Positions 1 through 64,000 of a stretch of 64,000 bases of DNA are shown here, in pieces. A program made the position numbers and the translations under genes. The stretch lies in NCBI GenBank assembly GCA_039881145.1, contig JAYKKI010000027.1, forward strand, positions 20,285,001 through 20,349,000, written 5' to 3'. Positions within the stretch are counted from its first letter, which is position 1. Every line of letters starts with the position of its first letter. Source of the stretch: Druceiella hillmani (lineage: Eukaryota; Arthropoda; Insecta; Lepidoptera; Hepialidae). The notes under the pieces were generated by a model. It did not search any database, was not told where the DNA came from, and was given only the letters and a program-made list of their open reading frames with translations.

Positions 1-1859
1 ATTTTAAATTATTAAATATTATTTTTAATGTTGCAAATATTTAGCCTGCCTTATATTGTATTCCAAAAAAATATGAATCTCTCAAGTACAGTGCGATACA
101 GTTTTCCTATAAATTCGAAGTAATCTCTGGAAATTTTATTTAAAATTTATTAGTTAGTTATCTTCACAGCAAAACTAGGTATGTTAAATAGTTTTGGAAA
201 TAGAGGGTTATTTATTTTTTTATTTATTTTTCAGTGTCATTGGAAATATGCTAATTAAAATAGTAAACAAATTTTGTTTAGTATTTTGTGTACTAAAATT
301 TCGTAACTACTTTTTGCCAATAAAATAATTTCGTTGTGTTCGTAGATATTTAACTTACACCGCACTATTATATCATAGATATACAACAAAGAACACACAC
401 GACTGTACATATTTATTCTAAACTAATGAAACTTTATCAACTTCACTGGCGTATAGATTTTGATCAACGTCAACCTTTATATAATTATTTTTAATATTAT
501 CTTGTGCACAAGTGACTATAATTTTCTTTTTATTAGACGGGACCTATTCCATTAAAACATCGCAATAAATTAATTAATAGCCTAATACTGTCAAATTTAG
601 TTTTATTATGTATTGTTGAATATTTTGTGAAACATTTTTTCATTATACGTACTGAAGACTCAAACCAATAGTGTACGTTGTCCTTCATTCGTAGATATTA
701 TTGCATTTTTCAATTCAACGCTGGATGCTGTGCGCTTAGGGGATTGAGCGCTTAATGGGCAATGTTGCTTTAAAGGTTTCGGGCTATTGTGGAATGTTTA
801 GGTAGCTCGTTATATAATGGAGTATCTTAATACTGTGCCGTCTAATTGGTGCGATGTGATAACTATTCTAGAAATATCGCGAAACTGGAGGTCAGGTTTA
901 AAAAGTACCTGCTATAGGCGCAAGGATCTATGTGAGATCTACTGCCCCGGGTTAAAGGACCTTTGTTAGAGTGATAATTTGATAGTTATTACTGTGATAT
1001 TATCCTTTTTATTTTATTGCTTATTACATTAGTAAAGAGCGACTGGACGTCTCTCGTTGTGAGTTGGTGGTTTTTTGTAATATTGATTTGAGTTATAAAT
1101 TGTGAGTACACTAGTGTGCGAAGTGTATAATATCGGGTTCTCACTCAGACTTATAGTTAGTGGATACATGATATAAAACAAGTATTGCGTTATTACTATT
1201 TTTAATAAAGAAACAAAGCATTGTGAGATTTGTGATAAAAATAGAAGTTTTTAGTTAAACGTTGATGGAAGTTTTGTGTCGGGAGTAGAGATGGAACAAG
1301 ATTGCATTCATATGACCGTGATAATATGCGAGTAGCGTTCGAATCTTCTCGCTTCAGTTTCACATGTCCAATAATTACTTATGAAGCTACTTGTGGAAGC
1401 GATGTAGGAGAAGGGGGCGGTAGGGCAGCTTGCTTTGGTGTGATACTCGGACATATGGGTTAACTAAACTTAGTAAACTTAGTTTCCGTGGATCCTAAAT
1501 ACTAGAGAGTAAACTATACCCATACTTCAGCATGAGTCTGAGTGAAAAGGAAAGCTTTAAATATATTATACAGGTTGAGTATTAGATGTACATGTACCGT
1601 TCATATGCTGAATTAATGTTGTAAAAACCAATGGTTTCGTTGAATACCCTGTAAGGAGGTACTTATAGATCTTGTGATTTGGTTAAATTGTAAAATTTAC
1701 GGCCAAATAGAGGAATGGGTATTTATGAAGTTGATAAAGAAAAAATACTGACATAATTTTAAATCCTACTAAAATTGAGTTCATTAATTAGGGTGAACAA
1801 AATATTATGTAATGATTTTAGTTTAATATCAATAATTTGTGGACAAGCTTAACCATTTA
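1..1859. other. Unit start block of A; no gene
   Basis: AT-rich sequence with no credible ORF and stops in all frames. The first 200 bases are the start block, paralogous to about 14450-14640 of the S half, which shows the common ancestry of the halves. A motif around 1520-1560 (TGAGTCTGAGTGAAAAG) recurs in all halves just upstream of beta. I recognise no host or transposon protein here. Confidence 0.7.
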
Positions 1860-2270
1860 CGGCTGTTACTGATGTCGCCATCAAAACTTACATCATCGAC
1901 ATTGCAGAGAATTATCTCTCAATGCGTAAATCAAACTTTTTACAGCCGCCCACATATCATATAATGTGTTTTGCCGATTCGTAGGTAAGCAAAAGAAAGC
2001 CATTAGTTTGGAAAAGTATCTTACACTGACGTTTTTATAAAGGCTCGTAATAAAGCATGAGCAACATGTCCCCAGTGGCCAATATAACCCGCAGACTGGA
2101 TGCCGAACGTCTCCGGGCCGGACGATCAAACAACGCGCGGTATCATTGTAAATAAGCTTTGACTGTGTTACTATGTAAATAAGGGGAATAAATAAAGAGC
2201 AAGGTAAGGGCGGGGGTTGCGGCAGGGTGGCTGCAACTCCCGCCCTTACCTTGCTCGTAGGAACACTCTA
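1860..2270. repeat. Beta block, copy A-L, with hairpin
   Basis: A locally GC-rich block (around 2090-2260) in AT-rich surroundings. It is the best conserved of the beta copies and has 7 relatives in the window. It ends in a strong hairpin: 24-bp arms at 2197-2220 and 2233-2256, with one mismatch and a 12-base loop. A 78-codon minus-strand ORF (1893-2129) is open here, but its frame is not kept in all copies and I recognise no protein, so I do not call a gene. Confidence 0.8.
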
Positions 2271-4439
2271 GCGTGTAATAAACACCTGTAGAGTGAAGAG
2301 GCTAAGCGAGTGCTGTAAATATGTACGGCGAATGTCCTAGTCAGTGTTTGAAGACAAATTTTTGTATTTCGTGTTTTTCAAATACAAGCTGCTAATTTTT
2401 TTGTAGAGTAGGTTTAAAGTTATTCCTTAATAAGTTTAAGCAATTTAATAGCATGAAAGCACTAACTAAACTTGATTTTCTTTGAACAAATTTTTCTTAA
2501 TTTTAATCTTAAAACGTACGGGACTCACTCAGGATAGACCGATAAACGAAAGTATTTTACAAAATGTTAACAAAACAATGTTTCAGTTTGTAAATTTTTA
2601 TCGATTGTAAACTAAAAATAGTAAAAGTTTCAGTTTTTAGAATAAAATCATCCAGTATTGTTCTGTAGTGGCGGCACTTTTTAAATCTCGCTTCAAGATT
2701 TTAGAAGACTTTAATTATAATTTTTTTATAGATCAACTCGTTTTAACGTCTCACATTCGTTTCAGCTGCAGTAATGTTATTGGATCATTGACGTGCACTT
2801 TATTTTAACTAACATCATAGAAAGAAGTCCGCTGGTGTCAAAGTCCAGAAGCCTGGAATTATCGTTACTATTTCAAAGCAGTTTTTGGGGAAATATCTCA
2901 GGCACAACTTGAATGCAATATGATAGGTAGCATTATCTCATTGGAACCACATTGGTATTATGGACCTGCAATTATTGAAATATTTATGCCAAAAAGTATC
3001 TTAACATAGAAATTCAATTATTTGAAATAAATGTAATTGCATGGACTCAACGATATTTGAAAAAATACGAATCGGTGATTCCCCACTTCGTTATTCTAGT
3101 TCGAATGATTACTTTCCTTGAGTTGTTTTTTTTAATGTGAAGCCTGGATTTTCAGCGCTCTCTGTAGTGGCAGTTCTTTTTATTCACAAAACCATTCAGA
3201 TGTAAATGGATTTCGTCTGAGAAGACGATTTGAAGGTATGTAGTCAATAAAGTTAGAGAATTTTTCCAGCATTTCATTTGCACATATGTATCTTGATTCA
3301 AGATCTGTTTTTTTCAAATTTTATCCAAATTAATTATTACACTATCCGCAAGGCAGATAAAGGTTTACGAAGAGAGACATCTGCACTTACAGACTCTACT
3401 TATTATTCGCTCAACGCTTTCGTTAGTACGGAACGATTGCATACGAACTTGAGGTTTAGATTTTTGTGTTAATCTAGAATCAGTCGATCCACTCTTTAAT
3501 CTCAACACTTGGATATACACTGGTTTTGCATAACCTGTATACCGATCTAAAAAACACAACGAACAGGCACATAAATTTGAGTATTTTTGTGAAATAAGCG
3601 GACGCAAAAAGTGCTCTGTGCCTGTGGTGAACTTACTCATCGGGGCTAAAATTGCAAACGGCGCGCTACGCGACAATAACTTTCGTAAGCCTTAATTATT
3701 TCGTTCACTAGATAGAGCGAGACAGAGAGTGCATTTTTTTGACTGACAGTACATACGCCTTATTATTTTTAGCTTCTAAAAATCATAATCAAGTGAAATG
3801 AAAATAGAAATTGATTAATTTTTTATTTTATATTGATTTTGCCAAATAACAAATAATTATTAGCACCGAAAATATTAAAATATTTTTTGAGTCAGAAAAG
3901 GCAATATGTATTAAGAAAAACGATGTACTTAAGGAAAACGTATTGAAAATAATTTTTCATGGTGAACATGCATCACATTATAATTATATTTATTTAAAAT
4001 AAAATTATCGTGAAAAAGGTTTATGGCTTAATAGATTTACGAGTAATTAAAAGCATATTTATATATGCGTGAATTGCAAACTGCAGACTTGTTTTGCTCT
4101 AAGTAATTTATTTATTTATTTACTTATTTCCTATACGGAGATGTTTACGAACTCAATTCCACGACAGTGGGTTTTGCCTTGACTGGGGAACATATAGTTT
4201 TTGCTTGTGAGTTCTCGTATATTTATTTGATGCAAATGCGATATCTCTTAAAAAGAATGGGACAAAACAGTTTTCCGCCCAACAATTTTTATAAGAAAAT
4301 GAGCAAAAGTTAAATCCTTTCGAAAGTCGAAAGTATGGAAATTGATTATGCCCAGGATAATAGAAGCATGGAATGTAAAATGGAAGTAAACATATTATAT
4401 TTTATATAAATACTTTAAAAAGTTTTTTGAACTCTCAAG
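2271..4439. other. L-half spacer of A; no gene
   Basis: AT-rich, repeated exactly at 22666-24834. Around 2825-3010 a plus-strand reading frame resembles the 62-codon ORF of unit C at 45511-45699, but it is interrupted here. Around 3590-3740 there is a more GC-rich stretch (CGCGCTACGCGACAATAAC) shared with B and D. I see no recognisable gene. Confidence 0.6.
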
Positions 4440-4595
4440 CATGACATACCCTCTAGTGGACTTCATATAATGCATTATGATTTTATCTTACAACAGACAA
4501 ATGTCTTACACAGAAAAATCCGACAGCGTGGAAGGACGAGGGCGAGATTTCAGCGACGTGATCATCAAAGGCTGATTGTGAATTGGATCTTACGT
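4440..4595 (-). pseudogene. Very degenerate Jockey-like reverse transcriptase thumb (A-L)
   Basis: Collinear with the better preserved RT fragment at about 49735-49910 of unit C. The minus strand reads roughly DHHVAEISPSSFHAVGFF where C reads GHHVNEISRVIFCNLRFI, the part of the LINE RT thumb that follows the DLGV motif. Stops and frameshifts run throughout. Assignment depends on alignment to C; alone it would not be recognisable. Confidence 0.5.
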
Positions 4596-6353
4596 AAAAG
4601 TGTGTGACTTCAACGTTTGTCTGTCCATTTATTCTTGAGCAAATAACTGCAAAGATGCAATGAATTCAAATTGGCATATACGTAGTTCAAGTTGATGAAT
4701 AACTCATAGGCAGTTGTCCGTAGCTTCACTCGCCTGCATACTAATACTATGAAAAACTGTTTAAGAGGCACTAATTTAAAAATAAATGTACAAGAAAACC
4801 TGTCAGGCACGAGTAGTACTCGCACAAAGCAGGTTTCGCACACATTTAAGCACTTATAAACATTTATATTATTTCTATTATTAATTTTTCATAACGCAAA
4901 TACATTGGCTGCTACATACTTCACTGGCATCAAAACATGGTGCACATTTAAAAAAATATTAGATCTACGCTAATCGCTGTTATCCTACAATATATGTGTA
5001 GGCTTCTAAAAATTCTTTTTTCTTTATCAATTTAGATTTCGTTAATAAGAGGGGAGAATACATGTTTTTAGTATATTTTTTAATAAATCTTTGAAGATAA
5101 GTATACTAATAAAAAGCAACGGAAATATATGTTTAAAGCCCTAACCACAAGTCCTTTCAACTAATATCCCATATTCAATACGGAATAAAAAAAATGAAGT
5201 ATTTAATTTCATCCACTAAAGTTTCCATGTAAATATTTGTGTGTCAGCATATGTTGTACTACTATGTCAAATTTCAAGTTTCAGCGTCAATCGGTGTCTG
5301 GAAAAATGGCTGCGGCAGAGGGACGAATACATGAGTGATTTCATAAGAGTTCCGCTTTTCTTTTTGTGTTACGAAATCCTGAAAGTTTTCCAATGCTAAT
5401 GGAAGTCATGCGCCGTGGTTTTAGTACCAATATCTGTACCAACGCCAAGATCTTGATTATTTATCCTGTCTTTGGTGTAAAAATAATTTTGGTAAAATTT
5501 TCTCGTCCAGCTAATCAATGAAATTGACACAAAAAACATTTTTTTTAAATTACAGAAAGCTGCAGAAATGGTTTACGCTAAGTAAAATACAAAAATAAGA
5601 AAGTACAAGTTAATAAAGCAATAAACTTTGTGACAAATTTAAATTCTGTAAAAAGTAGCAATAAAAATACACTTTGCCAACATATTACTCTTAAATTTTT
5701 TCAGTACTTTAATTCGATTTTTCAGAATGGCGTTACCATTAAATTGGTTTCCAGTAAAGAGTAATTTAAATTTTTAACGGATGCGATTAAAATAGGCGCT
5801 AAGACATTAAAGTTTCAGTCAGTATAAAAAATCGAACTCCTTATTAAAGTCATTTTGGGTTCTAAAAGCTGATTGAAATACTTGAATATGTGAAAATCTA
5901 ATGGGCTCTTTGACAATTTCTGAAAAAGTGTTTAAAATTATTCGAAATGTATCTCATAAATCTACGATTGTGATATACTCCCCGAGAAACGTGTTTCAAG
6001 CTGAAAATTTTTTTTTATTGCTTTCATGTAGAGCCCCGCGTCAAAACACTTAGTCTCGTGATATGTAAATTTTAAGATGCTGCAAACAAATAATTAAATT
6101 GAAAAGGTTCCCTTATACACCCTTCCAAATTCTAAAGTAATAAATAAATATTGTGTACGAAATTAAATTTATGGGATCGCGCTATCTTGCTCCCACGATT
6201 ATTAGAAGTTGGCTATCTATAAGTATATTATGATCTGTTTAAAAACATTTTGACGTCATGTGTTCTAATTGACGGTTTATTTGTGTTTCAGTGTTTAGCC
6301 GCATATGTTAATATACAATAATACTTTGATCTCAATTATTAAATAAAAAAAAA

Positions 6354-6451
<98 letters not shown>

Positions 6452-8047
6452 AATATATATATATCAAGTCTATTGCAGTTCGATTTCTTTAATCATTATT
6501 TTTAAACTAAAAGTAATGACGTACATCCATTAAATGTTTTATTAAACATATTGCGAATATCTGTTTGGGCAGTAAATTTAAAAAATGGGCAGTAAGGTGT
6601 GAGCAGTAATTTAAGCAAAATCGGTCTTTAAGAAATCTTTAACCTAAGTAGTTCTACAAACACTCGGTAGTAAAAATATGATCGGCCTGTTAAACAATGC
6701 ATATAATTTTGGTTTCGTTGTCAAATTGTTGCGGCAACAGGCCACCCGGTATACAATACTTAATGAAAAATAAATATAAAGTGACTTAAAATTATATTTT
6801 GAGGGTGTTTCTGTATATATAAACTTTAAAATTCTAAAACGAGCTAAATGTGTATTTGTAAAAAGGTACGAGTAAACAAACGAAAGAATTTGTGGGAAAT
6901 TGACTATATTTATACGCTCGTGAAAGATATTTTTTTATTAATATTTGCAAATGGTTCAATAAAGATACTTTGTGCCATTAAACGTTGAAATTATCGATAA
7001 ATAACAAGAACAAACATATTATAACTGTTATGCATTTAATTATCTAACTGCCAATTCAAACATTTCACTGCACATACAATCATTTATCCGCAAATAACAT
7101 TTATTTAAAGTGTCGCTCGTGTAAGACTTTTACTACCGTTATGGATGTTAATAACTGACCAAATTATTTGACATTAGTGCCGTCTGTCACAATTAATTCA
7201 ATTACTGCTAAAATATTTAATACATCCGTGTGAATTTTTATCTGCCCGATGTCACCGCCGGAATGTTTAAAAAATGGTTCAATGAATTACTTCCTATTAC
7301 TTACTAGTTCTTGGTGGCTTAGTTATGTGGTGTTATTTATACGATAATACTTGGTGGTTATTTGCACTATATCTAAATACAAGTACCCATTTTTGTTATT
7401 AGATAATTTTATTATTAGACATAAAGCTATAAAAGAATTTTATGTCTGGTCAAATTCTGCATTTTATTTAATCTCGCTATCTTAAAAAGTTTCGAGACAT
7501 TATGAATAAAATGGTATCTGAGGAAATACGCTACGCTAAATGAGCGGACTGTGACCGGTATATAGCTGTGGATGGATTTTCTCTTAGAACGTTGAGGACC
7601 TCTGTTAGTAATAGATTATACTTTAGTCCTAATCATAATATCAAAGTTTGAATTTAGTCCTATGTATTTTGATTCGGCGACACGCGGAGCATGTGCGATA
7701 TGCACCAAAGATTACCAGGTAGAACAATTGTCATCGTCTTTATGATCTTCTGTGCATATAGTACACATCAGCGTGTCGCCGGGATGAACTTAACACTGGT
7801 ACAAAATCCCAGGACCTATCAAGTCGACTTAATTTTATATCAAGATATGAGTAACTGTGAAATATTTCGTTTTCAATGAAAGATTTCCAGCTTGTTTTCA
7901 ATGTCTTCCGTTGCCTACTTATTTATTCGTGCTGATAGAGATTTTTGTATGAAATAGTTTTTGTGCGTTTTGTTCATCAATATGTTCGTTGTTGTGTTCC
8001 ACATAGATAGTAAAATAAATAATAGTAAAAGGAGAAAAAAAAGAGGA
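4596..8047. other. L-half spacer of A; repeats, no gene
   Basis: It holds a diverged copy of the TTCCG...ACGAAATCC hairpin repeat (about 5316-5395), long AT-rich stretches, and a (TA)n tract at 6354-6464. From about 7590 to 8047 lies what looks like the 3' untranslated part of the RNase H-bearing LINE relic, because unit D rejoins exactly here (its 59040). No credible coding frame is present; a 62-codon plus-strand ORF at 7691 is not supported. Confidence 0.6.
6354..6464. repeat. (TA)n microsatellite
   Basis: About 110 bases of TA repeats interrupted by short GTA and ACACAC variants. The corresponding tract in B (26743-26818) is shorter and purer, so the locus changes length between units. 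Confidence 0.95.
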
Positions 8048-8560
8048 TTAAACTGAGCCAAAGCTTTTTAAAATTGCCTCTGCCAGTTTCGGTGGTTCGT
8101 TGCTATACAAGAATTCTTGCAGCAGAACGCTCAGTGGGAACATTCTCATTTTAGGATGTTTGCTGCGAAAGCTGGGCTCTCAAAGATATGCTTGGGGGAG
8201 AGCTGGACTTCCGGGCAGTTCTTGCAATGAGTATAAGTTCCGAAATTGTCTGGGTGCATTTCCATGGCTTTAAGGTAATTAGTTCTTAGTCGGGCTATTG
8301 TAGATGTGATATGTCCAGAGCAGTTGAGATCAGTAATGAGGGGTTTTTTAAAGGTGTGGATCAAAATTCTGCACCTTGTTACTGCGTCAGCATTTGCAAG
8401 TATGAAGGTGTTATGTAAATATGGTGGCGAATCGAGGTCTCTGGCTTCTTTGGCTAGAGTATCAGTGCACTCGTTTCCCTCTATATTGACGTGTTTAGGA
8501 ATCCATTGCATCGTACAGAATTTTTCCGCTATCTGTCTGTTCTGGTAACGTCTGATCCTA
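8048..8560 (-). pseudogene. RNase H C-terminal part of a Jockey/I-like LINE (A)
   Basis: A 121-codon open stretch (8146-8511) begins MQWIPKHVNIEGNECTDTLA. WIPxHVxIxGNExxDxLAKEA is the end of the RNase H domain carried at the ORF2 C terminus of several arthropod non-LTR retrotransposons. Asp17 would be the last catalytic aspartate. Near the end, C96, C99 and H108 fit the CxxC...H...C knuckle that follows RNase H in such elements, but the last Cys is Ser112. A frameshift near 8150 moves the terminal part (EFLYSNEPPKLAEAILKSF, stop at 8048) to another frame. Endonuclease, RT and the first half of RNase H are absent, so it is a 5'-truncated dead copy. Similar relics are at 28422-28934 and 59413-59905. 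Confidence 0.82.
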
Positions 8561-8689
8561 AAGGAACTTCAGATCGATTGCTACTCCTGGCCAGCCAAAT
8601 CATTGTATTTAACTTTGCATCGTAACATTTAAGCAAAAAGATAAAAGTGTTTCGAGGTCAATTGTTGCAGTCGAATGCATCCTCAAATC

Positions 8690-9120
8690 AAATACATACA
8701 CTAAATGTGATCAATATGGATGTTAACGAGTGGCAGCGACGAGAGTGAAATAAATTTCGTCACGCGCTAAATAAAGATATCGATCAACGCTGCGCCCCAA
8801 TAAACTGTGGCAGCAAACAAATAACTGACTGAATTGATTCGCGAAATCTATCTTCTTCAGTGGTAATGAAACGCAAATAGATACAGACCAGAGTTAACTT
8901 TTCGCGGAGCTGCTGCTTCAGCGATAGTGAAACCCACATAGATTCGAGTCACAGTTAGCTTTATGCACAACTGTATTTTGTGAAGGATTACGGAGTCAAA
9001 TGTATTCAAGTGCACTAGGAGCACAATACGATTTGTGTTAGTTTTGCGCATAACCAACTCAGGAGCTGAATTGTCTTTATGCATTTCGAAGCATGGCGGT
9101 TTTGATAATTTATTAGAAAG
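8690..9120. repeat. Delta block, copy A-1
   Basis: First of three delta copies in A. The core is GTGATCAATATGG, then a GC-richer stretch with ATAAAGATATCG and AAACTGTGGCAG, then AATGAAACGCAAATAGAT. About 100 bases before it lies a short upstream block shared with the other deltas (ACATTTAAGC). This copy is cut on its right by the LINE insertion region at 9161. Confidence 0.85.
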
Positions 9121-9160
9121 TAGATTTACTTTCGATTTAGATTTACTTTTTTGTAGATAT

Positions 9161-10823
9161 AATAATGATAATAATAATAAAGCTTTATTAAATTCCATAT
9201 AAAAAGTTACATACATGCAACATGCAATAAAAAATAAATAATAAATAACAACAAAAATTAAAAAGGATGACATTTGTATACAATGTATAAAAAATTAAAA
9301 TAGAATAGTAAAATTAATTAATGCTCATGATAATTTACATTGACAATTATTATATAAAATTTTTATATTATTTATTAAATTTATATGGACCCCCTTAGGG
9401 TAAAAAAGCCTCCTCCAAAGTTTGCCATTCGTCTCTATCTTTGACTGTTTGGAGCCATTCGCAACCTGCTGTAGCCCCGATCTCGTCAGCTCATCTGGCA
9501 TTGAGTCTGCTCGGCATCTTCGGTAATTTTTTCCTCTGAGAAACTTGATGAACGTTGAGTGGTGGATGCACTGAGAGTCTTGTCCTTTTTGTGTGTTCGT
9601 GATTCCTGGGTGTTTGGGATTATAAGTTATTTTCAGGAGATGTTGAAAGGGTTCTTTTCTTGTTTCCTGTTGTGATTTCCGGGTTGTTTTTTAATATGAT
9701 TAATTTATCGTATTTTATTATAGCTCTCTTTCCTTTTTCTTTCTCGATTCTTACTTGTATCTGCAATTCCTTTCTTTTCTCTAATACTTTTAGCGGATAA
9801 TCTTCTTTTATGTAGTATGCAGTGTCGTTGAGAGCTCGTTTTTGTTTGAGAATATTGATTTTTATTCCAAGTGTCGTAAATGTTATGGTGACCGGACGGG
9901 GTTTGTCTGTTCTTTTACCAATTCTTCTTATGGCTTGTAAGTCCTTACAGTTTATTTTCGTTGTGAAGTACTTGTTTATAAAGTTCATCATATTTTTTTC
10001 TAACTCTAAATAGGATTGTTCCCTTCCTCCACTCCAAAAAATACTAGATTGCGCTGTCTAGCCTCTTTTTCTAAATAATAAAGTTGCTTGCCTTGATTGT
10101 TTACTTTTTCTTCCAGTTTTTGCAGTTTGGTGTCCCAGACTTGGAGTTTTTTGTCCATGATTTCGTTGATGTTTTTTGTAATTTCCTCTGTTATTTTTTC
10201 TGCACTTTTTGAAATCATATTTTTTTGTTCTTCCATGTCGTTTTGTATTTTTTGAAGTGTTTTCATTATTTCCTCCATAGTCAACAATCTATGTCTATAA
10301 CGCCCTCTTGTGGTATTAGTGAAGAGCTTGGTAGACGTTCGATCGTATAGTTACGCACTTTCTCTAGTAGTATCTCCACTAGCCTCCAGATAGCGGTGCT
10401 AACGTGCGCTAGTCGTCATTAAATGGCGCTAAACGTCTTTGTTTAGCAAAGAAGTGTCTAGAAATTATGTTTGATGACTCATCTTACAGATAGGTTTTAG
10501 GTTATTTTTTTCTTTGTATCACTATTTTTCGTATCTAGCACTGAGTTCGCTTTTTTCATGTATTTAATGTTTTTCGTACTGCACTTTGTAGTGTCTCTTT
10601 AATGGTATTTTTTGTTGTTTTAATAACTTTTTCTCACTATTAATGTTCGTAGTAATTATCACAATTTCTTAAAAGTCACTTGGTATTCACTTTGTTCTTC
10701 ATATTGTATCAGTGAATCGCACTTTAAGTTATAGTTTTTAGCACTTTTAATCACTTTTTACACTTGAAATACATATTTTTTACCGTAATTATTGCGGACA
10801 CGAAGTAAGCCGTGCACGTGTTT
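9161..10823 (-). mobile_element. Internally deleted LINE, non-autonomous (A)
   Basis: A 1.66-kb minus-strand insertion flanked by a 14-bp direct repeat, TTTTTTGTAGATAT, at 9147-9160 and 10824-10837, which I take as the target-site duplication. Reading on the minus strand there is a 5' UTR (10823 to about 10279), ORF1, the last part of ORF2, a short 3' UTR, and a TTATTATTATT-type tail at 9161-9181 as seen in several LINE families. The endonuclease and RT are missing, so any movement would need help from a full-length relative. Confidence 0.8.
9395..10278 (-). pseudogene. LINE ORF1 fused to ORF2 tail, disrupted (A)
   Basis: Same ORF1 as in unit B (29792-30580), but broken. One base is lost near 10020 (TTCCCTTCC against TTCGCCTTCC in B), giving a frameshift after the RNLVFFGVEEG motif. 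A nonsense codon at about 9619 replaces a Lys of B. After the end of ORF1 a TGA at 9491-9493 interrupts a frame that continues as ADEIGATAGCEWLQTVKDRD and ends EEAFLP at 9395; that stretch matches the usual end of LINE ORF2 (RWADDI..TAG..W...A.DR..W..LEEAF). The TGA stands where the conserved Trp of RWADD would be. It cannot make a full ORF1 protein. Confidence 0.78.
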
Positions 10824-10837
10824 TTTTTTGTAGATAT

Positions 10838-11423
10838 TATAGAATAATTCACTAAAAATTTCTATACATATGATTAGTATCGAATATAAAACCTTTCCTT
10901 TGATAAATTATTAAATAAATTACTATATAGAGTATATTTGACGTCCATTTGGTAGAAATTCATTATTGATAATTAAATGAAACTACGTGATGTAGTATTA
11001 TTTTTACTTTCTTTAAGTTCTTTACCACGACCTAGATTAGGTTCTTATTCTAATCTTAAGAATTTATACTTGAATTTTAAGATTTGGAAGTTTGTGAAAT
11101 GATTCTGATTTAGTTTTACTCCCGATAAATGGGAAAGCATTAGTTTTAAATTTAGAAAATAATTTTCAAATTTGGATTTGATTGGCAAAAGAAATAAATG
11201 CATGGAAAGAAAATTTGAGAAAATTACGAGAAATATATCGCAACCCGAGATACCTCAAATATAGAGAGATAAATATTATAATATGGCCACCGAGAAATAT
11301 TTTTGAAATATTACAGTTCTCAGGCTTCGATCATCAACAGTCCTGAAGTAAATAAAAAATGAAGATAATAAATTGTGAACATATTTCCTAACCCGATTTC
11401 TCCCATAAAGTATACAACTCACG
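10838..11423. other. Spacer with half of the palindrome sequence (A)
   Basis: AT-rich. Positions about 10920-11045 match the left flank and outer half of one arm of the palindrome found at 36436-36712 (ATTAAATGAAACTACGTGAT at about 10975), without the second arm. The same half-copy is at about 31225-31340 and 61195-61310. No gene seen. Confidence 0.65.
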
Positions 11424-11645
11424 TCCGTATGCACCACACACCACCAGGACTCTCAGTCGGATTTACTGACAGGTAAAAAAGTATTTTGTATGGATACTTT
11501 AGGAATTAGACCGCGCAATATGGTACGGTCGGTAAAGTAGACTCTTATTCCGACGTAACTGACAGTTAATGAGAAACAGAAATATGTCCTTAACTGTCAG
11601 TAAGTCCGACTGACAGTCTTGATTGCGTATGGTACATATGGCCGT
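11424..11645. mobile_element. Foldback MITE-like element (A)
   Basis: Imperfect terminal inverted repeats. The 25-base arm at 11448-11472 (starting GACTCTCAGTCGG) pairs with 11594-11618 with two mismatches, and weaker pairing continues outward to about 11424 and 11645. An inner pair (ACTGACAGTTAA at 11558, TTAACTGTCAGT at 11590) adds a second stem. There is no coding capacity, and I could not find a clean target-site duplication, so the superfamily is open. Confidence 0.65.
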
Positions 11646-13127
11646 TAGAGACCGGAAACAAACATTTGCTATTAGGAATAACTCCAAAAACCTTCAAATT
11701 TTTTGAGACTTTATTAAAATTGAAAAATTATTTCTCTGATTTACATTTATTACACGGTTTTCTTTAATTGATAATGACAAAAAGATCTTTTTTAATTTTT
11801 AAATAATTTTAAGATGAATTTTAAATAATTTTAAGATGGATTATACTACCATAAAAACTACTAAACAAAAACTAGTGCAAAATTTAAAAGTAATTAAAAT
11901 TTATAAAACATACTCTGCGCTAATACCTTTTAGTAACCAGCTTTACGACGGTACTTATCACCAGATTCGTTAACATTGTAAGACATAAAGACGAAAATTA
12001 ATGACTTCAAGAATGAACATTGCCTACTTGTGACAACTAACATGATAATAAACTGCAACAGTTATATTGTTGTTGTTTAATATCTTCGCTAAGGAGATAA
12101 TAAAATGCTATCAGGCATTTTAAAAAAGAGTTGTGTTTCTTTGTAAAGATAAATTTAAAATTTTGTGAACGACATTTATGAAAAATGTCGGAAAAAGCTT
12201 AAATTTTCCAGAGGCGGATACGAGCGGCATATTCAAAATTCTATAGTACGATGTTTCCTTTCTGTACAATAATCACATGCTGCAAGTCTATAAACCAATC
12301 ATTAGAGTTCTCTCTTTCTATTCCTATAAATACTTAAAACGTTATCATTTCAAATGCTAAATAAAAGAAGCATTAAGTAATAATTTAGAAATAAAAACTG
12401 TTTATAATTTGACACGTTTTGAACGTTATTTAAAAAGTTAAATAAATATTATCTACGAGATATTAAAGATATCTATGAGAATAGAGAAATATACATTCTT
12501 TCAAGAAAATAAAAGTAAAATGAGTGATCGTGTGTTGTAGTGCGATTGCTCACCTCTAAAAGACAGTCGAAGACACCCTTAAACATGTCTAGTGGGTTTA
12601 TTGTCCAGACATTGTCTAACTTGATGCGAGAGTGTCGGCTTCTTATTACCATGAGATGTCAGCGGTATTGACGTAGGCCAGTCATGGCAATTAGAAAACA
12701 AGGTTTTCCAAAAAAGGTGGTAATTTATTTTTAATTCTAGCAACACATTTACTCGATTTTTATTCAAAAAATAGATCAGAAATGTACATATAAACAATCT
12801 TATCAGTTTATTTTGGTACCGACTGTTTTAAAGCAAATTCAGACCTATTGCTATTCTCGGTTACGCTAATTGTTGGGTTTAGCTTTTTATCGTAACATTT
12901 AAGATAAAAGATACAATTGATTTAAGGGGAAATTGTTTTAAAAGCAGTGTGTATGCTTAATATTTCTAGGCATCATTTAATATTTCTGGTTGGGAATATA
13001 CTTATCAATGGAAAACTTCGATTTTGGGAAAAGAAAATAAGAATTTAAATTAGTTATTGTAATACTTTTGTATATATTTTCCTACCTCTGACGTCAATTA
13101 GAAAAGTCGCTAGACGTTGTGTACTCG
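11646..13127. other. Spacer of A, partly absent from D; no gene
   Basis: AT-rich, present in A and B. About 11890-12735 is missing from D, where sequence equivalent to 11885 runs into sequence equivalent to 12740. It may be an insertion in the A/B lineage, but no inverted repeats or target-site duplication are evident. A 72-codon minus ORF at 12579-12797 resembles nothing I know. Confidence 0.5.
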
Positions 13128-13358
13128 TTATTGGACCATGGAGGTATTCACGTACATGCGAGTACTCACACGACATACGCATAAAACATGCGACATGACA
13201 TACCCACACGACATACGCGCAGACATGAAGGGACTTAATATGCAAACGTATATTTGTATCTTGAACCCAAACAAATACGTTTGCACTGAATCCAAGTATA
13301 AATGCTGATATTTTTCAAAAGTTTTCGCATCTAAAATCGCTTCAGCATCTTCGTACAT
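13128..13358 (-). other. Conserved short ORF of unknown nature (A)
   Basis: A 76-codon minus-strand frame starting MYEDAEAILDAKTFEK. The same frame is open in B (33398-33646) and D (62560-62787), and the first 40 residues are almost unchanged while the following part, translated from a CATAC/CACACGACATACG-rich stretch, varies. It lies about 100 bases beyond a delta block in the minus direction in all three units. It could be an exon relic; the EDAEAIL helix faintly recalls a P450 segment, but I cannot support that. No start context or splice site is convincing. Confidence 0.35.
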
Positions 13359-13469
13359 AAAAGGAGAGTTGACACATCGGAAGATAGGTATTGGAGTTGA
13401 AACACTTTTCTTTTATCTTATATAGTTTAGTATAATTTAAAATATAATAAATAACTTAATTCCTCAATC

Positions 13470-13930
13470 CAAATACATCCACTAAATGTGATCAATATGG
13501 TGGCCAACGGGCGGCGAGAGACCTGAGTGAAATAAATTGCACCGCGCGCTAAATAAAGATATCGACCAGCGCTCCGCTCCAACAAACTGTGGCAGTAAAC
13601 AAACGACTGACTGAATTGATTTGCGTAATACATCTTCTTCAGTGCTAATGAAGCGCAAATATATTCGGGCCCTAGTTTAGTTTGCGCGCAACTGTATTTT
13701 ATGAAGGTTTACGGAGCCAAATGCATTCAAGTGCACTAGAGTAGCCAAATGCATTCAAGTGTATTTGAGTACAGCACGATTTGGTTTTAATGTTACGCTT
13801 AGCTGATTCAGGAGTTGATTTGTGTTTATGTATTTCGAAGCATGGCTGTTTTAATAATTCATTAGCATGTAGATTTACTAGTATCATTAGTACTATCATT
13901 TACTTGCGTGGACTGTTTATATAAGGATTA
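13470..13930. repeat. Delta block, copy A-2
   Basis: Second delta of A. It carries the copy-specific variant CAGTAAACAAAC and a 68-codon minus-strand frame (13427-13633) that is not kept in other copies. The motif ATGCATTCAAGTG occurs twice here (about 13720 and 13750), a small internal duplication also seen in B at about 33960. Confidence 0.85.
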
Positions 13931-15589
13931 ATTTCGGTATCGCTATTTAATTTATCAAAAAGCCATCTACTGGGGTCAAGCAGAACTGGTATTAACATGT
14001 AAATACACTGCATTTTTTTAACCTTATAATATTTCTTCAATATTATTAATTTAAACAAATAATACACAATTAATAACTATTAACATATTTCTATTTCGCT
14101 AATAATAAATAACATTTTTCTATTTCATTATACAGCTGTTCATAGAAGACATCTACCATCCAAATTTCTTGTATAAATATAGTGCCAAGAGTCTACGAGT
14201 AAAATGGTTGTGACATATGGACAGAAAGTAGGGCATACAGACAGACGGACAGATGGACAGGACGAAATTATAAGGGTTCCGTTTTTACCATTTAGCTACG
14301 GAATCCTGAAAGATCGAATGTATTTGGATCAAAGGAATTTTACCGTAGAAACGTGGCAATGCCCTTTTTCGTATTCGCCGGTGCTCAAAAGTTATTTTTA
14401 GGTAGTAATCGCGATCATTATTTTGTATTGAAATTGTGGAATCATTTGCAAATATTAATAATATTTTTAACCCTGTAAATATTTTGTCGATCGCATATTT
14501 TATGCCTAAAAAATCACGAATTTCTCAAGAATTGTGCGATCCAGAACAATGCTGCAATTTTCCTGTAAATTTGAAGTAAGCTTGAAGAAATTTTGCTTAA
14601 AGTTTATTAAGTTGTTTGGGAAATCAAGGGTTATGTAATATTTATAATTATTTTAAAACAATATACCACATTATATAAGAAATTATCAAAAACATTTCGA
14701 GTCTTTAATTTACCTGTTTATTATTTCTAAATATTAAACCTTCTGTAATGTTTTTATTAAATATATTTGAGAATTTATTGTTGAGATGTGTGAGGGTTGA
14801 TATACTTTACAATTATCCTAACTATAAATTTTCTACGTCAGATGAGTTCAGAGAAAAAATGAATCGAACAGACGGACATAGAGACTTCAATGATCTTCTA
14901 GGAGATTTGTTTTTTTTTTCTTTTTGAGCCACGAAACCCTTGTTAAATCGAAATGTTGCCTCGAGAAAAATATGTAAAATTTTGATGTTTTTGTAGATTC
15001 CGTGATTATATTGTAGATATGAAGCAAAGTACAAATATGACTATGAAGACATTTATTCTACATCCATGAAACTTTATCCACTTCACCGGTGTAAACATCT
15101 GGTGCAATATCAACGTTTCTATCAATATTTTTTAATATCGTTTTAGACTATAACGTTCTGCTTACTATATGAGAGTTATTCCGTCATAATATCGCAGTAA
15201 ATTAATTGATGTCTGAAATTAAAAAAATTAGTTTGTTCCTAAAAACTAGACTGTAAAACATACCCGCATATTCGAATATGAGTCTCAGTGAAAAGAAAAT
15301 GCTTTATATATATTATACAGGTTGAGTTTAAGCTGTACATGTTCCGTTTGTGCGCTGAATTTATGTTGCAAGAAACAACCGATTTCTCTGAACCTGTAAG
15401 AAGGAAGTCAAGGTCCCATGACTGGGCGGAAATTGTAAGATTTACGCATGTGTAAATAAATAAATGTTTATGAAAATGATAAACAAAAATTACTGATCTA
15501 ATCTTAAACTTCAGTAAAATTTGATTTAAATGATTTTAGTTTAACATCAATAACTTGGAAATAAGCTGAACTATTATCAGCCATTACTA
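13931..15589. other. L/S junction and S start of A; hairpin repeats
   Basis: Contains two copies of the lepidopteran-type hairpin repeat: about 14236-14318 (GACAGACGGACAG, then GGGTTCCGTTTTT...GCTACGGAATCC) and a more diverged one at about 14868-14945 (CACGAAACCCTTG). Between them, from about 14450, is the S version of the unit start block. No gene seen; the 65-codon ORF over the first hairpin is chance. Confidence 0.7.
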
Positions 15590-15975
15590 ACGTTGCCATA
15601 AAAACATACACCATCCACTCGTGCAGAATTATCTCGCGATGCTTAAATCAAATATTTTACAGTCGCCCACATACCATATAATGTGTTTGGCCGATTCGTA
15701 AGTACGCGAAAGAAAGCCATTAATTTGGAAAAGTATTTTACACTGACATTTTCATAAAGGCTCGTAATAAAGCACGAGGCGAGCTAACATGTCCCCAGTG
15801 GCCAATATAACCCGCAGACTGGATGCCGGCCGTCCCCGGGCCGGCGATCAAACAACGCGCAGTATCATTGTAAATAAGCTTTGACTGTGCTGCTATGTAA
15901 ATAAGGCGAATAAATAAAGAGCTAGGCGAGGGCGGGGGTTGCAGCAGGGTGGTTTTTCCTAGGAACATTGTGGCG
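15590..15975. repeat. Beta block, copy A-S
   Basis: S-type beta. It differs from the L type by an extra GCGAGCTA before ACATGTCCCCAGTGGCCAA, by GCTGCTATGTAAATAAGGCGA in place of the L variant, and by loss of the right arm of the terminal hairpin (GGTGGTTTTTCC follows instead). These markers allow mosaics to be spotted in C and D. Confidence 0.8.
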
Positions 15976-16478
15976 TGTGATAAACACCTGCAGCAATGGA
16001 GTGAAGAGGTTGAGCGGATGGTGTAAATAAGAACGGGGAATGTCCAAGTACGTGTTTAACGACAACATTTTGTTGCATTCCATGTTTTTTTTCAATATTT
16101 CAGTTTGTAAGTTTTTGTTTATTTTACATTAAAGAAAATTGATGGGAACTTCAGATTTTAAAAGAACGAAGGACGAAGAAAACAGACAACAATTAAAAAT
16201 ATTGTAGAAAATTCTAACGGAGGACAATATTACAATTAAATTTGAATACGTCCTAATTTACTATTAATATATCATATTCTGGTATATTTGCGAGGTGATA
16301 GTTTACAAGATCTATATTATGGCATAATAGGTTGCCTTGATATAGATCAGATCATGACTTGAGTGTAGCGAAGAATTCTGTGCTGTGAATTTTCATATAT
16401 TTATTTTGGGGTAAAAAGTGATATGTGATATAAAAGAATGGCTTAAAAATGCTTATAGTTATAACCAAATCTCTTTAT
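15976..16478. other. S spacer of A with internal deletion; no gene
   Basis: At about 16170 the sequence jumps over some 900 bp that B (about 36385-37290) and C keep. The rest is AT-rich and non-coding. Confidence 0.55.
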
Positions 16479-16600
16479 TCCATTCAACTACAGCAGCTAT
16501 ATCGAGCTATAAACATCGACAGTTAGCAGCGCGCGCCACTCCAGCATAAAGATTGAGATCGTTGGCGTAGGCATTTGGTCCTTTCAATCACGTGGCTCAG
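16479..16600 (-). pseudogene. Jockey-like RT catalytic-box relic (A-S)
   Basis: The minus strand reads AYANDLNLYAGVARAANC, then CRCL, a stop, and LDIAAVVEW. This matches the palm of Jockey-type LINE reverse transcriptases (F/YADDLKLY ... LQxDI..V..W). The first Asp of the YADD box is Asn (GAC to AAC), so the site is dead; the same change is present in C. Only about 40 codons remain because a deletion removed the thumb that C retains. Confidence 0.68.
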
Positions 16601-17188
16601 CTTACTTACTGAGGTAGTAAAATAGAAGCGTCCTAAGATTCGAACCCCGGCTGACCACCGACTGCGTAAAATTTGTGTTTGTTAAATACTAAATTTTGGC
16701 GCCAGGCACGACGAGAAAAGAGTTAATAATGTCGGAGAGAAACCTGTTCTTCAAGCCAGTTTCAAAATAAATGATTCATATGATAGAAAACTGTCTGTTA
16801 ATTGAAATGCACCATCTCTATTACGCCGAAACGTGGTTTCTTTGTCCGTTTGTTTTTGACTTATAACTCCGCAACAATGCAATGAATAAATTTAGCAGTT
16901 TAAGTTATGGAGTAACTCATGTCCGTGGCTTTACGCGCATGGATGATTTTTTTAGGAGATATGAAAAATGTTAATTTATTTATTTCATATACACGTCATA
17001 GTATAACATCTGAAGTATCTTTGGAAATATATTTAATTAAAAATATCGATAAGTAAGTCCGTGAGAGCGAATCTCCGGAGGCGCCTCGAAGAAAAATTGT
17101 TATGCGGTTGACTCCATCACTCGGATCATCTGAAACAAAAAATCGAAATGCGTTTAAAAGGTGATATATATATATATATATATATATA

Positions 17189-17260
<72 letters not shown>

Positions 17261-17470
17261 CATACATACATATATACACACTACTATTGACTATTGAATA
17301 CCTGTTGATTTATGTGTAGAAATAGTGATTAAATTTTCAAAAGGATCGGTCAAGTAGATTTTGAGTTATAATGTTCACGAACTTCAAAAATGACGTTTTC
17401 GGGAAAATCGATTTAAAGTTTTTTATACTCAAACATCCAAAATTAAGCATCAATAAAAAAAAATTTATAA
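16601..17470. other. S spacer of A with TA microsatellite; no gene
   Basis: AT-rich; includes CTCCGGAGGCGCCTCGAAG (about 17073), shared with B and C, and a (TA)n tract at about 17163-17277 that replaces about 100 bases still present in B (38085-38190) and C. A long minus-strand ORF across the TA tract is an artefact of the repeat. Confidence 0.65.
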
Positions 17471-17986
17471 TTACACAGAATCATCATTGCCAGCTCCGTA
17501 CAGTGAAACACTGTCATTCAGGATGTTCAACGCATCTTTTTGCTCTTACCTACGTTGGATTCTATCCTCTTTACATGTACGTGGGGCTTGTTCGTCAGCT
17601 CTGGTTATTCGTAGTTCGTCAGATGCGCGCGCCCATTGGTGAGCATTTGGGCCTGTGGAGATGCCCATTTCATTCAAAAAGGACGACAAAGCAAAAACTC
17701 CTTCATTGAAAGTGCATGCTGCTACATTTGCTGCAATTTCAACAACGATTGCAGCACCGCTCACTGATTTTGGAGAGATTTTCCAAATAAGTTGATTGAG
17801 GCTCTCGTTGTTATTTTGCGTGAAACCTCCAAGACACAGCTGCAAAAGTGCGTCCTTACCAAAATCTTCGTAGATTGGCTTTATGGGTTCTGTGACATCT
17901 ATAGGACGAGCACTGTAGCTGTGAATGTGTCCACAGTATTTGCAGTTACCGCTTACTTCTTCTGCACGGTCTCCTTGAATTGACAA
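17471..17986 (-). pseudogene. Mutator-like transposase C-terminal fragment (A-S)
   Basis: A minus-strand frame of 146 codons (17546-17986) contains PIYEDFGKDALLQLCLGGFT followed by QNNNESLNQLIWKISPK (TQNNNES at residues 56-62, IW at 67-68) and then AANVAACTFNEG. This string (TQNxNESxNxxIW..CPK...FNxG) is typical of the region that follows the Mutator-like transposase domain in many arthropod proteins. In the same frame, after one stop, comes EQKDALNILNDSVSLYGAG and a stop at 17471, resembling the end of such proteins. The first 30 residues of the ORF are out of frame relative to B, so a frameshift lies near 17890. No DDE domain is present. Confidence 0.72.
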
Positions 17987-18439
17987 TCAGAAAAATACTA
18001 TTTAAGATGATTTATACAATTATAAAAACCATTAAACAGAAACTAGGGGAAGACTTTGAAGAAAAAAAAAATTGAAACATACCTTGCGTCAATTAACAGT
18101 ACTGCCTATTCTGGTGATGTCTGTTCCTAAAGCGACTTCAGACCGATTTTTGACCCGCCAAATCATTCAATTTAGCTTGCATGGTAACATTTAAGCTAAA
18201 AGGTACAAATGACTTGAGGGAAATTTATTTGAGAGCGTTATGTACTACGCACAATATATTATTTCTGGCTGAGAATATATTTATCAAAATGAAAACTTAG
18301 ATTTTGGAAAAGGATAAGGATTTAAATTACTTATTATAATATTTTTCATTTATTTTTCGTACATATATATTAAATAAATACTTGTACTTGTAAAGTTTTG
18401 CAGTCGAATCCCGTTTAATTTAAAATGTAATAGATACCT

Positions 18440-18930
18440 TAATTTCTCAATCCAAATACATCCAAGAAATGTGATCAATATGGTGATCAACGGGCAGCGA
18501 GAGACTCGAGTGAAGTAAATCACGCCGCGCACTAAATAAAGATATCGGCCAGCGCTCCGCTCCAATAAACTGTGGCAGAAAACAAACGACTGACTGAAAT
18601 TATTCGCGGAATATATCTTCTTCAGTGGCAATGAAACGCAAATAGATACAGACCATAGTTAACTTTGCACGCAGCTGTATTTTATGAAGGCTTATGGAGC
18701 TAAATGCATTCAAGTGCACTAGAGTGTGTCAATGTTATGCTTAGCTGGGAGCTGAAGCGAATTGTGTTTAGATATTTTGAAGCATGTCTGTTTTAATGAT
18801 TCATTAGTATGTACATTTACTAGTGAACTATCTTTTATTTGTGTGGACAGTTTATATGAGGCCTGATTTGGGTAGCGCGATTTAATTTATTAAAACGCCA
18901 TCTATTGTGGCCAGTTGGAAGCGGTAGTAA
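18440..18930. repeat. Delta block, copy A-3
   Basis: Third delta, with S-type markers CAGAAAACAAACG and CTGAAATTATTCG. It is followed by a conserved tail (TAGCGCGATTTAATTTATTA, GCCATCTATTGTGGCC). The preceding 300 bases hold the shared pre-delta block (ACTTCAGACCGATTTTTGAC). Confidence 0.85.
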
Positions 18931-20395
18931 CATATACGAGTATCGAAATTTTTTAAATTTGTTGTTTGTAAAAAAGCAATGGAAATATAAAAGTGATAAG
19001 CATTTTATTTATAATTCGATGTAATTAAAGTGAGCAAATAAAAACGCCATCAAAATATTAAAAGGATAAGTGTTTTCTTAGTAACCTGAAGTAACTCAGT
19101 TTTATTTATAATCCAACACTTATTGATAACGAATGTCTAGACCTAAAGAATTTGTAGAGATCTGGCTTCTTTAAGATTTTAGACAATTTTTAAAATTATT
19201 TCCATAAAAAATGTTTTATTTTACTTAATAAACGGTATCCACTTCCTAATAAATAACTCTCTCTGTTTTTAATATATTGCACATATAACCACCCTCTTAA
19301 TGTATACTTTTATGGAGCAGATTCATTTCTTACAGTACAGTCAATAAAATTATGTTAGAATATTTAGACCTTCAGACCAAATACTGGGCAAAACATAATT
19401 ATTAAAAATTACATAATCAAGAAATTTATGGTATTAAATAGTTTCGAAAATGAAATATTTATTTTTATTATGTAAACTCGATCCTCGTCGAAATTTTCAT
19501 CAATAATAATTCTAATGGAATATTTATTAAAAAACGTACTGTGCGTTCCATAATAACATAATGAAACGAATGTTTGTGTAAACAATTTTTTTACACAATT
19601 TTTTTAAATTATCCGGAATCTCAATGACTCTGTTTGCAAAACACCGCATGTCGCAAGATGTAAGGGTGCATTTACATTATTTTAGTGGCGACGTACGACT
19701 AAACAGTTATGGAGTGAATTCAATCTCAGCTCGTAACTCGTTCACAATATTGTTCAAAATAATATTTTTAATGATTACTCTTATCTGTAAAATGTAATAA
19801 ACATTTCTGTTATAGCGTTATAGTCGAGATGGTAAATGACGAACGGTGTCAAACGACTGTGGTCTGATGGCCTGAATATTAACAATTTATTTATTCATTA
19901 ATACGAAATAGGCGCAACAAATCAAAAAGGGAGGTTTCGCTTGTTAAGAAGGATAAGCGAAACTACTAGAACTACTATGAATATTTATATAGTTTTTTCC
20001 AATAATACATCTTATATATTCTTATAATTCATACCAAACAATCCTGAAAAGTGGTGATGTCAGAAAATCGTTTTCAACATTTGAATTTTATTGATATTTT
20101 CAAAATCTACGCATTTTGCAAAATAGAAGTGATCAAAATGAAATGCACCGATTAGTACCAAAAGTGATGCACCGATTAGTACCAAAAGTCAAAGTTAACA
20201 AAATAGACAAAAATATTGAATGAATTTGACCCAAAAGCATTTTCACCGCCGATACGCGTTAATGATCTTTTCTTGGCCAAAATATATTTTTAGAAGTCGA
20301 TATTATATACGATTGTTCATTTTGTTTTTGGAATTCAAGTTTTGGAATATAAAATTTAATTTGAATAATTGTAACATACTATATGCTTTGTATTT
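18931..20395. other. End of unit A; no gene
   Basis: AT-rich spacer. It contains the intact, empty version of the hAT target (ATCTCAGC at about 19725) and the zero-copy state of the 60-bp repeat expanded in B, C and D (about 19330-19365). A 60-codon plus ORF at 20220 has no support. Confidence 0.6.
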
Positions 20396-22254
20396 ATTTT
20401 AAATTATTAAATATTATTTTTAATGTTGCAAATATTTAGCCTGCCTTATATTGTATTCCAAAAAAATATGAATCTCTCAAGTACAGTGCGATACAGTTTT
20501 CCTATAAATTCGAAGTAATCTCTGGAAATTTTATTTAAAATTTATTAGTTAGTTATCTTCACAGCAAAACTAGGTATGTTAAATAGTTTTGGAAATAGAG
20601 GGTTATTTATTTTTTTATTTATTTTTCAGTGTCATTGGAAATATGCTAATTAAAATAGTAAACAAATTTTGTTTAGTATTTTGTGTACTAAAATTTCGTA
20701 ACTACTTTTTGCCAATAAAATAATTTCGTTGTGTTCGTAGATATTTAACTTACACCGCACTATTATATCATAGATATACAACAAAGAACACACACGACTG
20801 TACATATTTATTCTAAACTAATGAAACTTTATCAACTTCACTGGCGTATAGATTTTGATCAACGTCAACCTTTATATAATTATTTTTAATATTATCTTGT
20901 GCACAAGTGACTATAATTTTCTTTTTATTAGACGGGACCTATTCCATTAAAACATCGCAATAAATTAATTAATAGCCTAATACTGTCAAATTTAGTTTTA
21001 TTATGTATTGTTGAATATTTTGTGAAACATTTTTTCATTATACGTACTGAAGACTCAAACCAATAGTGTACGTTGTCCTTCATTCGTAGATATTATTGCA
21101 TTTTTCAATTCAACGCTGGATGCTGTGCGCTTAGGGGATTGAGCGCTTAATGGGCAATGTTGCTTTAAAGGTTTCGGGCTATTGTGGAATGTTTAGGTAG
21201 CTCGTTATATAATGGAGTATCTTAATACTGTGCCGTCTAATTGGTGCGATGTGATAACTATTCTAGAAATATCGCGAAACTGGAGGTCAGGTTTAAAAAG
21301 TACCTGCTATAGGCGCAAGGATCTATGTGAGATCTACTGCCCCGGGTTAAAGGACCTTTGTTAGAGTGATAATTTGATAGTTATTACTGTGATATTATCC
21401 TTTTTATTTTATTGCTTATTACATTAGTAAAGAGCGACTGGACGTCTCTCGTTGTGAGTTGGTGGTTTTTTGTAATATTGATTTGAGTTATAAATTGTGA
21501 GTACACTAGTGTGCGAAGTGTATAATATCGGGTTCTCACTCAGACTTATAGTTAGTGGATACATGATATAAAACAAGTATTGCGTTATTACTATTTTTAA
21601 TAAAGAAACAAAGCATTGTGAGATTTGTGATAAAAATAGAAGTTTTTAGTTAAACGTTGATGGAAGTTTTGTGTCGGGAGTAGAGATGGAACAAGATTGC
21701 ATTCATATGACCGTGATAATATGCGAGTAGCGTTCGAATCTTCTCGCTTCAGTTTCACATGTCCAATAATTACTTATGAAGCTACTTGTGGAAGCGATGT
21801 AGGAGAAGGGGGCGGTAGGGCAGCTTGCTTTGGTGTGATACTCGGACATATGGGTTAACTAAACTTAGTAAACTTAGTTTCCGTGGATCCTAAATACTAG
21901 AGAGTAAACTATACCCATACTTCAGCATGAGTCTGAGTGAAAAGGAAAGCTTTAAATATATTATACAGGTTGAGTATTAGATGTACATGTACCGTTCATA
22001 TGCTGAATTAATGTTGTAAAAACCAATGGTTTCGTTGAATACCCTGTAAGGAGGTACTTATAGATCTTGTGATTTGGTTAAATTGTAAAATTTACGGCCA
22101 AATAGAGGAATGGGTATTTATGAAGTTGATAAAGAAAAAATACTGACATAATTTTAAATCCTACTAAAATTGAGTTCATTAATTAGGGTGAACAAAATAT
22201 TATGTAATGATTTTAGTTTAATATCAATAATTTGTGGACAAGCTTAACCATTTA
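20396..22254. other. Unit start block of B; no gene
   Basis: Appears base-for-base equal to 1-1859 in every line I compared. It has the same content and the same absence of genes. Confidence 0.75.
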
Positions 22255-22665
22255 CGGCTGTTACTGATGTCGCCATCAAAACTTACATCATCGACATTGC
22301 AGAGAATTATCTCTCAATGCGTAAATCAAACTTTTTACAGCCGCCCACATATCATATAATGTGTTTTGCCGATTCGTAGGTAAGCAAAAGAAAGCCATTA
22401 GTTTGGAAAAGTATCTTACACTGACGTTTTTATAAAGGCTCGTAATAAAGCATGAGCAACATGTCCCCAGTGGCCAATATAACCCGCAGACTGGATGCCG
22501 AACGTCTCCGGGCCGGACGATCAAACAACGCGCGGTATCATTGTAAATAAGCTTTGACTGTGTTACTATGTAAATAAGGGGAATAAATAAAGAGCAAGGT
22601 AAGGGCGGGGGTTGCGGCAGGGTGGCTGCAACTCCCGCCCTTACCTTGCTCGTAGGAACACTCTA
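22255..22665. repeat. Beta block, copy B-L, with hairpin
   Basis: Identical to the A-L copy, including the hairpin arms (22592-22615 and 22628-22651). Confidence 0.8.
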
Positions 22666-25600
22666 GCGTGTAATAAACACCTGTAGAGTGAAGAGGCTAA
22701 GCGAGTGCTGTAAATATGTACGGCGAATGTCCTAGTCAGTGTTTGAAGACAAATTTTTGTATTTCGTGTTTTTCAAATACAAGCTGCTAATTTTTTTGTA
22801 GAGTAGGTTTAAAGTTATTCCTTAATAAGTTTAAGCAATTTAATAGCATGAAAGCACTAACTAAACTTGATTTTCTTTGAACAAATTTTTCTTAATTTTA
22901 ATCTTAAAACGTACGGGACTCACTCAGGATAGACCGATAAACGAAAGTATTTTACAAAATGTTAACAAAACAATGTTTCAGTTTGTAAATTTTTATCGAT
23001 TGTAAACTAAAAATAGTAAAAGTTTCAGTTTTTAGAATAAAATCATCCAGTATTGTTCTGTAGTGGCGGCACTTTTTAAATCTCGCTTCAAGATTTTAGA
23101 AGACTTTAATTATAATTTTTTTATAGATCAACTCGTTTTAACGTCTCACATTCGTTTCAGCTGCAGTAATGTTATTGGATCATTGACGTGCACTTTATTT
23201 TAACTAACATCATAGAAAGAAGTCCGCTGGTGTCAAAGTCCAGAAGCCTGGAATTATCGTTACTATTTCAAAGCAGTTTTTGGGGAAATATCTCAGGCAC
23301 AACTTGAATGCAATATGATAGGTAGCATTATCTCATTGGAACCACATTGGTATTATGGACCTGCAATTATTGAAATATTTATGCCAAAAAGTATCTTAAC
23401 ATAGAAATTCAATTATTTGAAATAAATGTAATTGCATGGACTCAACGATATTTGAAAAAATACGAATCGGTGATTCCCCACTTCGTTATTCTAGTTCGAA
23501 TGATTACTTTCCTTGAGTTGTTTTTTTTAATGTGAAGCCTGGATTTTCAGCGCTCTCTGTAGTGGCAGTTCTTTTTATTCACAAAACCATTCAGATGTAA
23601 ATGGATTTCGTCTGAGAAGACGATTTGAAGGTATGTAGTCAATAAAGTTAGAGAATTTTTCCAGCATTTCATTTGCACATATGTATCTTGATTCAAGATC
23701 TGTTTTTTTCAAATTTTATCCAAATTAATTATTACACTATCCGCAAGGCAGATAAAGGTTTACGAAGAGAGACATCTGCACTTACAGACTCTACTTATTA
23801 TTCGCTCAACGCTTTCGTTAGTACGGAACGATTGCATACGAACTTGAGGTTTAGATTTTTGTGTTAATCTAGAATCAGTCGATCCACTCTTTAATCTCAA
23901 CACTTGGATATACACTGGTTTTGCATAACCTGTATACCGATCTAAAAAACACAACGAACAGGCACATAAATTTGAGTATTTTTGTGAAATAAGCGGACGC
24001 AAAAAGTGCTCTGTGCCTGTGGTGAACTTACTCATCGGGGCTAAAATTGCAAACGGCGCGCTACGCGACAATAACTTTCGTAAGCCTTAATTATTTCGTT
24101 CACTAGATAGAGCGAGACAGAGAGTGCATTTTTTTGACTGACAGTACATACGCCTTATTATTTTTAGCTTCTAAAAATCATAATCAAGTGAAATGAAAAT
24201 AGAAATTGATTAATTTTTTATTTTATATTGATTTTGCCAAATAACAAATAATTATTAGCACCGAAAATATTAAAATATTTTTTGAGTCAGAAAAGGCAAT
24301 ATGTATTAAGAAAAACGATGTACTTAAGGAAAACGTATTGAAAATAATTTTTCATGGTGAACATGCATCACATTATAATTATATTTATTTAAAATAAAAT
24401 TATCGTGAAAAAGGTTTATGGCTTAATAGATTTACGAGTAATTAAAAGCATATTTATATATGCGTGAATTGCAAACTGCAGACTTGTTTTGCTCTAAGTA
24501 ATTTATTTATTTATTTACTTATTTCCTATACGGAGATGTTTACGAACTCAATTCCACGACAGTGGGTTTTGCCTTGACTGGGGAACATATAGTTTTTGCT
24601 TGTGAGTTCTCGTATATTTATTTGATGCAAATGCGATATCTCTTAAAAAGAATGGGACAAAACAGTTTTCCGCCCAACAATTTTTATAAGAAAATGAGCA
24701 AAAGTTAAATCCTTTCGAAAGTCGAAAGTATGGAAATTGATTATGCCCAGGATAATAGAAGCATGGAATGTAAAATGGAAGTAAACATATTATATTTTAT
24801 ATAAATACTTTAAAAAGTTTTTTGAACTCTCAAGCATGACATACCCTCTAGTGGACTTCATATAATGCATTATGATTTTATCTTACAACAGACAAATGTC
24901 TTACACAGAAAAATCCGACAGCGTGGAAGGACGAGGGCGAGATTTCAGCGACGTGATCATCAAAGGCTGATTGTGAATTGGATCTTACGTAAAAGTGTGT
25001 GACTTCAACGTTTGTCTGTCCATTTATTCTTGAGCAAATAACTGCAAAGATGCAATGAATTCAAATTGGCATATACGTAGTTCAAGTTGATGAATAACTC
25101 ATAGGCAGTTGTCCGTAGCTTCACTCGCCTGCATACTAATACTATGAAAAACTGTTTAAGAGGCACTAATTTAAAAATAAATGTACAAGAAAACCTGTCA
25201 GGCACGAGTAGTACTCGCACAAAGCAGGTTTCGCACACATTTAAGCACTTATAAACATTTATATTATTTCTATTATTAATTTTTCATAACGCAAATACAT
25301 TGGCTGCTACATACTTCACTGGCATCAAAACATGGTGCACATTTAAAAAAATATTAGATCTACGCTAATCGCTGTTATCCTACAATATATGTGTAGGCTT
25401 CTAAAAATTCTTTTTTCTTTATCAATTTAGATTTCGTTAATAAGAGGGGAGAATACATGTTTTTAGTATATTTTTTAATAAATCTTTGAAGATAAGTATA
25501 CTAATAAAAAGCAACGGAAATATATGTTAAAGCCCTAACCACAAGTCCTTTCAACTAATATCCCATATTCAATACGGAATAAAAAAAATGAAGTATTTAA

Positions 25601-26739
25601 TTTCATCCACTAAAGTTTCCATGTAAATATTTGTGTGTCAGCATATGTTGTACTACTATGTCAAATTTCAAGTTTCAGCGTCAATCGGTGTCTGGAAAAA
25701 TGGCTGCGGCAGAGGGACGAACACATGAGTGATTTCATAAGAGTTCCGCTTTTCTTTTTGTGTTACGAAATCCTGAAAGTTTTCCAATGCTAATGGAAGT
25801 CATGCGCCATGGTTTTAGTACCAATATCTGTACCAATGCCAAGATCTTGATTATTTATTCCTCAGTCATTTGGTGTAAAAATATTTTGGTAAAATTTTCT
25901 CGTCCAGCTAATCAAAGAAATGGACACAAAAAACATTTTTTTTAAATTACAGAAAGCTGCAGAAATGGTTTAGTCTAAGTAAAATACAAAAATAAGAAAG
26001 TACAAGTTAATAAAGCAATAAACTTTGTGACAAATTTAAATTCTGTAAAAAGTAGCAATAAAAATACACTTTGCCAACATATTACTCTTAAATTTTTTCA
26101 GTACTTTAATTCGATTTTTCAGAATGGCGTTACCATTAAATTGGTTTCCAGTAAAGAGTAATTTAAATTTTTAACGGATGCGATTAAAATAGGCGCTAAG
26201 ACATTAAAGTTTCAGTCAGTATAAAAAATCGAACTCCTTATTAAAGTCATTTTGGGTTCTAAAAGCTGATTGAAATACTTGAATATGTGAAAATCTAATG
26301 GGCTCTTTGACAATTTCTGAAAAAGTGTTTAAAATTATTCGAAATGTATCTCATAAATCTACGATTGTGATATACTCCCCGAGAAACGTGTTTCAAGCTG
26401 AAAAATTTTTTTTTATTGCTTTCATGTAGAGCCCCGCGTCAAAACACTTAGTCTCGTGATATGTAAATTTTAAGATGCTGTGAACAAAAAATTAAATTGA
26501 AAAGGGTCCCTTATACACCCTTCCAAATTCTAAAGTAATAAATAAATATTGTGTACGGAATTAAATTTATGGGATCGCGCTATCTTGCTCCCACGATTAT
26601 TAGAAGTTGGCCATCTATAAGTATATTATGATCTGTTTAAAAACATTTTGACGTCATGTGTTCTAATTGACGGTTCTTTTGTGTTTCAGTGTTTGGCCGC
26701 GTATGTTAATATAAAATATTACTTTGATCTCAATTATTA

Positions 26740-26818
<79 letters not shown>

Positions 26819-28421
26819 CAAATCTATTGCAGTTCGATTTCTTTAATCATTATTTTTAAACTCTTTAGTTATTAATGACGTACATCCATTAAATGTTTTA
26901 TAAAACATATTGCGAATATCTGGTTGGGCAGTAAACTTAAAAAATGGGCAGTAAGGTGTGAGCATTAATTTAATCAAAATCGGTCCTTAAGAAATCTTTG
27001 GGTGATCCTAAGTAGTTCTACAAACACTTGCTAGTAAAATATGATCGGTCTGTTGAATGATTCATATAATTTTGGTTTCGTTACCAAATTGTTGCGGCAA
27101 CAGGCCACCTGGTATACAATATTTAATGAAAAATATATATAAAGTGACTTAAAATTATATTTTGAGGGGATTTCTGTATTTATAAACTATAAAATTAAAA
27201 CGAGCTAAATGTGTATTTGTAAAAAGGTACAAGTAAACAAACGAAAGAATTTCTGGAAAATTGACTATATTTATACACCTGTGACAGATATTTTTGATTA
27301 ATATGTGTAAATGGTTCAATAGAAATACTTTGTGCCGTTAAACGCTGAAATTATCGATAAATAACAAGAGTAAAAAAATCATAATTGTTATACATTTAAT
27401 TATCTAACTGCCAATTCAGAGATTTCACTGTACATACAATAATTTATCCACAATAAAATTTATTTAAAGTGTCGCCCGAGTAAGGCTTTTACTACCGGTG
27501 TAGACCTAATAACTAACCAAATTATTTGACATTAGTGCCTTCTGTCATAATTAATTCAATTACTGCTAAAATATTTAATACATCCGCGTGCTTTTTTATC
27601 TGCCCGATGTCACCAGCGGAATGTTTAAAAATGGTTCAATGAATTACTTCCTATTACTTACTAGTTCTTGGTGGCTTAGTTATGTGGTGTTATTTACACG
27701 ATAATACTTGGTGTTGGCACTATATCTAACTACAAGTACCCACAAGTATTTTATTAATCACAAGTAACTACAAGTATTTTATTATTAGATATAAAGCTAT
27801 AACAGAATTTTATATCTGGTAAAATTCTGCATTTTATTTAATCTCGCTATCTTAAAAAGTTTCGAGACATTATGAATAAAACGTATCTGAGGAAATACGA
27901 TACGCTAAATGAGCGAGCTGTGACCGGTATATAGCTGTGGATGGATTTTCTCTTACAACTTTGCGGACCTTTGTCAGTAATAGATTATACTTTAGTCGTA
28001 ATCATAATATCAAAGTTTGAATTTAGTCCTATGTATTTTGATTCGGCGACACGCGGAGCATGTGCGATATGCACCAAAGATTACCAAGTAGAACAATTGT
28101 CATCGTCTTTATGATCGTCTGTCCATATAGTACACATCAGCGTGTCGCCGGGATGAACTTAACACTGGTACAAAACCCCAGGACCTATCAAGTCGACTTA
28201 ATTTTATATCAATACATGAGTAACTGTGAAATATTTCGTTTTCAATGAAAGATTTCCAGCTTGTTTTCAATGTCTTCCGTTGCCTACTTATTTATTCGTG
28301 CTGATAGAGATTTTTGTATGAAATAGTTTTTGTGCGTTTTGTTCATCAATATGTTCGTTGTTGTGTTGTGTTCCACATAGATAGTAAAATAAATAATAGT
28401 AAAAGGAGAAAAAAAAGAGGA
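22666..28421. other. L-half spacer of B; RT relic, hairpin repeat, TA tract
   Basis: Equivalent to 2271-8047 of A. A degenerate RT thumb is at about 24835-24990 (minus), the diverged hairpin repeat at about 25708-25790, and (TA)n at 26743-26818. The first difference from A is a missing T at about 25522; beyond it small indels and substitutions become frequent. No host gene. Confidence 0.65.
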
Positions 28422-28934
28422 TTAAACTGAGCCAAAGCTTTTTAAAATTGCCTCTGCCAGTTTCGGTGGTTCGTTGCTTTATAAGATTTCTTGCAGCAGA
28501 TCGCTCAGTGGGAACATTCTCATTTTAGGATATTTGCTGCAAAAGCTGGGCCTTCAAAGATATGCTTGGGGGAGAGCTGGACTTCCGGGCAGTTCTTGCA
28601 ATGAGTATAAGTTCCGAAATTGTCTGGGTGCATTTCTGTGACTTTAAGGTAATTAGTTTTTAGTCGGGCTATTGTAGATGTGATATGTCCAGAGCAGTTG
28701 AGATCAGTAATGAGGGGTTTTTTAAAGGCGTGGATCAAAATTCTGCACCTTGTTACTGCGTCAGTATTTGCAAGTATGAAGGTGTTATGTAAATATGGTG
28801 GCGAATTGAGGTCTCTGGCTTCTTTGGCTAGAGTATCAGTGTACTCGTTTCCCTCTATATTGACGTGTGTAAGAATCCATTGCATCGTACAGGATTTTTC
28901 CGCTATCTGTCTGTTCTGGTAACGTCTGATCCTA
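28422..28934 (-). pseudogene. RNase H C-terminal part of a Jockey/I-like LINE (B)
   Basis: Collinear with the A copy. The 121-codon open part (28520-28885) starts MQWILTHVNIEGNEYTDTLA, so the Pro of WIPxHV is lost while the GNE..D of the RNase H end is kept. In the CxxC...H...C knuckle both leading Cys and the His remain but the last Cys is Gly. The terminal segment (stop near 28422) is out of frame, as in A. It is a dead 5'-truncated retrotransposon end. Confidence 0.8.
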
Positions 28935-29054
28935 AAGAAACTTCAGATCGATTGCTACTCCTGGCCAGCCAAATCATTGTATTTAACTTTGCATCGTAAT
29001 ATTTAAGCTAAAAGATAAAATTGTTTCGAGGTTAATTGTTGCTGTCGAATACAT

Positions 29055-29500
29055 CCTCAAATCAAATACATCCACTAAATGTGATCAATATGGATGTTAA
29101 CGAGTGGCAGCGACGAGAGTGAAATAAATTTCGCCACGCGCTAAATAAAGATATCGGTCAACGCTGCGCCCCAATAAACTGTGGCAGCAAACAAATAACT
29201 GACTGAATTGATTCGCGAAATCTATCTTCTTCAGTGGTAATGAAATGCAAATAGATACGGACCATAGTTAACTTTTCGCGGAGCTGCAGCTTCAGCGATA
29301 GTGAAACCCATATAGATTCGGGTCACAGTTAGCTTTATGCACAACTGTATTTTGTGAAGGATTACGGAGTCAAATGTATTCAAGTGCACTAGGAGCACAA
29401 TACGATTTGTGTTAGTTTTGCGCATAACCGACTCAGGAGCTGAATTGTCTTAATGCATTTCGAAGCATGGCGGTTTTGATAATTTATTAGAAAGTAGATT
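29055..29500. repeat. Delta block, copy B-1
   Basis: Same type as A-1, with GTGATCAATATGG at about 29080. It is truncated on the right at the LINE, where a deletion of about 75 bp removed the left target-site duplication and the LINE tail (junction near 29509). Confidence 0.85.
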
Positions 29501-29684
29501 TACTTTCGACATATACATGCAACATGCAATAAAAAATAAATAATAAATAACAACATTAATTAAAAAGGATGACATTTGTATACAATGTATAAAAAATTAA
29601 AATAGAATAGTAAAATTAATTAATGCTCATGATAATTTACATTGACAATTATTATATAAAATTTTTATATTATTTATTAAATTT

Positions 29685-29791
29685 ATATGGACCCCCTTAG
29701 GGTAAAAAGCCTCCTCCAAAGTTTGCCATTCGTCTCTATCTTTGACTGTTTGGAGCCATTCGCAACCTGCTGTAGCCCCGATCTCGTCAGC
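29685..29791 (-). pseudogene. ORF2 C-terminal tail behind ORF1 stop (B)
   Basis: In frame with ORF1 past one TGA the minus strand reads ADEIGATAGCEWLQTVKDRD and then EWQTLEEAF, the typical end of LINE ORF2 (RWADDI..TAG..W...DR..W..LEEAF). Compared with A, one fewer T after the LEEAF codons changes the last residues. It shows that ORF1 is joined directly to the end of ORF2, with everything between deleted. Confidence 0.75.
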
Positions 29792-30580
29792 TCATCTGGC
29801 ATTGAGTCTGCTCGGCATCTTCGGTAATTTTTTCCTCTGAGAAACTTGATGAACGTTGAGTGGTGGATGCACTGAGAGTTTTGTCCTTTTTGTGTGTTCG
29901 TGATTCCTGGGTGTTTGGGATTTTAAGTTATTTTCAGGAGATGTTGAAAGGATTCTTTTCTTGTTTCCTGTTGTGATTTCCGGGTTGTTTTTTAATATGA
30001 TTAATTTATCGTATTTTATTATAGCTCTATTTCCTTTTTCTTTCTCGATTCTTACTTGTGTCTGCAATTCCTTTCTTTTCTCTAATACTTTTAGCGGATA
30101 ATCTTCTTTTATGTAGTATGCAGTGTCGTTGAGAGCTCGTTTTTGTTTGAGAATATTGATTTTTATTCCAAGTGTCGTAAATGTTATGGTGACAGGACGG
30201 GGTTTGTCTGTTCTTTTACCAATTCTTCTTATGGCTTGTAAGTCCTTACAGTTTATTTTCGTTGTGAAGTACTTGTTTATAAAGTTCATCATATTTTTTT
30301 CTAACTCTAAATAGGATTGTTCGCCTTCCTCCACTCCAAAAAATACTAGATTGCGCTGTCTAGCCTCTTTTTCTAAATAATAAAGTTGCTTGCCTTGATT
30401 GTTTACTTTTTCTTCCAGTTTTTGCAGTTTGGTGTCCCAGACTTGGAGTTTTTTGTCCATGATTTCGTTGATGTTTTTTGTAATTTCCTCTGTTATTTTT
30501 TCTGCACTTTTTGAAATCATATTTTTTTGTTCTTCCATGTCGTTTTGTATTTTTTGAAGTGTTTTCATTATTTCCTCCAT
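29792..30580 (-). CDS. LINE ORF1 protein, open (B)
   Basis: A 262-residue open frame from ATG at 30580; the longest in the window. ORF1 proteins of such LINEs bind nucleic acid and package the element RNA. Residues 1-72 are rich in heptad-like K/E/L/I repeats (coiled coil), followed by ARQRNLVFFGVEEGE (about 73-87), the usual start of the RRM-like domain. IRRIGKRTDKPRPVTITFTT lies at 117-136 and DTAYYIKEDYPLKVLEKRKE at 152-171, both typical of lepidopteran ORF1 proteins as I recall them. The end is basic, and the last residues (KMPSRLNAR) already belong to the fused ORF2 tail, cut by TGA at 29792. No partner endonuclease/RT exists here. The open frame may simply reflect lack of time to decay, since the A copy has a frameshift and an extra stop. 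Confidence 0.75.
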   Translation of the reverse strand: MEEIMKTLQKIQNDMEEQKNMISKSAEKITEEITKNINEIMDKKLQVWDTKLQKLEEKVNNQGKQLYYLEKEARQRNLVFFGVEEGEQSYLELEKNMMNFINKYFTTKINCKDLQAIRRIGKRTDKPRPVTITFTTLGIKINILKQKRALNDTAYYIKEDYPLKVLEKRKELQTQVRIEKEKGNRAIIKYDKLIILKNNPEITTGNKKRILSTSPENNLKSQTPRNHEHTKRTKLSVHPPLNVHQVSQRKKLPKMPSRLNAR

Positions 30581-31125
30581 AGTCAACAATCTATGTCTAT
30601 AACGCCCTCTTGTGGTATTAGTGAAGAGCTTGGTAGACGTTCGATCGTATAGTTACGCACTTTCTCTAGTAGTATCTCCACTAGCCCCCAGATAGCGGTG
30701 CTAACGTGCGCTAGTCGTCATTAGATGGCGCTAAACGTCTTTGTTTGGCAAAGAAGTGTCTAGAAATTATGTTTGATGACTCATCTTGCAGATAGGTTTT
30801 AGGTTATTTTTTTCTTTGTATCACTATTTTTCGTGTCTAGCACTGAGTTCGCTTTCTTCATGTATTTAATGTTTTTCGTACTGCACTTTGTAGTGTCTCT
30901 TTAATGGTATTTTTTGTTGTTTTAATAACTTTTTCTCACTATTAATGTTCGTAGTAATTATCACAATTTCTTAAAAGTCACTTGGTATTCACTTTGTTCT
31001 TCATATTGTATCGGTGAATCGCACTTTAAGTTATAGTTTTTAGCACTTTTAATCACTTTTTACACTTGAAATATATATTTTTTAACGTAATTATTGCGGA
31101 CACGAAGTAAGCCGTGCACGTGTTT

Positions 31126-33397
31126 TTTTTTGTAGATACTATAGAATAATTCACTAAAAATTTCTATACATATGATTAGTATCGAATATAAAACCTTTCC
31201 TTTGATAAATTATTAAATAAATTACTATATAGAATATATTTGACGTTAATTTGGTAGAAATTCATTATTGATAATTAAATGAAACTACGTGATGTAGTAT
31301 TATTTTTACTTTCTTTAATTTCTTTACCACGACCTAGATTACGTTATTATTCTAATCTTAAGAATTTATACTTGAATTTTAAGATTTGGAAGTTTGTGAA
31401 ATGATTCTGATTTAGTTTTACTCCCGATAAAAAGGAAAGCATTAGTTTTAAATTCAGAAAATAATTTTCAAATTTGGATTTGATTGACAAAATAAATAAA
31501 TGCATGAAAAGAAAATTTGAGAAAATTACGAGAAAAATATCGCAACCTGAGATACCTCAAATACAGAGAGATAAATATTATAATATGGCCACCGAGAAAT
31601 ATTTTTGAAATATTACAGTTCTCAGGCTTCCATCATCAATAGTCCTGAAGTAAATAAAAAGTGGAGATAATAAATTGTGAACATATTTCCTAACCCGATT
31701 TCTCCCATAAAGTATGCAACTCACGTCCGTATGCACCGCACACCACCAGGACCGCGCAATAGGGTACGGTCGGTAAACCGACGTAACTGACAGTTAATGA
31801 GAAACAGAAATATGTCCTTAACTGTCAGTAAGTCCGACTGACAATCTTGATTGCGTATGGTACATATGGCCGTTAGAGACCGGAAACAAACATTTGCTAT
31901 TAGGAATAACTCCAAAAACCTTCAAATTTTTTGAGACTTTATTAAAATTGAAAAATTATTTCTCTGATTTACATTTATTACACGGTTTTCTTTAATTGAT
32001 AATGACAAAAAGATCTTTTTTAATTTTTAAATAATTTTAAGATGAATTTTAAATAATTTTAAGATGGATTATACTACCATAAAAACTACTAAACAAAAAC
32101 TAGTGCAAAATTTAAAAAGTAATTAAAATTTATAAAACATACTCTGCGCTAATACCTTTTAGCAACCAGCTTTACGACGGTACTTACCACCAGATTAGTT
32201 AACATTGTAAGACATAAAGATGAAAATTAATGACTTCAAGAATGAACATTGCATACTTCTGACAACTAACATGATAATACACTGCAACAGTTATATTGTT
32301 GTTGGTTATTATCTTCGCTAAGGGGATAATAAAATATTATCAGGCATTTTAAAAAAGAGTTGTGTTTCTTTGTAAAGATAAATTTAAAATTTTATGAACG
32401 ACATTTATGAAAAATGTCGGAAAAAGCTTAAATTTTCCAGAGGCGGATACGAGCGGCGTATTCAAAATTCTATCGTACGATGTTTCCTTTCTGTACAATA
32501 ATCACATGCTGCAAGTCTATAAACCCATCATTAGAGTTCTCTCTTTCTATTCCTATAAATACTTAAAACGTTATCATTTTAAATGCTAAATAAAAGAAGC
32601 ATTAAGTAATAATTTAGAAATAAAATTATTGCGATTAGGAAAAACTGTTTATAATTTGACACGTTTTGAACGTTATTTGAAAAGTTAAATAAAGATTATC
32701 TACTAGATATTAAAGATATCTACGAGAATAGGGAAATATACATTCTTTCAAGAAAATAAAAGTAAAATGAGTGATCTTGTGTTGTAGTGCGATTGCTCAC
32801 CTCTTAAAGACAGTCGAAGACACCCTTAAACATGTCCAGTAGGTTTATTGTCCAGACATTGTCTAACTTGATGTGAGAGTGTCGGCTTCTTGTTACCACG
32901 AGATGTCAGCGGTATTGACGTAGGTCAGTCATGGCAATTAGAAAACAAGGTTTTCCAAAAAAGGTGGTAATTTATTTTTAATTCTAGCAACACATTTACT
33001 AGATTTTTATTCAAAAAATAGATCAGAATTGTACATATAAACAATCTTATCAGTTTATTTACTGTAAGTACCGCTTGTTCCTGAAGCAAATTCGGACCTA
33101 TTGCTATTCTCGGTTACGCTAATCGTTGGGTTTAGCTTTGTATCGTAAAATTTAAGATAAAAGGTACAATTGATTTAAGGAGAAATTTATTTAAGAGCAT
33201 TGTAAATGCTTAATATTTCTAGGCATCATTTAATATTTCTGGTTGGGAATATACTTATCAATGAAAAACTTCGATTTTGGAAAAAGAAAATAAGAATTTA
33301 AATTAGTTATTGTAATACTTTTATATATATTTTTCCTACCTCTGACGTCAATTAGAAAAGTCGCTAGACGTTGTGTATTATCGGACCATGGAGGTAT
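31126..33397. other. Spacer of B with half-palindrome and damaged foldback element
   Basis: Equivalent to 10838-13127 of A. The half-palindrome is at about 31225-31340. The foldback element (about 31722-31865) lost 57 bases of its left arm and 14 further bases, so it can no longer form the long stem. No gene. Confidence 0.6.
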
Positions 33398-33646
33398 TCA
33401 CGTACACGCGTGTACCCACACGACATACGCATATAAACACGTATACATGAAGGGGCTTAATATGCAAATGTATGTCTGTATCTTAAAACCAAACAAATAC
33501 GTTTGCATTGAATCCAAGTATAAACACTGATTTTTTTCAAAAGTTTTCGCATCTAAAATAGCTTCAGCATCTTCGCACGTAAAAGGAGAGTTTGGAATCG
33601 AAATCATCGGAAGATAAATATTTTTAAGGTATTGGCGTTGAAACAC
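33398..33646 (-). other. Conserved short ORF of unknown nature (B)
   Basis: An 82-codon minus frame containing CEDAEAILDAKTFEKNQCLY; see the A copy at 13128-13358. The upstream end is extended (MFQRQYLKNIYLPM) and the downstream end shortened. Confidence 0.35.
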
Positions 33647-33704
33647 TTTTCTTTTATGGTATATAGTTTAGTATAATTTAAAATGTAATAAATAACTTAA
33701 TTCC

Positions 33705-34170
33705 TCAATCCAAATACATCCACTAAATGTGATCAATATGGTGGCCAACGGGCGGCGAGAGACCTGAGTGAAATAAATCGCGCCGCGCGCTAAATAAAGA
33801 TATCGACCAGCGCTCCGCTCCAACAAACTGTGGCAGTAAACAAACGACTGACTGAATTGATTTGCGTAATACATCTTCTTCAGTGCTAATGAAGCGCAAA
33901 TATATTCGGGCCCTAGTTTAGTTTGCGCGCAACTGTATTTTATGAAGGTTTACGGAGCCAAATGCATTCAATTGCACTAGAGTAGCCAAATGCATTCGAG
34001 TGTAGTTGATTACAGTACGATTTGGTTTTAATGTTACGCTTAGCTGACTCAGGAGTTGAATTGTGTTTATGTATTTCGAAGCTGTTTTAATAATTCAATA
34101 GCATGTAGATTTACTAGTAGACTATAATTTACTTGCGTGGACTGTTTATATAAGGATTAATTTCGGTATC
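33705..34170. repeat. Delta block, copy B-2
   Basis: Near-identical to A-2, with the CAGTAAACAAAC marker. The tail GTTTATATAAGGATTAATTT follows at about 34143. Confidence 0.85.
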
Positions 34171-35614
34171 GCGATTTAATTTATCAAGAACAAGCAGAAC
34201 TGGTATTAACATGTAAATACACTGAATTTTTTTAACCTTCTTCAAGATAATTAGTTTAAAAAACTACACAATTAATAAATAATGACCTATTTCTAGTTCG
34301 CTAATAATAAATAACATATTTCTATTTCATTGGACAGCTGTTCATAGAAGACACCTACCAAGCAAATTTTATATTTAAATATAGTGCTAAGAGTCTACGA
34401 GTAAAATGGTTGTGAAATACGGATAGAAAGTAGGGCACACAGACAGACGGACAGACGGACAGGGCGAAATTATAAGGGTTCCGTTTTTGCCATTTGGCTA
34501 CGGAATCCTAAAAGATCGAATGGATTTGAACCAAAGGTATTTTTACCGTAGAAACGTGGCAATGTCCTTTTTCGTATTCGCCGGGGGTCAAAAGTTATTT
34601 TTAGGTAGTATTCGCGATGGTGATTTTTTTATGAAATTTAAGAAATTGTGAAATTATTTACAAATATTAATAATATTTTAACCCTGTAAATATTTTGCTT
34701 ACCCTATATTTTATGACTAATAACTCATGAATTTCTCAAGAATTGTGAGATACAGAATATTGCTGCAATTTTCCTGTAAATTCGAAGTAAGCTCAAAGGA
34801 ATTTTGTTTAAAGTTTATTAGTTAAATTGTTATTTTCATGATTTTAGATTCAATAGTTTCGGAAGTAAAGAGTTATGTTATATTTATATCTACTTTCACA
34901 CAATATACCATATGATATAAGAAATTATCAAAAATATTTCGAGTGTTTAATTTGTCCGTTTATTATTTCTAAAATATTAAAATTTCTATAATGTTTTTAT
35001 TAAATATATTTTAATATTAATTATTGAGATGTATGAGGTTTGATGTACTTCACAATTATGCTACATTTAAATTTTCGATTCAGATGAGTTCAGAGAAAAA
35101 ACGCGTCGAGCAGACAGACAGAGAGACATGAATAATCTTATAGCGGTTTTGTTTTTTTTCTTTTTGAGGCACGAAACCCTTGTTAAATTGAAATGTTGCC
35201 TCGAGAAAAATATGTAAAATTTCGATGTTTTTGTAGATTCCGCGATTATATCGTAGATATAAAGCAAAGTACAGACATGACTGTGAAGACATTTATTCCA
35301 CATCCATGAAACTTTATCCGGTGTAAAGATCTTATGTAATATCAACGTTTCTATCAATATTTTTTAATATCGTCTTAGACTATAACGTTCTGCTTATTAT
35401 ATGAGAGTTATTCCGTCATAATATCGCAGTAAATTAATTGATGTCTGTAATTAACAAATTTAGTTTGTTGCTAAAAACTAGACTGTAAAACATACCCGCA
35501 TATCGCCATTCGAATATGAGTCTGAGTGAAAAGAAAACGCTTTAAGTATTTATATTTATATTTATAGATTTTAGTTTAACATCAACAACTTGGAAATAAG
35601 CTGAACTATTATCA
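34171..35614. other. L/S junction and S start of B; hairpin repeats
   Basis: Two hairpin repeats, at about 34437-34520 (GGGTTCCGTTTTTGCC...GGCTACGGAATCC) and about 35110-35190 (GCACGAAACCCTTG), with the S start block from about 34675. The 96- and 70-codon ORFs over the second repeat overlap in different frames and are not supported. Confidence 0.7.
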
Positions 35615-36005
35615 GCCATTACTGATGTCGCCATAAAAACATACACCTTCCACATCGTAGAGAATTATCTTGCGATGCGTAAATCAAACATTTTACAGTC
35701 GCCCACATGACATGTAATGTGTTTTGTCGATTCGTAAGTGCGCGAAAGAAAGCCATTAGTTTGGAAAGTATTCTACACTGACATTTCTACAAGGGCTCGT
35801 AATAAAGCACGAGGCGGGCTAAGATGTCCCCAGCGGCCAATATAACCCGCAGACTGGATGCCGACCGTCTCCGGACCGGACGATCAAACAACGCGCGGTA
35901 TCATTGTAAATAAGCTTTGACTGTGCTGCTATGTAAATAAGGCGAATAAATAAAGAGCAAGGTGAGGGCGGGGGTTGCAGCAGGGTGGTTTTTCGTAGGA
36001 ACACT
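35615..36005. repeat. Beta block, copy B-S
   Basis: S-type beta with GCGGGCTAAGATGTCCCCAG and GCTGCTATGTAAATAAGGCGA; no right hairpin arm. Confidence 0.8.
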
Positions 36006-36435
36006 GTGGCGAGTGATAAACACCTGGAGAAATGAAGTGAAGAGGTTGAGCGGATGGTGTAAATAAGAATGGGGAACGTCCAAGTATATGTTGACGACAA
36101 CATTTTGCTGATTCCGTGTTTTTTTTAATTCAAGAAGGTAATTTTTCGGAAAGATGATGCTTCTTAATAACTTTAGGCAATTTAATAGCACGAAAACATT
36201 AGAAAAAATAAAATTGCTTTCAAAAATTTTTAAAAAATTTTGATCTTAAAATATTCGAGACTCACGCATATTAGATCGTAAACGAAAAGATTAAATAAAA
36301 TAAGAAAACAATATTTCAGTTTGTAAATTTTGGTTTATTCTACATTAAAGAAAGTTGATGGAAACTTCAGATTTTAAAATAAAATCATTGAAATGACGGC
36401 GTTTCTTTAATTTTGCTTCAAGATTATAGAAGACT

Positions 36436-36712
36436 GTTGAATATATTTGGCGTTAATTTTGTAGAAATGCATTATTAATAATTAAATGAAACTACGTGAT
36501 GTAGTATTATTTCTACTTTCTTTAATTTCTTTACCACGACCTAGGTTTCGTTGTATTACAACATCTTCAGGTGGGATATTAGCAAAAATTGTTCTTGTAA
36601 TTTTTGCTAATATCCCACCTGAAGATGTTGTAATACAACGAGACTTAGGTCGTGGTAAAGAAATTAAAGAAAGTGGAAATAATACTACATCACGTAGTTT
36701 CATTTAATTGTT
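36436..36712. mobile_element. Insertion carrying a 228-bp near-perfect palindrome
   Basis: Arms 36481-36590 and 36599-36708 (110 bp each, 3 mismatches) around an 8-base loop. The insertion is flanked by a 13-bp direct repeat with one mismatch (ATTATAGAAGACT at 36423-36435, ATTATAGAAGGCT at 36713-36725), and unit C has the site without it (about 48705). The 45 bases before the left arm are shared with half-copies in A, B and D. Because of the symmetry both strands show a 73-codon ORF of almost the same sequence, which is not evidence of a gene. Superfamily unknown. Confidence 0.8.
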
Positions 36713-36725
36713 ATTATAGAAGGCT

Positions 36726-38368
36726 TTCATTAGAATATTTCTACCGAGCGACTCGATTTCTCGTCTAATATTCGCTTTTTCAGCCGCACTAATATTATTG
36801 GGTCGTTGGCGTGCACTTTACTTTTTAACTAACCGCGTAAGAATAAGTCTATTGAAGTCAAAGTTAGGGGTGCTCAGAAGCCAAGAAATATCATCATTAT
36901 TTGAAATCAATTTTTGACATAAAAAAACAAAATATTTTCAGTTTTAATATAGATAACTAATAGAAGGGAACAAGATGTGGACGTGAAGTACTTGAAGAGA
37001 ACTTGTCCTTAATAATTTGTCGTTGTTTTCATGTATCGCATTATAAGTATAAGTAGGTTTATTTAAAACAAAGTTATCGTAAAATACGTCTCCGATAATA
37101 AAGTTCACCCGGTTGGGATTAACTGATCCGGGAGTAACCAAAAACATATTGCTACGTGCTTGCATTGAAGATTGCCTACTGCGAATTTGTAAACTACGAA
37201 TTTATTAACAGAAAGGCTGGTAATTAATTAATTTATTTATTTAATGTCCAAATATTTAAGATTATCTTGTAGGTTATCATTGTTTATCGATGAACAAAAC
37301 AGACAATTAAAAATATTAAAGAAAATTGTAACGGAGGACAATATTACAATTAAATTTGAATATGTCCTAATTTACTCCTAATATATCATATTCTGGTATA
37401 CTTGGGAGGTGATAGTTTACAAGATCTATGTTATGGCATAGTAGGTTGCCTTGAAATAGATTAGATCGTGACTTGAGTGGAGCGAAGAATTCTGTGCTGT
37501 GAACTCTCATATATTTATTTTGGGGCAAAATGTGATACGTGATATAAAAGAATGGCTTAAAAATGTTTACGCGCATCAATTTCCAAGGAAAATGAGTAAC
37601 GCCAAGTCCGCCCGAAATTCGAGAGAATGTCAACTTCTTATATCGAGGATAAAAGAAGTATGGAAGTTTTTTTGTCCGTTTGTTTTTGACCTAATAACTA
37701 CGCAACAATGCAGTGAACCAATTTAGCAGTTCAAGTTATGGAGTAAATCATGTCCGTGGCTTTACGCGCATGGATACTTATATTACGAAAAGTTTGGGGG
37801 GGGGGGAGGAGGGGCGTAAAGGTTTTAAAGGGGAAAAAAGGCATATTTTCATAATTTTTTTTAGGAGTTATGAAAAATGTTGGTTTATTTATTTCATATA
37901 CACGTTATAGCATAACATCTGGAGTATCTTTGGAAATTTGGAATTTTCAATTAAAAATATCAATAAATAAATCCGTGACTGCTAATCTCCGGAGGCGCCT
38001 CGAAGAAAAGTTGTTATGCGATGAACTCCATAACTCGGATCATCTGAAACAGAAAAAGCGAAATGCGTTTAAACGGTGATATATTTTCCTAGGTACTCAG
38101 AGGAAGTTTTTTTTCGATTTTTTTATTTTTGGCAGCATTTAGAGATGGAAAACGTGATTTTATCTAAAAAATTTCGGTAAATTTAAAATTTTCCTGTTGA
38201 TTTATGTGTAGAAATAGTGTTTAAAATTTCAAAAGGATCGGTCAAGTAAATTTTGAGTTATAATGTTCACGAACTTCAAAAATGACGTTTTAGAGTAAAT
38301 CTATTTAATGTTTTTTATACTCGAACATGCAAAACTAAGCATCAATAAAAGGGTGTAATTGTTTATAC
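36726..38368. other. S spacer of B; G-run, RT deleted
   Basis: Keeps sequence lost from A (to about 37290). The RT relic present in C is cleanly missing: sequence equivalent to C 49645 joins sequence equivalent to C 50405 at about 37670. An 11-G run at 37796-37806 is followed by AGGAGGGG. No gene. Confidence 0.6.
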
Positions 38369-38880
38369 TTACACAGAATCATCAATGCCAGCTCCGTACA
38401 GTGAAACACTGTCATTCAGGATATTCAATACATTGTTTGCTCTTGCCTACGTTGGATTCTACCCTCTTTACTTGAACATGGGGCTCGTTCGTCCGCACTG
38501 GTTATTCTTAGTTCGTTAGAAGCGCGCGCCCATTGGTGACCATTTGGGCCTGTGGAGATGCCCATTTCATTCAAAAAGGACAACAAAGCAAAAACTCCTT
38601 CATTGAAAGTGCATGCTGCTACATTTGCTGCAATTTCAAAAATGATTGCAGCACCGCTCACTGCTTTTGGAGAGATTTTCTAAATAAGTTGAGTGAGACT
38701 CTCGTTGTTATTTTGCGTGAAACCTCCAAGACACAGCTGCAAAAGTGCGTCCTTGCTCAAATCTTCGTAGATTGGCTTTATGGATTCTGTAACATCTATA
38801 AGAAGAGCATTGTAGTTGTGTTTGAATGAATCCAGAGTGTTTGCAGCTACCGCTTTCTGCACGGTCCCCTTGAATTGACA
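38369..38880 (-). pseudogene. Mutator-like transposase C-terminal fragment (B-S)
   Basis: Longest in-frame stretch of this relic. DVTESIKPIYEDLSKDALLQ leads to TQNNNESLTQLI, a TAG where A has the Trp of IW, then KISPKAVSGAAIIFEIAANV, CTFNEGVFALLSFLNEMGIS and RRQEQ; a one-base loss then shifts the end. On the minus strand the coding end runs into GTAAGTATAAAC, a good splice-donor sequence, and the upstream end lies after a T-rich CATTTTTCTG...AG stretch, so this may be a single internal exon of the original transposase gene. The DDE catalytic domain is missing. Similar copies are at 17471-17986 and 51022-51430. Confidence 0.72.
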
Positions 38881-39354
38881 ATCAGAAAAATGCTTTTCAA
38901 TGTAATTTATACAACTATAAAAAAATTAAATAGAAACTAGGGGAAGACTTTGAAGAAAAACAAAATAAAATTGAAACATACCTTGCGTCAATTAACAGTA
39001 CTGTCTATTCTGGTGATATCCGTTCCCAAAGCAACTTCAGAACGATTGTTGGCCCGCCAAATCTTTTAATTTAGCTTGCATGGTAACATTTAAGCTAAAA
39101 GGTACAAGTGACTTGAGGGGAAATTTATTTGAGAGCGTTATGTTATATTATTTCTGGCTGACAATATATTTATCAAAATGAAAACTTAGGCTTTGGAAAG
39201 GATAAGGATTTAAATTACTCATTATAATATTCTTAAATTTACTTTTCCTACAGGTATATTAAATAAATACTTGTACTTGTAAAGTTTTGCAATCGAATCA
39301 CTTTTTTGTTGTAGTTTGTAGTCCCGTTTAATTTAGAATGTAATAGATACCTTA

Positions 39355-39840
39355 ATTCTTCAAACCAAATACATCCACTAAATGTGATCAATATGGTGGC
39401 CAACGGGCGGCGAGAAACTCGAGTGAAATAAATCTCTGCGCGCTAAATAAAGATATCGACCAGCGCTCCGCTCCAATAAACTGCGGCAGAAAACAAACGA
39501 CTGACTGAACTGATTCGCGAAATCTATCTTCTTCAGTGGTAATGAAACGCAAATAGATACAGACCATAGTTAACTATGCACGCAGATGTATTTTATGAAG
39601 GCTTATGGAGCTAAATGCATTCAAGTGCACTAGAGTGTGTCAATGTTATGCTTAGCTGGGAGCTGAAGCGAATTGTGTGGGGATATTTTGAAGCATGTCT
39701 GTTTTAATAATTCATTAGTATGTACATTTACTAGTGAACTATGTTTTATTTGTGTGGACAGTTTACATGAGGTCTGATTTGGGTAGCGCGATTTAATTTG
39801 TTAAAACGTGCTGGTTGGAAGCGGTATTAACATGACAATT
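39355..39840. repeat. Delta block, copy B-3
   Basis: S-type delta (CAGAAAACAAACG). The tail lacks the GCCATCTATTGTGGCC motif because of a small deletion at about 39805. Confidence 0.85.
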
Positions 39841-40287
39841 TACGAGTACTGAATTTTTTAAAAATTTTCTGTCTGTAAAAAAGCAATGAAAATATCAAAG
39901 GGATAAGCATTTTATTTATAATTGGATGCAATTAAAGTGAGCAAATAAAAAAGCCATCAAAATATTAAAAGGATAAGTGTTTTCTTAGTAACCTGAAGTA
40001 ACTCAGTTTTGTTTATAATACAACACTTATTTATAAGGAATGTCTGGACTTAAAGAATTTGTAGAGATCTGGCCTTCTTTAAGATTTTTGAAAATTTTTA
40101 AAATTATTGTCATAAAAAAATGTTTCTCTTTTGCCTAATAAACGATATCCACTTCCTAATAAATAATACTTTCTGTTTTTAATTTATTGCATATATAACC
40201 ACCCTCATAATATAAACGTTTATGGAACATATTCATTTGGTACAATATTCCAACGTTATTTTATTATCAATTTCATTCAATAAAATA

Positions 40288-40347
40288 ACCTTAGAATAAC
40301 AATATTCTAACTTTATTGAATGTGTTGTTTACACATTCAATAAAATT
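40288..40347. repeat. 60-bp hairpin repeat, one copy (B)
   Basis: One unit of the 60-bp sequence that is doubled in C and D. It contains two small palindromes (TTAGAATAACAATATTCTAA, and GAATGTG...CACATTC). A has none at this site. Confidence 0.75.
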
Positions 40348-40732
40348 ACGTTGCAATATTTAGACCTTCAGACCAAATCCTGTACAAAACATAATTATTT
40401 AAAATTATGTTATCAAAAAATGTATGGGCGAGTATTATTATGGAAAATGAAATATTTATTTATATTATATAAACTCGATACTCGTTGCAATTTTCATGAA
40501 TTACAATGCTAATGGAATATTTGTTGAAAAGCGTACTATGTGTTCCTTGAGGTTGCGGAATTCTCCATAATAACACAATTATAAGAATGTTTGTGTAAAT
40601 AATTTTTTTTTCATCTACTACCCGGAGTCTCAATGACTGTTTGCAAAACGCAGCATGTCGCAACATGTAAGGGTACATTTATTTTAGCAGCAACGTACAG
40701 CTAAACCGTTTTAGGGTGAATTCAATCTCAGG

Positions 40733-41432
40733 TAGGGTTGCCAGATGTCCGGGATTTCCGGAATTGTCTCCAAATTTGTGATATTGTCCGGTGTCCAGGA
40801 ATGTAATAAATTTGCCCCGGAAATGCAAAAAATTATGACAATTCTTTAAAATTGTTTTTATTGGCATTTTTCGTGACCCTATACATGCCTTAGCTGCATT
40901 ACATTTTGCTGGATTGATCAATGGAAAGGCCGGAGTCGCATGATTACGGATCAAATCAAGGCATAAATTTGTATTCTAATAAATTGCGTAGAGTTAGAAT
41001 TCAACCTTAATTTATTAAAATAACTAAATCAAAACATGAAAATAATAAATTAATTATTGTTGTCATTGTCAATCTATGAATGTTAAGCTCCGAGTTGAAA
41101 TTAGATAAGATTAATTATTGCAGGACAAATTTATTTCGTCAAATATTTGTATTAGCTTTTAGTAATTTGGATAAATGTGATTAACATAACGACTGTTTTT
41201 ATATTAAATTACTTATAATTATTTAACAAGACAAGGAACTTTGTTAAAAAGTACATTTTGTATTTTGACAAAATAAACCAAGTTTTTTATTTATTTTTAT
41301 TAATCTGAATGTTTTTTGGGTTCAAAAAACCTTTCGTTGGGTCAAACTAATTTTTTTTCCTAAATCACTGGTTGTTATAGATATAGTAGTAGAAATGTCT
41401 CGGAAAAAGTGATTTTACATATGGCAACCCTG
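40733..41432. mobile_element. Non-autonomous hAT-type transposon, 700 bp
   Basis: Terminal inverted repeats TAGGGTTGCCAGATG (left) and CAGGGTTGCCATATG (right, read inward), flanked by an 8-bp target-site duplication, ATCTCAGG at 40725-40732 and ATCTCAGT at 41433-41440. An 8-bp duplication and YAGGGTTGCC ends fit the hAT superfamily. A (ATCTCAGC, about 19725) and C (ATCTCAGA, about 53360) carry the empty site. It inserted in B after B split from A. No transposase is encoded; a 91-codon ORF running out through the left end is chance. Confidence 0.88.
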
Positions 41433-41440
41433 ATCTCAGT

Positions 41441-44400
41441 TCGTAACTCGTGCACAATATTATTCAAAATAATATTTTTAATGATTACTCTTATCTACAA
41501 AATATAATAAACATTTCTGTAACAGTTTTGCTGCCGAGATGGCAAATGACTACCTGCCAAATGATTGTGATATTATGGCCTGAATATTCGAACTTTATTT
41601 TGTTGTACGAAATACGAGTAGGTGCAACAAATAAAAAGGGAGGTTTAGTTTGTTATGAATTATGAATATTAGATAATAATTATGAATATTTATATGGTTT
41701 TTTTTCAGTAATACATCTTATATATTCCCATAATTCATGACCAAATTCTCCTGAGAATTGGTTATGTGAAAAAATTGTTTTCAACATTTTAATTTTATTG
41801 CTTTTTCAACATTTACGCATTTTTAAAAATAGAAATGTTGCACCTATTAGTAGCGAAAGTTCAGGTTAACAAATCAAAAAAAAATCGAATAAATGTGAAT
41901 CGAAGGTATTAGATACGCAATCATGTTTTTTTCTTGTGTCCGTCGATGGCGAAAATATATTTTTAGATGTCGATATCATTCACGGTTGTGAATTTTGTTT
42001 TATTGAATTTAAGTTTCGGAATATAAAATTTAATTTGAGTATTTGTAAACTATTAATTGCTCTGTATTTTTTTAAAATTATTTACTAATATTAACATTAT
42101 TTTTAACCTTGTAAATATTTTTGTCCACTGTATATCGTATTCTAAAAAAAAAGGAATTTCTCAAGAAATATGATATATAGTTTTCCTATAAATTGAAATA
42201 AGTTCTCGAAATTTTACTTAAAATTTATTAGTTGAGTTGTTATTTTGACAGCAAAACTAGGTATATCCAATGGTTTTGGAAACAGAGGGTTATTTTTTTA
42301 CATATTTTTCAGCGTATCATTGGAGATACGATAATTAAAATAATTAACAAATTTTTGAAAATTTGATAATTAGTATTTACCAACAACATTCTACATGATA
42401 CAAGAAATTAACGAAAATATTTCGTGAAAATGAAAATTTCTCGTTTCTTTATTTACGTTAAATATTTTTGAGTATCGATAACTAATTTCAATTTTCTGCG
42501 TCAGACAATTTCAGATAAGGAAAGAAATGGAACAGACAGACAGACGGGCACGTGGGTGTCCTTATAACTGTTTTGTATTTTTCTTTTTGTGGCACGAAAC
42601 CCTTGTTAAATCGAAATGGTGCCTCGAGGAATATTTATAAAATATTGAAATGTTCGTTGATATTTTGACTTACACTCCACTATTATATGATAGATATACA
42701 ACAAAGAACACATACGACTGCGGATATATTTATTGTACACTCATAAAAGTTTATTAATTTCTTCCGTGTAAAGATTTTGTTCAATATTGTTCTTTCTGTC
42801 AATCTTTTTTTTAAATATCATTTTAAGCATGACTGACTATAATTTCATTTTTAATAGACGAGACTTATTCCGTCAAAACATCGCAATAAATTAATTAATA
42901 ACCTAATGCTGTCAAGTTTAGTTTCATTAGTTTAGTTCCATTATATATATTTTGTAAGTTTTAGGAGATTTTTTCCATTAGACCTTCTGAAAACTCAAAC
43001 CAATAATGTATTATTGCATTTCTCAATTCAACGTTGGATTCTGTGTGCTTAGGGGGCTGAGCGCTTAACGGGCCATGTCGCTTTAAAGATAGTCTGTTTG
43101 GGGATAGTCTATTGTGGAATGTTTAGGTAGTTCGTGATATAATGGGGTATCTTAACACTGTAATGTCCAGTTCGTGTTATGTAAAAACTATCCTAGAAAT
43201 ATCGCGATACTATGCGAGACAGGATTAGAAAGGACCGAGATGATTTTACGATTTACAAAAACTTTTGCAATCTTTCGAAAAGCATCTGTGACAGGTGGAA
43301 GGATCTACACCAAATGAAAGATCTACGTTAATATTTTAATTTAATAGTTATTATAATGGTTTTATCTTTATGATTTTATTATTGATTACTTATTATATGG
43401 GTGAAGAGCGACTGGACACAACGTTATGAGTTGGTGGTTTTTTGTAATATTGATTTGAGTGATAATTTGTGTGTACACTAGTGTACGAAATTAGTTTATA
43501 ATAACAGTTTTATAACCGGACTTATGATTAGTGGATAAATAATATAAAACAAGTATTGCGTTATTACTGTTTTTAATAAAGAAAGAAAGCATTGCAAGAT
43601 TTGTGATAAAAATAGAAGTTTTAGTTAAACGTTGATGGAAGTTTTGTGCCGGGAGTAGAGATGGAATAATATGATCGTCGTCATCTTCATATGATAGTCA
43701 TAATATACGAGTAACGTTCTTCTCGCTTCAGTTTCAGGCGATCAGTAATTATTTACGATGATACCTGCGGGAGTGGAAGCGATGTTGGAGATAGGTGAGA
43801 GCGGGGGGACTCAGGAGCTGAATTGTCTTTAGATATTTTGAAACACGTCTGTTTTAATAATTCATTACATTTACTAGTGAACTATCTTTTATTTGCGCGG
43901 AGAGTTTATATGAGGTCTGATTTGGGTAGCGCGATTTAATTTATTAAAACCCCATCTATTGTGGCCAGTTGGAAGCGGTATGAATTTGGCAGTATATTGA
44001 TTTTTTTTTAAATTTGTTGTAATATTTTTTCAGCCTAATTTATTGTAAAAAATTAAATAAAAAATGAAGAAAAATAGAATAGATAAGAATAGGGTTAGGG
44101 TAGCTTGCTTTGCTGTGATACTCGGACATATGTGTTAACTAAACTTAGCAAACTTAGTTTCCGTGGATCCTAAAAACTAGGGAGTAAACCATATTCATAC
44201 GTCCATATCGCCACTCAAACATGAGTCTGAGTGAAAAGGAAAAGCTTTAAATATGTTTTACAGGTTGGGGTTTAGCTATACATGTACCGTTCATTTGCTG
44301 AATTAATGTTGTAAAAAACCAGTGGTTTCGTTGAACATCCTGTAAGGAGGTACTTATCAATATCGTGATTTGGTTAAATTGTAAGGTTTACGCCCCAAAT

Positions 44401-44554
44401 AGAAGAATGGGTGTTTATGAAGGTGATAAAGAAAAAATACTGACATAATTTTAAATCCTACTAAAAATTGAAGTCTTTAATTAGGATGAACAAAATTTTA
44501 CGTAATGATGTTAGTTTAATATCAATAATTTGTGGACAAGCTTAACCATTTACG
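41441..44554. other. End of B and start block of C; no gene
   Basis: AT-rich. Includes the S end of B, the start block of C from about 42068, and one hairpin repeat at about 42533-42610 (GACAGACAGACGGG, then CACGAAACCCTTG) that A and B have lost in their L halves. At about 43806-44090 an extra fragment of delta tail sits inside the C start block; D has it too, A and B do not. Confidence 0.65.
43806..44090. repeat. Displaced delta-tail fragment (C)
   Basis: About 285 bases beginning CTCAGGAGCTGAATTGTCTT and running through TAGCGCGATTTAATTTATTA, sequence that normally follows delta. It interrupts the start block between the equivalents of A about 1405 and 1420. The twin is at about 55803-56095 in D. 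Confidence 0.75.
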
Positions 44555-44965
44555 GCTGTTACTGATGTCGCCATCAAAACTTGCATCATCGACATTGCAG
44601 AGAATTATCTCTCAATGCGTAAATCAAACATTTTACAGCCGCCCACATATCATATAATGTGTTTTGCCGATTCGTAAGTACGCAAAAGAAAGCCATTAGT
44701 TTGGAAAAGTATTTTATACTGACATTTTTATAAGGGCTCGTAATAAAGCACGAGGCGAGCTAACATGTCCCCAGTGGCCAATATAACTCGCAGACTGGAT
44801 GCCGACCGTCTCTGGGCCGGACGATCAAACAACGCGCGGTATCATTGTAAATAAGCTTTGACTGTGCTGCTATGTAAATAAGGCGAATAAATAAAGAGCA
44901 AGGCGAGGGCGGGGGTTGCGGCAGGGTGGCTGCAACTCCCGCCCTTTCCTTGCTCGTAGGAACAC
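44555..44965. repeat. Beta block, copy C-L (mosaic), with hairpin
   Basis: L type at both ends but S type in the middle: GGCGAGCTAACATGTCC and GCTGCTATGTAAATAAGGCGA are S markers, while GCGGCAGGGTGGCTGCAAC and the right hairpin arm are L. The hairpin persists with an extra mismatch in the right arm (CGCCCTTTCC). Confidence 0.8.
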
Positions 44966-45510
44966 TCTATCGTGTGATAAACACCTGTGGAGTGAAGAGG
45001 CTAAGCGAGTGGTGTAAATATGTACGGCGAATGTCCTAGTCAGTGTTTGATGACACATTGTTGTATTCCGTGTTTTTTAAATACAAGCTGGCAATTTTTT
45101 TAGTAGAGTAGGTTTAAAGTTATTCCTTAATAAGTTTAAGCAATTTAATAGCATGAAAGCACTAACTAAACTTGATTTTCTTCGAACAAATTTTTCTTAA
45201 TTTTAATCTTAAAACGTACGGGACTCACGAAAGTATTTTACGAAATGTTAACAATACAATGTTTCAGCTTGTAAAGTTGTATTGGTTGTAAACTAAAAAT
45301 AGTTGATGGAAATTTCACTTTTTAGAATAGAATCAGCTGTCCTCCGTAGTGGCCGCACTTTTTTAATCTCGCTTTAAAAATTTAGGAGACTTTAATTAGA
45401 ATTTTGTTATAGATTAACTCGTTTTCTCGTTTAACACTCGCTTTCAGCTGCAGTAATGTTATTGGATCGTTGACGTGACGTTTACTTATTAACTAACGTC
45501 ATAAAACAAA

Positions 45511-45699
45511 GTGCACTGGTGTCAAAGTCCAGAAGCCAGGAATTATCATTATTTCAAAGTAGTTTTTGGGGAAATATCTCAGGCACAACTTGAATGCAGT
45601 ATGATAGGTAACATTGTCATATTTGAACCACATTGGTATTATAGACCTGCAATTATTGAAAGATTTAATGCCAAAAAGTGTCTTAACATCGAAATGTAA
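45511..45699 (+). other. Short ORF of unknown nature (C)
   Basis: A 62-codon frame beginning MHWCQSPEARNYHYFK and ending ERFNAKKCLNIEM. The corresponding stretches of A (about 2830), B and D read similarly (QSPEAWNYRYYFKAVFGEIS, EPHWYYGPAII) but are interrupted, and S halves have a fainter trace (about 36850). It could be an exon relic or chance; I recognise no family. Confidence 0.3.
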
Positions 45700-46113
45700 C
45701 GATCTGAATTAATTGTAATTAAATGGATATTTGAAAAAGTACGAATCGGTGATTCCCAACTTTGTTATTCTAGTTCAAATGGTTACTTTCCTTGACTTGT
45801 TTCTTTATTTTAAGCCTAGATTTTCTGACGCCAATTTCTGAATTTCTGAAGACTAGATTTTCTGATTTTCTTCGCGGATGCCTCTAACGCTTACATGTAG
45901 AGGCATTCGCGCTTATAGACTCTACTTATTATTCGCTCAACGCTTTCGTACGGAATGATGGTGTGCGCAAACTTGAGGTTTAGATTTCTACGTTAATCTA
46001 GAATCTGTCGATCTAATGTTTAACCTTAGTACTTGGATACACACTGACTTTGCATAATCTGTATTCCAATCTAAAAAATGCAACGAACAGGCATATAAAT
46101 TGGACTATTTTTC

Positions 46114-46502
46114 GCAGACAACCCTATACCACCATGTTCGTAATGAAATAACCTTTATTTTAATTTAACTTTAATTCATTAACCAGACCGGTGCAAGTTA
46201 CTAGTATCCATTTACCTGTTTATACCTGCCTACCCAAGAGTTGTGACGGGAAAGAAATAGTCAATCTAACGTTTTTGCATGTTCTATGGGCTTCATGCTT
46301 TCGATTGGTATGGAATTTGTCTATTAACCAAACCAGAGAAATGTTTAAAAAAATAATTTTTTTAATTGTTAATTAATCATATTCTGGACAGACATTTTTT
46401 AGACAACCCATTTGCAATATATTTATTGACATATTTCATTGGATATAAAATACTTTTCATCCATTAACCAGCTCGGTGAAGGTCGTTGTATAGTGGGATC
46501 CT
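46114..46502. other. Sequence unique to unit C at the deletion junction
   Basis: Lies between the end of L homology and the start of S homology. The motif ATTAACCA recurs at 46178, 46323 and 46463, spacing about 140 bases, in the contexts CATTAACCAGACCGG and CATTAACCAGCTCGG, which suggests two to three badly decayed tandem repeats. A 61-codon plus ORF here has no support. Confidence 0.55.
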
Positions 46503-47884
46503 AAACTAGATGGACAGGACGAAATTATAAGGGTTCCGTTTTTGCCATTTTGGTACGGAATCCTAAAAGATCGAATGAATTTGAACCAAAGGCATTTTTA
46601 GAGTAGAAACGTGGCGATGCCCCTATTCGCATGCGCCGGTGGTTAGAAGTTATTTTTAGGTGATATTCGCGATCGTGATTTTTTTATGAAATTTAAGATT
46701 GTGAAATTATTTACAAATATTAATAATAGTTTTAACCCTGTAAATATTTTGTCTACCGTATATTTTATGACTAAAAAAAAAAATTATGAGATCCAGAATA
46801 TTGCTGCACTTTTCCTGTAAATCCGAAGGAAGCTCAAAAAAATTTTGCTTAAACTTTATTAGTTAAATCGTTATTATCATGATTTTAGGTTCAATAGTTT
46901 CGGAAGTCAAGAGTTACGTAATATTTATAACTATTTTCACACAATATACCATATGATATAAGAAATTATCAAAAATATTTCGAGTGTTTAATTTGTCCGT
47001 TTATTACTTCTAAAATATTAAACTTTCTATAATGTTTTTATTAGATATATTTGAGTATTATTTATTGAGATATATGAGGTTTGATATACTTCACAATTAT
47101 GCTAAATTTTAATTTTCTACGTCAGATGAGTTCAGAGAAAAAACGAATCGAACAGACAGATAGAGAGACATGAATGATCTTATAGCGGTTTCGTTTCTTT
47201 CTTTTTGATGCACGAAACCCTTGTTAAATTGAAACGTTGCCTCGAGAAAAATATGTAAAATTTCGATGTTTTTGCAGATTCCGCTATTATATCGTAGATA
47301 TAAAGCAAAGTACACAAATGACTGTGAAGACATTTATTCTACATCCATGAAACTTTATCCACTTCACCGGTATAAAGGTCTGGTGCAATATCAACGTTTC
47401 TATCAATATTTTTTAATATCGTCTTAGACTATAACGTTCTGCTTACTATATGAGAGTTATTCCGTCATAATATCGTAGTAAATTAATTGATGTCTGAAAT
47501 TAACAAATTTAGTTTGTTCCTAAAAACTAGACTGTAAAACATACCCGCATATCGCCATTCGAATATGAGTCTGAGTGAAAAGAAAACGCTTTAAGTATAT
47601 TATACAGGTCGAGTTTTAGTTGTACATGTACCGTTTGTACGCTGAATTTATGTCGCAAGAAACAATCGATTTCTCTGAACCTGTAAGGGGGAAGTCATAG
47701 TCGTGGAAATTGTAAGATTTACGCATGTATAAATAAATAAGTGTTTGTGAAAATGATAAAAAAATTACTGGTATAATCTTAAACCTCACTAAAATTTGAG
47801 TTCATTTACTAGGGCGAATAAAATTTTTCTTAATGGTTTTTGTTTAACATCAATAACTTGGAAATAAGCTGAACTATTATCAGC
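46503..47884. other. S start of C; hairpin repeats
   Basis: Hairpin repeats at about 46512-46575 and 47150-47225, with the S start block from about 46700. No gene. Confidence 0.65.
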
Positions 47885-48270
47885 CATTACTGATATCGCC
47901 ATAAAAGATACACCATCCACATCGTAAAGAATTATCTCGCCATGCGTAAATCAAACATTTTACAGTCGTCCACATGACATATAATGTGTTTTGTCGATTC
48001 GTAAGTGCGCGAAAGAAAGCCATTAATTTGGAAAGTATTCTATACTGACATTTTTATAAGGGCTCGTAATAAAGCACGAGGTGAGCTAACATGTCCCCAG
48101 TGGCCAATATAACCCGCAGACTGGATGCCGGCCTTCCCGGGTCGGCGGTCAAACAACGCGCGGTAGCATTGTAAATGAGCTTTGACTGTGCTGCTATGTA
48201 AATAAGGCGAATAAATAAAGAGCAAGGTGAGGGCGGGGGTTGCAGCAGGGTGGTTTTTCGTAGGAACATT
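47885..48270. repeat. Beta block, copy C-S
   Basis: S-type beta (GTGAGCTAACATGTCCCCAG, GCTGCTATGTAAATAAGGCGA), without the right hairpin arm. A 108-codon minus ORF (48040-48366) overlaps two other ORFs in the remaining minus frames and is not conserved. Confidence 0.8.
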
Positions 48271-49731
48271 GTGGCGAGTGATAAACACCTGGAGCAATGG
48301 AGTGAAGAGGTTGAGCGGATGGTGTAAATAAGGATGGGGAATGTCCAAGTACGTATTTGACGACAACGTTATGTTGCATTTCGTTTTTTTTTAATACAAG
48401 AAGGTCATTTTTCTGAAAAAGAATGCTTAAAGTTATTCTTTATTGACTTTAGGCAATTTGATAGCACGAAAACATTAAGAAAAGTTGAATTTCTGTGAAT
48501 TTTTTTTCTAATTTTGATCTTAAAATATTCGAGACTCACCCAGATTCGACCGTAAACGAAAGTAGTTTTAAAAGAAAATTACGAAAACGATATTTTAATT
48601 TGTAAGTTTTCGTTCATTGTACAATAAAGATAGTTGATGGAAACTTCAGATTTTAAAATAAAATCATCCAAACGGCGGCATTTTTTAAATTTTACTTCAA
48701 GATTTTAGAAGACTTTAACTAGAATATTTCTACCGAGCGACTCGATTTCTCGTCTATTGTTCGCTTTTTCAGCCGCACTAATATTATTGGGTCGTTGGCG
48801 TGCACTTTACTTTTTAACTAACCGCATAGAAATAAGCCCATTGGAGTCAAAGTCCGGGGTGCTCAGAAGCTATGAAATACCATCATTATTTGAAATAATT
48901 TTTTGACATAAAACAAAAAATATTTTCAGTTTTAATATAGATAAGTCATAGAAGGGAACAAGATGTGGACAAAAGTACTTGAAGAGAACTTGTCCATAAT
49001 AATTTTTCGTAGTTTTCATGTATATCATTATAAGCATAAGCAGGTTTATTTAAAACAAAGATATCCTAAAATACGTCTCCGATAATAAAGTTCACCCGGT
49101 TGGGATTAACTGATTTGGGAGTAACCAAGAACATATTGCTACGTGCTTGCATTGAAGATAGACTTCGAATTCATTAACAGAAAGGCTGTTAATTAATTAG
49201 TTACTTAATTTATTGTCCAAATATTTAAGATTTTCTTGTAAGTTACCAATGTGTATCGATGAAGAAAACAGACAACAATTAAAAATATTAAAGAAAATTC
49301 TAACATAGGACAATATTACAATTAAATTTGAATACGTCACAATTGACTACTAATATATCATATTCTGGTATACTTGCGAGATGATAGTTTACAAGATCTA
49401 TATTATGGCAAAGTAGGTTGCATTGATATAGATCAGATCGTGGCTTGAGTGTAGCGAAGAATTCTGTGCTGTTAATTTTCATATATTTATTTTGGAGCAG
49501 AAAGTGATACGTCATATAAAAGAATGACTTAAAAATGTTTACGCACATCACTTTCTACAGGAAAATGAGTAACGTCAAGTCAGCCCGAAATTTGAGAGAA
49601 TGTAAACTTCTTATATCGAGGATAAAAGAAGTATGGAGGACAAAGAGGAAGTAACCATATTGTCTTAGTAATAAGTACCCTAATTTTTTTTTAGAAATCT
49701 TTCAACTTAACACAGTATCTTTTCGAGTACT
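48271..49731. other. S spacer of C; no gene
   Basis: AT-rich, equivalent to B 36005-37670. Contains the empty site of the B palindrome insertion (about 48705-48725, GAAGACTTTAACTAGAATAT). No gene. Confidence 0.6.
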
Positions 49732-50143
49732 TCATACAATGAATGATAACTCCATATTATTGCTAGTTAATGTCTTATATAGAAAAGCAAAAGATAGTAA
49801 CGTGGTTAAGTTGCGCGTATTTCGCATAATAAATCTGAGATTACAAAATATCACGCGCGATATTTCATTGACGTGATGACCATAGATTAATTGTATATTG
49901 AATCTCACATCTAAATTCTTGATTTCCATCAGACGACACGACAATAACTACGCTAATTGGAACGTGAACACGACCGTAACTCACCACTGAGAATTTTTTT
50001 AGGTTAAGTTGTAATCCACTCGCTTTACTCCATTCAACTACATCAGCTATATCGAGCTGTAGACTTCGACAGTTAGCCACGCGCATCACTCACTGGAGTT
50101 ATACTGATAAAGACTAAGATCGTTGATAAATATAGGTATGGAG
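49732..50143 (-). pseudogene. Jockey-like reverse transcriptase palm-thumb fragment (C)
   Basis: Best RT relic in the window. In minus-strand order: IPIFINDLSLYQYNSS (FIND replaces the catalytic F/YADD box, codons at 50119-50130). After a frameshift comes ANCRSLQLDIADVVEWSKAS, then GLQLNLKKFSVVSYGR (the LQxDI..V..W....L.LN..K motif). After a second frameshift come IKNLDVRFNIQLIYGHHVNE, the DLGV motif of the thumb in decayed form, and FIMRNTRNLTTLLSFAFLYK, ending where a TGA replaces the Trp of the usual ASxVW. Endonuclease, fingers and RNase H are absent. A deletion in B removed this region, and A retains only its first part (16479-16600). Confidence 0.8.
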
Positions 50144-51021
50144 ACCTTTCAATCAAGTGGCTCAGCTTATTTACTGACGTGGTAAAATAGAAGCGTCTCA
50201 AGATTCGAACCCCGGCTGACCTCCGACTGTAAAATTTTAATTTGTTAAATACTAAATATTGGCGCCAAGCACGACGAGAAAAGTGTGAATAATGTCGGAG
50301 AGAAACCTGTTTCTTCAAGCCATTTTCAAAAGACATTATTCATATGACAGAAAACCGTCTGTTAATTGAAATAACCACATCTATTACACCGAAACATAAT
50401 GTCTTTGTCCGTTTGTTTTTGACCTAATAACTTGGCAACAATGCAATGGACCAATTTATCAATTCAAGTTATGGAGTGACTCATTTCCGTGGGTTTACGC
50501 GCATGGATACTTATATTATGAAAAGTTGGGGGGGGGGGGGAGGGTGAAGGTTTTAAAGGTTAAAAAAAAGACATGATTTCATGATTTTTTTAAGGAGATA
50601 TGAATAATGTTGGTTTACATACATGTTATAGTATAACATCTGAAGTACCTTTGGAAAGATCTTTAATTAAAAATATTAATAAATGAGTCCATGACAGCGA
50701 ATCTCCGGAGGCGCCTCGAAGAAAAGTGGTTATGCGGTGAACTCCATAACTCGGATCATCTGAAACAAAAATATCGAAATGCGTTTAAAAGGTGATATGT
50801 TTCCCTAGGTGCCCAGAGGGAGTTTTTTTTCGATTTTTTTATTTTTGGCAGCATTTGGAAGCGGAAAACGTGATTTTAGCTAAACATTTCGGTGAAATTT
50901 CAATTTTGAGTTATAATGTTCACGAACTTCAAAAATGACTTTTTCGAGTAAATCGATTTAAAGTTTTTTATACTCGAACATCCAAAACTAAGCATCAATA
51001 AAAGGGTATAATTGTTTATAC
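50144..51021. other. S spacer of C; G-run; no gene
   Basis: A 13-G run at 50528-50540 followed by AGGG; then CTCCGGAGGCGCCTCGAAG (about 50703), shared with A and B. It holds the full version of the stretch replaced by (TA)n in A. No gene. Confidence 0.6.
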
Positions 51022-51430
51022 TTACACAGAATCATCAATGCCAGCTCCGTACAGTGAAACACTGTCATTCAGGATGTTCAATGCACTTTTTGGTCTTGCC
51101 TACGTTGTATTCTACCCTCTTTACATGTACGTGGGGCTTATTCGTCCGCTCTGGTTATTCGTAGTTCGTCAGATGTGCTCGCCCATTGGTGAGCACTTGA
51201 GCCTGTGGAGATGCCCATTTCATTCAAAGAAGACAACAAAGCAAAAGATCGTTATTCTGCGTGAAACCTCCAAGACACAGCTGCAAAAGTGCGTCTTTGC
51301 TCAAATCTTCGTAGATTGGCTTCATGGATTCTGTAACATCTATAGGAAGAGCACTGTAGCTGTGTTTGAATGAATCTAGAGTGTTTGCAGCTGCCGCTTA
51401 CTTTTCTGCAGGGTACCCTTGAATTGACAA
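51022..51430 (-). pseudogene. Mutator-like transposase fragment with internal deletion (C)
   Basis: Same relic as at 38369-38880, with about 125 bases missing at 51248, which takes out the NNNESL..LIW..PK segment. As in B, the minus-strand end is followed by GTAAGTATAAAC. An 111-codon plus-strand ORF over this region is a shadow. Confidence 0.68.
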
Positions 51431-51894
51431 TCAGAAAAATGCTATTCAAGATGGTTTATACAACTATAAAAACCATTAAACAGAAACTAGGGGAAGACTT
51501 TGAAGAAAAACAAAATAAAATTGAAACATACCTTGCGTCAATTAACAGTATTGCCTATTCTGGTGATGTCCGTTCTCAAAGCAACTTCAGACCGATTTTT
51601 GACCTGCCAAATCATTCAATTTAGCTTGCATGGTAACATTTAAGCTAAAAGGTACAAATGACTTGAGGGGAAATTTATTTGAGAGCGTTGTGTACTACGC
51701 AAAATTTATTATTTCTGGCTGAGAATATATTTATCAAAATGAAAACTGAGATTTTGGAAAAGGATAATGATTTAAATTACTTATTACAATATTTTTGTAT
51801 TTATTTTTCCTACATGTATTACATTAAATAAATACTTGTATCTGTAAAGTTTTGCAGTCGAATCCTGTTTAATTTAGAATGTAATAGATACCTT

Positions 51895-52400
51895 AATTCC
51901 TCAATCCAAATTCATCCACTAAATGTGATCAATATGGTGGCCAACGGGCGGCGAGAGACTCGAGTGAAATAAATCCCGTCGCACGATAAATAACGATATC
52001 GGCCAGCGCTCCGCTCCAATAAACTGTGGCAGAAAACAAACGACTGACTGAAATTATTTGCGAAATCTATCTTCTTCAGTGGTAATGAAACGCAAATAGA
52101 TACGGACCATAGTAAACTTTGCGTGCCGCTGTATTTTATGAAGGCTTACGAAGCTAAATGCATTCAAGTGCACTAGAGTGTGTCAATGTTATGCTTAGGT
52201 GGGGGCTGAAGCGAATTGTGTTTAGATATTTTGAAGCATGTCTGGTTTAATAATTCATTAGTATGTACATTTACTAGTGAACTATGTTTTATTTGTGTGG
52301 ACAGTTTATATGAGGTCTGATTTGGGTAGCGCGATTTAATTGATTAAAACGCCATCTATCGTGGCTAGTTGGAAGCGGTATTAACATGTAAGTTTACGAG
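51895..52400. repeat. Delta block, copy C-3
   Basis: S-type delta and its tail; the only full delta left in C. The region from about 51545 carries the pre-delta block. Confidence 0.85.
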
Positions 52401-52860
52401 TACTGAAATTTTTTTGAATTTGTTGTTTTAAAAAACAATGAAAATATCAAAGGGATAAGCATTTTATTTATAATTGGATGCAATTAAAGTAAGCACAGAG
52501 TCGGATGCAATTAAAGTAAGCAGAAAAAAGCTATCAAAACATTAAAAGAATAAGTGTGTTTCTAGTAACCTGAAGTAACTCATTTTTATTTATAATCCAA
52601 CACTTATTTGTAAGAATGTCTGGACCTAAAGAATTTGCAGAGATCTGGCCTTCTTTAAGATTTTAGACAATTTCTAAAATTATTTTCATAAAAAAATGTT
52701 TCTCTTTTGCCTAATAAACGATATTCACTTCCTAATAAACAACACTCTCTGTTTTAAATTTATTGCATATATAACCACCCTAATAATATATACTTTTATG
52801 GTACATATTCATTTGGTACAATGTTCTAACGTTTTTTTTGTCATTTCACTCAATAAAATA

Positions 52861-52990
52861 ACGTTAGAATAACAATATTCTAACTTTGTTGAATGTGTTT
52901 TATACACATTCAATAAAATTACGTTAGAATAACAATATTCTAACTTTACTGAATGTGTTGTATACACATTCAATAAAATCACGTTAGAAT
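52861..52990. repeat. 60-bp tandem repeat, two copies (C)
   Basis: Units at 52861-52920 and 52921-52980, each beginning ACGTTAGAATAACAATATTC, with the start of a third at 52981. Each unit holds two inverted repeats. The site has no copy in A, one in B and two in D. Confidence 0.9.
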
Positions 52991-53465
52991 ATTTAGACCT
53001 TCAGACCAAATACTCTACAAAATATAATTATTTAAAATTACAGTATCAAAAAATGTATGGGTTAGTATTAGTATCGAAAATGAAATATTTTTTTTTATTA
53101 TATAAACTCGATACTCGTTGCAATTTTCATGAATTACAATGCTAATGGAATATTTGTTAAAAAGCTTACTATGCGTTCCATCATGTTGCGGAATTCTCCA
53201 TAATAACACAATTATAAGAATGTTTGTGCAAACAATTTTTTTTCATCTACTACCCGGGGTCTCAATGACTCTGTTTGCAAAATACCGCATGTCGCAACAT
53301 GTAAGGGTACATTTATTTTAGCAGCAACGTACAGCTAAACCGTTATAGAGTGAATTCAATCTCAGATCGTGATTCGTTCACAATATTGTTCAAAATAATA
53401 TTTTTAATGATTACTCTTATCTACAAAATATAATAAACATTTCTATAACAGTTTTGCTGCCGAGA

Positions 53466-53525
53466 TGGCAAATGACTACCTGGCAAATGACTACCTGGCA
53501 AATGACTACCTGTCAAATGACTGTG
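53466..53525. repeat. 15-bp minisatellite (C)
   Basis: Three exact copies of TGGCAAATGACTACC followed by a decayed fourth; A and B have one copy at the equivalent site (about 19831 and 41539). Confidence 0.9.
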
Positions 53526-56500
53526 ATTTGATGGCCTGAATATTCGAACTTTATTTTGTTGTACGAAATACGAGTAGGTGCAACAAATGAAAAGGGAGGT
53601 TTCGTTTGTTATGAATTATGAATATTAGATAATAATTACCAATATTCATATGGTTTTTTTTTCAATAATACATCTTATATATTCCCATAATTCATGACCA
53701 AATTCTCCTGAGGATTGGTTATGTAAAAAAATTGTTTTCAGAATTTTATTTTCATTATTTTCTCAACATTTATGCATTTTTAAAAATAGAAATATTACAC
53801 CTATTAGTACCGAAAGTTGAGGTTAACAAATAAAAAAAAAACGCATAAATGTGAATCGAAGGCATTAGATACGTAATCATGTCTTTTTCTTGTGTCCGTC
53901 GATGGCGAAAATATATTTTTAGAAGTCGACATCATTCACGGTTGTGAATTTTGTTTTATTGAATTTAAGTTTCGGAATATAAAATTTAATTTGAGTATTT
54001 GTAAACTATTAATTGCTCTGTATTTTTTTAAAATTATTTACTAATATTAACATTATTTTTAACCTTGTAAATATTTTTGTCCACTGTATATCGTATTCCA
54101 AAAAAAAAGGAATTTCTCAAGAAATGTGAGATATAGTTTTCCTATAAATTTGAAGTAAGTTCTTGAAATTTTACTTAAAATTTATTAGTTGAGTTGTTAT
54201 TTTGACAGCAAAACCAGGTATATCCAATGGTTTTGGAAACAGAGGGTTATTTTTTTTACATATTTTTCAGCGTAACATTGGAGATACGCTAATTAAAATA
54301 ATTAACAAATTTTTGAAAATTTGATAACTAGTGTTTACCAACAACATTCTACATGATACAAGAAATTAACGAAAATATTTCTAGTACTTAATTTGCCTAT
54401 TTCAAATCTCTATAAAATGAATATTTCTATAATGTTTATGTTAAATATTTTTGAGCATCGATAACTAATTTCAGTTTTCTGCGTCAGGCGATTTCAGATA
54501 AGGAAAGAAATGGAACAGACCGACAGACGGGCACGTGGGTGTCCTTATAACTGTTCTGTATTTTTCTTTTTGTGGCACGAAACCCTTGTTAAATCGAAAT
54601 GGTGCCTCGAGGAATATTTATAAAATTTTGAAATGTTCGTAGATATTTTGACTTACACTCCACTATTATATGATAGATATACAACAAAGAACACATACGA
54701 CTGCGGATATATTTATTGTACACTCATAAAACTTTATTAATTTCCCCCATGTAAAGATTTTTTTCAATATTGTTCTTTCTGTCAATCTTTTTTTTAAATA
54801 TCATCTTAAGCATGACTGACTATAATTTTATTTTTAATAGACGAGACTTATTCCGTCAAAACATCGCAATAAATTAATTAATAACCTAATGCTGTCAAGT
54901 TTAGTTCCATTAGTTTAGTTCCATTATATATATTTTGTAAGTTTTAGGAGATTTTTTCCATTAGACCTTCTAAAAACTCAAACCAATAATGTATTATTGC
55001 ATTTCTCAATTCAACGTTGGATGCTGTGTGCTTAGGGGGCTGAGCGCTTAACGGGCCATGTCGCTTTAAAGATAGTCTGTTCGGGGATAGTCTATTGTGG
55101 AATGTTTAGGTAGTTCGTGATATAATGGGGTATCTTAACACTGTAATGTCCAGTTCGTGTTATGTAAAAACTATCCTAGAAATATCGCGATACTATGCGA
55201 GACAGGATTAAAAAGGACCGAGATGATTTTACGATTTACAAAAACTTTTGCAATCTTTCGAAAAGCATCTGTGACAGGCGGAAGGATCTACACCAGATGA
55301 AAGATCTACGTTAATATTTTAATTTAATAGCTATTGTTATGGTTTTATCTTCATGATTTTATTATTGATTACTTATTATATGGGTGAAGAGCGACTGGAT
55401 ACAACGTTATGAATTGGTGGTTTTTTGTAATATTGATTTGAGTGATAATTTGTGTGTACACTAGTGTACGAAATTAGTTTATAATAACAGTTTCATAATC
55501 GGACTTATAATTAGTGGATAAATAATATAAAACAAGTATTGCGTTATTACTGTTTTTAATAAAGAAAGAAAGCATTGTGAGATTGTGATAAAAATAGAAG
55601 TTTTTAGTTAAACATTGATGGAAGTTTTGTGTCGGGAGTAGAGATGGAATAATATGATGGAATAATATGATCGTCGTCATCTTCATATGATAGTCATAAT
55701 ATACGAGTAACGTTCTTCTCGCTTCAGTTTCAGGCGATCAGTAATTATTTACGATGATACCTGCGGGAGTGGAAGCGATGTTGGAGATAGGTGAGAGCGG
55801 GGGGACTCAGGAGCTGAATTGTCTTTAGATATTTTGAAACACGTCTGTTTTAATAATTCATTACATTTACTAGTGAACTATCTTTTATTTGCGCGGAGAG
55901 TTTATATGAGGTCTGATTTGGGTAGCGCGATTTAATTTATTAAAACGCCATCTATTGTAGCCAGTCGAAAGCGGTATGAATTTGTCAGTATATTGATTTT
56001 TTTTTAAATTTGTTGTAATATTTTTTCAGCCTAATTTATTGTAAAAAATTAAATAAAAAATCAAGAAAAATAGAATATATAAGAATAGGGTTAGGGTAGT
56101 TTGCATTGCTGTGATACTCGGACATATGCGTTAACTAAACTTAGCAAACTTAGTTTCCGTGGATCCTAAAAACTAGGGAGTAAACCATATTCGTACGTCC
56201 ATAGCGCCACTCAAACATGAGTCTGAGTGAAAAGGAAAAGCTTTAAATATGTTATACAGGTTGGGGTTTAGCTATACATGTACCGTTCATTTGCTGAATT
56301 AATGTTGTAAAAAACTAGTGGTTTCGTTGAACAGCCTGTAAGGAGGTACTTATCGATCTCGTGATTTGGTTAAATTGTAAGGTTTACGCCCCAAATAGAA
56401 GAATGGGTGTTTATGAAGTTGATAAAGAAAAAATATTGACATAATTTTAAATCTTACTAAAAATTGAAGTCTTTAATTAGGATGAACAAAATTTTACGTA

Positions 56501-56554
56501 ATTATTTTAGTTTAATATCTATAATTTGGGGACAAGCTTAACCATTTACGGCTG
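53526..56554. other. End of C and start block of D; no gene
   Basis: Start block of D from about 54027. Hairpin repeat at about 54515-54595. Displaced delta tail at about 55803-56095, as in C. Nearly identical to C throughout. No gene. Confidence 0.65.
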
Positions 56555-56965
56555 TTACTGATGTCGCCATCAAAACTTACATCATCGACATTGCAGAGAA
56601 TTATATCTCAATGCGTAAATCAAACATTTTACAGCCGCCCACATATCATATAATGTGTTTTGCCGATTCGTAAGTACGCAAAAGAAAGCCATTAGTTTGG
56701 AAAAGTATTTTATACTGACATTTTTATAAGGGCTCGTAATAAAGCACGAGCAACATGTCCCCAGTGGCCAATATAACCCGCAGACTGGATGCCGAACGTC
56801 TCCGGGCCGGACGATCAGACAACGCGCGGTATCATTGTAAATAAGCTTTGACTGTGTTACTATGTAAATAAGGGGAGTAAATAAAGAGCAAGGTAAGGGC
56901 GGGGGTTGCGGCAGGGTGGCTGCAATTCCCACCCTTACCTTGCTCGTAGGAACACTCTAGCGTGT
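56555..56965. repeat. Beta block, copy D-L (switches type), with hairpin
   Basis: C-like up to AAAGCACGAG at about 56750, then A/B-like (CAACATGTCC, GCCGAACGTCTCCGG, TGTTACTATGTAAATAAGGGG). The hairpin has two further changes in its right arm (CAATTCCCACCC). The longest beta ORF, 116 codons on the minus strand (56582-56932), is here; it shares its lower part with the 78-codon frame of A but resembles no known protein. Confidence 0.8.
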
Positions 56966-59412
56966 AATAAACACCTGTAGAGTGAAGAGGCTAAGCGAGT
57001 GCTGTAAATATGTACGACGAATGTCCTAGTAAGTGTTTGAAGACAAAGTTTTGTATTTCGTGTTTTTTAAATATAAGCTGGTAATTTTTTAGTAGAGTGG
57101 GCTTAATGTTATTCCTTAATAAGTTTAAGCAATTTAATAGCATGAAAGCACTAACTAAACTCGATTTTCTTTGAACAAATTTTTCTTAATATTAATCTTA
57201 AAACGTACGGGATTCACGCATGATAGACCGATAAACAAAAGTATTTTACAAAATGTTAACAAAACAATGTTTCAGTTTGTAAATTTTTATCGATTGTAAA
57301 CTAAAAATAGTAAAAATTTTAGTTTTTAGAATAAAATCATCCAGTATTGTTCTGTAGTGGCGGCACTTTTTTAATCTCGCTTCAAGATTTTAGAAGACTT
57401 TAATTAGAATTTGTTTATAGATCAACTCGTATTAAAGTCTAACATTCGTTTCAGCTGCAGTAATGTTTTTGGGTCATTGACGTGCACTTTACTTTTTAAC
57501 TAACATCATAGAAAGAAGTGCGCTGGTGTCAAAGTCCAGAAGCCACGAATTATTGTTACTATTTCAAAGCAGTTTTTGGGGAAATATCTCAGTCACAACT
57601 TCAATGCAATCCGATTAGAACCACATAATGGTATTATAAACCTGCAATTATTTAAATATTTATGCCAAAAAGTATCTTAACATAGAAATTTAACTATTTG
57701 AAATAACTGTAATTGCATGGACTCAACGATATTTGAAAAAAATACGAATCGGTGATTCCCCACTTCGTTATTCTAGTTAGAATGGTTACTTTCCTTGAGT
57801 TGTTTTTTTTAATTTTAAGCCTGGATTTTCAGCGCTCTCTGTAGTGGCAGTTCTTTTTATTCACAAAACCATTCAGATGTAAATGGATTTCGTCTTAGAA
57901 GACGATTTGAAGTTATGTAGTCACTAAAGTTAGAGATTTTTTCCTGCATGTCATTTGCACATATGTATCTTGATTCAAGATCTGCTTTTTTCAAATTTTA
58001 CCCAAATTAATTATTACACTAACCGCAAGGCAGATAAAAGTTTACGCGTGGAGGCATCCGCACTTATAGACTCTACTTATTATTCGCTCAACGCTTTCGT
58101 TGGTACGGAACGATTGTATACGAACTTGAGGTTTAGATTTTTGCGTTAATCTAGAATCAGTCGATCCACTCTTTAATCTCAACACTTGGATATACACTGG
58201 TTTTGCATATCCTGTATTCCGATCTAAAAAATGCAACGAACAGGCATATAAATTTGGCTATATTTGCAAAATAACCGGACGCAAAAAGTACTGTGGTGAA
58301 CTTACTCATCGGGGCTAAAATTGCAAACAGCGCACTACGCGACAATACCTTTCGTAAGCCTTAATTTTTTCGTTCACTTGATAGAGCGAGACAGAAAGTG
58401 CATTTTTTTGGCCAACTGTATGTACGTCTTTACATTTTTAGCTTCTAAAAATGATAATCAAGCGAAATGAAATTAGAAATTGATTAAATTTTTTATTTTG
58501 CCTATTGACACTTAAATAATTATTAGCACTTACGAAAATATTAAAATATTTTTATTTTTAATTTTGATAGGTAAGAAAAGGCAACAAGATGTAGTCATGT
58601 AGTACTTAAGGAAAACGTCATTTTTCATGGTGAACATGCACCACATTATAATTATGTTTATTTAAAACAAAGTTATCGTAAAATAGGTCTCCGATAAGAA
58701 AAGAAAACATTTACTCAAGCGGGCTTAACATATTTACGAATAATTAAATCATTCTTGTATATGAGTGCATTGTAAACTGCAGACTTGTCTTGCTGTTAAT
58801 ATCTTATTTATTTATTTACATATTTCCCACACAACATACATTGAAGGTTATCAATACGTAATGATAATTAAAACAAACCACTATCAACTATTAAAATAAA
58901 ATCAAGCGGAACGTCCGGAATTTGATACAACAAAATTTGAATACATTCTCATTCGCTACAAATATGTCATATACTGGAATACTTGTGAGGAGATGTTTAC
59001 AAACTCAATTCCATGACATAGTGGGTAATACATAGTTTTTGTTTGTGATTTGTTGCGGACCTCTGTTAGTAATAGATTATATTTTAGTACTGATCATAAT
59101 ATCAAAGTTTGAATTTAGTCCTATGTATTTCGATTTGGCGACAAGCGGGCATGTGCGATCTGCACCGAAGATTACCAGGTAACAATTATCATCGTTTTGA
59201 CATGAGTAACTGTGGAATATCTTGTTTTCAGTGTAAGATTTCGAGGTTGTTTTCAATGTCTTCGATTATATAATTATTTTTTCGTGCAGATAGAAATTTT
59301 TGTATGAAATATTTTTTGTGCGTTTTATTCGTCAATATGTTCATTGTTGCTGTTGTTATCGTGTTCCACATAGATAGTAAAATAAATAATAGTAAAAGGC
59401 GAAAAAAAGAGG
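56966..59412. other. L-half spacer of D; no gene
   Basis: Follows A 2271-4215, then joins the equivalent of A about 7590 at about 59040. Carries the GC-richer stretch near 58300-58400. Nothing coding recognised. Confidence 0.6.
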
Positions 59413-59905
59413 ATTAAATTGAGTCAAAGCTTTTTAAACTTGCCTCCGTCAGTTTCGCTGCTTCGTTGCTATACAAGATTTCTCATAGCAGATCGCTCAG
59501 AGGAGACTCCCACTTTTAGGATGTTTGCTGCGAAAGCTGGGCACTCAAAAATATGCTTGAGGGATAGCTGGACTTCCGGGTAGTTCTTGCAATGAATATG
59601 GCGAATTTTCATGCCTTTAAGGTAATTAGTTCTTAGTCGGGCTATTGTAAATGTGATATGTCTAGAGCACTTGAGATCAATAATGATGGGTTTCTTAAAG
59701 GTGCGGACCAAAATTCTGCATCTTGCCGCTGCGTCAGCATCTGCAAGTATGATGGTGTTATGTAAATATGGTGACGAATCGAGGTCTCTGGCTTCTTTGG
59801 CTAGAGTATTAGCGCACTCGTTTCCCTCTATATTGACGTGTGCAGGAATCTATTGCATCGTACAGGTTTTTCCGTTATCTGTCTGTTCTGGTAACATATG
59901 ATCCT
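59413..59905 (-). pseudogene. RNase H tail of a Jockey/I-like LINE (D)
   Basis: Third copy of the relic. The RNase H end is interrupted, and the longest open part (59469-59711) covers only the region after it. In the metal-binding knuckle D keeps the last Cys (HIFECPAFAANILK) lost in A and B, but its second Cys is Tyr (HCKNYPEV). A frameshift follows ANILK, as in the others. It is more decayed than A or B, so it separated earlier or evolved without conversion. Confidence 0.75.
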
Positions 59906-60024
59906 AAAAAAAACTTCAGATTATGCTACTCCTGGCCTGCCAAATCATTGTATTTAACTTTGCATCGTAACATTTAAGCTAAAAGATAAAATTGATTCGA
60001 GGTTAATTGTTGCAGTCGAATATA

Positions 60025-60510
60025 TCCGTGAATCAAATACATCCATTAAATGTGTTCAATATGGTGGTTAATGAGTGACAACTCAAGTGAAATAAATCCC
60101 GTCGCGCGCTAAATAAAGATATCAGTCAGCGTTCCTCTTTAATAAACTGTGGCAGCAAAAAAACGGCTGACTGAATTGATTCGCGTAATACATCTTCTTC
60201 AGTGGTAATGAAACGCAAATGGATTCGGATCATAGTTAGCTTTGTGCGCTGTATTTTGTGAAGGTTTACGGAGTCAAACGCATTCAAGTGCACTAGAGTA
60301 CAATACGATTTGTATTCGTTTTGCACCTAATCGACTCAGGAGCTGAATTGTCTTTATGCATTTCGAAGAATGGCGGTTTTAATAATTAATTAGAAAGTAG
60401 ATTTCCTAGTGAATTATCTTTTAATTGCTGTTTGTGTAATAACTGATTTTGGTAGCGCGATTTACTATTTTAAAACGCCATCTATTGCGGTCAGTTGGAA
60501 ATAGTATTAA
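60025..60510. repeat. Delta block, copy D-1, with tail
   Basis: Only delta-1 with its natural tail (GGTAGCGCGATTTACTATTT, GCCATCTATTGCGG), since A and B have the LINE region there instead. Confidence 0.82.
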
Positions 60511-61760
60511 CATGTCAATATATTGAAAATTTTTAATCTTATAATATTTCTTCAATCTAAAATCTGTTGTTGTAAAAAATGAATAAAAACAGATAAAAAT
60601 ATCAAAGCGATAAGTATTTTGTGAGTAATTCGATGCAATTAAAGTAAGCAAGTAAAACAGCATTTAAAATTTTAAAAGGGTGGGTATTTTCTTAGTACAT
60701 TGCAGCAATTCAATTTTTATTATAGTTTATCACTTTTTTATAAGGTATATATACCTATAGATTTTGTAGAGGTGTGGAAAATATTAGACAATTTTAAATG
60801 TTATGTTAATAAAAAGTTCGTTTATCCATTTCGCTGTTTATCGATGAGAATGACTCGATAAACCTTGAATGAAGGTTCGTATACAAACCTTCATTTACGT
60901 ATAATGAACAAATGTGATTCTTTTACATTTACAAAACTGTTTCATACGCTGCATTAGCTACTCAATATGGAACTGGACCATCGTAGAGTTGTGAATATAT
61001 GTTTTTTTTTGGAAATTGAATACGTTTAAATAACTGTTCTGTTCATATAAGGTAAAGAGAAAAATAGTTTACTTGATTGCGAGTTCTTACATTGAAGTGT
61101 AAGTTATTTCTCGAGTTTTTATTGTTCATTTCGATACTTATGATTAGTATCGAATATAAAACCTTTCCTTTGATAAATTATTAAATTAAATACTATATAG
61201 AATATATTTGGCGTTAATTTGGTAGAAATTCATTATTGATAATTAAATGAAACTACGTGATGTAGTATTATTTTTACTTTCTTTAAGTTCTTTACCACGA
61301 CCTAGATTACGTTCTTATTCTAATCTTAAGAATTTATACTTGAATTTTAAGATTTGGAAGTTTTTGAAATGATTCTGATTTAGTTTTATTCCCGATAAAA
61401 AGGAAAACATTAGTTTTAAATTTAGAAAATAATTTTCAAATTTGGATTTGATTGGCAAAAGAAATAAATGTATGAAAAGAAAATTTGTGTGTAAACTACT
61501 TTTTACATTAATTCCAGTGACTTACGAGTATTTAAACACGAATATTGTGTTGATGACTTCAAAAAATTACAAGAAAAAAGCGCAACCTCAGATACTTCAA
61601 ATATAGAGAGATAAATATTGTGATATGGCCATCGGGAAATATTTTGAAACATTATAGTTCTCAGGCTTCGATCATGAACAGTCCTGAAGTAAATAAAAAG
61701 TGGAGATAATGAATTGTGAATATATTTCCTAAGCCGATTTCTCCCATAAACTATGCTACT
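60511..61760. other. Spacer of D without the LINE; half-palindrome
   Basis: About 60400-61135 has no counterpart in A and B. From 61140 (GATTAGTATCGAATATAAAA) it rejoins A at about 10872, including the half-palindrome (about 61195-61310). No gene. Confidence 0.6.
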
Positions 61761-61976
61761 TCCGTGTCCACCACACACGGTCAGAACTCTCAGTCGGATT
61801 TACTAACGGTTAAAAAAGTATTTTGTATGGATACTTTAGGATTTAGATCGCGCAATAGAGTACGCTCGGTAAAGTAGACACTTATTCCGACTTGACTGAC
61901 AGTTAATGAGAAACAGAAATATGTCATTAACTGTCAGTAAGTCCGACTGAGAGTCTTGCGTGTGGTGCACATGGCT
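61761..61976. mobile_element. Foldback MITE-like element (D)
   Basis: Best preserved outer ends of this element: CCGTGTCCACCACACACGG...AACTCTCAGTCGG on the left pairs with CCGACTGAGAGTCTTGCGTG...GGTGCACATGG on the right. Non-coding. Confidence 0.65.
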
Positions 61977-62559
61977 GTTAGAGACCGGAAACAAACATTT
62001 GTCATTAGGAATAACTCCAAAAGACTTTTTATTAAAATTGAAAATATATATCTCTAATTTACATATTTTACAGTGTTTTCTTGAATTGATAATGAAAAAA
62101 GACCTATAAAAATGCTACTTAAGACGGATTATAACACGACAAAAATTACTAAACAAAAATTAGTGCAAAAATTAGTTCAGTCAGCGGGTTATATATTTAA
62201 AATTCTAGCGAAACAATTACTCGACCCATATTCAAAAAATAGATCAAAAATGTATATAACACAATCTTATCACTTTATTTTGTTACCGCCTGTTCCTAAA
62301 GCAAATTCAGACCAATTAATATTCACAGTCACCCTAATCATTGGGTTTAGCTTTGTATCGTAAGATTTAAGATAAAGGTACAATCGATTTGAGGGGAAAT
62401 TGATTTAAGAGCTTTGTTAATGCTTAATATTTCGGGGCACCATTTAATATTTCTGGCTGGGAATATATTTATAAATAAAAAACTATGATTTTGGAAAAAT
62501 GATAAGAATTTGAATTAATTTTTACAATACTTTTGCATATATTTTTCCTAATTCTGATG

Positions 62560-62787
62560 TCAATTATAAAAGTCGCTAGACGTTATTATTAGACCATGGA
62601 GGTATTCACGTACACGCGAGTACCCACACGACATACGCATAAAACATGTGACATACCCACACGACATACGCGTAGACATGAAGGGAATTATTATGGAAAC
62701 GTATGTCTGTATCTTAAAACCAAACAAATACGTTTGCACTGAATCCACGTACAAATGCTGCTCTTTTTCAAAAGTTTTCGCATCCAA
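62560..62787 (-). other. Conserved short ORF of unknown nature (D)
   Basis: Third copy of the EDAEAILDAKTFEK frame (see 13128-13358). It is open on the minus strand from about 62815 down through 62560, so the frame survives in all three units that contain the region. Confidence 0.35.
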
Positions 62788-62929
62788 AATAGCTTCAGCA
62801 TCTTCGTAGGTAAAAGAAGAGTTGACACATCGGAAGATAAATATTTTTAAGGTATTGGAGTTGAAGCACTTTTATTTTATCGTATATAGTTTAGTATAAT
62901 TTAAAATATAATAAATAACTTAATTCCTC

Positions 62930-63420
62930 AATCCAAATACATCCACTAAATGTGATCAATATGGTGGCCAACGGGCGGCGAGAGACTCGAGTGAAATAAA
63001 TCCCGTCGCGCGCTAAATAAAGATATCGGCCAGCGCTCCGCTCCAGCAAACTGTGGCAGTAAACAAACGACTGACTGAAATTATTCGTGAAATCTGTCTT
63101 ATTCAGTGGTAATGAAACGCAAATAGATACAGACCACAGTTAACTTTGCGCGCAGCTGTATTTTATGAAGGCTTATGGAGCTAAATGCATTCAAGTGCAC
63201 TAGAGTGTGTCAATGTTATGCTTAGCTGGGAGCTGAAGCGAATTGTGTTTAGATATTTTGAAGCATGTCTGGTTTAATAATTCATTAGTATGTACATTTA
63301 CTAGTGAACTATGTTTTATTTGTGTGGACAGTTTACATGAGGTCTGATTTGGGTAGCGCGATTTAATTTATTAAAACGCTATCTATCGTGGCTAGTTGGA
63401 AGCGGTATTAACATGTAAGT
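62930..63420. repeat. Delta block, copy D-2/3 hybrid
   Basis: Begins as delta-2 in context and carries its CAGTAAACAAACG marker (about 63056), then shows the delta-3 marker CTGAAATTATTCG and the delta-3 tail. The whole interval between the second and third delta, including an entire S start, is missing from D. Confidence 0.8.
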
Positions 63421-63870
63421 TTACGAGTTCTGAATTTTTTTTAAATTTGTTATTTTAAAAAACAATGAAAATATTAAAGGGTACAATGAAATAACATTTT
63501 ATTTATCATTGGATGCAATTAAAGTAAGCACAGAAAAAAGCTATCAAAACATTAAAAGAATAAGTGTTTTCCTAGTAACCTGAAGTAACTCATTTCTATT
63601 TATAATCCAACACTTATTTGTAAGAATGTCTGGACCTAAAGAATTTGCAGAGATCTGGCCTTCTTTAAGATTTTAGACAATTTCTAAAATTATTTTCATA
63701 AAAAAATGTTTCTCTTTTGCCTAATAAACGATATCCACTTCCTAATAACCAACACTCTCTGTTTTAAATTTATTGCATATATAACCACCCTAATAATATA
63801 TACTTTTATGGTACATATTCATTTGGTACAATGTTCTAACGTTTTTTTTGTCATTTCACTCAATAAAATA

Positions 63871-64000
63871 ACGTTAGAATAACAATATTCTAACTTTGTT
63901 GAATGTGTTTTATACACATTCAATAAAATTACGTTAGAATAACAATATTCTAACTTTACTGAATGTGTTGTATACACATTCAATAAAATCACGTTAGAAT
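63871..64000. repeat. 60-bp tandem repeat, at least two copies (D)
   Basis: Units at 63871-63930 and 63931-63990; a third begins at 63991 and is cut by the window end, so the true copy number is unknown here. Confidence 0.9.

Follow-up and report, generated by a model that had tools for sequence, protein, structure and literature searches.

Two conserved core elements in a locus-restricted tandem array beside a RUFY-like gene of Druceiella hillmani

The window, a stretch of 64,000 nucleotides from the moth Druceiella hillmani, is the inner part of a tandem array that spans approximately 129 kb on contig JAYKKI010000027.1 (C27), its ends lying near w -37,400 and +92,000 (w denotes window coordinates). 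The array, which continues past both window edges and is bounded by unique DNA on the left and on the right, contains 16 B and 16 D elements. Each element has a short core, of about 360 bp in B and about 280 bp in D, and between diverged copies these cores differ by 11–13%, against 28–31% for the adjoining DNA. Judging from the sequence, we tentatively favor the reading that the array is old, confined to one locus, and composed of regulatory or lncRNA units; it would be shaped by unequal crossing-over, and its cores would be kept alike by selection and gene conversion. The restriction to one locus, the way in which D and B are ordered and spaced, the contrast between core and flank, and the lack of any coding sign all argue for this reading.

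The window is filled by head-to-tail composite units (Table 1), as an earlier note on this DNA had described. The L-type A blocks begin at about 1, 20396, 42080, and 54036 within the window and at -20397, 65046, and 77245 beyond it, with periods of 20,398, 20,395, 21,684, 11,956, 11,010, and 12,199 bp, so that the 11–22 kb units claimed in that note agree with measured periods of 11,010–21,684 bp. The nested L/S structure is also borne out, the two half types being diverged by approximately 25% in alignable flanks. The composition of two halves and three delta blocks applies to units 1 and 2, each of which exhibits three D along with an L-type and an S-type B-block, but not to unit 3, with one full D and a fragment, or to unit 4, with an L B-block only. 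All D (16/16) and 15 of the 16 B share one orientation. As 12 of the 16 B each follow their own upstream D in this shared orientation, the basic monomer is D-A-B; the distance from D to B is 3.4–4.8 kb in the L type (7/7) and 1.8 kb in the S type (4/6). Four third-class D precede a further D, and four B lack a D of their own. The monomer split long ago into the L and S classes and was multiplied again later, partly very recently. The possibility that B and D are copies of one element was rejected, the best E value in a comparison of B with D being 0.47.

Table 1. Coordinates of the composite units, elements, cores, and relics in the window.
Feature	Position	Strand	Remark
Composite unit 1	1..20395	+	L half, S half, three D
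Composite unit 2	20396..42079	+	L half, S half, three D
Composite unit 3	42080..54035 (start approximate)	+	L and S halves, one full D, one D fragment
Composite unit 4	54036..64000 (start approximate; runs to ~65045)	+	L half only, two full D, one D fragment
Near-exact 20,395-bp tandem duplication, window part	1..25528	+	w -15566..5133 repeated at +20,395
B element, L type	1430..2900	+	
B core, reference copy	1850..2207		conserved in 16/16 copies
Near-perfect hairpin	2197..2256		in L-type B copies; missing from S-type
B element, S type	15213..16089	+	
B element, L type	21825..23295	+	
B element, S type	35559..36448	+	
B element, L type	44105..45581	+	
B element, S type	47494..48855	+	without own D
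B element, L type	56101..57591	+	
D element, third class	8682..9130	+	
D element, S type	13430..14001	+	
D element, L type, reference copy	18100..19334	+	
D core, reference copy	18440..18720		in 16 copies
D element, third class	29056..29504	+	
D element, S type	33671..34187	+	
D element, L type	38999..40244	+	
D fragment without core	43820..44020	+	
D element, L type	51549..52820	+	
D fragment without core	55816..56016	+	
D element, third class	60034..60815	+	
D element, L type	62894..63830	+	
Weak RNase H-like relic	8146..8568	-	17 bits, under Pfam cut-off 25.8
DNA transposon relic	17546..17986	-	PF20700 in 16/120 related proteins
Retrotransposon ORF1-like open frame, 286 aa	29792..30652	-	broken copy at 9325-10350

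Most long pairs of copies differ by approximately 5–16%, which is far above read error. The 20,395-bp tandem duplication is nearly exact, with one mismatch in 20,700 bp, and near identity between units is also found locally, e.g., between 53367-56366 and the next unit. This duplication and the mosaic identity profiles fit unequal exchange. Because the mean HiFi read, at 13,685 bp (PMC11484951), is shorter than the near-exact repeat, the copy number of the 20,395-bp unit is unsure, and it is possible, but not probable, that this duplication is an assembly artefact. An artefact on the scale of the whole array is scarcely credible, as assembler duplication does not produce the divergence of most other long pairs and unique DNA bounds the array to the left and to the right.

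Two stretches, window 1-3000 and the D element at 18100-19334, were searched genome-wide, and their strong matches are confined to the array locus. The first gave 69 matches, 40 in the array on C27 and 29 elsewhere, all of the latter with lengths below 400 bp and scores not exceeding 78.8 bits; the D element gave 32 matches, 31 in the array and one of 62 bp on C52. The D core also has a 70-bp inverted match (80%) at w 99873-99942, about 8 kb past the right array end. Beyond the surroundings of the array, the B and D cores gave no match. Prokaryote genomes gave 55 pattern matches and no relative, and plasmids gave no matches. The array adjoins a RUFY-like gene, whose open exons have RUN and FYVE and whose last recognized exon is approximately 39 kb away. 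To the right, no gene was recognized up to about w 204,000 among open frames picked by length and GC.

These results bear on the idea, also put forward in the earlier note, of a macro-satellite on a W or Y chromosome or in heterochromatin. The long composite tandem units would suit such a satellite. For the two stretches searched genome-wide, however, the strong matches are at a single locus only, which argues against a macro-satellite in the usual sense, and the gene with open RUN and FYVE exons beside the array speaks against heterochromatin as well as the W chromosome. As the assembly was made from a male specimen (PMC11484951), the W chromosome is practically excluded, and a satellite of either kind has next to no probability. 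Z linkage of C27 is possible but unsupported. TPI (3/3 matches) and 6PGD (6/6), which we take to be lepidopteran Z markers, are located on C11 and not on C27.

The core is less diverged than the flank in 110 of the 118 B pairs and in 82 of the 87 D pairs with enough alignable flank, out of 120 pairs each, which are not independent of one another. Where the flanks differ by more than 25%, the core is lower in every pair (60/60 for B, 55/55 for D), with core/flank ratios of 0.40 and 0.43, respectively. In block permutations of 10 chosen B rows and 9 chosen D rows, the observed low window was reached in 0/2,000 cases for B and 0/2,000 for D, the cores having been picked from the same alignments on which they were tested. 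The lowest core/flank ratios are those of the array-end cores (B 0.27–0.36, D 0.14–0.30), and conservation is high in some flank windows as well (0.93 at 1536, 0.92 at 2292). Near-invariant B sites cluster at the scale of motifs when one dissenting copy is tolerated (9/5,000 permutations); such clustering is absent in B at zero tolerance (1,265/5,000) and in D (913/5,000). Each of the 16 B cores exhibits two or three copies of a candidate forkhead-like motif, RTAAAYA, and two CTCF consensus patterns are absent from all 32 cores.

According to our preferred reading, putative regulatory or lncRNA units would have been repeated downstream of the RUFY-like gene, the array would change size in both directions through unequal crossing-over, and purifying selection together with gene conversion would hold the cores alike. 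The cores may be protein-bound regulatory DNA, or the promoter and an exon of a long non-coding RNA. A close rival, since within-class variation is about as dense in the cores as in the flanks, is a neutral local array of segmental duplications, in which the cores would be functionless conversion islands that exchange by chance or because they are break-prone, with the flanks drifting apart; we regard this as a realistic possibility. Within classes, the densities of variable sites in the core and in gap-free flank columns are 0.093 vs 0.120 (B, L type), 0.150 vs 0.152 (B, S type), 0.165 vs 0.156 (D, L type), and 0.032 vs 0.050 (D, S type), and fixed L/S differences are approximately three times rarer in cores than in flanks, which fits conversion better than steady constraint. 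Within classes, the core/flank ratio (B 0.53, 0.74, 0.79; D 0.85, 0.49, 0.38) mostly exceeds that of the comparison between L and S (0.41, 0.37). Incompatible site pairs, which are more frequent in cores than in flanks (0.32 vs 0.12 for B; 0.20 vs 0.14 for D, the latter value from 28 pairs), and the locally near-identical stretches between units also favor conversion. In contrast, the cores occupy the same position in every one of the 16 B and 16 D copies, including the end copies and the inverted copy, and the adjoining flanks were formerly just as convertible. GC-biased conversion is unsupported, as the minor variants (A/T to G/C, 41 and 38; G/C to A/T, 43 and 64) show no drift to G or C, and the near-invariant sites are AT-richer than the variable sites.

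A more specific possibility, which overlaps with the preferred reading and seems unlikely as such, is a cluster of lncRNA genes on the + strand, where D would supply the promoter and first exon, and B the last exon along with poly(A) signals. The upstream D in 12 of the 16 B, the L and S spacing, and the presence of AATAAA on the + strand at at least two places of B in 15–16 of the 16 copies are consistent with it. This hexamer is, however, frequent anyway in AT-rich DNA, the four third-class D placed before another D and the four B without a D do not fit, and 38 window tests of the B and D alignments gave no conserved RNA fold (lowest z -2.57). An Rfam search of the window gave no match at gathering score; at relaxed limits, 13 matches were obtained in the B region, all of them below gathering scores and 12 lying on the hairpin exclusive to L-type copies, and D gave none. 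A structured RNA or miRNA was rejected on these grounds. A cluster of small protein-coding genes with missed exons is very improbable. Many B and D copies have open minus-strand frames of about 30–90 codons, and a pairwise scan gave a third-position excess in the B core on the minus strand; this excess was not borne out on deduplicated alignments, which gave no codon-position signal, as the third-position fraction of the best open windows is 0.40 in B and 0.43 in D, below the permutation means of 0.52 and 0.51. Moreover, indels of 1, 2, and 4 bases occur among the B and D copies, every frame of each of the 32 cores contains stops, so that none has a stop-free frame across it, and no Pfam family was found among the six-frame translations of 1-4131, 11451-16100, and 16101-20395. 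We thus rejected one coding gene per monomer, as well as a 124-aa frame of the B block (1893-2267, minus strand), which is open across the whole core in 0/16 copies and broken by indels in others. As far as tested, the window holds only transposon relics and non-coding blocks, as previously described, the two highly alike cores having gone unremarked. Frames resembling the RNase H-like relic are also present at 28520-28942 and 59469-59849.

Tandem gene clusters under birth and death exhibit copies of graded age, mosaic identity, and unequal exchange. The array is similar in all three respects, but no gene was found in the moth monomer. Locus-restricted arrays with conserved cores are mainly known from mammalian X chromosomes. 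Among the papers listed in literature searches, there was no similar insect case, which is weak evidence on what is in print. According to PMC3491370, mammalian DXZ4 is, like the array, a single-locus tandem repeat that is not obviously coding, lies downstream of a conserved gene, and is conserved only in a short core amid diverging units. The moth array is likewise large, tandem, and at one locus; unlike DXZ4, its units are composite, of 11–22 kb, with two cores that lack the two CTCF patterns, and its core conservation is between copies of one genome and not between species. Firre, according to PMC4820808, has repeats that occur many times in one locus, are absent elsewhere, and have a reported role as enhancer or RNA signal. 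Repetition within one locus is also what the searches with window 1-3000 and D gave, apart from the inverted D-core match outside; unlike in Firre, entire large segments are directly duplicated in the moth array. Insect satellites share tandem repetition with the array, which is head-to-tail, but their monomers are generally below 600 bp, with exceptions to about 2.5 kb, as stated in PMC8042265, whereas the moth monomers measure several kb and the approximately 16 strongly diverged copies are found at one place, not as many copies at several or large sites. The array might even correspond, in an insect, to DXZ4 or Firre, as a single-locus regulatory or chromatin-architecture hub in which about 16 copies each of putative protein-binding B and D would act jointly and would have persisted for tens of millions of years, with turnover of the intervening DNA; this we consider rather doubtful.

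If conversion alone is at work, the array shows how islands that resemble the product of selection originate in tandem duplications. If the cores are selected, locus-restricted arrays with conserved cores would extend to insects, and a single genome in which two regulatory elements each have approximately 16 diverged copies would constitute a natural experiment on which bases matter.

The 16 copies of element B in the array have a conserved core, in which 30-column windows of their alignment show a mean majority share of 0.85-0.97, versus 0.38-0.93 in the flanks. For element D, the core windows reach 0.83-0.97 up to about position 18664, after which a 60-bp insertion in one class interrupts the core, and 0.73-0.92 past it, versus 0.11-0.89 in the flanks. 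Among the pairs with at least 150 alignable flank columns (118 of 120 for B, 87 of 120 for D), the core differs less than the flank in 110 B pairs and 82 D pairs. This holds for all pairs whose flanks differ by more than 25% (60 for B, 55 for D), with core and flank differences of 0.110 versus 0.277 for B and 0.130 versus 0.305 for D. The observed low window was reached in none of 2,000 block permutations for either element. None of the 32 cores is spanned by a stop-free frame, and neither a codon-position signal nor a conserved fold was found in B or D.

Self-alignment bears out the composite units, which run head-to-tail through the window. The L-type A blocks that mark unit starts recur at periods of 20,398, 20,395, 21,684, 11,956, 11,010, and 12,199 bp, in agreement with the 11-22 kb claimed in the earlier note, whose description of each unit as two halves with three D blocks applies to two of the four window units and fails for the other two. 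Within the window and 200 kb of flanks, the array covers about 129 kb and is bordered on both sides by unique DNA; it is real and locus-restricted. Its right end looks as if it were decaying. Besides the B copies, one of which is inverted, the array contains 16 core-bearing D copies and at least five D fragments without the core. Twelve B copies have their own D upstream and four have none, and a third-class D is followed by another D in four cases. The D-to-B distance is 3.4-4.8 kb in all seven L-type copies, 1.8 kb in four of six S-type copies, and 3.7 kb for the leftmost B copy. The hairpin of L-type B copies, whose arms match perfectly in some copies and imperfectly in the rest, arises from an insertion of at least 20 bases that S-type copies lack. 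Retrotransposon frames are present among the array DNA, with an RNase H match below the cut-off; the organism-named relatives of one frame are presumably Lepidoptera, judging by genus. A DNA-transposon relic has PF20700 in 16 of 120 relatives.

Features of the array and its flanks, in window coordinates (negative or above 64000, outside the window)
Feature	Position	Remarks
RUN-domain exon	about -108,000	left of array; + strand; E 7.9e-22
FYVE domain, partial	about -76,900	left of array; + strand; E 0.0015, below cut-off
Array	about -37,400 to +92,000	contig C27
Palindrome, about 4 kb	-33,842 to -29,896	left of window; 91% arms; contains the sole inverted B
Near-exact duplicated segment	-15566 to 5133	repeated at an offset of 20,395 bp with a single mismatch; young end of age range
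A-block stretch	1130-1300	resembles a dispersed repeat; five tandem copies at 191 bp spacing, C48:7123741-7124573
B core (reference)	1850-2207	
Hairpin	2197-2256	L-type B copies; 27 paired bases; z -9.4
D, third class (example)	8682-9130	
Short interspersed repeat	10800-11050, 36440-36690, about 61200-61400, both flanks	both orientations; copies about 80-96% identical
D core (reference)	18440-18720	
Retrotransposon frame	29792-30652	104 relatives
60-bp tandem repeat, about 2.4 copies	52850-52991, 63860-64000	close to where two L-type D elements end
D piece without core	85215-85490	right array end
Diverged B copy without preceding D	88919-89965	right array end
Phenylalanine- and leucine-rich repetitive open frame	98556-99229	right flank; open in two frames that overlap; likely a simple-sequence array

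The genome search covered 2,586,002,920 bases in 181 contigs, in which the window occupies C27:20,285,001-20,349,000, and its match counts are lower bounds. Window positions 1-3000 gave at least 69 matches, of which 40 fall in the array; the 29 others are each shorter than 400 bp, score at most 78.8 bits, and never overlap the B core. With D (18100-19334) as query, 31 of at least 32 matches fall in the array, and the sole non-array match listed is 62 bp on contig C52, outside the D core. An inverted D-core match (70 bp, 80%) lies about 8 kb past the right array end. TPI and 6PGD, which we take to be Z-linked, are located on another contig, C11. The RUN-domain exon and the partial FYVE domain left of the array mark a RUFY-like gene. 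The proposed W-chromosomal or heterochromatic nature of the array fails, as both stretches searched match strongly only at this locus and the assembly specimen is an adult male, in which, according to PMC11484951, its authors expected no W. PMC5684275 describes a W in some Hepialidae and its absence from most non-ditrysian lineages.

With regard to what keeps the cores alike, they could be conversion islands without function, a possible but somewhat doubtful explanation. Most of the core/flank ratios within classes, which span 0.38-0.85, exceed those between L and S (0.41 and 0.37). Inside a class, variable sites are roughly as dense in the cores as in the gap-free columns of the flank, a conserved subset of it. 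Fixed L/S differences amount to 0.042 in core versus 0.112 in flank for B and 0.050 versus 0.176 for D, shared polymorphisms occupy 6 of 353 core sites versus 1 of 125 flank sites in B and 2 of 279 versus 0 of 199 in D, and incompatible pairs of sites occur more often in cores than in flanks, all of which is in keeping with conversion. However, the cores occupy the same places in every copy, array-end copies show the lowest core/flank ratios, and core variation is free of G/C bias, each of which favours selection, as does the motif-scale clustering seen in B and absent in D. Moreover, conversion confined to cores would still require a cause, such as break-attracting open chromatin. Function acting together with conversion may quite possibly keep the cores alike, and we tentatively prefer this reading.

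By analogy, the array would work most like DXZ4 or the local repeats of Firre, likewise single-locus arrays with short conserved cores (PMC3491370, PMC4820808). It is not classed with them, because its cores lack the CTCF consensus patterns searched for and neither sex linkage nor transcription is established. Nor is it satellite DNA in the usual sense: it is locus-restricted and has monomers of several kb, whereas the monomers of insect satellites mostly stay under 600 bp (PMC8042265).

The near-exact 20,395-bp copy may be an assembly effect, since reads averaging 13,685 bp (PMC11484951) cannot bridge the repeat. Most other long copy pairs differ by about 5-16%, which cannot be such an effect. 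The alignable L/S flanks have diverged by a K of 0.30 for B and 0.33 for D. At the Heliconius rate, reportedly about 2.9e-9 per site per generation, the L/S split would be roughly 50 million generations old, and older if conversion acted. With a split of this age, the array would be expected in other ghost moths, and its presence there is the sharpest prediction.
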